64,000 nucleotides of DNA from Limnomonas spitsbergensis. Lineage: Eukaryota; Chlorophyta; Chlorophyceae; Chlamydomonadales. The DNA lies in contig JAYJMM010000042.1 of assembly GCA_037349105.1 (NCBI GenBank), forward strand, positions 289,501-353,500, in the 5' to 3' direction. Below, piece after piece: positions 1-64,000 of this stretch. The translations under genes and the position numbers were made by a program. Within the stretch, counting starts at the first letter, position 1; the number at the start of each line of letters is the position of its first letter. The notes below the pieces were generated by a model. It saw only the letters and a list, made by a program, of their open reading frames with translations, had not been told where the DNA came from and ran no database searches.

Positions 1-6
1 GCTGCA

Positions 7-3000
7 TCAGACACCGGCCGATAGCTCCCGGGAGCACGCGCTTATCCTGCCTACATGCTCCTGTGAACCCTCGTAGTTTCGATCCAGGCTTGCGGAGAGC
101 GCTGGTGACAGCCGCTTCCCTACCCAGCCTGTGCTGCGAGGAGGCGTCCTTGAGGCCGCGTCTGGTGCATCACCTTGCGGGGGCTTCGGCGCCAGCGACA
201 CCGCAGGTTTTACCACAGTCTTCTGCTGCTGAAGTAGCTGCAGCCTCTGAAGCTGAGCCGAGTTGTCTGGCCTGGGCCTGAAGGAATCGTTTGCAGTCAT
301 TGTGCGCAGAGGGGAGGGTTGCCCCCCGCCGCCGTTAGGACCGCCGCTGCCGCTCTCACGCCTCAGCTTCAGAGAGTTACGCGTCATTAAAGCACCAACC
401 GCTAACGACACCTGCCTTCTGTTGCCACCTGCCTCTATCAAAGAGAGGCGGGTGCTCCTTTCCTGCTCCTCTCGGCCGCTGCCGCACGCGGACGCCTCGG
501 TCTCAACCGGCTTTGCGCCAGCGCGCTGCGGTGACGGGTGTGCCCCGCTACTGCTCATGCTCTGAAACCTCTTGTGCACGACGGGAAGCGTACTTTTCAA
601 GCCAGAGTCGAGTCCGCTGGCGGCTGCCAGGATGAGCCCGGGATCCAGCTGACTGGCGAGGTTGCTCTGGCGCAGAGTTCCAGTCATGGAGAAGCGGCCG
701 GATTGCCCAGCACGGCCACCACGGGAGCCTGGCCTCGGGCCTGAAGGAAGGAAACAAGCAGTTAATCTTCACACACCGGAGAAAAGGCGTTTTTTGCATA
801 CCTAATATCTTGAAAGGGTTTGGCTGTTTCAGCAAACAAGACAGCACTCCCAGGCATCAATTACATTGCCCATTGGTTTGCCGTACAACTGCAGCCTGCA
901 CGTCTTCCCAAAACATAGTGTGAAAGGGCCTGCCATACTGGGAGAATATAAGATAATTTATTTGTGAGCATCAGTTTGTCTTTTCCTCGTGGCAAATGGG
1001 GCCATCCAACCCCGTGACTGCGTCCCCGCACTTGACACAAACAAATCCACACTAGTAAATTGCACAGCCTACAGCAGCCTGCATAATATAGCTGCGTAAT
1101 ATAGCTGCACATAGCTGCATGGCTGTAAATAATGGCTCTATATTAGGGGTAAGGTTTCAGGGTTGCGGATTGATTTGTTGAGCAGACCACGGGAACCCGA
1201 ATCAGAACCTCCCATAAACACCACTACAGATGCGTCAAAGCGACGCATGTACCGGTAGTGGCGTGGTAGCGACGCATGTACCGGTAGCGGCGTGGTAGCG
1301 ACGCATGTACCGGTAGCGGCGCAATAGCATGTAGTCCACTGGAGCGTCCCTTTACAAACCTTTGGTAAGGGATGCGAGAAGGGCATGCTGCATGCTACTA
1401 TGCTGCAGAACAAAGGAGAGGGAAGGAATGCTAGCCAGAGCCCATACCAAACCTTTGGTAAGAGATGGGACGTGCTGCCGTACTTAAGCTTTGGTAAGGG
1501 ATGCGAGAAGGGCATGCTGCATGCTACTATGCTGCTGAACAAAAGAAAGGGAAGAAATGCTAGCCAGAGCCCTTACCAAACCTTTGGTGAGAGATGGGAC
1601 GTGCTGGCGTACCAAAGGGGAGATGATTTGTCAGCCGGAGTCTTTCTTCTGTTGTTATGAAAGGGGCCTGCTGAAGGCCTTAAAGATGCGGGAACCCTCA
1701 ACCCTGAACACTTAACCCTCAGCCCTTAACCCTTTACCCTTACCTGTCGTCAGCCAAGGGCCCCTGGAAGTATCAGAGAAGCAGGGCTCTTGCTGAACCC
1801 TGAACCCTAAACCCTTACCTGTTGTCAGCAAAGGGGCCCCTGGAGGTGTCAGAGAAGCAGGGCTCTTGCTGAACCCTGAACCCTAAACCCTTACCTGTTG
1901 TCAGCAAAGGGGCCCCTGGAGGTGTCAGAGAAGCAGGGCTCTTGCTGAACCTTGAACCCTAAACCCTTACCTGTTGTCAGCAAAGGGGCCCCTGGAGGTG
2001 TCAGAGAAGCAGGGCTCTTGTCGCTGGAGAAGAGTGCTACTCCATGCTCCGCCACCAAGCCCAGCGAGGTGGGCGGGCTGTGCCAGTTTTTCGAATCAGC
2101 ACTGAGCTGGCCAGCATCATAAGGCAAGGTCGGGATGCCAATGGACAGCTTGCTGCGGAACCTCAACGGCAGGGACGGCGGCTCGTACATGCCGCTACCG
2201 CTGCCGCTCCCCGAGCTGTCAGCGTTCATCACCTGATAAATGGCATGCAAGGGTGCTCAATATCGCAGGAGGATCGGCCAGGCCAGGCCAAGCTCACAGG
2301 AGGGGGATCAGCCAGGCCAGGATTCTTTCGTTTCAAGGTCTCAACCTTTCAAGAGAACAAGATCTGCCGCATGAGTAGGGGTCGTGGCCATTCACATAAC
2401 GACATAAGCCCTGCTCACCTTTTTAGGTATGTCATCTTCTGACGCCCCACGCAAAGGCACGATAACATCTTTGGGGCCCTTGCAAGCTTTGGCCCTGCCC
2501 ATTGTGCAGAGCAGCTTCCCAACCAGCGGCTCGCTCCTGGACGCTGGTGCGCTGAGGCCAACCCCAGACAGAGGACAGGAAGCCGCAGCATCACCAGCAT
2601 CAGCAGCAGATGCAGATGCCGGTTCGGACCTCTTGACAGGCGGCGCGGGGGTGCCCGCCCGCCCCGGTGCTTGGACCTGTGCTGGTGAGGCTGGGGCTGG
2701 CGCAGGCATAGCCGCTAGGCTGACCAGCGCTCGCGAGATTGGCTTTGCGGCCAGCTTGCCGGCCGTAAACTGAGGCAGGTGCAGCAGCTCCTCTGCCGAG
2801 GGTCGCTTGAGTGGATCCGGCTCTAGGCAGGCCACGATGAATTTGAGCAGCTGTGGTGGGATGCTTCTAGGGAGTCTAAAGCAGGGAGACAGGAAGGCAG
2901 TGTATAGGGTGCAGGGAGGCAGGAAGGCAGTGTATAGGGTGCAGGGAGGCAGGAAGGCAGTGTATAGGGTGCAGGGAGGCAGGAAGGCAGTGTATAGGGT

Positions 3001-6000
3001 GCAGGGAGGCAGGAAGGCAGTGTATAGGGTGCAGGGAGGCAGGAAGGCAGTGTATAGGGTGCAGGGAGGCAGGAAGGCAGTGTACAGGGTGCAGGGAGGC
3101 AGGAAGGCAGTGTATAGGGTGCAGGGAGGCAGGAAGGCAGTGTATAGGGTGCAGGGAGGCAGGAAGGCAGTGTATAGGGTGCAGGGAGGCAGGAAGGCAG
3201 TGTATAGGGTGCAGGGAGGCAGGAAGGCAGTGTATAGGGTGCAGGGAGGCAGGAAGGCAGTGTATAGGGTGCAGGGAGGCAGGAAGGCAGTGTATAGGGT
3301 GCAGGGAGGCAGGAAGGCAGTGTATAGGGTGCAGGCTGTATTACCGCGCTTACGGGTTGAGGGTTTAGGGGTTGAGGGTTTACGGGTTGAGGGTTTACGG
3401 GTTGAGGGTTTACGGGTTGAGGGTTTACGGGTTGAGGGTTTACGGGTTGAGGGTTAACGGGTTGAGGGTTTACGGGTTGAGGGTTTATGGGTTGAGGGTT
3501 TATGGGTTGAGGGTTTACGGGTTGTGGGCAAAGGGTGACATCCTGATATTCTGTGCGCAAGAGATGTTACAGAGGCTGCAGAGTAACAGATACTGTAACT
3601 CCATAGTGTAACTTCTCCGCAGTGACTCCAAAGTGACATATATGTTAAAATTAGGGGACATAGCTCTTTCACAGTCATTCCTCCCCTGCACGGGCAACGT
3701 TTTGATGGTAACAACACGGACGCGGCCTAGGCCCATGCATGCCGCGCTGTTTCCTTAACCCTCACGCCCCTGCGGGACGTAGTTTTCTTCCTTTCTTTCC
3801 AGATATTGTGGGCTGATTCTGTGCCGTATTGCGCATTCTCGCGCCGTATCGTGCTCCCATGGGGGTAAGAAGTACATGACAACAGCAAGGCGGCCCGTCA
3901 TGCACTTCTGCTCATTAACAAGCCACGGGCAGATGTGATGAGGCGGCCCAGCTCAATCGCTGCAGCAGCACGTCCTGGCAAGCATCTCAGCTCTGTGCAG
4001 CCCTTCACATTCAGCCTCATACTCAGCTTCACACCCAGACTCACTCCCAGCTTCACAGTCACTTTCACACTCAGCTTCACACTCAGCTTCACATTCAGGT
4101 TCACGCTCAGCTTCACACTCAGCTTCATGCTCAGCCCTAGGCGCTGAGGCTCACCTCGCTTCCAAACCCTGGATTTCCGAGTCCAAAGGCATCGTGTCCT
4201 TGCCCTCCGAAACCAATCGTTGACAGTCGGGCATGAACCTCCTCGGCAGCTTCCTAAAGGTTTTCAGCATTAACTGCACAGCAGGGGTTGAAGCAGGAGG
4301 GTTAGCCTGCCCCCCCCATTTGTCATAGCATTCACGTATCCCAACTTCAGCCTGCTCTGAGTGAACCTCCGCCGGCTTCTGGTGGTAAGGATGATGGTAG
4401 CCCCCCCCTGCTGCACAACGCCTAGCTTAGACGGCCGCAGCCCCTTAAACCCTGAAACCCAAACCGCAGCAGGTAGGCGCACCTGCTCCTGATTGATAAC
4501 ACAGTTCCGCTGCTCCCAAGACTGTTGATCCAAGCCTTGTTTTTTCAGGCTGAGTCAGCTACTTACCTACCGAGCTACATTACGCAGGCCACACCTGCAT
4601 CTGTACCATATGACTTTTCACCTGCCCCCAAGGCTATTGTTTCAGGGACTGTCTTTTAGGCGCTTCAGCAACATCATGTAGGCTGCACTTGCAGCTGATT
4701 CATAGAACTCTTCCCCTGCTCCCAAGACTTAAGTTGCAGGCGCTGTATTAGAAGCGCTTCAGCCACATCATGCGGGACGCACCTGCAGCTGGTCCAGGTG
4801 GCTCTTCCCTTGGAATATTGGCGCGCCGGTCACCATCTCAGCGGCTATGCAGCCTGCGTGACATGTGCGGGAAGTAAGGGACATATCAAACGCGGCCTAG
4901 CCATGCCATGCCATGCGACGCCATGCCATGCCATGCGACGCCATGCCATGCCACGCGACGCCATGCCATGCCATGCGACGCCATGCCACGCCATGCGACG
5001 CCATGCCACGCCATGCGACGCCATGCCATGCCATGCGACACAATGCCATGAAATGTCATGCGATCCCATGCTTTGTCATGTCAAGCTGTTTAATACCACA
5101 CCTCACGAAGCCATGCCACTCTATGCCGTGCTAAATTATACCATGCCACACCTCAAACAGCCATGCCACTCCATGCCGTGCTAAGTCATCCCATGCATCT
5201 CATGCACGTATGCAACAAGTCATGCCACTGGGCACACTGGCAGATGAGGATCAAAGGCACAAGCATGTTTGTGTGTGCGGAGTTCTCTGTCACGTACCGA
5301 CGGACCAGATGTCGACTTCATAACCATACGTGGCGCCCACCAGCAGCTCGGGGGCGCGGTACCAACGGGTCTGCATGAGGTCCCATTTCTTCAGTAACAT
5401 GTGGGTATAATACTTGATGGGGGTGAACAATGCGGGAACACAACTCCATGGGGACAAATAACGGGTATCAAATTAAACTTAATACCCGCAGGAGTAGATA
5501 ATCAGTGTACAACTTCAGCAATGATGACCACGACGCAGGGCAATAAATAAAAGAAAATTCAAACAATGTCATCGCCGCAGGCTCAAAGCTAAAGCCTTGG
5601 AAATATTGAAGCTTAGTCACAGGCCGGCTGGGCGGCGTTGTTACCCACCTGAACGTAGGATGTCAGTTTTTCCTGGTGTGGATTGCATTGCCTGGACAGA
5701 CCTAGGTCGATGACCTTCAGGATATTGTCTTCTGTGAGCATCAGGTTGGCCGGCTTAAGGTCTCGGTGGATGATCTGCGGGCGGATGCATGGGGACAGGC
5801 ATTTCCGTATTTGTTTCGCATTCCGGGGTGGTATGCAAGAGAGTGGGTGGATGATCTGCAGGTGGATGCATGGGGACAGGCATTGGTTCTGCAATCCTGT
5901 GGGGTATGCAAGAGAGTGGGTGGATGATTTGTGGGTGGATGCATGGGGACAGGCATTCGTTTTGCAGTCCTGGGGGGTATGCAAAAGACTTAAAGAACGG

Positions 6001-8947
6001 GTTTATGATCTGCGGGCGGATGCATGGGGACAGGCATTTGTTTTGCATTCCTGAGTGGCCGGCAAAAGACTAAAAGGGTGGGTCTATGATCTGCGGGGCG
6101 GATGCATGGGGACAGGCATTTATTTTGCAGTCCTGGGGTATGCAAAAAACTTAAAGAGAGGGTGGATGATCTACGGGCGGATGCATGGGGAAAGGCATTT
6201 GTTTTGCATGCCTGGGTGGTATGCAAAAGAGTGGGTGGTTGTTCTGCGGGCAGATGCATGGGGACAGGCACATTTTTGATTCCAGGGTGTTATGCAAGAG
6301 ATCGGGTGAATAATGTGAAGTTGGGTGCGGGTCAGGCATCCCTTTTGTATTCAGGTTGGCAGGCAAGAGAGTGGGTGGATGGTCTGAGGGGCAGCTAGGC
6401 GGTTGGTGATCAGGCACGAGCTCACAATGGGATATTCGCATAATCGACACAGATACAAACAAAGGAAAGGACGTCACCATTGAGGCCAGAGAGAGGCAAG
6501 TGCGCAATTTAGCGGGGTTGACCGATCACTATCAGGTCCCTATCGGCCTAATGGTGGCTGCCTTGCGGCGGACTTCTACTGATCGCAGGGTTCAGGGTTG
6601 AGGGTTGAGGGTTTAGGGTAGGAAGAGAACGTCGCACATTAGCAAGCACTCGGACAGCGCTCCGCAAGCCAGCAGGTGAAACGTTTGGGGTTCAGAACTT
6701 CGGGTCCAAAATGGTATGGCTGAGGATTGAGAAGCAGGTGCGCTGTGGTCCGCTGGCCTTGCTCCCAGACCTGCCCAAAAATACCCTTACAGCAAAACCC
6801 AGCTCCTCCACTACGCGTAGGGACACCGCCCCCCCCCCTCACACACCTGGTGCTTGTGCATGAAACGTAGCGCCGTCAACAAGTGGCTAAGCCAGCTCCA
6901 TATGAGGTGGATCGGGAGACCGCCAGTCTCTCGTGACCCGCGTATAACGGAGCTCAGCACCTTGGGCAGGTACTCAAGAACAAAGTAGACCCTGAGGGAA
7001 TGAGGGATGGAGAGGGCAGGGGCAGGTGATAGGGTCAGAGGTCAAGGGCAGGGGCAGGTGATAGGGTCAGAGGTCAGGGGCAGGGATCAGAGGAGAGGAG
7101 TCAGGGGGTTAGGGCCAGGATCAGAGAGCAGGGGCAGGGAGCAGGGGCAGAGATCAGAGGGCAGGGGTAGGGGACAGGGGCAGGGATCAGAAAGCAGGGG
7201 TAGGTTCAGAGGACAGGGGCCAGGTGCAGGGGCAGGGGCAGGTGCAGGTGCAGGGGGCAAGGACAGGACACAGGATCAGTGGTCAGGGGTCAGGTGCAGG
7301 GGCCAGGGGTAGAAAGAAAACAAGAAAGCTACGCCCTATTAGGGTATGGACGTTGAGGAAACGACGCAGCTTGTGGCCGCAGCCACATCCGCGCCGTTAC
7401 CATGAGGCAAAAAGAAATAAGCAATTTCCTCACGGTGGTTTTCTTTTATGGGCCAGGGGTAGATATCAGAGGGCAGACGCCAGGATCAGAGGGGTCCAGA
7501 GCTTGCCCTCCAGTAAAACTAGACCCTCCCATAAACATCTTTCTGGCAACTGAGAGTCTGACCCCTTCTTCAGAAGCCTGCATCATCTGACCAGATATGG
7601 CAGCTCATCTGCTAATGTTTGTATGTTACCCCCCTGCTGCACACCTTCCTTGTCCACTGCAACGTCCCTGCCAAACGGCAAACAGATGAAGTACCCTCAC
7701 GCACTACTGCTCTCTCCCTGACCCCCTGATACTCTCTCAACCACCTGTTCCTGATGCTTGGAACCCAACTTCATCGAAAAGTCTAACCCTGGCCAGTGAT
7801 TCTTTAAGTGCGCACCAGACCACCTTTGGGGGGCTGCTGGGTGGCCACCACTGGGCCGATTGGGACCAAACCTTGCCCAGCCTACGGTGGTCCAAGCATG
7901 CAGCAGGGTTTGCTGCGACAGCCCCTCACGGCCATGGGCGATGAGGCTGATTTGTAGCTGAAGTGTGCTAAAATAAACACTGACCCTGGCAGTCTGGCAC
8001 GTACATGAGTCCCAAACCTTGGCCGAGTGAGGACGGTTAAGAAAGAAAGAAAGACGAAGTTCATATATTTCTAAGATAGAAGGGAAGCTTCTGTCCCAGC
8101 CTCCCTCTGGACTGAAATCAAGGGAAGGAACTGGATTCATGGATTAGTTCTACCGGTGCCCCTTCATCACCTGCCACTGTGACTGCAATATGCATGGTAA
8201 AGCTGCACGATGTTCGATTGCCCTTTGCACAACTGCAGGAGCTCTGCCTCACGGATTGCACTCTTGAGCACCTGCCATACGGAAGAGTGAGGGACTGAAG
8301 CCAGGCTTGTCAGCACAAGGCCTGTTAGTTAAAGCTCTGATTATTTAGTGCATGTCAGCTACAATTCAGCTACATCTCGATGATTGCACTCTTCAACACC
8401 TGACAGGTAGTCCAGCAAGGGCGGGCAGGTTTATCAGAGCAGTGTATGCTGCTCAAAACACGATTTTTTGAACTTTGCTCCTGAGTCGTACAGTTCAGCT
8501 ACGTCAGGCCTGCGGCTGGAACTCTGGAAGGACGACTTGATGCAACATGCCTTGCTGCTTGGGCCTCCGGCTGTTGGCCGATTAATATCAGGTCCCTATC
8601 GGCCTAAGGATGGCTGCCTACTTAGCGGCAGTTTCGGCTACGGGCTACCCAGTCCCCATGGTGCTCTGGTGCTGAAAAAATATACTGCCAGGTACCCAGC
8701 TCCCATGCAACGCCTACCTGGCTCCATGAGTTTATTAGAAGTTGTTTCCAAATACCGTTCAAATTAGTCTATTATTTTCCAAGTCTCACCCGACTCGAAC
8801 ACACGTCAGCGAACTCACCGCTGGGTGACTGTTGGACTCTAAGAAGGCTTTAACAGCATAAACTGTCCCGGCCTCGCACAGCTTGTCTCGGCAGAGGTAG
8901 ACGACGCCGTATGAGCCCTCTGCAATCTTCTTGAGCGTGTCGTATCG
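7..8947 (-). CDS. CDKL-like Ser/Thr protein kinase, multi-exon, 5' end unresolved
   Basis: Ten exons join by GT-AG borders with matching phase: 8819-8947, 8171-8271, 6847-6991, 5649-5774, 5298-5370, 4783-4853, 4155-4273, 2419-2866, 1971-2232, 7-740. They total 2208 nt, or 735 codons plus a TGA at 7-9. Seen, numbering from the first exon base: Gly-loop EGSYGVV (10-16), catalytic Lys in YAVKAF (33), helix-C Glu in REAELL (51), HRDLKPAN (128-135), VIDLGLS where DFG is usual (147-153), activation-loop TSY (163-165), TRWYRAPE and the DIWSVGC block. The TxY loop and the end of the lobe (GKSHLDQL, then [15 protein letters not shown]) match the CDKL branch, which includes Chlamydomonas LF5 and FLS kinases acting on cilia. 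A cilium role here is inference. Residues after about 290 are low-complexity (Ala/Pro, Ser/Gly, Gly-rich). The start codon is not proven: a weak candidate first exon is 9064-9087 (ATG at 9085-9087, reading MNERAAAS) with a poor donor. Most introns carry tandem arrays next to splice sites. Confidence 0.88.
1236..1325. repeat. 29-bp tandem repeat, about three copies
   Basis: The unit includes gcgacgcatgtaccggtag and lies in the last kinase intron (741-1970). Confidence 0.85.
1361..1618. repeat. 129-bp tandem duplication in the last kinase intron
   Basis: tttggtaagggatgcgagaa starts at 1361 and again at 1490, followed in both by gggcatgctgcatgctac and agccagagccc. The copies differ by scattered substitutions. 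Confidence 0.85.
1741..2046 (-). repeat. Four 75-76 bp tandem copies of a kinase exon end plus its donor
   Basis: On the minus strand each unit reads from cctccaggggcccctttgct through acaacag|gtaagg. The junction recurs at about 1971, 1895, 1819 and 1744. The first transcribed copy (exon end 1971) keeps the frame to the next exon at 740; the other three are decoy donors inside the intron. TTTAGGG-like bases (ggtttagggttcagg) form the intronic part. Confidence 0.85.
2881..3335. repeat. 30-bp minisatellite, about 15 copies, next to a kinase acceptor
   Basis: Near-perfect units containing ggcagtgtatagggtgcagg begin about 15 bp upstream (in gene sense) of the acceptor for exon 2419-2866. Only one or two base changes separate units, so the array is recent or homogenised. 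Read on the gene strand it is pyrimidine-rich. Confidence 0.95.
3351..3527. repeat. Telomere-like 15-bp repeat, about 11 copies
   Basis: Units of the form gttgagggtttacgg lie directly after the 30-bp array in the same kinase intron. They resemble TTTAGGG-derived interstitial sequence. Confidence 0.9.
3702..3804 (+). repeat. Dispersed repeat C, copy 1
   Basis: Carries ggtaacaacacggacgcgg, then ccgcgctgtttcc, then cccctgcgggacgtagtttt and a pyrimidine tail. Related copies are at 33296-33384 (plus) and 7308-7402 (minus). The family is unidentified; it lies in a kinase intron. Confidence 0.7.
4009..4135. repeat. Imperfect 12-bp repeat cttcacactcag
   Basis: About ten diverged units of a tcacactcagct type directly beside the donor of kinase exon 4155-4273. 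Confidence 0.75.
4898..5045. repeat. 15-bp repeat catgccatgcgacgc, about ten copies
   Basis: Units are CATGCCATG-rich and locally self-complementary. They lie about 45 bp upstream (gene sense) of the acceptor for kinase exon 4783-4853 and decay towards 5190. Confidence 0.9.
5775..6400 (-). repeat. About seven 75-85 bp tandem copies of a kinase 3' splice site
   Basis: The real acceptor is catccgcccgcag|ATCATCCAC at 5774. The same acceptor-plus-exon-start recurs upstream on the minus strand near 5850, 5925, 6007, 6090, 6167 and 6243, with a degraded copy near 6375. Each is separated by a cctgtccccatgcat stretch. The exon begins with the catalytic-loop codons (IIHRDLKP), and only the last copy continues into it. 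Confidence 0.85.
7005..7315. repeat. Degenerate ggcaggggcaggtgatag-type minisatellite
   Basis: A G-rich array begins about 15 bp upstream (gene sense) of the acceptor for kinase exon 6847-6991. On the transcribed strand it is a long C/T tract. Confidence 0.85.
7308..7402 (-). repeat. Dispersed repeat C, copy 2 (minus)
   Basis: The reverse complement starts ggtaacggcgcggatgtgg and runs into cgtagctttcttgttttctt, matching the copy at 33296-33384 in order and spacing with many substitutions. Confidence 0.6.
7794..7982. mobile_element. MITE-like element, family A, 189 bp with 8-bp target duplication
   Basis: Flanked by accctggc on both sides (7786-7793 and 7983-7990). The ends are inverted: cagtg at left, ctaaaataaacactg at right. 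The body holds the family core gcaccagaccaccttt and gtagctgaagtg. It lies in the kinase intron between exons 8171-8271 and 6847-6991. No transposase is seen, so it is non-autonomous. Confidence 0.75.
8541..8700. repeat. Diverged family A fragment
   Basis: Contains cttgctgcttgggcctccgg and ccctatcggcctaaggatgg, recognisable from reverse-oriented family A copies. A related fragment is at about 6515-6570. Confidence 0.5.
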
Positions 8948-9087
8948 CTGCGTACGCAAAAGGGCAGCGCAACACCACCGAGGCTTCTCTGACTGACGAC
9001 GTCATTTATTTCCGGAATGAAGGAGTGAAGTAAGGTCGGGTGCCGCCGTATTTTCGAAAACACGCTAGCTGCGGCGCGTTCGTTCAT

Positions 9088-11600
9088 TCTTTCGGGTGCG
9101 GCATGGCAAGATTGCTGGCAACAGTCCGCATGGCATAGGCACAAGATCAGACTTAGTTGCTATGGCTGAGGGCGGAGAGTCAGGGCGGCTACGTAGCTAG
9201 AGGCAATCAGGCAATCAACTGACGGGGACATGACTGATGAAATGCATGCTGTCAGCAGCTAGCCAACATGCAGCGGGGCCTTTAGCGAGCTAGATAGTAG
9301 ACAGGCACACACTGACTCCAGTCCAATTCACTAATTCAGGTATGAGGCCAAGGCTGTAAGCGCATATCGCAGTTTGTTGAGTTAAAATGCTGGCATGGCC
9401 CCGCGCGCCTGCACCCTATCTACTGATGAGAATATGAGATTTCGCCATTATGGGACACCGACGTAACTAACAGGCCTGCAGGTCACCACGCACGAACGAC
9501 TGCCCTTTCACGCCACAATCTGCTGACTGATGGTCCGTTGTTCGCAGCTGATGCACGACCTGCTCACGTCCCGTGCATGTTTCTCCCACACCCTGCCGCG
9601 CGCACCTCCATCGCAGGAATTCCCCCGCAAGCACGGCACACGCACGGCAGATGCGTCGCTGAGTCGCCGCGGGAGGTCGATCGACGATCGAGCAAGCAAA
9701 CAAGCAAGAACGAATGATAGGTGGGGGATTAAGAGTTCATACCAGCAACATAATGAGGAAGTTTAGCGTGTGTCTTGAATTGGTCTCCGTAAAGTGGTAT
9801 TCGATTCTTGCTTCAAGAGATTGCATGACAAGACGGCAAGGTAGGAGTACATCAAACCGGTACAATACACCATGGCAGTTTGGACGACCAGCAGTTGGAT
9901 TCTGGTGGAAGACGTCCAGCCGTCTTCGGGTGTGAGTTCGGGGTCCCATCGGTAGCTAGGAAGCGCGTCGAATCTGGAGTATCGGCGTTCAAAAGCAAGA
10001 TCGCAAGCGCTTGACTTGCTGCAGCGCGTACAAACGTGGCGATTCGTTTGCTCGCAAAATTCGCTGCCGTGGCATGGCGCCGTCCCTGTCAAACAGCAGG
10101 CTGTTGCTCAGAAAGTCGGACGCTCCGTCGAATGCTCGAACGCTAGCTAGGCAGTTATGTTGACCAAGTGAGGGCTCACTCCAGTGTAAGTTTACCACCC
10201 TGGTTTAACCAACCTCTGGCGGTCCTGGTCATGCTCATCAGCAGGCTGCCACATTTATTAAGGGCCGAGTGTGAGGTGTGTAATAAACAAATATCACTCA
10301 CTTTCACGCACCTCCCTGTCCGTAGTTACCAGTTAGGAAAGAAAAAAGAAAAAGGAAAAGGAAAAGGAAAAAGGAAAAAGGAGAAGAAAAATTGACAAGA
10401 AAAAGGACCCGGGCGGCCGAAGGTCGCGGGGGCGAACTAAGCCCCCAGACTAGGCCCAGAGTCACCCTGTATCCGTCTGTCCGTCAGTCTGTCAGTCAGT
10501 CAGCCCGATGTTTCTGGAACTTCCCTGAAACTTAATGCGCTACAGCGCAAATCAACCGGCTGTATTTCTCAAGGTTATTCCTGTCAGACATGAAAGGCCG
10601 AGGTGCAGAAATGAGAAACTCGGCTACCTAGGCTGGATCTCGCAGCGGATGACGTAAGGTGTTGGCACGCTGTCCATCCCCTGGTGTCACGCGACAGGCC
10701 GACAGCTGCAGCTTCGCTTCTCTACGCGCTATTCGATCTGCATCATTAAAAACACGCACTTTGCCAGCGATAGAGTGGTGACAAATATTTTGAAATCCTG
10801 CAACATGGCGAGGGGGTTTGCATGGGGTCCAGTTGACCCCGTCCGCACCTGCACCTGCCCTCTGAAAAGTCACATGCCCGACTGCTCTACCGTTTATCGT
10901 GCTGCACAGCAGCACCTCTGATTACTTGTCGTCTTATGGCTGATAGCCTGATACCTTCAGGTTAACATCATCTTCCGGCTTTTCTACCCTCACCACTTCC
11001 AGTGTTGCCCTTCGGGCGTCATGAAAGAGGCGTGGGGCAGTAAACCGCTTCCGCTCAAACTTTCATGTTTCTGAGCTATATTTCATGAATATCCAGTTTT
11101 ACTGGCTTTATTTTGACCATCAACTTCCTCCCTCAGCTTTCAGGGTGTTTGTCTATATTTCCAGTTTATTGGCTTGATGTTGATCTTCAATTTCCACCCT
11201 GTAGGGCTCTCCCCCCTGACCCGGCCCGTTGCTGTGTCTACTACCTACATCAGGGCATCAGGCCAGGGAGTCCATAGCAGGGGGGCCAGAGGCCCTTCAC
11301 TCCGGGATGTGCTACACTACTGCTGCCGGTAACTAAACGCTCATTTATTTTGAGGTGAAGGGCCCTTAGGTGTATCGTCATTGGCTTTTGAAGTGCAGGT
11401 ACTTTTAGATCCTTATAGCAATTATTTCAGTATTGCACATGTTCTTCCATTGATGTCACCTCCCTGTCCCCCTCACTTAACCAGACCGTTGGGCACCCTT
11501 GTAGGATAGCCATTTAATCATGGCCCAGGTCATTGCCCTTGACTCTTGATTGACCTCCCAATCGGACAGTCGGGCGCCCTCGCTGTAAAAAACATCTAGC
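9088..11600. other. No gene recognised; kinase 5' side and intergenic
   Basis: The first kinase exon(s) and promoter are expected in the left part. Short ORFs (for example 9763-10092 minus) have no family match I recognise and no convincing splice partners. A purine run (gaaaaagaaaaaggaaaag type) lies at 10338-10392, followed by a C/G-rich stretch with cagtcagtcagtcagcc near 10490. From 10630 to 11600 I see nothing supportable. Confidence 0.5.
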
Positions 11601-11611
11601 ATGACCGGTAG

Positions 11612-11682
11612 GTCAATGACATTACACCTCTGGGCCCTGCTCGAAAAGGCTCGGCCGCGTGGGCGCCCAACTGTCTCATATG
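11612..11682 (+). repeat. Dispersed repeat B terminal motif, copy 1
   Basis: tcaatgacattacacctctg, then gggccctgctcgaaaaggct and cggccgcgtgggcgcccaac. Closest copy is 41236-41303; inverted copies are at 12403-12466, 12709-12771, 12903-12962 and 40952-41012. It is found beside the retroelement remnants. Confidence 0.75.
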
Positions 11683-12099
11683 AAGAAAATAAACTTAAGG
11701 TAAAAGGGAAGGAAAGTACGGTAGGTGAGATGTCATAAAGCTGAGTGACGAAGGAGGCTTGCTAACTTGACTATCTCTTGAGACTATACCTTCATTTGAA
11801 CTCTTGGGGTCTTGAGGTCTTAGGGTTTTGAGGTCATGAGGTCATAAGGTCTTGGACTCTTGGGGGGGTGGCGTATGGTTTGTGTTTTGAAACTGGGTCT
11901 GTTGTAGACTAGGATGGATGATCTCTGATGTGGATCGAAGATTGGGGGCTTGATCGTAAATTACACGATTATGTAGTCGGTCACTCAGCTGAAGAACCGA
12001 AGCCGACACGGAAGCTACGTGAAGCTGGTCGGTTTGTTCATTGGAGAGTCAGTTATTACATATTATAAAGCACTCTTACATATGCATGCATGCTTTGAA

Positions 12100-12330
12100 T
12101 GCCCCAGCGTGCTGGATCAACTTAGGGAGCGGGGATGGGCAGGTCCTCCGAACAACTAATGCTAGAGACTTCTTCCAGTTGTACCGCAGGCTTGGGTAGG
12201 ATACTTTGATTTTTGTGGAAGACGTGGTAGATTTCGTGTAGGCGTCGACAATTTTGTGAGGCTGGAACTTCCCTTGTCTTTCTTTTCCAGCCTTTTGTCT
12301 GTCCATTTACTTTATTTCCCCCTTTACCCC
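12100..12330 (+). mobile_element. Retroelement remnant, C-terminal coding end (copy 1)
   Basis: Reads like LRERGW-GPPN-ARDFFQLYRR followed by VEDVVD, with stops and frame changes, then a T-rich tail (cttgtctttcttttcc). It is the same peptide block as at 12456-12600 and 41140-41250. Confidence 0.55.
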
Positions 12331-12420
12331 AGACTTTCATTCATTATTTCCTGCCCCCCAGTGTTTGTTTCGTTCTTTCCTCCCAACCCTTAAGGTAGGC
12401 GCCCACACGGCCAGAATTTT

Positions 12421-12711
12421 TTGAGCAGAGCCCAGTGGTATAACGTCATTGACCTGTGGAGAGAGCGGGGATGGGCAGGTCTTCCGAACGTTGCTAGAGA
12501 CTTCTATGAGTTTTACCGGGGCAGGCTTGGGTGGGATGCCATGGCTGTTGTGGAAGACGTGGTAGACCTTGTAGGGCGTAGACTTTTTCAGAGGCTAGAA
12601 CTTCCGTTGTCTTTCTTTTTCAGCCTGTGTCTGTCACTCTGTCCTTTCACTTTATTCCCTCCTTTCTCCACTCTGCCCCCTTGTGTTTGTTTCTTTCTTC
12701 CCAACCCTTAA
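12421..12711 (+). mobile_element. Retroelement remnant, C-terminal coding end (copy 2)
   Basis: An open stretch gives LWRERGWAGLPNVARDFYEF, then YRGRLGWDAMAVVEDVVDLV, and then a pyrimidine-rich non-coding tail. It is flanked on both sides by inverted repeat B motifs. No reverse transcriptase core remains, so it is a truncated 3' fragment. Confidence 0.55.
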
Positions 12712-12962
12712 GTTAAGCGCCCACGCAGCCGAGCCTTTTTGAGCAGGGCCCAGAGGACAGAGGTGTAACGTCATTGACATATGAGGGCAGGGCCCAGAGG
12801 TGCAACTTCTGTTACATACGAGGGCAAGGGCTACGGTTCCGCCGGAAATCCTTTCCTTCAATGGGTGGGCTTTTAATTTTTTTTCATCTCTCCTGACCAG
12901 ACGTTTGGGCGCCCATGCGGCCGAGCCTTTCCTCGCAGAGCCCAGAAGTGTAACGTCATTGG
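12709..12962 (-). repeat. Two inverted repeat B motifs in tandem
   Basis: gcgcccacgcagccgagcct with gagcagggcccagaggac near 12720-12770, and gcgcccatgcggccgagcct with gtgtaacgtcattgg near 12910-12962. Each ends at the same gtgtaacgtcattg. Confidence 0.7.
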
Positions 12963-12999
12963 CAGATGAGATTGAACACATGATCGTTTTTTTACAGCA

Positions 13000-13582
13000 G
13001 GTTGTACGAGGGGTCAGCCATGAGGGACCACAACATTTATAGAAACGAAATCTGTCAACATCCAGAAAACAACGGTAACTAACGCGGACGAGTACGAACG
13101 GTGTTGTCAGACGTCAAGACACCTAATCCATACATCCGATCGACAAAGCAATTTTATTTAAAAGTCAGCTCTATGGGTAATAACAAGAAGATGGTGTAAC
13201 CATGAAATGAACTCTAGTCAAGTCCTCTGTTCCATTCACCTCGAACGTCAAGCACAATGACTTTCGCAACAAGAAAACATGGTGACAGGTCAGGCCTTGT
13301 TCAGCTCGTTCACTTCCGAAACCTGAACGCACAATACCAAAATTATCTGCATGATAGGTCTGTTGGTCCCGCCACTTCGACACTCCATCCTCCAAATCCA
13401 GGGCGTCAAGAAGCACTCCCCACACACTTGTGATTCCAAGACAGTGGGCGCCCATCACTGCCCCTTAACTAGGCCCGAGCCGTCATCATCAAAACGTGGT
13501 CACGTAGTGCCCCCTCCACATGTGGCAGGGGGAGGGGTGGGCCGTGTTGGGCCCACCCACCCTGCCCACCCGCAGGAAGGCC
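13000..13582 (-). other. Presumed 3' UTR and flank of the AP2 gene
   Basis: No second gene is evident. A minus-strand TGTAA (12992-12996) is the nearest poly(A) signal I see, about 590 bp past the stop; this is a guess. Confidence 0.35.
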
Positions 13583-16500
13583 TCAGATACGCCGCTTGCT
13601 GGCCGCACTGCCCTCCACATCAGCCGCATCCCCCGACACAGGGGCAGCCCTCTTGCGCCCGCCTGCCGAGGCCGTGTCCTCCTCATCCCCATCAGCGCCT
13701 GCAAGCGCCTTCTCAACAGCCGCCACAGCAGCAACGTTGGCGTTTGCTGCAGCGGCTGCAGCCGAAGTCACCACGGTGCCCAACTCCCCACTGCCTCCAT
13801 ACCTGGCTGGCAAGAACATCATAAAAGGCGGCGTACCGGTAAGTGGGAGTGCTGCAGCAGAAATAGCTGTTTCCCCTATTTTCCCAACAATCCATGTTGT
13901 ACATCATGGTCCTGCCCTTTTCCCTGGGCTGTACCATGACGCACGACATGAAAAAAACATTATATTTTGCCAAAGACTTTTTAAGCGCAGCTGCACAAAC
14001 AATTTTTTTGTCCGCTCCGTATTTTACTGCTCAAGTAATTCATGTTATCTTCCCAAGCCAGGGAGAGAGTGCAGCAGGAAAGCAGCGCAGCAGCCCGGGA
14101 AACTGCAACTGTACTCCGCTGCCATGCAGGTGTCATGGTAAACATATTTAGCCTTTAATCCACAGGCTATGATGAGTCTTCAAAATACACGATCTGTAGG
14201 AATTTGGGGGGAAATTCTTGGTAACAGCTTCAGCCTGCAAATTATTCAGCTTGCCATCAGAGAGGTGCCTCTTTGTCACTATATTTAAATGACCTAATGG
14301 GAAACATGGCGAATCAGCATGGAAATCATGATGTCTTCAATCTCCTTGAAATCACAATTATGTCCACTCCTTTCCCACTCCTTTTCACACTCCTTTTCAC
14401 CTGAGCTGATTCAGCGCCAGCGCCGCTTCACTGTCCGCTCCCTCGTGACCATCCTCATGGCCGCCCTCCTCATCGCTAACACCAGCCACGCCGCCTGGTA
14501 AGGGGGGACATGGGGGTGAAGGGGGCGCATGCGGGGGGGGGCATGAGATGAGGGGATAGGGAGGAGGCAGGGGGCATGAGGTGAGGGGATAGGGAGGAGG
14601 CAGGGGGCATGAGGTGAGGGGATAGGGAGGAGGCAGGGGGCATGAGGTGAGGGGAATGGGAGGAGGATTGAGGTGAAAAGTCCAAGAGGGCATCGAGGGC
14701 AGAAAGAGGCCAGTTCAAAAGAAAGCCATGGGCCCACTTTCCTTGCCATGCAAATGCAGGACAGGGGGCACATGAAGGTATACCTGTGCCGCCGCAGCCA
14801 TTCGCCTGCTGAGTCATCTCCAGCTGCTGCTGCTCTAGCTGCAGCGGTGGGGCATCACCGACAGCAGCTGCCGCCGCTGCGGCGGCTGCCGCGTGCAGCT
14901 CTTCAGGCAGCGTGTATTGCTGCTGCTGTTGCTGAGACTGATCCTGCAGATGTTGTTGCTGCTGCTGCTGTTGTTGCTGCTGCATCAGCAGCGCCGCCAT
15001 GTCTTGCTCACTGAATTGATGTTGCTGGAGTTGCTGTGGGTCCTGAGAACACACCGGGGCTTTTAGGGTCAGGACCCCAGGGTTCAAGATCCCACACACA
15101 AGCGTGTGACGACTGCATGCGGCATGCCAACATGGCACAACAACAGGATCCTCAGGGTATAATGATGATCCAACAGGAGCCTCACTGTTCAGGCGATATA
15201 TAATTTGGCAGCGAATAAAATTTTGGTCCCTGACGGTAAGTGCGCTGACCGCCTTGACCGTCTTGGGACCAGAGTTTCATTCTGGGGGCGTTTTGGTGGT
15301 TCTATAACACATAGAAAAAAAAGGATTTCAGATTCCCCCTTGGTTAAAGATTTCACAAAAGCTGGTCACAGCTACGGGAATGAAAACAACATTTAGATCC
15401 CCAGAGACTGCGCATGGTTCCCTACTAACAGGCACAGATCAGCGTTGGGTGAGTCAGCTTTACTTGAGCCTCACCTCGGCCTGCAGATGGGGGCGCTCGG
15501 GATAGCAGGCCCTGCTGCTTAGGCTACCTTGCCATCAAGGTTGGTCCTTATCAGCCTAGTGGTGGCTGCCCGGTAGACCCCTCAAGGTGGTCTGGTGCAC
15601 GCTGCAACATACGCACGGGTACAGTTACCCACCTAAGACCTTCAAGCCCTCACCTGACCCTCTGTTTGCTGCTGCTGCTGCTGGAGCTGCTGGAAAAGCT
15701 CGTGCTGCACTGCATGCGCCAGCTGCATGGTCGCAAACTCAACATGCTGCTGCTGCTGCTGCGCCGCGGAGGATGACGGGTCGAGGGGAGGCAGGTTCAG
15801 AGGCGGCTCCGGAGCCAGCGTAGAGCCTGTGGCGCCGCCTCCGGTACCTACACAACAGCAGGAAGGGTACCAGGCGTGTTGATGGTTTGAAGGTAGCCAG
15901 CGTAGGGCCAGATGTTGAGGTGAGTCAGCAGAGGACCTGCAGTGCTGCCCACGGTGCCTGTTGCAAAGCGTGAAGGGAGGGAGGTGTGTTAAGGGGTTGT
16001 GGAAAGACAACATAGGGCCAGCGGCAGCAAACCTAGATCCTATAAAAGCGGGAACAGAGGGAGGCGTGTGCATGGGCCAAGGGGAGCCAGCATAGGGCCT
16101 GCAGCACAACCCGGAGGTGCCCAAGAGATAGCGGGAAGAAAGGGAGGCTGAAATTGGCAGATGGTTGGCGGCCATGGGTGGGGCAATAGGTGTTGCAAGC
16201 AAACGTTGAGCGGTGGGATGCGAGCTGCTGATGTCCCAGACCTTCATAGGTTTATTGAGGCGGGAGGTGCGTGCCGGTGGAAGGCAGGGCACGAGCGGAG
16301 CACATTTTGAACCATGGGTGCTCCCTTATCACTGATAAGTTATCAGGCTGCCCTGATAAGGACCAAATGTGGACCTTACCTATGAGATGTGGCCAAAGCA
16401 GCATGGCTGTCCACACATGAGGCCTGTTCAACCTGAGTGTAGCTGACATGTAGCTGAGTCACGAAAAAATAAACACTAGGGTATATGCAGAAGAGCTCAC

Positions 16501-19500
16501 ATGTGCCTATCTAATACATGCGGAACCACAAGCTGCATTTCTCCGCTTTAAACACATTGCATGCGCTGCGTACTCGCATGACTTCGCCTGTGGCCTGCAA
16601 TCACCAACACATGTGACTAATGAGCAGTACACAATCCTTGTATGACCCACACCTACTCGAAAGCAGTGATCCGTATAGAATCCTCATCTGCTCCTCCATG
16701 GCCGCCGCGTCAGCGCCTCCCAACGATCCATTTGCAAAGCTAGTGCTGCAACACACACATGGGCAACACACACATGGGGAGGTCAAAAGGTTTAGTCCAA
16801 GATCCTGTCTGGGTACAGTTGCAGACCTTATTGGCATCTACCTGGCATGGACCTTATTGGCACCTACCTGGCATGGACCTTTTCGAAACATACAATGATG
16901 TGTAGAATAGACTTCAGACGAATGACTTTAAAGGACTTAATTAAGGTCCCTGCTAAAATTCTACCAGATTTCGTCAAATCATGACCTTCGTCATTTTTTA
17001 CAAGGCTACGACAACATCGCCAGAAAATGGCACCTTCCCTCCCTCCCCCTAATAGGGCACGGTGACATCCATACTCACACCAGTCCCAGCTTCAATGCCT
17101 GGGTGAGGCAGTTGGGAAATGCGGGCATGCCCACCCTACAAGCCTCACCTGCAGCTAGTAGGGGGAAATGGTCCAGTGGTATAACGCTGGGTGGCATCCA
17201 TACCCAATTGGTTGTGGGATTGAAGACGCCACACGCCCAGAACGCCGGGTCCCATGTTCCTGCCCCCTCACATAGGAGAAAGGATTGGCTGCACCATGGC
17301 CCAGGCTGTGCATGGTAGCTGGAATTGAGCCTATTCATTCCCTACCAGCCCCACGCGGCCGAGCGTTCAGCAGGGCCCAGCGGGCAAGCCCCGTTCTAAA
17401 CCTGCAGCTATTAGGCAGGCCCGGACGAGGCACCTACCTGAATGCGGCCGCCGCTGCCGACGTCGGGCTGGGCGGACCTCCGCCTGGTGCCGGGTTACCT
17501 CCAGGTGGCGGTGTTGAACGGGAGGCAGCAGTCACAGCAGCAGCCAGCGCTGCGGCCTGCTCAGGTCCACCCAGCCCTGCCAGGCTCAGCTGCTGCAACA
17601 AAAGGTTGTGCTGATGCTGCTGTTGCTGCGAGGGTTGAACAGGCGATCCAGTGAAGGCATCAGAGGATGTGTCCCGCTATACCAACATATTAATTGATCC
17701 TCAGGGGGTATGATCCTATGAGGAAGGTAAACCAGGGCCTAAAAGGCGACAAATGGATGGCCATATGAGGAAGGGAACCCCGCACATGAAAGGGCATCTA
17801 AGGAACCCTGCACCTGAAAGGATATTTAAGGAAGTTTGCATCTGTGAGAGTCAACATTGCAACCACACAGCAAAATCTACCCCATGGAAAGTGGATCACT
17901 TTATTTCAGGCTGCTTCAGCTACCTCTTCAGCTTGTCAACACATTCACCACACTGGAGTGCAGGCTTCTTTGAAGGGGTGACCGGACCACCTTTGAGGGG
18001 CCGTGCTGCGGCCACCCCTGGGCCGGCCTCCGGCCTGCGGCCTTGGCAGCAGGGCTGGCCAAGCCAGGGGCTGGTGGCCGTAGGCCACAGTGTAGCTGAA
18101 ATAAAGCTAAAAGTGATGCGGTCTAGTAACCAATGCTAAAAACACTGCTTGTGTGCCCGACCCTGACTCTTCAGCCCCACCTGCTGTTGCTGGGATAGCA
18201 AAGCCAGCTTGTTGCCTGCTGCTGCAGCTGCAGGTCCGCCGACGGTGCGGTGGTAGGAGGAGGCCAGATCCAACATGTTGCCGACGTACCTGAAGGTGGA
18301 GATGGGCAAGAGACGAAGGGAAGGGAATCAAAATTCAAAATTCCACACAAGCCGTCAGCTTTAACCACCCATGATATTCAGCTTCCCAGCTGGAAAAGTA
18401 GCAGTTGGTAGTTGTTGGAAACCTAGTACATTGCCCGCCCTGGGATGTGAGGCCTACAATTTCCCCCCATGAGCCACATCTCGATTGGTGTATTCCAAAT
18501 GCCCCCTGCCACTCAGTACCTTGTCCCACCCTCTGCCGCTCAGTACCTTGTCCCACTAGGATGTAGAGTCACCCCCCTACACCTAACCAAACTAGGGCTG
18601 GCCAAACCCTGTGAACTAGGAGAAGTAGGTGCAGGGGGAACTCTATATTGGCCCACATACGGTACCTCTCTAAACCTTAACCCCTCCCTCCCCCAGGCCA
18701 GGCAGCTTGAGCTAAGCCCCACTGCAACAAACAAAAAACGGGGCGATTCGCTACGCGGACCATTCACCTCCATTCCCCTCCCTCCCACTCCCTCGTGCGC
18801 AAAATAAAATGGCAGATTATTGCACTTTTGACAGGTCTCCCAGCATCCCTGCCCTCTCGGACACATCCCCCCCACCTGCGTGCCTCTTCCCGGTTTGGGA
18901 AGGGCATGTTCCCCATCAGCTGCCCATCCCGCCACAAGCATGCGCTAACCAGTCCTTGGGTGGGTGTTGCGTACAACACACCCAGCACACGCGCCTCGGT
19001 GTGGGGCACCTGCAGTGATAGGGACAAAAAGCCGGCCTTAGAACCAGCGGACACATGCAATACAATAGACACATGTCGGCCTTAGACACAGTGCACTCAC
19101 GTGTTGCGTACAAGTACACAACGGCCTAGTCACCAGCGGGTACACAAAGTACGTGGGGCTCTTCAGTCCACAGCCTTGACACCAGCGACCACACGTAATG
19201 TTTTAGGGTTGGTTTTAGGGTTGAGGGTTGTAAGGGGCTCTACGGTGTTAGAACCAGCGGACACACGTAATGCAAATAACATGATGGCCTTATAACCAGC
19301 AGCCAAATGTAATGTGAAGGATGCGATGGCCTTTCCCTTTCCTACCTTGAACTCATTGCTAGAGCTCTCTGGATGGCCTTTCCAGGCAGATCCGTTCAGC
19401 CCTGAACTCACCTCCCTTATACCCCGAACTGGCCAACCCCCTAGCCAACACACTCACAATACTGTCCAGCAAGGCGCCCTCCGGCAGGGCACGTTCAATC

Positions 19501-19648
19501 TGGTCAACAGAAGACCACATGGCGGCTTCAGAGCCGGCTGTTGAGGAGGCGGGCGGGAAGGCCTGCTGGAGCATCGATTGCAGGGCTGCGGAGGGGCTGA
19601 GCGGGCCGCTGCCTCCGCTTCCGCCGGTGCCTCCACTACCGCCGCCGG

Positions 19649-19681
<33 letters not shown>

Positions 19682-22600
19682 ACAGGCAGCACAGTCGCAA
19701 ATCAAGTCAGCTTGCTTTTCCGCACGAGGTAGTTCAAGAAAACCGGCACATGGTATCTTACAATGCACCCCAACACACATACTGTACCGCTTATCACATA
19801 TGCATGTAACATTGGCAACTACAGAGCAATGGTATCAATGGAACATATGTACCGTAGATTTGATATGCCTTCCCTCAGGCATCAAAACATATATCTTTGT
19901 GTGCTGCCCTCAGGGCACACTGTCTCAATTTCCTAATGAAAATTGACGTTGACAATCCACAACTAGTGAATTCATGGATCCCTCAACCCCAAACAACGTT
20001 AATTATGAGGGAAGGCTTATCGAAACTACCGTATTGAATACCTCTTCCTGCTCATCAATCATTGGGCCACATCTTTGTGAACGAGTAGAGGCTTCTGGGT
20101 GAACGCATTACTGCTGTAAGAACAACACCACGCGTCAGGTCTCCATCTTCCTCCACATTCCTCCACCTGCCCTCCACTTGCCCTCCACCTGCCTGCACCT
20201 GCCCTCCACTTGCCCTCCACCTGCCCTCATGCCCACCTGTTGCAGACGTGCCAGCTGCTGCTGTGTTTCCCAGTCTTCATCTTCCCCTGCGCCCTCGCCG
20301 CCTGTACCCCCATTTCCTCCCATCATCCCCATCATGCCCGCAGCACCTGCCAGGCAGTCCAGGGCACGAGCAGGGGGTCCATGTCACACAACAGCAAAGG
20401 ACACATCCGATCTTCATGACAGGCAGGGCACGGGGTCCATGTTAATCTTGCAACAGCAAGGATCTCTTCTAATCCTCATAGAAGGCAGGGGCTCCCAGGT
20501 AAGACCCATACAACCGAGTCGCCTCTTCAGTATACCGTAGATTCGCTTTGCCTCCCCTCATAATTAACATTGTTTGGGATTGAGGGATCCATGAATATCT
20601 CAATTATCGATTGTCGACGCAAGTTTTCAGTCAGGATTTCAGAGTTTTGGTCGATAATTTGCCCTGAGGGCAGCATGAAAGAAATCGTTTTTCCCGGGGG
20701 AAGGCAAATGAAATCAACATCACCAACTACAGCAAAAGCAGTTTTGACCTCAGCTGTCAATCCAAGAGGTTGTTACTGGGATAGGCAGCATGCAAAGCCA
20801 GCCACGAGAATTCAACATGGGCAGAATGGACGCAAAAGGAAGCAGAGTCAGCATACACAATTGACCTCGTGCACTCGTGCAGCATGCAGAGCCGGCAACA
20901 ATAATGCACCACAAGCCAGGCTCAGCTTAACCTCCCAACACTCGCCGCCCGTGCGTGTTTTTACATGCACTTTCAACGCCGCCCATGCCCGTGCCCATTA
21001 TGTGCCCTCACAAACACCTCCCATCATGCCCCCCATACCCACCTCCCATGTTGCCCATGAACGCGCCCATCATTCCCGATGCCGTCAAGCTGGCCATCAG
21101 CGCAGCCGTAGACATGGGTGTCCCGCCGCCGTTGCTGCTGCCTGGCGTGATGGGCATGCCGTTACGCTTCGTGGGCTTGGCGCGGATCTTGCGGTTAGGG
21201 TCCTGTTAGAGGGTCCAGAAATCGGATTTCAGCTTTAACCTTTGGGGAGGCTTGGCGCGGATCTCGCTGTTTGTGTCGTGTGAGAAGCAAAATACAGGAC
21301 ATGGGAAACCAAGGGCCTTCGTCAAAGAAGTCCAAGTTATGCGGCACTGCATAAACTTCCTGCCTGTAATTGACAGTCAAGATAACTATTGTTCATTTGA
21401 AGGTGCATTATATATCATTCAGCTACATCGCAATGTTAAGTCTGACGCAGGAAGCCCTGCGGCTTGGGCCCTGGGTCCACCCAAAGGTTTGATTCCCAAT
21501 TCCCCATCCGCCCACTGGTGGCTGCCCAATGGCCTTGAAAGGTGGCCTGGTGCATACTCAATATACACTGGTGATCATCATCCCCCCCTCTCTCATTTCC
21601 ACCTGCTGGGACCAGGCAAGTATGAAACTGTTCGCCCAGCCTCTGAATTCCGACACGGAAGCCCAGAAGAAAAGAAAACGAGTGGCCTCAAGGAGGGATG
21701 CCATCACTTAAAAGCAGGAGCAGCAAAGTCACGCATTATATTTCTAGCGCAGTCACTACAGGCCTCCTTCAACATTTCCACGCATTCATACCTGTGCCTC
21801 ATTCAGCTTGTCATTCACCACCTTGTCATGGATGACATTCCCCTCCGTGTCTGTGTACTGAGAGAGCTCAAAGTTGATCTAGGACAGGTGGGAGGGAACA
21901 TTGGCACTTTGTAAGACATCAGCGTATTCCAAGACGGGGACAGGAAGCAGGCGTGAAGAGGGGTTATTGAGCTCTGAAGTGATGCACATTGAGAGGGGGC
22001 AGGGTTGAGGTCTTTAAAGGTTTTAATGATTTATCATACACCTGGAAACATGATGCAACAGTAGGGTTGGCATATACTGTCATTCCTGAGCCAGACTTAA
22101 CGTATATACGTAAACGTTGCAGCAACAGTGCATTGGGCATGCAAAGTGAATTGCCTGGTTGTGACCGTGCTTGTGGTGTACACTTGCTTGCCTGGACAGT
22201 CATGTCAGCTTGCTTGCCACTGTTCGCTCAGGGCTAGTTTTTGTCTGCACAGCCGGAGCTTGGGCATCTAATTAGTTTTTTGCGGCATCACGGCGAACAA
22301 GACGCAAAAGTGTGGCTAGCACATTAATCAATCACATTTCAGGTGTGTCACATCCAGGCTATTGTGCAAGGGCAACGTTCGCTCAGGGCTAGTTTTTGTC
22401 TGCACAGCCGGAGCTTGGGCATCTAATTAGTTTTTTGCGGCATCACGGCGAACAAGACGCAAAGTGTGGCTAGCACATTAATCAATCACATTTCAGGTGC
22501 GTCACATCCAGGCTATTGTGCAAGGGCAACGTTTGCTCAGGGCTAGTTTTTTTCTGCACAGCCGGAGCTTGGGCATCTAATTAGTTTTTTGCAGCATCAC

Positions 22601-24186
22601 AGCAAACAAGATAGCATTCGTTTGTATGCAGTACAATATCGGGTGTGCAGTCCAAGATCCGGCGAACAGAGACATGCCCATGCTGTATGGGGGCATGCCC
22701 AGGATTACATCCAGACAGACCCATGCTTTGTGGGGGCATGTCAAGGATTAAATATAGGCAGGCCCATGCTGTGAGGAGGCATACCCTTGATACTGTGGGA
22801 TCGTCTCATTGATACATAGGTACAGAGAGTGGGAAAGCACATTCACTGGGACCATGCTCTATAGAACAGTGTATTGTGACATTACGCTGAAGTATTGGGA
22901 CATATCCTGCGTGTCGGGTATGGATAAGGGGATTGCTGGACCAGGAATAGAGTGGTGGCGTGAAAGTGACTAGTGGCCGCTCATGAGGACTGTAGGGGGC
23001 AGGTAAAAGTTGGGGCCAAGCAGATTAGGGCCATGGAAGGGCAGGAAAAATAGTTGAGATAGGCAGGCTCCGGCCTGATAGCTGATCCTTGAGGGGGTAT
23101 ATCCCAGGTATGAGGATGCAGCACTGATCCCAGCCATGGCGGTTCAGCACCTTAGCTTTGGCTCCTCGAACAATGAGCGCTGCCTTGTCGAAAGCAGTGG
23201 CAGCATCCTCCTCTATTGTGAACGTGCCGAGGTGGATGTGCTGCGCATGTGAGGTGGGGCAGCGGAGGGGTCAGGAACTTAGAGCTTTCAAGAGGTTCAT
23301 GTGGCAGGATCTGAAAAGAGGGCCTTGTGGCAGCAACCCTCAAGAGCAATGCTGTGTGTGCATTCCAAATGGCGTGGATTTAGGAGAGGGGATGCCAGCC
23401 TTTATATACAATACACACCACCAACTGGCCTGTCCATGACATGCAAACTTTCAAATTCCTAATCTGCATGGTCACAGCTTGGTTCACGACTGGGCATGAG
23501 TCTGGGCCGCCCAACTTGCAGCTATGAATCAGAATGATGCTCCCAGTCGAATAGTGATGTAAATTCTAGCGTGTGGCATGCAGATCGGCAGATCTGTGAT
23601 TTGCATGCCGTGTCGATGCAACTGGCAGAAATTATAATCACGAGCACCGCGGAGAAGCTACCTGCGGTATTGGATAAAATTGGCTGTGCTGCAGATAACA
23701 GTGCGAGAGAGTCAAGGGAAACATACCGACTCACTTTGCCCCCAGTGTTGATGACCGCTTGCCACTTGCGGCTCTTCTTGTTGTATGTGACGCCTCGATA
23801 CCTACAAGAGGTTCAACAAAATAAGTCGCGTGAATCGAATTCACGTAGCTTCCTGATGGTGGATTTGGTAGGGTGTGAAGGCAGTGGGAGCGGGCATAAT
23901 CGACGATTTGGTCCTGCGCGCCGCGGAGACCAGCCAAGACTAGACCGCCCCCGACCCCTTTGCCTCGGATGTCAGGATCCAGCTACAGGTTTGTATTAGT
24001 GCGAGCCGTTGTTGTAGGAACAGTGTGAAGGGCGAAGTTCGAAAGGGCGGACTACAGCAGGGATGACCCAGACACCGACCTGCTGGTCATGTCTCTCGAC
24101 CCGACACCATCACCACCCCCGGGATCGGAAAACATGCCATGATCCAGTGTCGCCACATCCATCTTCATATCCCCAAATTGCGCCAT
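13583..24186 (-). CDS. AP2/ERF-domain transcription factor with Gln-rich C-terminal half
   Basis: Exons joined in phase: 24080-24186, 23735-23801, 23151-23240, 21792-21878, 21043-21202, 20237-20346, 19458-19679, 18876-19009, 18181-18289, 17438-17625, 16657-16745, 15654-15847, 14784-15042, 14401-14494. These give 636 codons plus two bases. The start MAQFGDMKMD at 24186 is the first ATG of its exon. One AP2 domain spans about residues 34-92: SRYRGVTYNKKSRKWQAVI, then HLGTFTIEEDAATAFDKAA and AKINFELSQY. Family knowledge: AP2 domains bind DNA in nuclear regulators. After it come a basic stretch (RKIRAKPTKR), a Met/Gly-rich stretch, a compact non-repetitive segment at about 282-345 (TEARVLGVLYATPTQGLVSA, ending MLDLASSYHR) that I do not recognise, and several poly-Gln and poly-Ala runs. 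A likely terminal exon, 13583 to about 13841, is Ala-rich and ends GRKRAAPV...SKRRI then stop. Its frame does not match exon 14401-14494, so a small exon is missing or the border differs. Targets are unknown. Confidence 0.87.
14365..14400 (-). repeat. Three 10-12 bp copies of an AP2-gene donor
   Basis: Minus strand after exon 14401-14494: gtgaaaaggagt, gtgaaaaggagt, gggaaaggagt. The intron's first 12 bases are repeated, offering more than one GT. Confidence 0.7.
14530..14660. repeat. 33-bp minisatellite, about 3.6 copies, beside an AP2-gene acceptor
   Basis: Units of gggcatgaggtgaggggata with gggaggaggcagg. On the gene strand it is a C/T tract that extends the polypyrimidine tract of the acceptor at 14495. 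Confidence 0.9.
15505..15605 (-). repeat. Family A fragment (reverse)
   Basis: ggccctgctgcttaggctac through ctcaaggtggtctggtgcac. Truncated, in an AP2-gene intron. Confidence 0.5.
17976..18150 (+). mobile_element. MITE-like family A copy in an AP2-gene intron
   Basis: accggaccacctttgagggg, then gggctggccaagccaggg, cacagtgtagctgaa and a right end gctaaaaacactg. It ends 31 bp before exon 18181-18289. The left end is degraded. Confidence 0.65.
19850..20033. mobile_element. Inverted-terminus element, family D, copy 1
   Basis: The left end taccgtagatttgatatgcc pairs with the right end ggcttatcgaaactaccgta (about 28-bp imperfect termini). The body is A/T-rich. It lies in the AP2-gene intron 19680-20236. 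No coding content. Confidence 0.7.
20150..20236. repeat. 12-bp repeat cctccacttgcc at an AP2-gene donor
   Basis: About six units start immediately after the donor of exon 20237-20346 (gene sense gtgggcatgagggcaggtgg). Confidence 0.85.
20533..20720. mobile_element. Inverted-terminus element, family D, copy 2 (opposite orientation)
   Basis: Its reverse complement aligns to copy 1 along its length; shared blocks include ctcataattaac, gattgagggatccatgaat and ccctgagggcagca. It lies in the next AP2-gene intron. Confidence 0.7.
21440..21570 (-). repeat. Family A fragment (reverse)
   Basis: ggcttgggccctgggtccac through gaaaggtggcctggtgcata, in the AP2-gene intron 21203-21791. Confidence 0.45.
22222..22611. 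repeat. 155-bp tandem repeat, 2.5 copies
   Basis: ttcgctcagggctagttttt starts at about 22223, 22378 and (as ttt) 22532. The units are almost identical. It lies inside the 1.27-kb AP2-gene intron 21879-23150. A ragged 55-60 bp repeat (cccatgctgtatgggggcat) follows to about 22790. Confidence 0.9.
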
Positions 24187-24602
24187 ATTGGGGAATGTCA
24201 CTCCGAGGTGGTCCCGACGGCTGGACAAGAACAACAGGTGCTCCGTTGTCTAAATCTCTCTGAGTTTGCTTCTCGCCCTTCAACCAACAGAGCTAAAAAA
24301 GCTCAACACCGCTCCACACATTTCGTACTACATTCATACCACTTGGCCTGTCTCTCTGGCCTTGCTTACCTTGCCCCACCATGAGCTACCGGTATTACAG
24401 AAATAGTGTATCGATAGGCAGAAATACAATATTTTCCATCAATCTTGGGTATCCCACCGTTCCTACGGGGTCACAATCCCCTTTCACATCCCTCATGGTA
24501 TTCGTTAAGCTGTAGCAGAAAGCATTGCATCGTTTCGATCAAATCATCAAATTGCTAAAATAACTGAACGGCTGAAATCGATCTTAGCGTCATAATCACA
24601 CA
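24187..24602. promoter_or_regulatory. Shared divergent promoter region, AP2 gene / SPF45 gene
   Basis: The start codons of the AP2 gene (24186, minus) and the SPF45 gene (24603, plus) face away from each other across 416 bp. No ORF or repeat array fills it. It is locally A/T-richer than the flanks and holds a small palindrome tatcgata near 24410. No clear TATA box is evident. Both 5' UTRs must lie here unless upstream noncoding exons exist. Confidence 0.6.
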
Positions 24603-27600
24603 ATGAGCCTTTTCGGGGACCTACCCGAAGGCAATCATGCACCTAGCGGGACCTCCGCGTCGCAGGCCTGGGCTGCTCCCCAGATGCAGCCCAAGATGCA
24701 GCCCAAGAAGGCTGCCACGTCGGTCGCTTTCGCCCCTGCCTCGCTTCGGGCTGTTGGAAGAGGGGGCAGGTGAGCACCACGATCTACGGTATCCATCTCG
24801 ATAGCATGTGCATGGTACATTGCAGTACGAAGGACATCCTTTGCAACAGCTGCATGAGGGGACTCGAGGGATGCATGGCGGAGCTGGGTGTGGTAAGACA
24901 GCCACTTTGGTCGGAGACCGCGCATGCCACCGCATGTTGCAAAATATGAGCCATTTCGGGTTAAGATTTCGTATGAGGCATGGCATCAGTCTGATAGGGA
25001 CATGGGAGGGGATCTGCGCACGAGAGCAAAGGCTGGATGCAGCAAGCCCACTGGGGGTATGCCAGGGATCTGATCAGGTCTCTCTCAGGATGCTAGCAAG
25101 GGATATTCAAACCAATGTGTCTATGGGGGAGGGGGGGCTAGCAGGATCAACCCATCAAGAATGACCCTGACTTGGCTCTACGGTACTAATCCTGATCCCT
25201 GATTGTTAAGAGCAAAGGCCAAGGTCATCTGCTCAGCAACAGATTACCCCCATCATGACCTCAATTCAGGAAACATTCAGCTTTAAGCAGCAGCCACATG
25301 TACTTCTGTCCCCTGAGCGTGCTGCCCCAAATGCTTGAGGGTGCAAGGTAGTGCTTTTATTTGTGCGGCCTCAACAGCCTGAGGTCTCATGCACGGCCTG
25401 CCATGCTGCTCAAGCGACCGTGGGCCAGGCCAGCTTTGGTCCCAATGAGTTTTTGTGGCGGAGGGGCGGCCTGCCAAAAGTGGTCACTTGGCCAAAAAGC
25501 AAGACGAGTATATGGTTGGCAGGGAAGGGCATCATCACTGACACCTCTTCTGCATGTAGGTCAGGCCCTGGGCCTGTTGGGCGCGGCGGAGGGCGGGCGG
25601 GACGCGGCAGTGCAGCGGGAGGAGACGCGTCAGCAGCTGGCGGACCTGAGGGCTCATCCGGCCACGTGGTGTCGTCAGCTCCCGTGGCGTCCACGTCGAG
25701 CATCTTCTCATCCCTATCCGGCCACATCCGCGAGGAATACGATCCCATGCGACCAAATGAATACGACCAGGTACCCTGTTAAAACCCAGGCATGCAAAAA
25801 ATACATCGTGCCCACCCCTGTCCTGCTTGCCCCGTCATTCACATTTCCGTTGTGTACCCCCTGCATGCTAAAACCCATCGTAGTGGTGCCCGGGTCGAAG
25901 TCGAATCGAGCAATGCAGATGTTAATTATTGAAAGGCTTATAAACACAATGATTGTTCCAACCCTGGTCCTGTACCCTTGCTCCTCTCAGGTCCTGAAGG
26001 ATCGTGAGCGTCGCAAGAAGGACGCTGATGCTGAGGTGCAGAGGCAGGCCAAGCTGAGGGATCTGGATGCAGTGGTGGCCCGGCTCACACAGCAGGAGGA
26101 GGGGGGCGAGGGGGAGGAGGGGGATGCGACACGGAGGGACCAGGTGAGGGGGGAGGGCAGGATGAGGGGGAGGGCAGGAGGAGGGGGAGGGCAGGAGGAG
26201 GGGGGCAGGGGGAGGGAGGGGGGAGGGCAGGAGGAGGGGGGGGGGGGCAGGGAAAGGGGGGAGGGCAGGAGGAGGATGGAGGGCAGGGGGAGGGGGGAGG
26301 GCAGGAGGAGGGGGGAGGGCAGGGAAAGGGGGGAGGGCAGGAGGAGGGGGGAGGGCAGGAGGAGGGGGGGGGGGCAGGAGGAGGAGGGAGGGCAGGAGGA
26401 GGGGGGAGGGCAAGAGGAGGGGGAGGGCAGGAGGAGGAGGGAGGGCAGGAGGAGTGGGGAGGGCAAGAGGAGGGGGGAGGGCAGGAGGAGGGGGGAGGGC
26501 AGGAGGAGGGGGGAGGGCAGGGGGAGGGGGGAGGGCAGGAGGAGGGGGGAGGGCAGGAGGAGGGGGGAGGGCAGGAGGAGGGGGGAGGGCAGGAGGAGGG
26601 GGGAGGGCAGGAGGAGGGGGGAGGGCAGGGGAGGCACTGCAGAGAACAGCTGATTGTTTGATATACCGGAAGATTGAGGCTGACGACAGAGGCTTGCTTT
26701 GCTTTATTTCTCAGTCTGCTCTGAAGCTATGGATTTACCTAAAAGGCGGGGGCTGATGATCGTTCGACCGTGTTTGCTCCTGCTAGCGCACTCGGGTCTG
26801 TCAGGGAGGAAGAGCTGGGAAACTTGTGTTTGGAACGCATGCATGGGGGTAGTGTCAAAGAGGGGACCAGGGGTACCCGTATGGAAATACGGTGCGGTCA
26901 AACGGTACGGACAGGTAAGAAAATGGCTGACACGGTGTTTAAACACGGCATGGTATTATTAAAGGGCGCGATACAATACGGTAAACAGTACGGGATTTGG
27001 ACCCAAACGGTCGTACTGGGTAACCCTGGAGGGGACCCTGGCCGCTGCACGTGAAATGCTTTGAGGATTGCATCGACACGGATGGTATGTGTATATGAGC
27101 ATGCACGTTTGCTTGTGGGTGTGCTTGAGTTTTGCATATGTCAAAATGTGTGCCTGTGCTTCACTCCTGAATGTGCATGAAAGCTGAGTACCTGTATATG
27201 CATCAGTGCTGTGCAATTGTGCCGTAATTCATAAAACTTGTAATTCATTCCGGTCCTTTACTGGTAAAAGTAGCTGAATTTGCCTTGAAATTACGGTGAT
27301 TGCAATAAGCTACATAATTCAGCCACCGTATGGACTATAATCTGCACTGCACTTTAATACGTGTGTGTGTCCTTCCAGGCCCTGGGCATGACACCTGACT
27401 AACCTGAGTCCCTGTATACGTGTGTGTGTCCTTCCAGGCCCTGGGCATGACACCTGACTGACCTGGGTCCCTGTATATGTGTGTGTGTCCTTCCAGGCCC
27501 TGGGCATGACACCTGACTAACCTGAGTCCCTGTATACGTGTGTGTGTCCTTCCAGGCCCTGGGCATGACACCTGACTAACCTGAGTCCCTGTATATGTGT

Positions 27601-30600
27601 GTGTGTCCTTCCAGGCCCTGGGCATGACACCTGACTAACCTGAGTCCCTGTATACGTGTGTGTGTCCTTCCAGGCCCTGGGCATGACACCTGACTAACCT
27701 GAGTCCCTGTATATGTGTGTGTGTGTCCTTCCAGGCCCTGGGCATGACACCTGACTAACCTGAGTCCCTGTATATGTGTGTGTGTCCTTCCAGGCCCTGG
27801 GCATGACACCTGACTAACCTGAGTCCCTGTATATGTGTGTGTGTCCTTCCAGGCCCTGGGCATCTCTGGTGAGGAGGCCTTCCTGCGGAGGGGGAAGCTG
27901 AGTGGAGCGCGTGGGTCAGGGGCCAGCGGGAATGATGAGGAGCAGGCGCCAAGAGGGATGACGCTTGCCCAGAAGATGCTGGAGAAGATGGGCTGGAAGG
28001 AGGGTGAGTCTGGGGGGAGCAGGAGGGAGGGGGGGGTGATGTTGGATAAAGAGATCTTGAAGATGGGCTGGAAGGAGGGTGAGTCTGGGGGGAGCAGGAG
28101 GGAGGGGGGGGTGATGTTAGATAAAGAGATCTTGAAGATGGGCTGGAAGGAGGGTGAGTCTGGGGGGAGCAGGAGGGAGGGGGGGGTGATGTTAGATAAA
28201 GAGATCTTGAAGATGGGCTGGAAGGAGGGTGAGTCTGGGGGGGCAGGAGGGGGGGGGGGGGTGATGTTGGATAAAGAGATCTTGAAGATGGGCTGGAAGG
28301 AGGGTGAGTCTGGGGGGAGCAGGAGGGAGGGGGGGGTGATGTTAGATAAAGAGATCTTGAAGATGGGCTGGAAGGAGGGTGAGTCGGGGGGGAGCAGGAG
28401 GGGGGGGGGGGTGATGTTGGATAAAGAGATCTTGAAGATGGGCTGGAAGGAGGGTGAGTCTGGGGGGAGCAGGAGGGAGGGGGGGGTGATGTTAGATAAA
28501 GAGATCTTGAAGATGGGCTGGAAGGAGGGTGAGTCTGGGGGGGCAGGAGGGGGGGGGGGGGTGATGTTGGATAAAGAGATCTTGAAGATGGGCTGGAAGG
28601 AGGGTGAGTCTGGGGGGAGCAGTAGGGAGGGGGGGGTGATGTTAGATAAAGAGATCTTGAAGATGGGCTGGAAGGAGGGTGAGTCGGGGGGGAGCAGGAG
28701 GGGGGGGGGGTGATGTTGGATAAAGAGATCTTGAAGATGGGCTGGAAGGAGGGTGAGTCTGGGGGGAGCAGGAGGGAGGGGGGGGGGTGATGTTAGATAA
28801 AGAGATCTTGAAGATGGGCTGGAAGGAGGGTGAGTCTGGGGGAGCAGGAGGGAGGGGGGGGGGTGATGTTAGATAAAGAGATCTTGAAGATGGGCTGGAA
28901 GGAGGGTGAGTCTGGGGGGAGCAGGAGGGAGGGGGGGGGTGATGTTAGATAAAGAGATCTTGAAGATGGGCTGGAAGGAGGGTGAGTCTGGGGGAGCAGG
29001 AGGGAGGGGGGGGTGATGTTAGATAAAGAGATCTTGAAGATGGGCTGGAAGGAGGGTGAGTCTGGGGGGAGCAGGAGGGAGGGGGGGGGGTGATGTTAGA
29101 TAAAGAGATCTTGAAGATGGGCTGGAAGGAGGGTGAGTCTGGGGGGAGCAGGAGGGAGGGGGGGGTGATGTTAGATAAAGAGATATTGAAGATGATATGG
29201 AAGTAGGGTGAGTCTGGGGGGGGCAGGAGGGGAGGGGGGTGATGTTAGATAAAGAGATCTTGAAGATGATATGGAAGGAGGGTGAGTCTGGGGGAGCAGG
29301 AGGGGGGGTGGGGTGATGTTGGATAGAGAGATCTTGAAGATGGGCTGGAAGGAGGGTGAGTCTTGGGGGAGCAGGAGGGGGGGGGGGGGTGATGTTGGAT
29401 AAAGAGATCTTGAAGATGATATGGAAGGAGGGTGAGTCTGGGGGGAGCAGGAGGGAGGGGGGGGTGATGTTAGATAAATAGATATTGAAGATGGGCTGGA
29501 AGGAGGGTGAGTCTGGGGGGAGCAGGAGGGAGGGGGGGTGATGTTGGATAAAGAGATATTGAAGATGGGCTGGAAGGAGGGTGAGTCTGGGGGAGCAGGA
29601 GGGAGGGGGGGGGGGGTGATGTTGGATAAAGAGATATTGAAGATGGGCTGGAAGGAGGGTGAGTCTGGGGGGAGTAGGAGGGGGGGGGGGTGATTTTGGA
29701 TAGAGAGATCTTGAAGATGAGTCTGGGGGGACAAGCGCTATGCACTGCATGACATACTTTTTGGTTACCCGTATGGCATTCTTGTTTTCACTTTGCAAGT
29801 TGTTATGTGTCAAATTACTCACTGTTTGACATCTGTGACTGCAGGCGAGGGGCTCGGAAAGAACCTGCAAGGCATGCAAACACCCCTGGTGGCTCAGAAG
29901 ACCGACAGGTGGGGGGCATGAAAGCTAGGGTGGAGGGTTAAGGAACCATAAACCCCAAACTAGGCCAGAGACCAAGACCAGCAGTAGGGGCGCGTAAAGC
30001 TAGTATTTAGGGTGCGGGTTTTGTAACCATGAACCCTGAAACCCTTAACCCAAAACCATAAACTAGGCAGAAGACCGACAGATGGGACGCGTGGGAGCCA
30101 TAGCAAAAGGGGGAGCGGTGTGGTTCAAATATGAAAGGCATTGTATTCCCCATCATGTATATGTTACCATGACAGGTCCCACCACTGCAAATCGTGTGGG
30201 AGAGAGACAGGAAAGGGGCGCATGCTAATGCCTGGGGATGGACCTTGCTAGCATGGGCAGCCCTGTATGCATGTGCGAGGTTTTGCCTGGAGGTGCTTGT
30301 GCCGTAAAGATCGCGTCTTGAGAACCTTGTGGTGGTCACCTTGCAACTATGGTGTGAAATAGTACGATGACATATGTGGGGACCATGCTCTGAAATCATG
30401 CTCTGAGACCCTGCTCTGAAATCATGATTTGATGCCTGGGCAGGCGTGCGGGCGTCATTGTTAATGCTGAGGCTGCGCCTGCCGCTGGGCGGGGACGAGG
30501 ACGAGGGAGAGGCGGCATGGCTGGGGCAGGTGAGGAGGCATCAAGAGGGCGCTTAGCCACACAGGTGGATGCAAAGAATGGCAGACGAGGGAGATGTGGC

Positions 30601-33600
30601 ATGCCTGGAAGAAGATGCAAAGAGCTGCTGAAGTGAAGCTGAAGTGTAGCAGAAGTGTTGCTGAACTGTAGCTGAACTGTAGCTGGACTGTAGCTGAACT
30701 GTTGCTTAAGTGTTGCTTAAGTGTTGCTGAAGTGTTGCTGAAGTGTTGCTGAAGTGTTGCTGAAGTGTTGCTGAAGTGTAGCTTATGTGTAGCTGAAGCA
30801 CCCTAAAATGAACCGTTGTATTGTGCCCAGTGCCAATGGAACATCTGGCGCCTGATGTGGCACATAACCTGTTGATCTATTGCATTCTGGCCAGGGCCGG
30901 AGAACAGGAATATCAGGGGATGGGGGGACGATGTACACAAATCGGATTCGGGATTGGGGAACCATTAGCTTTTCTTGGATCCTGTCCCATCCACTGGGAA
31001 ACGGATGGGACCCTTTTCCCTGGTAGGTCAGGTAGAAAGAAGTTAGCTTTCTTTCCAGGCATGAGATGTTCCAGTGGCCCATGAGGGCTTGGACATTGTA
31101 CAGTGTCTACTTAAGTCGGTACCGGACCACCTTTGATGGGCCGCCCCGCGGCCACCTCTGGGCCGATTGCCTCCAAACCAGAACCAGCCTCCGACCGGTA
31201 GCCCCAGCAGTGGGGCTGGCCGCACCAGGGACTTGTGGCCGGGGGCCAAAGTGTAGCTGAACTGTAGCTGAAAGTGATATACCACTTACTAAACAAAAAT
31301 GTGCTGGACAAGGGAGGCACCCAGCCGGCCAGCCTCATCAGTGTTTTCAACATGGGCGCTATGTAGCCAAATGACTGCAGTGAGGCTGTTTGATATGGAC
31401 AGGCATTTGAGGCATTGCCTTGGCTATAGCCTTATTCCGTAATATGACCTGGTGTCATTGGCTACACTTTCACACTTGTGTTCAGTAGTGTGTATAGTAT
31501 ATTGATAACACTTGTATCACACGAATTCCCGTTGCATCACATCCCACTCCGCCTACAACCCATCAGTATTGTTGGCATCCTTGCCCTTTGCACCATTTAA
31601 TGCTCTATGGCCTGCGCAGTATAATATGCGGTTGATTACGGTACTTGATCACGCAAAGGCAAAGGACACCTACGTTAATCAAGACTTGCGCGACCCGCCT
31701 GCCTCACCTGGTCCAGGTCATGTGTGCAGTGGTCTACAAAATGTAACAGATTACAAATGTCAATTTTGGCAAGCTCCCCATCACATCACATCACATTTCA
31801 ACCTGTTATTCCTTCCACTTCCGCGACCCTCCTGCCTCCACAGGTGTAGGTCATGTGCGCGGTGGTCTACTTGACACAAATCACAATTTTAGAACACTGA
31901 CACCCTCCCCATCACATCACACATTCACACCCCATATCACATTTCATCCCGTTCGTTACCTCCACTTGTGCGCGCCTCCTGGTTCAACAGGTTTAGGTCG
32001 TGTGCTGGCTGGTGGGGATGAACCGGCAGACAAGCGGCCGCGGCTGGGCGGAGCGGCACTGGTGGGCAAGCCCTCAAAGGTCATCTGCCTACGCAACATG
32101 GTGGGGACCAGTGGATCTGCAGGGTGGATCTGCAGGGTGGATCTGCAGGGTGGATCTGCAGGGTGGGTCTGCAGGGTGTGGATGCAGGGTGTGGATGTGC
32201 AGTTTAGATCTGCAGGGTGGATCTGCAGGGTGGATCTGCAAGGTGGGTCTGCAGGGTGTGGATGCAGGGTGTGGATGTGCAGTTTAGATCTGCAGGGTGG
32301 GTCTGCAGGGTGGGTCTGCAGGGTGGGTCTGCAGGGTGGGTCTGCAGGGAGGATGCAGTGTGTGGATGTGCAGTTTAGATCTGCAGGGTGGGTCTGCAGG
32401 GAGGATGCAGTGTGTGGATTTGCAGTTTAGATCTGCAGGGTGGGTCTGCAGGGTGGGTCTGCAGGGAGGATGCAGTGTGTGGATGTGCAGTTTAGATCTG
32501 CAGGGTGGGTCTGCAGGGAAGATGCAGTGTGTGGATGTGCAGTTTAGATCTGCAGGGTGGGTCTGCAGGGAGGATGCAGTGTGTGGATGTGCAGTTTAGA
32601 TCTGCAGGGTGGGTCTGCAGGGAGGATGCAGGGTGTGGATGTGCAGTTTAGATGTGCAGGGTGGGTCTGCAGGGAGGATGCAGGGTGTGGATGTGCAGTT
32701 TAGATCTGCAGGGTGGATCTGCAGGGAGGATGCAGGGTGTGGATGTGCAGTTTAGATCTGCAGGGTGGGTCTGCAGGGAGGATGCAGTGTGTGGATGTGC
32801 AGTTTAGATCTGCAGGGTGGGTCTGCAGGGAGGATGCAGGGTGTGGATGTGCAGTTTAGATCTGCAGGGTGGATCTGCAGGGAGGATGCAGGGTGTGGAT
32901 GTGCAGTTTAGATCTGCAGGGTGGGTCTGCAGGGAGGATGCAGGGTGTGGATGTGCAGTTTAGATCTGCAGGGTGGGTCTGCAGGGAGGATGCAGTGTGT
33001 GGATGTGCAGTTTAGATCTGCAGGGTGGATTTGCGCTGGCCAGGGGCAGGCAAGTGGGAGATTGCAAGGCCCTTTGTCACGGAGCTGACTGTCAGGGGAT
33101 GCGATTTGGGCAAAGAGGGGCAAGAGGAGAGGGAGAGAAGGCGGGGGAGGGGGGAGAGGGGGGAGGGGGGGAGCTTTCAGGGGAAAGGATTCAGGTTCGG
33201 AAACGGCTCCTGTGAATTCTCCTGTATCTTGTTCTTGAGCCTGCAGGTACTCCTTGGTGTTGATGTGATAGCGCACCAGACCACCAGTGGAGGGGCTGCA
33301 AGGGTAACGGCGCGGACGCGGCCCATGCCGCGCTGTTTCATGAACCCTCAACCCCTGCGGGGCGTAGTTTTCTTTCTTTCTGGAGGGGCTGCCAGGAGGT
33401 CACTTCTGAGCCATGGAGGATTTGAGGTTCTAGCTTTGACCGACTCTTTGGCAAGGGGCCTGAGCAACAGGACTTAATGCACCAAGCCCTGCCCCGGCCT
33501 TTGGTATTGTAGCTGAACTGAAGCTGAATCTACCCCTCCCAAGTAGATGGTGCTGCTCTCTTCCTGATTCTGCTCCGATCACATGTGGGGCCGAGCGAGG

Positions 33601-36600
33601 TTGACGAGGAGTTGAGGACGAGGTCGGCAACGAGTTGATAGAGTATGAATTCAATTCATGTCTCTCTCTGTTAGCTGTCAACCGTTTTGTTCTGTTTCTC
33701 CAATTCTCCATCAGGTGGGACCTGGAGAGGTGGACGAGGATTTGGAGGATGAGGTCGGCAATGAGTTGACCAAGTACGGCAATGTCACCAGCGTCATGAT
33801 CTTTGAGGTCACCACCCCTGGCTATGAGGCGGAGGAGACGGTCCGCATCTTCATTCAGGTGCGGTGGCAGGCAGGCATTCTTTATTACGGCTGCCTCAGC
33901 TACAGTTCAGCCGCATCCCAGCCAAGGGACGCGTGTCTACACTTTTGAATGTCAGTTATGGCAGGCATGCTCCGCGGCCACCTCTGGGCCGATTGCGATT
34001 AAACCAGGACCGGCCTCCATGGGGTGGCCGCACCAGGGACTTGTGGCCCCCGGCCACAGTGCAGCTGAAGTGTAGCTGAAAGTGGTATACCACTTACTAA
34101 AAAAATGGTGGCACGCTCCCTGGCTGCCATAGCTGTTCACTCTCTGGCTCGCGGTTTCCTCTCGCTGTTCCACTCGACATTATATGATGGCTATTAGCAG
34201 CTAAGTCAATCAGCGATGTAGATGTTAGCATAATTACAAGGTCGTGGGGATGAGCGTGGGCCAACTAGGACTGGTTGACGACTGTCAGTTGCTGATCGGT
34301 TTGTACATCTTGTGTTCCCTTCTTCTACTGTGGTGCCGTACGCAGCGACGTGAACATATTTTGTCGTCTTGAATAATAGACTGGGACAATTAGGCTCTCT
34401 CAGCTACAAATATAAGGCTCCCTCTGCTACAATTACCAGGCTCCCTCAGCTACAATTATCAAGCTGCCTCAGCTTATCAGCTACAGTTCAGCTTTGTGGC
34501 ACCCTCAGTACAGCAGCATCAAACGCTTCATGATCTGTGAGGTCACCACTCCTGGCGATGAGACGTTGGAGACAGCCCGCGTGCCTGTTCAGGTGCGGCG
34601 AGAGGAGTTGACTGTTCATTAGAGTGTCTTGCGGCCACGTTAACAACCCGTATGTGATGCCAAGGACATGGTCAGTTTGGTGGTACGGCGGAATGAGGGT
34701 GCGGCAATCCCTCGTGCAGCCAACCTGGGGCCCAATGCTTAGGCCATCGGCTGGTCAAGGTTTGGCATCCAAGTGTAACTGCTTGGATGCCAAACCTTGA
34801 CCAGCCGATGGCCTAAGCAGTGGTTACCGCAACACTTTCAGCTACATTTCAGCTTCACTGTGGCCTCCGGCCACCTGCCCCTGGCTCGGCCAGCCCTGCT
34901 GCTCGGGCCTCCAATCGGAGGCCGGTCCAGGTTTGGTGTCAATTGGCCCAGGGGTGGCCGCAGCAAGGCCCTTCAAAGGTGGTCTGGTAACCACTAACCC
35001 CTAAAACACACACAACATCAAAGGCCCTGTGGTGACCACCCGGCAGTCCCCTTAATGCAGAGTGGTGCATCTTTCCATTTAGTGTGGTAGGCACCCAAGG
35101 TGTGGCCTCTCACTGGGGGTCCTCGTGCAGCCAACCCGGCTGCCTGGGCCATAAGCTGGTCATAGTTGCGTATCAAAAGGCCTCGTGGTGGCCATACGGG
35201 AGCCCTCTCAAAGCAGTTTGGTGCACGCTAGCGAATCGTTTGCGTGCACCAAACTGATTGTTAGTTATGATTCGTAACAATCAGTTACAGGTAGCAAGGG
35301 TTAGTAAAGGTTAGTAGGAATCACTGTGGTAAGCTGCTGAAGGTGTGACCTTACTGGAGGGTGGAGGTGGGCGGCGCCTGGGCTAGCAGGCCCGGGTCTA
35401 CGCTCAAAAGCCAACTTGGGTGGCTGAGAGCTGAGCTCAAGCTAGCAAGGCCAGGGCCAGATGCCTTTTGGGGCGCTGGCAAACGGAGCATGTGCTCTGC
35501 GCTTGTGTGCCGTTCAGATAGTTCTTCGTGTTCAGACAATCGCCATTACTTACTTTACTGGTCATGCTCCCTCTCTTATTGATGCCACGGCTGAGCTCAT
35601 GTAAAATGGCACCTCCTTGCCTGTGCTCAAATCCGGTTTGGGCCCGGATCAGAAACATATGATCTCCTGTTTGAACACGCTCCATTGGGGCTGTCAGAGT
35701 CCACATACTAACGCTCTGGACCTCACGTGTGTCGGTCTACAGTTTGACCGTGTGGAGAGTGCGACCAAGGCGCAAGTTGACTTACAGGTAGGGTGGGAGG
35801 GAGGGGGGCACTACATTGGGCTCAAGGGGGAGGGGGGCACTACATTGGGCTCGAGGGGGGGGAGGGAGGGGGGCACTACATTGGGCTCAAGGGCGAGGGG
35901 GGCACTACATTGGGCTCGAGGGGGGGGAGGGAGGGGGGCACTACATTGGGCTCGAGGGGGGGGAGGGAGGGGGGCACTACATTGGGCTCGAGGGAGGGGA
36001 GGGAGGGGGGCACTACATTGGGCTTGAGGGAGGGGAGGGAGGGGGGCACTACATTGGGCTCGAGGGGGGGGAGGGAGGGGGGCACTACATTGGGCTCGAG
36101 GGAGGTGAGGGAGGGGGGCACTACATTGGGCTCGAGGGAGGGGAGGGAGGGGGGCACTACATTGATTTTGAGGGAGGGGAGGGAGGGGGGCACTACATTG
36201 GGCTCGAGGGGGGGGAGGGAGGGGGGCACTACATTGGGCTCGAGGGAGGGGAGGGAGGGGGGCACTACATTGGGCTCGAGGGAGGGGAGGGAGGGGGGCA
36301 CTACATTGGGCTCGAGGGAGGGGAGGGAGGGGGGCACTACATTGGGCTCGAGGGGGGGGAGGGAGGGGGGCACTACATTGGGCTCGAGGGAGGGGAGGGA
36401 GGGGGGGCACTACATTGGGTTCGAGGGGGGGGAGGGAGGGGGGCACTACATTGGGCTCGAGGGGGGGGGGGGGCACTACATTGGGCTCGAGGAAGGGGAG
36501 GGAGGGGGGCACTACATTGGGCTCGAGGGAGGGGAGGGAAGGGGGCACTACATTGGGCTCGAGGGGGGGGGGGGGCACTACATTGGGCTCGAGGGAGGGG

Positions 36601-39600
36601 AGGGAGGGGGGCACTACATTGGGCTCGAGGGGGGGGGGGGGGCACTACATTGGGCTCGAGGGAGGGGAGGGAGGGGGGCACTACATTGGGCTCGAGGGGG
36701 GGGGGGGGCACTACATTGGGCTCGAGGGAGGGGAGGGAGGGGGGCACTACATTGGGCTCGAGGGGGGGGAGGGAGGGGGGCACTACATTGGGCTCGAGGG
36801 AGGGGAGGGAGGGGGGGCACTACATTGGGTTCGAGGGGGGGGAGGGAGGGGGGCACTACATTGGGCTCGAGGGGGGGGGGGGGCACTACATCGGGCTCGA
36901 GGAAGGGGAGGGAGGGGGGCACTACATTGGGCTCGAGGGGGGGGGGGGCACTACATTGGGCTCGAGGGAGGGGAGGGAGGGGGGCACTACATTGGGCTCG
37001 AGGGGGGGGGGGGCACTACATTGGGCTCGAGGGAGGGGAGGGAGGGAGGCACTACATTGGGTTCGAGGGGGGGGGGGGGCACTACATTGGGCTCGAGGGG
37101 GGGGAGGGGGGCACTACATTGGGCTCGAGGGAGGGGAGGGAGGGGGGCACTACATTGGGCTCGAGGGAGGGGAGGGAGGGGGGCACTACATTGGGCTCGA
37201 GGGAGGGGAGGGAGGGGGGGCACTACATTGGGTTCGAGGGGGGGGAGGGAGGGGGGCACTACATTGGGCTCGAGGGGGGGGGGGGGCACTACATTGGGCT
37301 CGAGGGAGGGGAGGGAGGGGGGCACTACATTGGGCTCGAGGGGGGGGGGGGCACTACATTGGGCTCGAGGGAGGGGAGGGAGGGGGGCACTACATTGGGC
37401 TCGAGGGAGGGGAGGGAGGGGGGGCACTACATTGGGTTCGAGGGAAGGGAGGGAGGGGGGGCACTACATTGGGCTCGAGGGGGGGGGGGGGGGCACTACA
37501 TTGGGCTCGAGGGAGGGGAGGGGGGCACTACATTGGGCTCGAGGGAGGGGAGGGAGGGGGGCACTACATTGGGCTCGAGGGAGGGGAGGGAGGGGGGCAC
37601 TACATTGGGCTCGAGGGAGGGGAGGGAGGGGGGCACTACATTGGGTTCGAGGAAGGGGAGGGAGGGGGGCACTACATTGGGCTTGAGGGAGGGGGGGAGG
37701 GGGGCACTACATTGGGTTCGAGGGAAGGGAGGGAGGGGGGCACTACATTGGGCTCGAGGGAGGGGAGGGAGGGGGGCACTACATTGGGCTCGAGGGAGGG
37801 GAGGGAGGGGGGCACTACATTGGGTTCGAGGAAGGGGAGGGAGGGGGGCACTACATTGGGCTTGAGGGAGGGGGGGAGGGGGGCACTACATTGGGTTCGA
37901 TGGAAGGGAGGGAGGGGGGCACTACATTGGGTTCGAGGGAAGGGAGGGAGGGGGGCACTACATTGGGCTCGAGGGAGGGGAGGGAGGGGGGCACTACATT
38001 GGGCTTGAGGGAGGGGAGGGAGGGGGGCACTACATTGGGCTCGAGGGAGGGGAGGGAGGGGGGCACTACATTGGGCTCGAGGGAGGGGAGGGAGGGGGGC
38101 ACTACATTGGGCTTGAGGAAGGGGAGGGAGGGGGGCACTACATTGGGCTTGAGGGAGGGGGGGAGGGGGGCACGACATTGGGCTCGAGGGAGGGGGGGAG
38201 GGGGGCACGACATTGGGCTCGAGGGGGGGGGGGAGGGGGGCACCACATTGGGCTCGAGGGGGGGGGGGGGCACTACATTGGGCTCGAGGGAGGGGAGGGA
38301 GGGGGGCACTACATTGGGCTCGAGGGAGGGGAGGGAGGGGGGGCACTACATTGGGTTCGAGGGAAGGGAGGGAGGGGGGCACTACATTGGGCTCGAGGGA
38401 GGGGAGGGAGGGGGGCACTACATTGGGCTTGAGGGAGGGGAGGGACGGGGGCACTACATTGGGCTTGAGGGAGGGGAGGGAGGGGGGCACTACATTGGGC
38501 TCGAGGGAGGGGAGGGAGGGGGGCACTACATTGGGCTTGAGGAAGGGGAGGGAGGGGGGCACGACATTGGGCTCGAGGGAGAGGGGGAGGGGGGCACGAC
38601 ATTGGGCTCGAGGGGGGGGGGGAGGGGGGCACCACATTGGGCTCGAGGGGGGAGGGGGGCACTACATTGGGCTCGAGGGGGGGAGGGGGGCACTACATTG
38701 GGCTCGAGGGGGGGGGGGGGAGGGGGGCACTACATTAGGCTCGAGGGAGGGGAGGGAGGGGGCACTAGTAGGGGGGTCGTGAGGAAGGGAAGGATGTGGC
38801 TGAGGCCTTGTGGCTTCCATGCAGGGGCCAGTGGACAATGACACATGTGGGGAGGGGAGGAAAGGACAGACGGGGGGACAAGGATATTGCCTTGGGTAGG
38901 CGACATGGGTCTGGGTAGGCGACATGGGTCTGGGCAGGTTTTCTTGCCAAGCCTGCACGGGTTGACTGGAGCGGCTCCCTGGGTCACTAGTTTTTATGGT
39001 AATATTACTCTTGTAAGAGTGGCCGTCTACTGAAAAGTGTGAGGTCGTCAGGGGCCCTGCTGTCAGATCATTTATTTCGGTGTGCCATCATTCCCATGAA
39101 CCCTCAGCACCCCTATTGTCAATGTTTATTTTGGCAGGCCACTGGGCAGCCTCCACTGGGCAGATCAGGATTGAGGACCAAAGCTTGACCCATCTACAAC
39201 CAATTGCTTTAGCAGCCATGCACCCTCCCATGCACCTTCCCATGTACCCTCCCATGCACCTTTCCGACCTGTTGCATCAGGACCCCGTGGTCGTAGGCTG
39301 TGATGTAGCTGAATTGTAGCTGAGGGGCACTGTGGTTATAGGCTGTGATGTAGCTGAATTGTAGCTGAGGGGCACTGACATCCACAGTGCTCACTGTAGG
39401 CCAGAGATGAGTAGCTGAGCAGGTAGATAAGGCTTAGCTTCAGTGTTTATTTTAGTGAGCACCGGATCACATTAGGGGGGCCAAAGGTGGCCAGCACCGG
39501 GCCAATTCGGACCAAACCTTGCGCAGCCTGTAGCCGGTGGCCTAAGCAACAGTACTGGTGTTCACTGTCTTGTTTTCTGGTTTCTCCCCGGTTCGCTCTG

Positions 39601-40163
39601 CCTGGCCCTTTCGCAAAGGGCTGTGGGTCATCGCGTCAACTTTGTAACAACGTCAACAGTACTTGCTGCACCAAGCCCTTCCAGGCTTAGGCTGAAGCCC
39701 CGTTCTTCGGGGCTTTTAGTGAGTGGTATAGCACCTTCAGCTACATTGTGGCTCCTGGCCACAAGTCCCTGGTGCGGCCAGCCCCACTGCTGGGGCCACT
39801 GGCTGGATGCCGGTCCTGATTTGGTGGCAATCAGCCCAGAGGTGGCCGCGGGTCGGCCCAGCGCCTACCGACTAGAATAAACACTGCCCGGCAGGGTTAA
39901 GGGCCTTAACCCTGCCCCTGCCCACCTACCCCCGCTGTCAAGCTGCTGGAAGTTTCAGCATGAAGCACCCTAAAGCAGCCCCTGCTTGGCTTGCAACCCA
40001 TCTGGTTTCCATGCAAATGTTCACACATCACAGTATCACACATCTTCTGCCTGCGTCTGCTCAGGGGCGTTTCTTTGGAGGGCGCAGCGTCCGTGTCGCC
40101 TTCTTTTGCGAGGGGCGCTTCGATCGCACAGAGTTGGCGCCCCGGGCTGGGGAATTTGATTAG
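24603..40163 (+). CDS. RBM17: SPF45/RBM17-type splicing factor (G-patch plus UHM RRM)
   Basis: Ten exons: 24603-24769, 25560-25770, 25991-26143, 27853-28003, 29845-29908, 30444-30529, 31991-32100, 33715-33858, 35743-35787, 40065-40163. All junctions are GT-AG and in phase: 1230 nt, 409 residues, stop TAG at 40161-40163. Length and order match SPF45 (human about 400 residues; plant DRT111). Seen: N-terminal MSLFGDLPEG; EEYDPMRPNEYD; a charged helix of KDRERRKKDADAEVQRQ type; a G-patch at about 213-256 (KMLEKMGWKEGEGLGK, then TPLVAQKTDRRAGVIV); and a C-terminal RRM at about 309-400 with LRNMVGPGEVDEDLEDEVG, RNP1-like ETVRIFIQF and GRFFGGRSVRVAFF. R379-F380-F381 sits where UHM domains carry their Arg-X-Phe ligand-binding motif. 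Known role: nuclear pre-mRNA splicing, binding U2AF-type ligands and affecting 3' splice-site choice. Introns 3, 4, 7 and 9 open directly into large G-rich arrays, and the gene spends over 14 kb on introns. Confidence 0.93.
26144..26634 (+). repeat. G-rich 18-bp minisatellite at the SPF45 intron 3 donor
   Basis: The array opens with the donor itself (ccag|gtgaggggggagggc) and continues as ggcaggaggagggggga units, about 27 in all. The unit looks like the donor region with one base change. Sense-strand G runs could form G-quadruplexes. Confidence 0.9.
27360..27852 (+). repeat. Eight decoy copies of the SPF45 intron 3 acceptor
   Basis: A 60-bp unit repeats ccttccag|GCCCTGGGCAT nine times. Only the last copy (exon start 27853) continues into the ALGISGEEAF exon. 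The others turn into gacacctgactaacctgag and a gtgtgtgtgt stretch. Confidence 0.93.
28004..29727 (+). repeat. About 23 tandem copies of the SPF45 exon 4 end and donor
   Basis: The 75-bp unit contains gatgggctggaaggagg|gtg and a G-rich tail, copying the exon end and its 5' splice site. The first ten units stay open in the exon's frame to 28713, repeating MGWKEG of the G-patch with DKEILK. Later units carry small G-tract indels. Confidence 0.93.
30627..30800. repeat. 12-bp repeat tgttgctgaag/ctgtagctgaa
   Basis: About 14 units in SPF45 intron 6. The same gtagctgaactgtagctga word occurs near the ends of family A elements. Confidence 0.85.
31101..31295 (+). mobile_element. MITE-like family A copy, SPF45 intron 6
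   Basis: cagtgtctacttaagtcgg at left, core taccggaccacctttgatgg, right end gatataccacttactaaac. About 85% like the copy at 40652-40859 by eye. Confidence 0.65.
31690..31995 (+). repeat. Three degenerate 130-150 bp copies of the SPF45 intron 6 acceptor
   Basis: cacctggtccaggtcatgtg (31704-31723), cctccacaggtgtaggtcat (31834-31853) and ggttcaacaggtttaggtcg (31981-32000) are successive versions of the acceptor and exon start. Only the last keeps the frame. The spacers share catcacatcacatttca. Confidence 0.7.
32101..33030 (+). repeat. About 53-bp minisatellite starting at the SPF45 intron 7 donor
   Basis: It starts within 10 bp of the GT at 32101. Units combine gtggatgtgcagtttagatc and tgcagggtgggtctgcaggg in varying order. 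Confidence 0.92.
33296..33384 (+). repeat. Dispersed repeat C, copy 3
   Basis: ggtaacggcgcggacgcggc, ccgcgctgtttcatgaaccc, cccctgcggggcgtagtttt. In SPF45 intron 7. Confidence 0.7.
33585..33643 (+). pseudogene. Frameshifted ghost copy of the first half of the SPF45 RRM exon
   Basis: This lies 130 bp upstream of exon 33715-33858 and repeats its start (gtggggccgagcgaggttga against gtgggacctggagaggtgga). A 1-base deletion near ttgaggac breaks the frame and there is no AG acceptor directly in front. With the copy at 34509-34592 it shows that this exon was once tandemly duplicated. Confidence 0.65.
33967..34103 (+). mobile_element. Truncated family A copy, SPF45 intron 8
   Basis: tccgcggccacctctgggcc through gtggtataccacttactaaa; the left terminus is missing. 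Confidence 0.6.
34509..34592 (+). other. Degenerate duplicate of the second half of the SPF45 RRM exon; possible alternative exon
   Basis: This 84-nt stretch copies the 3' half of exon 33715-33858, including the donor context (ttcag|gtgcgg). It is preceded by a plausible acceptor (caccctcag). It stays open for 28 codons in the same phase as the real exon: it starts YSSIKRFMICEVTTPG and ends ETARVPVQ, against EVTTPGYEAEETVRIFIQ in the real one. Divergence is high. It could be a decayed duplicate or a phase 0-0 cassette exon. Confidence 0.5.
34737..34818. repeat. Perfect 37-bp inverted repeat with 8-base loop
   Basis: The left arm 34737-34773 starts gcttaggccatcggctggtc; the right arm 34782-34818 is its exact reverse complement; the loop is tgtaactg. 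The arm sequence is the internal end of family A. In SPF45 intron 8. Confidence 0.95.
34819..34990 (-). mobile_element. Family A copy (reverse) joined to the hairpin
   Basis: gtggttaccgcaacactttc, then gctcggccagccctgctgct and ttcaaaggtggtctggtaac. Both ends read gtggttacc/ggtaaccac. Confidence 0.6.
35085..35284. repeat. Family A fragment ending in two overlapping hairpins
   Basis: Hairpin 1: arms cagtttggtgcacgc (35214-35228) and its complement (35242-35256). Hairpin 2: arms ctgattgtta (35254-35263) and taacaatcag (35275-35284). The arms of the two share three bases, so only one can form fully. Confidence 0.8.
35788..38766 (+). repeat. 3-kb G-rich 35-36 bp minisatellite at the SPF45 intron 9 donor
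   Basis: It starts at the donor (acag|gtagggtgggagg). Units are gggaggggggcactacattg plus ggctcgaggga and a G tract of varying length, about 85 units. Long ORFs on both strands (over 700 codons) are by-products of units near a multiple of three. Sense G runs are dense. Confidence 0.93.
39286..39378. repeat. About 46-bp tandem duplication
   Basis: ggctgtgatgtagctgaatt, then gtagctgaggggcactg, occurs twice. In SPF45 intron 9. Confidence 0.85.
39441..39886. mobile_element. Family A composite with both termini
   Basis: The left end cagtgtttattttagt and the right end actagaataaacactg are inverted. The inside holds two family A half-elements facing each other around unrelated sequence. No clear target duplication. 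Confidence 0.65.
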
Positions 40164-40302
40164 ACAGGCATGTAGAGGGGCAGCTGACGATGGAGCTGCG
40201 GGTCGCTGTCATGGATTTGGTTTATTTTGTTTGTGCTGCCCAGGCTGCAGGGTGTTGGTGAGGTCAGTAGGAGGGGAGGGGGGAGGCGATACATGAAAGG
40301 GC

Positions 40303-40307
40303 TGTAA
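40303..40307 (+). terminator. Probable poly(A) signal TGTAA of the SPF45 gene
   Basis: TGTAA lies 140 bp after the SPF45 stop codon. TGTAA is the established polyadenylation signal of chlorophycean green algae. It is a five-base match, so chance is possible, but spacing and strand fit. Confidence 0.45.
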
Positions 40308-40651
40308 AGGAAGCCTCACTTTCGAGGCAATGTGGGCGCAACAAGCGCTGCAATCAGAATATATCTACTCGCATGCAGAATTCTTAGGCATGACAACATT
40401 GGGCAGATTCAAGTTGTTCAACCTGGTTACCTATACATGTCTCTTCAGTTCCCTGGCAGATTGCTTCGTTTGCTGACGTGGCCGAGCTTTATTGTTGAGC
40501 AGGGCCCCAGGGTGACACGTCAGTAACATGTCTCTAAAAGCTGTTCATGTGTGAATGTTTTGAAGTCCAGCGGAACATCAGATTGGTGTGAGGCAGGTGC
40601 CCACAAACCGGTTTGAGACCAAGCAAATAGGACGGAACAAGAGAAGTCAAC

Positions 40652-40859
40652 CAGTGTTTATTTTAGTCGGTACCGGACCACCTATGCTTGGCCGCCCCGC
40701 GGTCACCTCTGGGCCGATTGCCATCAAACCATGACCAGCCTCCGGCCGGTGGCCCCAGCAGACGGGGCTGGCCGCACCAGGGACTTGTGGCCGGAGGCCA
40801 AAGTGTAGCTGAACTGTAGCTGAAAGTAGTATACCCTCACTAAAAACGGTGAAGTCAAC
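40652..40859. mobile_element. MITE-like family A, 208 bp with 9-bp target duplication
   Basis: gaagtcaac flanks it at 40643-40651 and 40860-40868. The left end cagtgtttattttagtcgg faces a decayed right end cactaaaaacggt. A 9-bp duplication is typical of Mutator-type transposition, so a non-autonomous Mutator-like element is a reasonable inference. Confidence 0.75.
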
Positions 40860-41139
40860 GCCATCAGGGCTTCCTGAAACACATTTTCCTTTTTGTTGCC
40901 CTCCTTATTTTCCTCTTTCCCTCTTAACTCTATTTCCTGCCCCCCATCTATGCTGTTGGGCGCCCACGCACCTAAGCATTTTCAGCAGAGCCTAGAGGTG
41001 TTCCGTCATGAACCAAGGCTTCCTGCCAGGACTGAGACGCATCATGTCAATGGAGCTAAACTAACTAAAAAGGGCAGACAATAAAAAGAAGTGGAAGGGG
41101 AAATAGAGTGAAATGACACACAAAAGGCTGGACAGGAAA

Positions 41140-41303
41140 GACAAAGGATGTTCCAGTCTCTGAAAACGTCTACGCCTCGACGATTTCTACCACGTCTTCC
41201 ACAAAAGCCAGGGCATCCCACCCATGCTTGCCCCGGTCAATGACATTACACCTCTGGGCCCTGCTTAAAAAAGGCTCGGCCGCGTGGGCGCCCAACTATC
41301 TCG
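41140..41303 (-). mobile_element. Retroelement remnant with repeat B motif (copy 3)
   Basis: Minus strand: gggtgggatgccctggcttt, then tgtggaagacgtggtagaaa, which is the GWDALAFVEDVVEIVEA-type end of the peptide. A repeat B motif (41236-41303, plus) cuts off its upstream part. Confidence 0.5.
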
Positions 41304-41539
41304 TTGGAAGGGGAAAAACTGAAGGTAAGAGGGAAAGAAGGAGAAGAACACAAAGGAAAAAGAAAGCCCCCCCCCCAAACAAGGAAAAGGCAGCCCGAAG
41401 TATCTTTGCCCCTTTGCCCCTTTGCCCCTCGAGCCTATCCCCAAGAAGGCAAAGAAAAGCAGCAAATCTAGGCCTCAACAATGCGTACAACGTCCTCAAC
41501 AAACGTCAGAGCCTCCCATTCAAGCCTGCCCTGGTAATA

Positions 41540-42700
41540 CTATTGTAAGTCTTTGGCGCCCTCTGGGGGGCCTGCCCAACCTGTCTCCCGAAGCCCCTCC
41601 TTCACGCTAGGGCATTGGAAGCAGCCATGCAGCACATCCTCCACATGCTCGCCATCTCCCCTTGCCCAACACCGTTGGCAGCACCGTCCGTCACGCTGCT
41701 GACCACTGCACCGACCTCTAGTGTCAGCTGTGCTGACGGCGCCGAGCCGCACTCCTAAGTTTGTGCGCACGCAAGCTCACTCCCTTCGGCTGGTGTGGCC
41801 CCTGGCCTGCACCAGTCGAAGCCTATTTCAAGCGTCCGCCGTAGACAGAAACCAGGTGCGATAGGCGGCCGCAAACCTGTGTTCAGTGGCAGGATCTCTG
41901 GGGTTCCCACTACCAGCTGCATCCAGCTGCGCCCGCTCGTATGCTGCATAAACCAGCGCTAGCACCTCTCTGACAGGCAGCGGTTGTAGGTCAGTTGCTG
42001 TTTGGCGCAGTTTGGGATCGGCTGATCCCATCTCCAGCTCCAGCAAGGCACCTAGCAAATCACTGCACCAACTGCGCCCACCAGTGCCCTGCCTGACAGT
42101 GACCTCCATGTCGAGCTGCCTGCCCCGGTACAACTCGAAGACGTTTCTAGCACCGTTCGGGGGAACTGCCCATCCCCGCTCCCTAAGTTGATCCTGCACG
42201 CTGGGGCATTAAAAGCAAGCATGCAACGCATCCTCCACATGCTCGCTGTCTCCCCTAGCCCAACATCGCTGGCAGCACCCTCTGTCACGCTGCTGACCGC
42301 TGCGCCATCCTCTAGTGTCGGCCGTGTTGACGGCGCCGAGCTGCAGCCTTAAGTTTGTGCGCACGCTAGCACACTCCCTTCGGCTGGTGCGGCCCCTGGC
42401 ATGCGCAAGGACGGCGCCCGCTGTCGGCTGGAACCAGGTGTCGTAGGCGGCCGCAGACCTGTGTTCAGTGGCAGGATCTCTGGGGTCCCCTCTGCCAGCT
42501 GCATCCAGCAGCGCCCGCTCGTACGCCGCATCAACTAACGCTAGCACCTCTGTAACAGGGAGCGGCTGCAGGTCAGTCGCTGTCTGACGCAGTATGGGAG
42601 CGGCTGATCCCAGCTCCAGCTCCTCCAAGGCACCTAGCGATTCCCTGCACCAATTGCGCCCTCCGGTGCCCTTCCTGATAGCGAGCGGGTATGCACCGTT
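41540..42700 (-). mobile_element. Two tandem copies of a retroelement-like C-terminal coding block
   Basis: Two blocks of about 500-600 bp follow each other on the minus strand (42700-42190 and 42190-41540). Each reads TGGR-WC, LRQTATDLQPLPV-EVLALV, AAYERA-LDAAG, DPATEHR-AAAY-TWF, then a Cys-rich CCQRCWARGD-EHVED and LHACFQCPS, then LRERGWA-PPNGAR. The Cys-X2-Cys, His, Cys pattern near the C-terminus resembles the zinc knuckle closing many non-LTR retrotransposon ORF2 proteins. That assignment is inference: no reverse transcriptase or endonuclease core is present. Frames are broken between and inside copies. Confidence 0.55.
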
Positions 42701-42814
42701 TTGTGTTTTTTCAATGCGTATACCTGTTTCTACCCTTCAAGGCTTCTTGTAATTGAAGGCAACAGGCGCAGGTTGCGAGAGCAACATACAAGTCCATAAG
42801 AGGCGTCACTGATG

Positions 42815-42890
42815 TAAGAATTGTACACCCCTGGGCCCGGATCAAAAGGCTCTACTCGGCCAACGGTGGGCGCCGGACTGTCTGGTCTAA
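42815..42890 (+). repeat. Repeat B motif bounding the retroelement block
   Basis: tgtacacccctgggcccgga, then tcaaaaggctctactcggcc and gtgggcgccggactgtctgg, a diverged version of 41236-41303. It marks the upstream edge of the 41.1-42.9 kb remnant. From 42890 to 43280 I see no gene. Confidence 0.55.
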
Positions 42891-43280
42891 AATCTGAATG
42901 TCAGCAACCAAAGCCAATGCCTTTTTTTAATCATCTAGTCACTGCAGGGGGTCACTGGAAGACATATGTTCGAATTAGGCAAAAATATGAAGCCAAGATA
43001 TGTGGCACCGATTCTTCGGGTGGTTCTTCACCATATTAAAAAGGGGCGTTTAGTGATGTTGGACTTGCCACGCACATACCCTACCCCCAAACTGTTGATT
43101 GATTCGATACAAACCACTCTACCTTATCTTCTTCAATCGTCATACTAAACGCTCTAGCAGTCTAGCCTCTGCACTCCCCTGTCACAGTTCTAGACAACGC
43201 TCCTCATAGAACACCTCCCACAAAAGCCATTCTGCGCTCTTAAGCACTATCCCGTGGCCGTTCTATACAATGCTCCTAGT

Positions 43281-43364
43281 TTAATGATTTTCCTTGAGGT
43301 CCTTGTCTTTGGCCGTTTTGATGCGGTCCACCTCCAAGACATAACGATCGCACAGTTTCTGCAC
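43281..43364 (-). CDS. Ribosome recycling factor, C-terminal exon (partial gene)
   Basis: The minus strand shows a clean acceptor (ttgcttccag at about 43374-43365) followed by 27 codons and TAA at 43283-43281. The peptide begins VQKLCDRYVLEVDRIK and ends KDKDLKENH. It matches the terminal helix of ribosome recycling factor, where the family typically reads IQKLTDKYI-EIDxLLxAKEKEI. RRF splits post-termination ribosomes in bacteria and organelles, so a nuclear copy in an alga would be plastid- or mitochondrion-targeted. The targeting peptide lies outside the window. The upstream exons must lie beyond the 42-bp array that starts about 105 bp upstream of this acceptor, implying a last intron of more than 20 kb. 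Only 27 residues are visible, so the call rests on one helix. Confidence 0.7.
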   Translation of the reverse strand: MQKLCDRYVLEVDRIKTAKDKDLKENH

Positions 43365-43465
43365 CTGGAAGCAACAAATAAGGCAACAAGAGGGGCAGGT
43401 CATAATTCTGAACGCCACGTTCTCAACATATAAAAGATTGATTGTGCAGGAGGTGGTCAGAGGTA

Positions 43466-46400
43466 ACAGCCAGGCTTCAAGCCTATATGGCTCTGCCGAT
43501 ATGGCAGGCTCATATGGCTCTGCTCCAACAGGTAGCAGGTAAGAGCCAGGCTTATATGGCTCTGCTCCAACCAGTAGCAAGTAACAGCCAGGCTTATATG
43601 GCTCTGCTCCAACAGGTAGCAGGTAACAGCCAGGCTTATATGGCTCTGCTCCAACAGGTAGCAGGTAACAGCCAGGCTTATATGGCTCTGCTCCAACAGG
43701 TAGCAGGTAACAGCCAGGCTTATATGGCTCTGCTCCAACATGTAGCAGGTAACAGCCAGGCTTATATGGCTCTGCTCCAACAGGTAGCAGGTAGCAGCCA
43801 GGCTTATATGGCTCTGCTCCAACAGGTAGCAGGTAACAGCCAGGCATATATGGCTCTGCTCCAACATGTAGCAGGTAACAGCCAGGCTTATATGGCTCTG
43901 CTCCAACAGGTAGCAGGTAACAGCCAGGCTCATATGGCTCTGCTCCAACAGGTAGCAGGTAACAGCCAGGCTTATATGGCTCTGCTCCAACAGGTAGCAG
44001 GTAACAGCCAGGCATATATGGCTCTGCTCCAACAGGTAGCAGGTAACAGCCAGGTTTATATGGCTCTGCTCCAACAAGTAGCAGGTAACAGCCAGGCTTA
44101 TATGGCTCTGCTCCAACAGGTAGCAGGTAACAGCCAGGCATATATGGCTCTGCTCCAACAGGTAGCAGGTAACAGCCAGGCTTATATGGCTCTGCTCCAA
44201 CAAGTAGCAGGTAACAGCCAGGCTTATATGGCTCTGCTCCAACAGGTAGCAGGTAACAGCCAGGCTTATATGGCTCTGCTCCAACAGGTAGCAGGTAACA
44301 GCCAGGCTTATATGGCTCTGCTCCAACAAGTAGCAGGTAACAGCCAGGCTTATATGGCTCTGCTCCAACAGGTAGCAGGTAACAGCCAGGCTTATATGGC
44401 TCTGCTCCAACAGGTAGCAGGTAACAGCCAGGCTTATATGGCTCTGCTCCAACAGGTAGCAGGTAACAGCCAGGCTCATATGGCTCTGCTCCAACAGGTA
44501 GCAGGTAACAGCCAGGCTTATATGGCTCTGCTCCAACAGGTAGCAGGTAACAGCCAGGCATATATGGCTCTGCTCCAACAGGTAGCAGGTAAGCCAGGCT
44601 TATATGGCTCTGCTCCAACAAGTAGCAGGTAACAGCCAGGCTTATATGGCTCTGCTCCAACAGGTAGCAGGTAACAGCCAGGCTTATATGGCTCTGCTCC
44701 AACAGGTAGCAGGTAACAGCCATGCTTATATGGCTCTGCTCCAACAGGTAGCAGGTAACAGCCATGCATATATGGCTCTGCTCCAACAGGTAGCAGGTAA
44801 CAGCCAGGCTTATATGGCTCTGCTCCAACAAGTAGCAGGTAACAGCCAGGCTTATATGGCTCTGCTCCAACAGGTAGCAGGTAACAGCCAGGCATATATG
44901 GCTCTGCTCCAACAGGTAGCAGGTAACAGCCAGGCTTATATGGCTCTGCTCCAACAAGTAGCAGGTAACAGCCAGGCTTATATGGCTCTGCTCCAACAGG
45001 TAGCAGGTAACAGCCAGGCTTATATGGCTCTGCTCCAACAGGTAGCAGGTAACAGCCATGCTTATATGGCTCTGCTCCAACAGGTAGGAGGTAACAGCCA
45101 GGCATATATGGCTCTGCTCCAACAGGTAGCAGGTAACAGCCAGGCTTATATGGCTCTGCTCCAACAGGTAGGAGGTAACAGCCAGGCATATATGGCTCTG
45201 CTCCAACAGGTAGCAGGTAACAGCCAGGCTTATATGGCTCTGCTCCAACAAGTAGCAGGTAACAGCCAGGCTTATATGGCTCTGCTCCAACAGGTAGCAG
45301 GTAACAACCAGGCTTATATGGCTCTGCTCCAACAGGTAGCAGGTAACAGCCAGGCTTATATGGCTCTGCTCCAACAAGTAGCAGGTAACAGCCAGGCTTA
45401 TATGGCTCTGCTCCAACAGGTAGCAGGTAACAGCCAGGCTTATATGACTCTGCTCCAACAGGTAGCAGGTAACAGCCAGGCTTATATGGCTCTGCTCCAA
45501 CATGTAGCAGGTAACAGCCAGGCTTATATGGCTCTGCTCCAACAGGTAGCAGGTAACAGCCAGGCTTATATGGCTCTGCTCCAACAGGTAGCAGGTAACA
45601 GCCATGCTTATATGGCTCTGCTCCAACATGTAGCAGGTAACAGCCAGGCTTATATGGCTCTGCTCCAACAGGTAGCAGGTAGCAGCCAGGCTTATATGGC
45701 TCTGCTCCAACAGGTAGCAGGTAACAGCCAGGCATATATGGCTCTGCTCCAACATGTAGCAGGTAACAGCCAGGCTTATATGGCTCTGCTCCAACAGGTA
45801 GCAGGTAACAGCCAGGCTCATATGGCTCTGCTCCAACAGGTAGCAGGTAACAGCCAGGCTTATATGGCTCTGCTCCAACAGGTAGCAGGTAACAGCCAGG
45901 CATATATGGCTCTGCTCCAACAGGTAGCAGGTAACAGCCAGGTTTATATGGCTCTGCTCCAACAAGTAGCAGGTAACAGCCAGGCTTATATGGCTCTGCT
46001 CCAACAGGTAGCAGGTAACAGCCAGGCATATATGGCTCTGCTCCAACAGGTAGCAGGTAACAGCCAGGCTTATATGGCTCTGCTCCAACAAGTAGCAGGT
46101 AACAGCCAGGCTTATATGGCTCTGCTCCAACAGGTAGCAGGTAACAGCCAGGCTTATATGGCTCTGCTCCAACAGGTAGCAGGTAACAGCCAGGCTTATA
46201 TGGCTCTGCTCCAACAAGTAGCAGGTAACAGCCAGGCTTATATGGCTCTGCTCCAACAGGTAGCAGGTAACAGCCAGGCTTATATGGCTCTGCTCCAACA
46301 GGTAGCAGGTAACAGCCAGGCTTATATGGCTCTGCTCCAACAGGTAGCAGGTAACAGCCAGGCTCATATGGCTCTGCTCCAACAGGTAGCAGGTAACAGC

Positions 46401-49400
46401 CAGGCTTATATGGCTCTGCTCCAACAGGTAGCAGGTAACAGCCAGGCATATATGGCTCTGCTCCAACAGGTAGCAGGTAAGCCAGGCTTATATGGCTCTG
46501 CTCCAACAAGTAGCAGGTAACAGCCAGGCTTATATGGCTCTGCTCCAACAGGTAGCAGGTAACAGCCAGGCTTATATGGCTCTGCTCCAACAGGTAGCAG
46601 GTAACAGCCATGCTTATATGGCTCTGCTCCAACAGGTAGCAGGTAACAGCCATGCATATATGGCTCTGCTCCAACAGGTAGCAGGTAACAGCCAGGCTTA
46701 TATGGCTCTGCTCCAACAAGTAGCAGGTAACAGCCAGGCTTATATGGCTCTGCTCCAACAGGTAGCAGGTAACAGCCAGGCATATATGGCTCTGCTCCAA
46801 CAGGTAGCAGGTAACAGCCAGGCTTATATGGCTCTGCTCCAACAAGTAGCAGGTAACAGCCAGGCTTATATGGCTCTGCTCCAACAGGTAGCAGGTAACA
46901 GCCAGGCTTATATGGCTCTGCTCCAACAGGTAGCAGGTAACAGCCATGCTTATATGGCTCTGCTCCAACAGGTAGGAGGTAACAGCCAGGCATATATGGC
47001 TCTGCTCCAACAGGTAGCAGGTAACAGCCAGGCTTATATGGCTCTGCTCCAACAGGTAGGAGGTAACAGCCAGGCATATATGGCTCTGCTCCAACAGGTA
47101 GCAGGTAACAGCCAGGCTTATATGGCTCTGCTCCAACAAGTAGCAGGTAACAGCCAGGCTTATATGGCTCTGCTCCAACAGGTAGCAGGTAACAACCAGG
47201 CTTATATGGCTCTGCTCCAACAGGTAGCAGGTAACAGCCAGGCTTATATGGCTCTGCTCCAACAAGTAGCAGGTAACAGCCAGGCTTATATGGCTCTGCT
47301 CCAACAGGTAGCAGGTAACAGCCAGGCTTATATGACTCTGCTCCAACAGGTAGCAGGTAACAGCCAGGCTTATATGGCTCTGCTCCAACAGGTAGCAGGT
47401 AACAGCCAGGCTTATATGGCTCTGCTCCAACAGGTAGCAGGTAACAGCCAGGCTTATATGGCTCTGCTCCAACAGGTAGCAGGTAACAGCCAGGCTTATA
47501 TGGCTCTGCTCCAACAGGTAGCAGGTAACAGCCAGGCTTATATGGCTCTGCTCCAACAGGTAGCAGGTAAGAGCTTGGCTTATATGGCTCTGCTCCAACA
47601 GGTAGCAGGTAACAGCCAGGCTTATATGGCTCTGCTCCAACAGGTAGCAGGTAACAGCCATGCTTATATGGCTCTGCTCCAACAGGTAGCAGGTAACAGC
47701 CAGGCATATATGGCTCTGCTCCAACAGGTAGCAGGTAACAGCCAGGCTTATATGGCTCTGCTCCAACAGGTAGCAGGTAACAGCCAGGCTTATATGGCTC
47801 TGCTCCAACAGGTAGCAGGTAACAGCCAGGCTTATATGGCTCTGCTCCAACAGGTAGCAGGTAACAGCCAGGCTTATATGGCTCTGCTCCAACAGGTAGC
47901 AGGTAACAGCCAGGCTTATATGGCTCTGCTCCAACAGGTAGCAGGTAACAGCCAGGCATATATGGCTCTGCTCCAACAGGTAGCAAGTAACAGCCGGGCT
48001 TATATGGCTCTGCTCCAACAGGTAGCAGGTAACAGCCAGGCTTATATGGCTCTGCTCCAACAGGTAGCAGGTAACAGCCAGGCTTATATGGCTCTGCTCC
48101 AACAGGTAGCAGGTAACAGCCAGGCTTATATGGCTCTGCTCCAACAGGTAGCAGGTAACAGCCAGGCTTATATGGCTCTGCTCCAACAGGTAGCAGGTAA
48201 CAGCCAGGCTTATATGGCTCTGCTCCAACAGGTAGCAGGTAACAGCCAGGCATATATGGCTCTGCTCCAACAGGTAGCAGGTAACAGCCAGGCTTATATG
48301 GCTCTGCTCCAACAGGTAGCAGGTAACAGCCAGGCTTATATGGCTCTGCTCCAACAGGTAGCAGGTAACAGCCAGGCTTATATGGCTCTGCTCCAACAGG
48401 TAGCAGGTAACAGCCAGGCTTATATGGCTCTGCTCCAACAGGTAGCAGGTAACAGCCAGGCTTATATGGCTCTGCTCCAACAGGTAGCAGGTAACAGCCA
48501 GGCATATATGGCTCTGCTCCAACAGGTAGCAAGTAACAGCCAGGCTTATATGGCTCTGCTCCAACAGGTAGCAGGTAACAGCCAGGCTTATATGGCTCTG
48601 CTCCAACAGGTAGCAGGTAACAGCCAGGCTTATATGGCTCTGCTCCAACAGGTAGCAGGTAACAGCCAGGCTTATATGGCTCTGCTCCAAAAGGTAGCAG
48701 GTAACAGCCAGGCTTATATGGCTCTGCTCCAACAGGTAGCAGGTAACAGCCAGGCTTATATGGCTCTGCTCCAACAGGTAGCAGGTAACAGCCAGGCATA
48801 TATGGCTCTGCTCCAACAGGTAGCAAGTAACAGCCAGGCTTATATGGCTCTGCTCCAACATGTAGCAGGTAACAGCCAGGCTTATATGGCTCTGCTCCAA
48901 CAGGTAGCAGGTAACAGCCAGGCTTATATGGCTCTGCTCCAACAGGTAGCAGGTAACAGCCATGCTTATATGGCTCTGCTCCAACAGGTAGGAGGTAACA
49001 GCCAGGCATATATGGCTCTGCTCCAACAGGTAGCAGGTAACAGCCAGGCTTATATGGCTCTGCTCCAACAGGTAGGAGGTAACAGCCAGGCATATATGGC
49101 TCTGCTCCAACAGGTAGCAGGTAACAGCCAGGCTTATATGGCTCTGCTCCAACAAGTAGCAGGTAACAGCCAGGCTTATATGGCTCTGCTCCAACAGGTA
49201 GCAGGTAACAACCAGGCTTATATGGCTCTGCTCCAACAGGTAGCAGGTAACAGCCAGGCTTATATGGCTCTGCTCCAACAAGTAGCAGGTAACAGCCAGG
49301 CTTATATGGCTCTGCTCCAACAGGTAGCAGGTAACAGCCAGGCTTATATGACTCTGCTCCAACAGGTAGCAGGTAACAGCCAGGCTTATATGGCTCTGCT

Positions 49401-52400
49401 CCAACAGGTAGCAGGTAACAGCCAGGCTTATATGGCTCTGCTCCAACAGGTAGCAGGTAACAGCCAGGCTTATATGGCTCTGCTCCAACAGGTAGCAGGT
49501 AACAGCCATGCTTATATGGCTCTGCTCCAACAGGTAGCAGGTAACAGCCAGGCTTATATGGCTCTGCTCCAACAGGTAGCAGGTAAGAGCTTGGCTTATA
49601 TGGCTCTGCTCCAACAGGTAGCAGGTAACAGCCAGGCTTATATGGCTCTGCTCCAACAGGTAGCAGGTAACAGCCATGCTTATATGGCTCTGCTCCAACA
49701 GGTAGCAGGTAACAGCCAGGCATATATGGCTCTGCTCCAACAGGTAGCAGGTAACAGCCAGGCTTATATGGCTCTGCTCCAACAGGTAGCAGGTAACAGC
49801 CAGGCTTATATGGCTCTGCTCCAACAGGTAGCAGGTAACAGCCAGGCTTATATGGCTCTGCTCCAACAGGTAGCAGGTAACAGCCAGGCTTATATGGCTC
49901 TGCTCCAACAGGTAGCAGGTAACAGCCAGGCTTATATGGCTCTGCTCCAACAGGTAGCAGGTAACAGCCAGGCATATATGGCTCTGCTCCAACAGGTAGC
50001 AAGTAACAGCCGGGCTTATATGGCTCTGCTCCAACAGGTAGCAGGTAACAGCCAGGCTTATATGGCTCTGCTCCAACAGGTAGCAGGTAACAGCCAGGCT
50101 TATATGGCTCTGCTCCAACAGGTAGCAGGTAACAGCCAGGCTTATATGGCTCTGCTCCAACAGGTAGCAGGTAACAGCCAGGCTTATATGGCTCTGCTCC
50201 AACAGGTAGCAGGTAACAGCCAGGCATATATGGCTCTGCTCCAACAGGTAGCAGGTAACAGCCAGGCTTATATGGCTCTGCTCCAACAGGTAGCAGGTAA
50301 CAGCCAGGCTTATATGGCTCTGCTCCAACAGGTAGCAGGTAACAGCCAGGCTTATATGGCTCTGCTCCAACAGGTAGCAGGTAACAGCCAGGCTTATATG
50401 GCTCTGCTCCAACAGGTAGCAGGTAACAGCCAGGCTTATATGGCTCTGCTCCAACAGGTAGCAGGTAACAGCCAGGCATATATGGCTCTGCTCCAACAGG
50501 TAGCAAGTAACAGCCAGGCTTATATGGCTCTGCTCCAACAGGTAGCAGGTAACAGCCAGGCTTATATGGCTCTGCTCCAACAGGTAGCAGGTAACAGCCA
50601 GGCTTATATGGCTCTGCTCCAACAGGTAGCAGGTAACAGCCAGGCTTATATGGCTCTGCTCCAAAAGGTAGCAGGTAACAGCCAGGCTTATATGGCTCTG
50701 CTCCAACAGGTAGCAGGTAACAGCCAGGCTTATATGGCTCTGCTCCAACAAGTAGCAGGTAACAGCCAGGCATATATGGCTCTGCTCCAACAGGTAGCAA
50801 GTAACAGCCAGGCTTATATGGCTCTGCTCCAACATGTAGCAGGTAACAGCCAGGCTTATATGGCTCTGCTCCAACAGGTAGCAGGTAACAGCCAGGCTTA
50901 TATGGCTCTGCTCCAACAGGTAGCAGGTAACAGCCAGGCATATATGGCTCTGCTCCAACAGGTAGCAGGTAACAGCCAGGCTTATATGGCTCTGCTCCAA
51001 CAGGTAGCCGGTAACAGCCAGGCTTATATGGCTCTGCTCCAACAGGTAGCCGGTAACAGCCAGGCTTATATGGCTCTGCTCCAACAGGTAGCAGGTAACA
51101 GCCAGGCTTATATGGCTCTGCTCCAACAGGTAGCAGGTAACAGCCAGGCTTATATGGCTCTGCTCCAACAGGTAGCAGGTAACAGCCAGGCTTATATGGC
51201 TCTGCTCCAACAGGTAGCAGGTAACAGCCAGGCTTATATGGCTCTGCTCCAACAGGTAGCAGGTAACAGCCAGGCTTATATGGCTCTGCTCCAACAGGTA
51301 GCAGGTAACAGCCAGGCTTATATGGCTCTGCTCCAACAGGTAGCAGGTAACAGCCAGGCTTATATGGCTCTGCTCCAACAGGTAGCAGGTAACAGCCAGG
51401 CTTATATGGCTCTGCTCCAACAGGTAGCAGGTAACAACCAGGCATATATGGCTCTGCTCCAACAGGTAGCAGGTAACAGCCAGGCTTATATGGCTCTGCT
51501 CCAACAGGTAGCAGGTAACAGCCAGGCATATATGGCTCTGCTCCAACAGGTAGCAGGTAACAGCCAGGCTTATATGGCTCTGCTCCAACAAGTAGCAGGT
51601 AACAGCCAGGCTTATATGGCTCTGCTCCAACAGGTAGCAGGTAACAGCCAGGCTTATATGGCTCTGCTCCAACAGGTAGCAGGTAACAGCCAGGCTTATA
51701 TGGCTCTGCTCCAACAGGTAGCAGGTAACAGCCAGGCTCATATGGCTCTGCTCCAACAGGTAGCAGGTAACAGCCAGGCTTATATGGCTCTGCTCCAACA
51801 GGTAGCAGGTAACAGCCAGGCATATATGGCTCTGCTCCAACAGGTAGCAGGTAACAGTCAGGCTTATATGGCTCTGCTCCAACAAGTAGCAGGTAACAGC
51901 CAGGCTTATATGGCTCTGCTCCAACAGGTAGCAGGTAACAGCCAGGCTTATATGGCTCTGCTCCAACAGGTAGCAGGTAACAGCCATGCTTATATGGCTC
52001 TGCTCCAACAGGTAGCAGGTAACAGCCATGCATATATGGCTATGCTCCAACAGGTAGCAGGTAACAGCCAGGCTTATATGGCTCTGCTCCAACAAGTAGC
52101 AGGTAACAGCCAGGCTTATATGGCTCTGCTCCAACAGGTAGCAGGTAACAGCCAGGCATATATGGCTCTGCTCCAACAGGTAGCAGGTAACAGCCAGGCT
52201 TATATGGCTCTGCTCCAACAAGTAGCAGGTAACAGCCAGGCTTATATGGCTCTGCTCCAACAGGTAGCAGGTAACAGCCAGGCTTATATGGCTCTGCTCC
52301 AACAGGTAGCAGGTAACAGCCATGCTTATATGGCTCTGCTCCAACAGGTAGGAGGTAACAGCCAGGCATATATGGCTCTGCTCCAACAGGTAGCAGGTAA

Positions 52401-55400
52401 CAGCCAGGCTTATATGGCTCTGCTCCAACAAGTAGCAGGTAACAGCCAGGCTTATATGGCTCTGCTCCAACAGGTAGCAGGTAACAACCAGGCTTATATG
52501 GCTCTGCTCCAACAGGTAGCAGGTAACAGCCAGGCTTATATGGCTCTGCTCCAACAAGTAGCAGGTAACAGCCAGGCTTATATGGCTCTGCTCCAACAGG
52601 TAGCAGGTAACAGCCAGGCTTATATGACTCTGCTCCAACAGGTAGCAGGTAACAGCCAGGCTTATATGGCTCTGCTCCAACAGGTAGCAGGTAACAGCCA
52701 GGCTTATATGGCTCTGCTCCAACAGGTAGCAGGTAACAGCCAGGCTTATATGGCTCTGCTCCAACAGGTAGCAGGTAACAGCCAGGCTTATATGGCTCTG
52801 CTCCAACAGGTAGCAGGTAAGAGCTTGGCTTATATGGCTCTGCTCCAACAGGTAGCAGGTAACAGCCAGGCTTATATGGCTCTGCTCCAACAGGTAGCAG
52901 GTAACAGCCATGCTTATATGGCTCTGCTCCAACAGGTAGCAGGTAACAGCCAGGCATATATGGCTCTGCTCCAACAGGTAGCAGGTAACAGCCAGGCTTA
53001 TATGGCTCTGCTCCAACAGGTAGCAGGTAACAGCCAGGCTTATATGGCTCTGCTCCAACAGGTAGCAGGTAACAGCCAGGCTTATATGGCTCTGCTCCAA
53101 CAGGTAGCAGGTAACAGCCAGGCTTATATGGCTCTGCTCCAACAGGTAGCAGGTAACAGCCAGGCTTATATGGCTCTGCTCCAACATGTAGCAGGTAACA
53201 GCCAGGCTTATATGGCTCTGCTCCAACAGGTAGCAAGTAACAGCCGGGCTTATATGGCTCTGCTCCAACAGGTAGCAGGTAACAGCCAGGCTTATATGGC
53301 TCTGCTCCAACAGGTAGCAGGTAACAGCCAGGCTTATATGGCTCTGCTCCAACAGGTAGCAGGTAACAGCCAGGCTTATATGGCTCTGCTCCAACAGGTA
53401 GCAGGTAACAGCCAGGCTTATATGGCTCTGCTCCAACAGGTAGCAGGTAACAGCCAGGCTTATATGGCTCTGCTCCAACAGGTAGCAGGTAACAGCCAGG
53501 CATATATGGCTCTGCTCCAACAGGTAGCAGGTAACAGCCAGGCTTATATGGCTCTGCTCCAACAGGTAGCAGGTAACAGCCAGGCTTATATGGCTCTGCT
53601 CCAACAGGTAGCAGGTAACAGCCAAGCTTATATGGCTCTGCTCCAACAGGTAGCAGGTAACAGCCAGGCTTATATGGCTCTGCTCCAACAGGTAGCAGGT
53701 AACAGCCAGGCTTATATGGCTCTGCTCCAACAGGTAGCAGGTAACAGCCAGGCATATATGGCTCTGCTCCAACAGGTAGCAAGTAACAGCCAGGCTTATA
53801 TGGCTCTGCTCCAACAGGTAGCAGGTAACAGCCAGGCTTATATGGCTCTGCTCCAACAGGTAGCAGGTAACAGCCAGGCTTATATGGCTCTGCTCCAACA
53901 GGTAGCAGGTAACAGCCAGGCTTATATGGCTCTGCTCCAAAAGGTAGCAGGTAACAGCCAGGCTTATATGGCTCTGCTCCAACAGGTAGCAGGTAACAGC
54001 CAGGCTTATATGGCTCTGCTCCAACAGGTAGCAGGTAACAGCCAGGCATATATGGCTCTGCTCCAACAGGTAGCAAGTAACAGCCAGGCTTATATGGCTC
54101 TGCTCCAACAGGTAGCAGGTAACAGCCAGGCTTATATGGCTCTGCTCCAACAGGTAGCAGGTAACAGCCAGGCTTATATGGCTCTGCTCCAACAGGTAGC
54201 AGGTAACAGCCAGGCATATATGGCTCTGCTCCAACAGGTAGCAGGTAACAGCCAGGCTTATATGGCTCTGCTCCAACAGGTAGCCGGTAACAGCCAGGCT
54301 TATATGGCTCTGCTCCAACAGGTAGCAGGTAACAGCCAGGCTTATATGGCTCTGCTCCAACAGGTAGCAGGTAACAGCCAGGCTTATATGGCTCTGCTCC
54401 AACAGGTAGCAGGTAACAGCCAGGCTTATATGGCTCTGCTCCAACAGGTAGCAGGTAACAGCCAGGCTTATATGGCTCTGCTCCAACAGGTAGCAGGTAA
54501 CAGCCAGGCTTATATGGCTCTGCTCCAACAGGTAGCAGGTAACAGCCAGGCTTATATGGCTCTGCTCCAACAGGTAGCAGGTAACAGCCAGGCTTATATG
54601 GCTCTGCTCCAACAGGTAGCAGGTAACAGCCAGGCTTATATGGCTCTGCTCCAACAGGTAGCAGGTAACAGCCAGGCTTATATGGCTCTGCTCCAACAGG
54701 TAGGAGGTAACAGCCAGGCATATATGGCTCTGCTCCAACAGGTAGCAGGTAACAGCCAGGCTTATATGGCTCTGCTCCAACAAGTAGCAGGTAACAGCCA
54801 GGCTTATATGGCTCTGCTCCAACAGGTAGCAGGTAACAACCAGGCTTATATGGCTCTGCTCCAACAGGTAGCAGGTAACAGCCAGGCTTATATGGCTCTG
54901 CTCCAACAAGTAGCAGGTAACAGCCAGGCTTATATGGCTCTGCTCCAACAGGTAGCAGGTAACAGCCAGGCTTATATGACTCTGCTCCAACAGGTAGCAG
55001 GTAACAGCCAGGCTTATATGGCTCTGCTCCAACAGGTAGCAGGTAACAGCCAGGCTTATATGGCTCTGCTCCAACAGGTAGCAGGTAACAGCCAGGCTTA
55101 TATGGCTCTGCTCCAACAGGTAGCAGGTAACAGCCAGGCTTATATGGCTCTGCTCCAACAGGTAGCAGGTAACAGCCAGGCTTATATGGCTCTGCTCCAA
55201 CAGGTAGCAGGTAAGAGCTTGGCTTATATGGCTCTGCTCCAACAGGTAGCAGGTAACAGCCAGGCTTATATGGCTCTGCTCCAACAGGTAGCAGGTAACA
55301 GCCATGCTTATATGGCTCTGCTCCAACAGGTAGCAGGTAACAGCCAGGCATATATGGCTCTGCTCCAACAGGTAGCAGGTAACAGCCAGGCTTATATGGC

Positions 55401-58400
55401 TCTGCTCCAACAGGTAGCAGGTAACAGCCAGGCTTATATGGCTCTGCTCCAACAGGTAGCAGGTAACAGCCAGGCTTATATGGCTCTGCTCCAACAGGTA
55501 GCAGGTAACAGCCAGGCTTATATGGCTCTGCTCCAACAGGTAGCAGGTAACAGCCAGGCTTATATGGCTCTGCTCCAACAGGTAGCAGGTAACAGCCAGG
55601 CATATATGGCTCTGCTCCAACAGGTAGCAAGTAACAGCCGGGCTTATATGGCTCTGCTCCAACAGGTAGCAGGTAACAGCCAGGCTTATATGGCTCTGCT
55701 CCAACAGGTAGCAGGTAACAGCCAGGCTTATATGGCTCTGCTCCAACAGGTAGCAGGTAACAGCCAGGCTTATATGGCTCTGCTCCAACAGGTAGCAGGT
55801 AACAGCCAGGCTTATATGGCTCTGCTCCAACAGGTAGCAGGTAACAGCCAGGCTTATATGGCTCTGCTCCAACAGGTAGCAGGTAACAGCCAGGCTTATA
55901 TGGCTCTGCTCCAACAGGTAGCAGGTAACAGCCAGGCTTATATGGCTCTGCTCCAACAGGTAGCAGGTAACAGCCAGGCATATATGGCTCTGCTCCAACA
56001 GGTAGCAAGTAACAGCCAGGCTTATATGGCTCTGCTCCAACAGGTAGCAGGTAACAGCCAGGCTTATATGGCTCTGCTCCAACAGGTAGCAGGTAACAGC
56101 CAGGCTTATATGGCTCTGCTCCAACAGGTAGCAGGTAACAGCCAGGCTTATATGGCTCTGCTCCAAAAGGTAGCAGGTAACAGCCAGGCTTATATGGCTC
56201 TGCTCCAACAGGTAGCAGGTAACAGCCAGGCTTATATGGCTCTGCTCCAACAGGTAGCAGGTAACAGCCAGGCATATATGGCTCTGCTCCAACAGGTAGC
56301 AAGTAACAGCCAGGCTTATATGGCTCTGCTCCAACATGTAGCAGGTAACAGCCAGGCTTATATGGCTCTGCTCCAACAGGTAGCAGGTAACAGCCAGGCT
56401 TATATGGCTCTGCTCCAACAGGTAGCAGGTAACAGCCAGGCATATATGGCTCTGCTCCAACAGGTAGCAGGTAACAGCCAGGCTTATATGGCTCTGCTCC
56501 AACAGGTAGCCGGTAACAGCCAGGCTTATATGGCTCTGCTCCAACAGGTAGCAGGTAACAGCCAGGCTTATATGGCTCTGCTCCAACAGGTAGCAGGTAA
56601 CAGCCAGGCTTATATGGCTCTGCTCCAACAGGTAGCAGGTAACAGCCAGGCTTATATGGCTCTGCTCCAACAGGTAGCAGGTAACAGCCAGGCTTATATG
56701 GCTCTGCTCCAACAGGTAGCAGGTAACAGCCAGGCTTATATGGCTCTGCTCCAACAGGTAGCAGGTAACAGCCAGGCTTATATGGCTCTGCTCCAACAGG
56801 TAGCAAGTAACAGCCAGGCATATATGGCTCTGCTCCAACAGGTAGCAGGTAACAGCCAGGCTTATATGGCTCTGCTCCAACAAGTAGCAGGTAACAGCCA
56901 GGCTTATATGGCTCTGCTCCAACAGGTAGCAGGTAACAACCAGGCTTATATGGCTCTGCTCCAACAGGTAGCAGGTAACAGCCAGGCTTATATGGCTCTG
57001 CTCCAACAAGTAGCAGGTAACAGCCAGGCTTATATGGCTCTGCTCCAACAGGTAGCAGGTAACAGCCAGGCTTATATGGCTCTGCTCCAACAGGTAGCAG
57101 GTAACAGCCAGGCATATATGGCTCTGCTCCAACAGGTAGCAAGTAACAGCCAGGCTTATATGGCTCTGCTCCAACAGGTAGCAGGTAACAGCCAGGCTTA
57201 TATGGCTCTGCTCCAACAGGTAGCAGGTAACAGCCAGGCTTATATGGCTCTGCTCCAACAGGTAGCAGGTAACAGCCAGGCATATATGGCTCTGCTCCAA
57301 CAGGTAGCAGGTAACAGCCAGGCTTATATGGCTCTGCTCCAACAGGTAGCCGGTAACAGCCAGGCTTATATGGCTCTGCTCCAACAGGTAGCAGGTAACA
57401 GCCAGGCTTATATGGCTCTGCTCCAACAGGTAGCAGGTAACAGCCAGGCTTATATGGCTCTGCTCCAACAGGTAGCAGGTAACAGCCAGGCTTATATGGC
57501 TCTGCTCCAACAGGTAGCAGGTAACAGCCAGGCTTATATGGCTCTGCTCCAACAGGTAGCAGGTAACAGCCAGGCTTATATGGCTCTGCTCCAACAGGTA
57601 GCAGGTAACAGCCAGGCTTATATGGCTCTGCTCCAACAGGTAGCAGGTAACAGCCAGGCTTATATGGCTCTGCTCCAACAGGTAGCAGGTAACAGCCAGG
57701 CTTATATGGCTCTGCTCCAACAGGTAGCAGGTAACAGCCAGGCTTATATGGCTCTGCTCCAACAGGTAGGAGGTAACAGCCAGGCATATATGGCTCTGCT
57801 CCAACAGGTAGCAGGTAACAGCCAGGCTTATATGGCTCTGCTCCAACAAGTAGCAGGTAACAGCCAGGCTTATATGGCTCTGCTCCAACAGGTAGCAGGT
57901 AACAACCAGGCTTATATGGCTCTGCTCCAACAGGTAGCAGGTAACAGCCAGGCTTATATGGCTCTGCTCCAACAAGTAGCAGGTAACAGCCAGGCTTATA
58001 TGGCTCTGCTCCAACAGGTAGCAGGTAACAGCCAGGCTTATATGACTCTGCTCCAACAGGTAGCAGGTAACAGCCAGGCTTATATGGCTCTGCTCCAACA
58101 GGTAGCAGGTAACAGCCAGGCTTATATGGCTCTGCTCCAACAGGTAGCAGGTAACAGCCAGGCTTATATGGCTCTGCTCCAACAGGTAGCAGGTAACAGC
58201 CAGGCTTATATGGCTCTGCTCCAACAGGTAGCAGGTAACAGCCAGGCTTATATGGCTCTGCTCCAACAGGTAGCAGGTAAGAGCTTGGCTTATATGGCTC
58301 TGCTCCAACAGGTAGCAGGTAACAGCCAGGCTTATATGGCTCTGCTCCAACAGGTAGCAGGTAACAGCCATGCTTATATGGCTCTGCTCCAACAGGTAGC

Positions 58401-61400
58401 AGGTAACAGCCAGGCATATATGGCTCTGCTCCAACAGGTAGCAGGTAACAGCCAGGCTTATATGGCTCTGCTCCAACAGGTAGCAGGTAACAGCCAGGCT
58501 TATATGGCTCTGCTCCAACAGGTAGCAGGTAACAGCCAGGCTTATATGGCTCTGCTCCAACAGGTAGCAGGTAACAGCCAGGCTTATATGGCTCTGCTCC
58601 AACAGGTAGCAGGTAACAGCCAGGCTTATATGGCTCTGCTCCAACAGGTAGCAGGTAACAGCCAGGCATATATGGCTCTGCTCCAACAGGTAGCAAGTAA
58701 CAGCCGGGCTTATATGGCTCTGCTCCAACAGGTAGCAGGTAACAGCCAGGCTTATATGGCTCTGCTCCAACAGGTAGCAGGTAACAGCCAGGCTTATATG
58801 GCTCTGCTCCAACAGGTAGCAGGTAACAGCCAGGCTTATATGGCTCTGCTCCAACAGGTAGCAGGTAACAGCCAGGCTTATATGGCTCTGCTCCAACAGG
58901 TAGCAGGTAACAGCCAGGCTTATATGGCTCTGCTCCAACAGGTAGCAGGTAACAGCCAGGCTTATATGGCTCTGCTCCAACAGGTAGCAGGTAACAGCCA
59001 GGCTTATATGGCTCTGCTCCAACAGGTAGCAGGTAACAGCCAGGCATATATGGCTCTGCTCCAACAGGTAGCAAGTAACAGCCAGGCTTATATGGCTCTG
59101 CTCCAACAGGTAGCAGGTAACAGCCAGGCTTATATGGCTCTGCTCCAACAGGTAGCAGGTAACAGCCAGGCTTATATGGCTCTGCTCCAACAGGTAGCAG
59201 GTAACAGCCAGGCTTATATGGCTCTGCTCCAAAAGGTAGCAGGTAACAGCCAGGCTTATATGGCTCTGCTCCAACAGGTAGCAGGTAACAGCCAGGCTTA
59301 TATGGCTCTGCTCCAACAGGTAGCAGGTAACAGCCAGGCATATATGGCTCTGCTCCAACAGGTAGCAAGTAACAGCCAGGCTTATATGGCTCTGCTCCAA
59401 CATGTAGCAGGTAACAGCCAGGCTTATATGGCTCTGCTCCAACAGGTAGCAGGTAACAGCCAGGCTTATATGGCTCTGCTCCAACAGGTAGCAGGTAACA
59501 GCCAGGCATATATGGCTCTGCTCCAACAGGTAGCAGGTAACAGCCAGGCTTATATGGCTCTGCTCCAACAGGTAGCCGGTAACAGCCAGGCTTATATGGC
59601 TCTGCTCCAACAGGTAGCAGGTAACAGCCAGGCTTATATGGCTCTGCTCCAACAGGTAGCAGGTAACAGCCAGGCTTATATGGCTCTGCTCCAACAGGTA
59701 GCAGGTAACAGCCAGGCTTATATGGCTCTGCTCCAACAGGTAGCAGGTAACAGCCAGGCTTATATGGCTCTGCTCCAACAGGTAGCAGGTAACAGCCAGG
59801 CTTATATGGCTCTGCTCCAACAGGTAGCAGGTAACAGCCAGGCTTATATGGCTCTGCTCCAACAGGTAGCAAGTAACAGCCAGGCTTATATGGCTCTGCT
59901 CCAACAGGTAGCAGGTAACAGCCAGGCTTATATGGCTCTGCTCCAACAAGTAGCAGGTAACAGCCAGGCTTATATGGCTCTGCTCCAACAGGTAGCAGGT
60001 AACAACCAGGCATATATGGCTCTGCTCCAACAGGTAGCAGGTAACAGCCAGGCTTATATGGCTCTGCTCCAACAGGTAGCAGGTAACAGCCAGGCATATA
60101 TGGCTCTGCTCCAACAGGTAGCAGGTAACAGCCAGGCTTATATGGCTCTGCTCCAACAAGTAGCAGGTAACAGCCAGGCTTATATGGCTCTGCTCCAACA
60201 GGTAGCAGGTAACAGCCAGGCTTATATGGCTCTGCTCCAACAGGTAGCAGGTAACAGCCAGGCTTATATGGCTCTGCTCCAACAGGTAGCAGGTAACAGC
60301 CAGGCTCATATGGCTCTGCTCCAACAGGTAGCAGGTAACAGCCAGGCTTATATGGCTCTGCTCCAACAGGTAGCAGGTAACAGCCAGGCATATATGGCTC
60401 TGCTCCAACAGGTAGCAGGTAACAGTCAGGCTTATATGGCTCTGCTCCAACAAGTAGCAGGTAACAGCCAGGCTTATATGGCTCTGCTCCAACAGGTAGC
60501 AGGTAACAGCCAGGCTTATATGGCTCTGCTCCAACAGGTAGCAGGTAACAGCCATGCTTATATGGCTCTGCTCCAACAGGTAGCAGGTAACAGCCATGCA
60601 TATATGGCTATGCTCCAACAGGTAGCAGGTAACAGCCAGGCTTATATGGCTCTGCTCCAACAAGTAGCAGGTAACAGCCAGGCTTATATGGCTCTGCTCC
60701 AACAGGTAGCAGGTAACAGCCAGGCATATATGGCTCTGCTCCAACAGGTAGCAGGTAACAGCCAGGCTTATATGGCTCTGCTCCAACAAGTAGCAGGTAA
60801 CAGCCAGGCTTATATGGCTCTGCTCCAACAGGTAGCAGGTAACAGCCAGGCTTATATGGCTCTGCTCCAACAGGTAGCAGGTAACAGCCATGCTTATATG
60901 GCTCTGCTCCAACAGGTAGGAGGTAACAGCCAGGCATATATGGCTCTGCTCCAACAGGTAGCAGGTAACAGCCAGGCTTATATGGCTCTGCTCCAACAAG
61001 TAGCAGGTAACAGCCAGGCTTATATGGCTCTGCTCCAACAGGTAGCAGGTAACAACCAGGCTTATATGGCTCTGCTCCAACAGGTAGCAGGTAACAGCCA
61101 GGCTTATATGGCTCTGCTCCAACAAGTAGCAGGTAACAGCCAGGCTTATATGGCTCTGCTCCAACAGGTAGCAGGTAACAGCCAGGCTTATATGACTCTG
61201 CTCCAACAGGTAGCAGGTAACAGCCAGGCTTATATGGCTCTGCTCCAACAGGTAGCAGGTAACAGCCAGGCTTATATGGCTCTGCTCCAACAGGTAGCAG
61301 GTAACAGCCAGGCTTATATGGCTCTGCTCCAACAGGTAGCAGGTAACAGCCAGGCTTATATGGCTCTGCTCCAACAGGTAGCAGGTAAGAGCTTGGCTTA

Positions 61401-64000
61401 TATGGCTCTGCTCCAACAGGTAGCAGGTAACAGCCAGGCTTATATGGCTCTGCTCCAACAGGTAGCAGGTAACAGCCAGGCTTATATGGCTCTGCTCCAA
61501 CAGGTAGCAGGTAACAGCCAGGCATATATGGCTCTGCTCCAACAGGTAGCAGGTAACAGCCAGGCTTATATGGCTCTGCTCCAACAGGTAGCAGGTAACA
61601 GCCAGGCTTATATGGCTCTGCTCCAACAGGTAACAGGTAACAGCCAGGCTTATATGGCTCTGCTCCAACAGGTAGCAGGTAACAGCCAGGCTTATATGGC
61701 TCTGCTCCAACAGGTAGCAGGTAACAGCCAGGCTTATATGGCTCTGCTCCAACAGGTAGCAGGTAACAGCCAGGCTTATATGGCTCTGCTCCAACAGGTA
61801 GCAAGTAACAGCCGGGCTTATATGGCTCTGCTCCAACAGGTAGCAGGTAACAGCCAGGCTTATATGGCTCTGCTCCAACAGGTAGCAGGTAACAGCCAGG
61901 CTTATATGGCTCTGCTCCAACAGGTAGCAGGTAACAGCCAGGCTTATATGGCTCTGCTCCAACAGGTAGCAGGTAACAGCCAGGCTTATATGGCTCTGCT
62001 CCAACAGGTAGCAGGTAACAGCCAGGCTTATATGGCTCTGCTCCAACAGGTAGCAGGTAACAGCCAGGCATATATGGCTCTGCTCCAACAGGTAGCAGGT
62101 AACAGCCAGGCTTATATGGCTCTGCTCCAACAGGTAGCAGGTAACAGCCAGGCTTATATGGCTCTGCTCCAACAGGTAGCAGGTAACAGCCAAGCTTATA
62201 TGGCTCTGCTCCAACAGATAGCAGGTAACAGCCAGGCTTATATGGCTCTGCTCCAACAGGTAGCAGGTAACAGCCAGGCTTATATGGCTCTGCTCCAACA
62301 GGTAGCAGGTAACAGCCAGGCATATATGGCTCTGCTCCAACAGGTAGCAAGTAACAGCCAGGCTTATATGGCTCTGCTCCAACAGGTAGCAGGTAACAGC
62401 CAGGCTTATATGGCTCTGCTCCAACAGGTAGCAGGTAACAGCCAGGCTTATATGGCTCTGCTCCAACAGGTAGCAGGTAACAGCCAGGCTTATATGGCTC
62501 TGCTCCAAAAGGTAGCAGGTAACAGCCAGGCTTATATGGCTCTGCTCCAACAGGTAACAGGTAACAGCCAGGCTTATATGGCTCTGCTCCAACAGGTAGC
62601 AGGTAACAGCCAGGCATATATGGCTCTGCTCCAACAGGTAGCAAGTAACAGCCAGGCTTATATGGCTCTGCTCCAACATGTAGCAGGTAACAGCCAGGCT
62701 TATATGGCTCTGCTCCAACAGGTAGCAGGTAACAGCCAGGCTTATATGGCTCTGCTCCAACAGGTAGCAGGTAACAGCCAGGCATATATGGCTCTGCTCC
62801 AACAGGTAGCAGGTAACAGCCAGGCTTATATGGCTCTGCTCCAACAGGTAGCCGGTAACAGCCAGGCTTATATGGCTCTGCTCCAACAGGTAGCAGGTAA
62901 CAGCCAGGCTTATATGGCTCTGCTCCAACAGGTAGCAGGTAACAGCCAGGCTTATATGGCTCTGCTCCAACAGGTAGCAGGTAACAGCCAGGCTTATATG
63001 GCTCTGCTCCAACAGGTAGCAGGTAACAGCCAGGCTTATATGGCTCTGCTCCAACAGGTAGCAGGTAACAGCCAGGCTTATATGGCTCTGCTCCAACAGG
63101 TAGCAGGTAACAGCCAGGCTTATATGGCTCTGCTCCAACAGGTAGCAGGTAACAGCCAGGCTTATATGGCTCTGCTCCAACAGGTAGCAGGTAACAGCCA
63201 GGCTTATATGGCTCTGCTCCAACAGGTAGCAGGTAACAGCCAGGCTTATATGGCTCTGCTCCAACAGGTAGCAGGTAACAACCAGGCATATATGGCTCTG
63301 CTCCAACAGGTAGCAGGTAACAGCCAGGCTTATATGGCTCTGCTCCAACAGGTAGCAGGTAACAGCCAGGCTTATATGGCTCTGCTCCAACAGGTAGCAG
63401 GTAACAGCCAGGCATATATGGCTCTGCTCCAACAGGTAGCAAGTAACAGCCGGGCTTATATGGCTCTGCTCCAACAGGTAGCAGGTAACAGCCAGGCTTA
63501 TATGGCTCTGCTCCAACAGGTAGCAGGTAACAGCCAGGCTTATATGGCTCTGCTCCAACAGGTAGCAGGTAACAGCCAGGCTTATATGGCTCTGCTCCAA
63601 CAGGTAGCAGGTAACAGCCAGGCTTATATGGCTCTGCTCCAACAGGTAGCAGGTAACAGCCAGGCTTATATGGCTCTGCTCCAACAGGTAGCAGGTAACA
63701 GCCAGGCTTATATGGCTCTGCTCCAACAGGTAGCAGGTAACAGCCAGGCATATATGGCTCTGCTCCAACAGGTAGCAGGTAACAGCCAGGCTTATATGGC
63801 TCTGCTCCAACAGGTAGCAGGTAACAGCCAGGCTTATATGGCTCTGCTCCAACAGGTAGCAGGTAACAGCCAGGCTTATATGGCTCTGCTCCAACAGGTA
63901 GCAGGTAACAGCCAGGCTTATATGGCTCTGCTCCAACAGGTAGCAGGTAACAGCCAGGCTTATATGGCTCTGCTCCAACAGGTAGCAGGTAACAGCCAGG
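43466..64000. repeat. 42-bp minisatellite, about 490 units, running off the window
   Basis: The unit holds ggcttatatggctctgctcc followed by aacaggtagcaggtaacagc. Nearly all units differ by 0-2 substitutions at a few fixed sites (ctt/cat/ctc before atatgg, cagg/catg, aggtag/aagtag/atgtag, gcagg/gcaag/gccgg/gagg). Register is kept throughout except for 2-bp deletions at about 44591 and 46479. Variant units recur in blocks, showing higher-order duplication. The array sits upstream of the last RRF exon, so it is presumably inside that gene's last intron. On the plus strand each unit reads MALLQQVAGNSQAY; on the minus strand EQSHISLAVTCYLL or GAEPYKPGCYLLPV. Confidence 0.97.

Follow-up and report, generated by a model that had tools for sequence, protein, structure and literature searches.

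Minisatellites lying on or across splice junctions have been described in several lineages. In amphioxus, the so-called "mirages" have units of 10-160 bp that span exon-intron boundaries in variable copy number, and both undisturbed splicing and length differences between haplotypes are reported for them (PMC3087553, citing the Adh3 work). In chicken, introns showing sequence or exon stuttering are found mainly on the dot chromosomes (190 of 236), and the copied part starts within 1 base of the exon border in more than 90% (PMC12954441). A study of 2013 described a genome-wide U-shaped placement of tandem repeats, with a tendency toward either end of the intron; the U-shape was strongest in the two green algae C. 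reinhardtii and V. carteri, with prominent dinucleotide GT/AC motifs (PMC3887541). Tandem duplication of proto-splice sites has been described as a means of intron gain (PMC2891723), and the long introns of chlamydomonadalean algae have been characterized as being of unknown advantage, with a driving mechanism that is likely ancient (PMC8226300).

We analyzed a stretch of 64,000 nucleotides (hereafter the window) from the chlamydomonadalean alga Limnomonas spitsbergensis. An earlier note on this DNA had proposed that minisatellites nucleate at splice junctions in three neighboring genes, and believed the pattern to be unreported. That belief is not supported, with PMC3087553, PMC12954441 and PMC3887541 already in print: the junction-copying arrays seen here are of the kind known as amphioxus mirages and chicken exon stuttering.

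Genes of the window and their junction arrays

An SF45/RBM17/DRT111-like splicing factor gene (24603..40163, + strand) has 10 exons (24603-24769, 25560-25770, 25991-26143, 27853-28003, 29845-29908, 30444-30529, 31991-32100, 33715-33858, 35743-35787 and 40065-40163), which were initially read by eye and then checked against relatives. The 409-aa frame is open across all 10 exons, and the alignment to the best relative, from Chlamydomonas eustigma (67% over 95%), is continuous across all nine junctions; the product matches SF45 UHM structures and contains a G-patch. A CDKL-type protein kinase gene (2..8947, - strand) has exons at 8947-8819, 8271-8171, 6991-6847, 5774-5649, 5370-5298, 4853-4783, 4273-4155, 2875-2419, 2232-1971 and from 740 onward, with introns 8 and 9 outside the conserved domain. 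Its exon 5 start at 5370 was placed by alignment; the placement counts given below used 5388 (18 bp earlier), which leaves them unchanged because the intron concerned carries no array. For the third gene, which encodes an AP2-domain protein (- strand), the other exons lack an informative relative and the junctions are candidates only. Across the whole window, there was no Rfam match above the gathering score, and no tRNA genes were found.

In the SF45 gene, the donor sites named earlier (26144, 28004, 32101 and 35788) are all modeled donors. An array with an 18-bp unit (26146..26634, +) starts 2 bp past the first intron base at the exon 3 donor (26144) and carries a copy of exon 3 bases 102-133. 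The intron 3/exon 4 acceptor is spanned by 8.6 copies of a 59-bp unit (27357..27863, +) in which CCAG and exon 4's GCCCTGGGCAT accompany a pyrimidine tract, with a CTAAC branch-like motif in most units. The modeled acceptor is the exon-nearest copy: the first base of exon 4 is 27853, where this array ends. Position 27360, previously named as the acceptor-side site, is the far end of the array, 492 bp upstream of the junction, although an array does sit at this acceptor. At the exon 4 donor (28004), 23 copies of a 75-bp unit (27984..29719, +) run from the exon into intron 4, with a consensus made of the last 20 exon 4 bases (KMGWKEG), GTGAGT and the intron start. Dispersed introner-like elements were considered and rejected for this one unit: in a search that skips very common words, all 23 of its genome matches fall within its own array. 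Further downstream, an array with a 52-bp unit (32111..33028, +) begins 10 bp past the exon 7 donor (32101), and one with mainly a 36-bp unit (35800..38767, +) follows the exon 9 donor (35788) at 12 bp by its first TRF row and 40 bp by its main period; the latter was scored as not anchored in the set-wide counts, though it looks anchored by eye.

In the CDKL gene, the donor site of the earlier note corresponds to a modeled donor at 1970, inside four copies of a 76-bp unit (1723..2020, -) that consists of 50 exon bases ending in CAACAG and, across the junction, GTAAGG; this donor lies in the unconserved tail, where homology is weak, and was placed by open frame and GT-AG. The acceptor-side sites match modeled intron ends at 2876, 4854, 5775 and 6992. 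A pyrimidine-rich array of 15 30-bp units (2881..3335, -) lies 5 bp from the first of these, but the closeness is looser than had been stated for two others, the arrays named at 4898 (4900..5050, -) and 7005 (7013..7310, -) being 46 bp and 21 bp from the intron ends at 4854 and 6992. At the exon 4 acceptor, a by-eye reading gives an array (5764..6270, -) whose units contain, with variation, CCGCCCGCAG and, beyond the junction, ATCATCCACC, i.e. the acceptor plus 10 exon bases; this intron 3 array was counted as not anchored, its TRF rows beginning at 5809, despite its anchored appearance. Additional features are a donor-side array with a 12-bp unit (4003..4135, -), separated by 19 bp from its donor (4154), and a diverged donor-spanning duplication with a unit of ~94 bp (4613..4791, -) that starts 9 bp within exon 6.

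In the AP2-domain gene, one array (20150..20228, -) adjoins a possible donor, and two others (14364-14400 and 14537-14666, together 14364..14666, -) surround a possible exon; all of these are candidate junctions. A plus-strand reading of the candidate exon at 14400-14500 was considered as well. Of the 13 junction sites named in the earlier note, 10 fall in the SF45 and CDKL genes, and the arrays concerned touch or come within about 50 bp of a modeled junction, whereas the three in the AP2-domain gene (14400, 14530 and 20236) are candidates only, so that the three-gene claim holds at modeled junctions for two of the genes.

Placement of arrays relative to junctions

The 24 arrays in the 18 introns of the SF45 and CDKL genes were compared with the junctions: 7 come to within 12 bp of one, compared to 0.87 expected (20,000 placements, none as high), and 12 lie within 50 bp, compared to 3.4 expected, in agreement with the earlier view that chance placement is unlikely. 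The full sample comprises 103 modeled introns and 65 arrays from the window, kinases, CCT chaperonins and SNF2 helicases of this one 260 Mb genome, with an array termed anchored if it lies within 12 bp of a splice junction or spans it. Twenty of the 65 are anchored, 11 on the donor and 9 on the acceptor side. Random placement inside today's introns predicts 2.63, a departure that the earlier note had anticipated and that holds for modeled junctions; collapsing the introns with arrays predicts 3.24, and a permissive null, with collapsed introns and spanning units allowed, predicts 10.37 (P ~0.001).

Outside the window, where profile continuity, reading frame and splice consensus defined the junctions, blind to arrays, 13 of 40 arrays are anchored (1.66, 1.99 and 6.30 expected under the three nulls; P 0.004 for the permissive one). 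Under the same permissive null, the largest array of each intron is anchored in 17 of 37 cases against 6.87 expected (P 2e-5), and high-confidence junctions outside the window show a weak excess (8/26 against 4.25, P 0.04); taken singly, three of the sets do not exceed it at 12 bp (kinases P 0.14, SNF2 P 0.16, window P 0.08). As a control, 13 array edges fall within 12 bp of true junctions (96 introns), compared to 0-4 when the points are moved 40-300 bp inward (80 down to 34 long-enough introns). The anchored arrays belong to genes that are not linked and are spread over ten contigs (C42, C39, C102, C120, C37, C62, C106, C26, C123 and C112), which supports the suspicion that the pattern is genome-wide.

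Loci were hand-picked from search tables: 20 of 100 kinase clusters as 10-kb regions plus 19 pieces, 20 pairs of neighboring CCT exons, most of them separated by 390 bp or more, and 7 of 15 listed SNF2 pairs. Long inter-exon distance, not the presence of arrays, guided the choice of the CCT and SNF2 loci and of some kinase loci. Four of the 62 called kinase introns, with a score of -2.5 or below, were left out before counting, as were HSP pairs whose model gaps fell outside -25..14 and, by hand, one spurious HSP of locus L033; the low-score SNF2 intron L074 was retained. L048, L070, L074 and CDKL intron 9 are weak junction calls.

It is array edges, not repeat coverage, that are enriched at junctions. 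In introns of at least 400 bp, per-base coverage shows no peak at junctions, and in the first 10 bp past the donor it is 0.40 versus 0.53 in the interior (window) and 0.32 versus 0.38 (kinases). Introns with arrays have a median length of 1279 bp (21 introns), and those without, 186 bp (55 introns). In the window and kinases, arrays of at least 250 bp are anchored in 9 of 13 cases (3.26 expected) and short arrays in 2 of 27; the long arrays of the new sets are anchored in 3/3 cases in CCT and 1/5 in SNF2. We do not claim that arrays of this size are junction-bound, since the rule was post hoc and, though it held in CCT, failed in SNF2; in the new data alone, array length and junction distance show no significant relation (rho -0.32, p 0.11).

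Unit content and the probable origin of the arrays

The claim that units copy the splice site together with exon bases is borne out by 10 of the 65 arrays, which extend 8-50 bases into the exon (e.g. SF45 intron 4, L047, L034, L055 and L057). Independently of TRF, 36-mers from exon edges recur in their own intron (at least 26 bits) at 11/103 donors and 6/103 acceptors, with 0.05 and 0.03 expected from other exon edges. For the genes of the window and those for CCT and SNF2 proteins, exon windows that start 36 bp from the edge recur in 4/42 and 3/42 cases, and those that start 64 bp away in 0/33 and 0/31. Where the match is at least 30 bits, the copied exon part reaches within 2 bases of the edge in 10 of 14 cases. 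Copy number rises to about 55 per array, and several arrays hold copies as strong as the real site (L047, 44/45; SF45 intron 4, 22/24; SF45 intron 3, 8/8), so splicing must choose by position. In composition the arrays resemble the intron ends on which they lie, rich in G on the 5' side and in C/T on the 3' side: GC skew is positive in 11/11 donor-anchored and negative in 9/9 acceptor-anchored arrays, being near zero (0.05 or less) in three of the 20.

We consider it reasonably probable that these minisatellites mark places where a splice site can be caught up in a local tandem duplication and the duplication still persist, the array becoming extra intron. A segment of about 18-120 bp would duplicate locally; inside an exon the duplication would be lost by selection, and in an intron or across its border it would be kept. 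With the exon-nearest site in use, as predicted from homology and frame, the array would merely add to the intron, likely lengthening non-coding segments without protein change. Growth by slippage or unequal exchange could then yield arrays of up to 3 kb and the long introns that bear them. Tolerance, one of the two models of the earlier note, would by itself yield about half of the arrays at junctions, because splicing can use the exon-nearest copy; it leaves the other half, a roughly twofold excess, unaccounted for. This excess likely reflects easier birth or growth where introns are rich in G (5' end) or in C/T (3' end). Possible, though advanced only tentatively, is the bolder proposal that in Chlamydomonadales junctions are points of minisatellite birth and growth, with arrays seeded at the donor and acceptor ends, expanding beyond tolerance and providing the main route of intron lengthening in this genome, and with the exon-nearest of dozens of identical sites always winning.

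Seeding of arrays at AG|GT edges was the other model of the note. An active form of it, in which AGGT proto-splice microhomology, stalled forks, or R-loops or G-quadruplexes at a G-rich 5' end make duplication start at junctions far more often than elsewhere, appears rather unlikely. The excess over the permissive null leaves room for biased birth or growth, and its concentration in the long arrays of the window, kinases and CCT and the one-directional skew at each intron end speak for seeding; however, the long SNF2 arrays do not follow, ordinary intron ends should produce the same skew, and half of the anchored count needs no seeding. Nucleation as the whole answer was rejected, as the permissive null already yields 10.4 of the 20. 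The same skew, with G-runs at donors and pyrimidine tracts at acceptors as potential enhancers or extra sites recruiting the spliceosome, and with a possible branch-like motif and tract in acceptor units, could mean that arrays are retained as splicing aids. This we regard as improbable, given that full competing sites should harm as often as help and that copies are weakened or lost elsewhere (weaker in 54/54 at L051; AG lost in 2/2 at L057).

Variable use of the copies to produce protein length variants fits SF45 intron 4, whose frame stays open through 9 further 75-bp units, but is very improbable in general: unit length is divisible by three in no more than 8 of the 20 anchored arrays, which is what untranslated copies should show, and in SF45 intron 3 the two upstream acceptors that were read each meet a stop after 7 codons. 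Least credible of all is an artefact of chance, of picking GT or AG beside arrays, or of assembly. The junctions of the earlier note were indeed chosen by eye, as were the window exons at first, repeat assembly can err, and the AP2-domain junctions are candidates; against this stand the array-blind junctions outside the window, replication in three further families whose genes lie on other contigs, the TRF-free copy test and the pseudo-junction control, which already contradict such a reading. Junction proximity by chance is excluded.

Comparison with described systems

The same junction-copying arrays are found in a green alga, amphioxus and birds, so the process is probably a general one wherever genomes tend to duplicate locally. 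The arrays offer a candidate explanation of how chlamydomonadalean algae came by their long introns, and natural experiments on how the spliceosome chooses among dozens of identical donors or acceptors; gene annotators should be aware that splice sites, and sometimes open frames, occur within array copies. A minisatellite of the human IFI6/6-16 gene (1995) reportedly supplies multiple splice donors, as the arrays do here, though at a single human locus.

Amphioxus mirages share the boundary-spanning tandem units on the donor or acceptor side, with AG/GT often copied; they are described from few genes and with normal splicing, whereas the algal arrays are distributed among unlinked genes of ten contigs, reach about 55 copies, were subjected to a quantitative placement test and, in one assembly, have frame and homology that fit the exon-nearest copy (PMC3087553). 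Chicken stuttering likewise copies the exon edge and splice site many times into the adjacent intron, lengthening it, with purely intronic arrays alongside; it is concentrated on dot chromosomes, unlike the spread over ten algal contigs, and the available part of that report yielded no counterpart to our enrichment test against a tolerance null (PMC12954441). The repeats of C. reinhardtii and V. carteri also tend toward intron ends, and to this the present analysis adds the content of the units, namely splice site and exon bases (PMC3887541). Proto-splice-site duplication involves the same tandem duplication across splice signals, but makes new introns, whereas here existing introns seem to have been lengthened (PMC2891723).

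Arrays at the splice junctions of the window genes

The searches covered 260,226,709 bases in 124 contigs of the genome (G000), the window being G000:C42:289501-353500. The published description of the L. spitsbergensis assembly (an Arctic snow alga) gives 124 contigs, 260.248 Mb and 54.15% GC, with introns averaging 788 bp (PMC11228838); GC is 50-59% in most 2-kb bins of the window. Gene 3 (24603-40163, + strand) codes for an SF45/RBM17/DRT111-like splicing factor, and its ten exons, read by eye, join into an open frame of 409 residues. From end to end the product can be aligned with a protein of Chlamydomonas eustigma (67%, query coverage 95%), 9/9 junctions are continuous in this alignment, and its identity also fits the G-patch and SF45 UHM matches. 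Gene 1 (- strand, from 8947 to the left edge of the window) encodes a kinase of the CDKL type (Pfam Pkinase, 1.7e-58) with C. eustigma relatives; its introns 1-7 lie inside the conserved domain, the start of exon 5 is placed at 5370 by alignment, and introns 8 and 9 are set by frame and GT-AG only. Gene 2 contains an AP2 domain and has four protein matches, covering 10-27% of the query; its other exons, and the junctions at 14400, 14530 and 20236, are putative.

The earlier note held that arrays lie nearer to splice junctions than random placement would put them, with several units that copy the splice site and flanking exon bases, and both claims stand in genes 1 and 3. Among 24 merged TRF arrays in 18 introns of these genes, 7 lie within 12 bp of a junction, 9 within 20 bp, 10 within 30 bp and 12 within 50 bp, against 0.87, 1.40, 2.05 and 3.40 expected under uniform intron placement (0 of 20,000 random draws reached the observed counts). 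Units of the copying kind are seen directly in introns 3 and 4 of the SF45 gene and intron 9 of the CDKL gene. The SF45 intron 4 array has 23 units in which GTGAGT follows the final 20 bases of the exon; the unit has no match in the genome outside its own array and is thus local, as all 23 genome matches fall there. At the SF45 intron 3 acceptor, 8.6 units end in CCAG and 11 bases from the start of exon 4, and most contain CTAAC, which we take to resemble a putative branch site. The CDKL intron 9 array comprises four units with 50 exon bases ahead of GTAAGG, and the SF45 exon 3 donor array (26146-26634) has 23 BLAST copies.

Part of this last array goes back to G-rich sequence of exon 3 (bases 102-133 of its 153, among the first matches listed). 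In SF45 intron 4 (28004-28678) the exon frame stays open through 9 more 75-bp units, so that splicing from a later donor would lengthen the protein by multiples of 25 residues in which KMGWKEG is repeated. Two degenerate copies of SF45 exon 8 (about 84% identity) lie in its flanking introns, 33585-33638 from the start of the exon and 34525-34580 from its later part; such single-copy echoes are perhaps old or failed arrays. Elsewhere in the window, a 42-bp unit is tandemly repeated about 488 times (97% match) from 43505 to the window end at 64000, and on the minus strand this array has open frames as long as 2855 codons. A dispersed repeat family, possibly a mobile element, occurs in both orientations at 31101-31293, 40652-40844, 34834-34997, 39736-39860 and 18017-18122 (79-90% identical), its copies ending, by eye, near GTGTAGCTGAA motifs.

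Replication in kinase, chaperonin and helicase genes

Exons of three families were located genome-wide, and kinases (20 regions of 10 kb, from 20/100 clusters, plus 19 pieces), CCT chaperonins (20 places) and SNF2 helicases (7 places, 7/15 hand-listed pairs) were sampled. Long exon-exon distance, never the presence of arrays, decided the choice of the CCT and SNF2 places and of some of the kinase ones; outside the window, junctions were defined from profile continuity, reading frame and the splice consensus. New junction arrays were found in all three families. Region L047 carries a donor-side array (region coordinates 926-3090) with the 47-bp unit CATGGCAT|GTGAGT..., and L034 an acceptor-spanning array of 90-bp units. 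Boundary arrays are also present in L048 (where the junction call is weak), L055 (43 exon bases in a 120-bp unit), L057 (48 in a unit of 86 bp) and L071, and arrays abut the splice site in L011, L051 (2317 bp), L052 (598 bp), L059, L070, L072 and L076. One intron of an SNF2 gene (L070, G000:C39:4399494-4401130) combines degenerate copies on the donor side, at its 5' end, with an acceptor-side array of 108-bp units at its 3' end; a degenerate donor-side copy set was also seen by eye in L033. In L056 (G000:C106:2501921-2502836) the exon end and donor are duplicated, the two copies lying about 140 bp apart and unreported by TRF; this duplication is an early stage of an array.

Enrichment, tolerance and seeding

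An array was counted as anchored if within 12 bp of a modelled junction or spanning it, and placement was compared with three nulls: today's intron, the array-collapsed intron, and the collapsed intron with spanning allowed (the permissive null). Altogether 37 of 103 introns bear 65 arrays, 20 of them anchored, against 2.63, 3.24 and 10.37 expected (P 0.001 for the last). Outside the window 13/40 are anchored (1.66, 1.99 and 6.30 expected; permissive P 0.004). By set, the permissive null gives 4.08 for 7/25 in the window (P 0.08), 2.14 for 4/15 in kinases (P 0.14), 1.92 for 5/11 in CCT (P 0.02) and 2.24 for 4/14 in SNF2 genes (P 0.16); under the uniform null for today's intron, P does not exceed about 0.002 in any set. 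Restricting the count to high-confidence junctions gives 14/47 (2.02, 2.50, 7.68; permissive P 0.009), and to those of them outside the window 8/26 (1.14, 1.39, 4.25; P 0.04). Taking the largest array per intron across all introns gives 17/37 (1.90, 1.90, 6.87; P 2e-5). Array edges lie within 12 bp of true junctions in 13 cases (96 introns), and of pseudo-junctions 40-300 bp inside introns in 0-4 (from 80 introns down to 34). A TRF-free comparison finds exon-edge 36-mers repeated in their own intron at 11/103 donors and 6/103 acceptors (at least 26 bits), where other exon edges predict 0.05 and 0.03. At 28 bits, the window, CCT and SNF2 sets have edge copies at 8/45 donors and 4/45 acceptors; exon windows 36 bp from the edge recur at 4/42 and 3/42, and those 64 bp away at 0/33 and 0/31.

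The earlier note had offered two accounts, seeding of arrays at AG|GT exon edges and mere tolerance of copies there. Median intron length is 186 bp where arrays are absent (n=55) and 1279 bp where they are present (n=21; 76 introns). As a 60-bp unit often overlaps a junction by chance in a short ancestral intron, tolerance of boundary duplications yields about half of the observed count (10.37/20), and beyond it a twofold excess of junction arrays is left. Most likely, segments tens of bases long would duplicate locally, those within exons being purged and those in introns or over junctions retained, because the exon-nearest donor or acceptor, the predicted used site, would still serve while the remaining copies became intron; the arrays would then expand and lengthen the intron. 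A modest extra bias to intron ends likely stems from their G-rich or C/T-rich make-up. Anchored arrays share the composition of the intron end they occupy, coding-strand GC skew being positive in 11/11 donor-anchored and negative in 9/9 acceptor-anchored arrays (3/20 close to zero). The copies match the true site in strength in 44/45 cases in L047, 22 of the 24 found in SF45 intron 4 and 8/8 in SF45 intron 3; they are weaker in L051 (54/54) and L055 (3/3), and the AG is lost in L057 (2/2) and the GT on the donor side of SF45 intron 3 (5/5). Unit length is a multiple of three in 8/20 anchored arrays, and by unit lengths the copies behave as if untranslated.

A size rule was dropped as support. 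Arrays of at least 250 bp in the window and kinases were anchored in 9/13 cases (3.26 expected) and shorter ones in 2/27 (2.96 expected); this cut was picked after the data were seen and the new data are split (3/3 in CCT, only 1/5 in SNF2), hence the rule is not relied on.

Known relatives

Related algae are described as having conspicuously long introns (PMC8226300), and intron gain through duplicated proto-splice sites is also on record (PMC2891723). A 2013 survey reports tandem repeats to be significantly commoner by intron-exon junctions, notably in C. reinhardtii and V. carteri (PMC3887541). Our search of the open-licence literature turned up no published algal case of arrays that copy a splice junction. 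Amphioxus "mirages" are minisatellites reported from a few genes, with units of 10-160 bp that cross an exon-intron border on the donor or the acceptor side, often include the AG or GT and vary in copy number; splicing is reported to be undisturbed by them, and their length to differ between haplotypes (PMC3087553). In the exon stuttering reported from chicken, exon edges and splice sites are copied into adjacent introns (236 introns of 115 genes; dot chromosomes hold 190 of these introns), with the source within 1 base of the border in >90% of cases (PMC12954441). The junction-copying arrays thus belong to an already known kind of phenomenon, to which the algal case adds.
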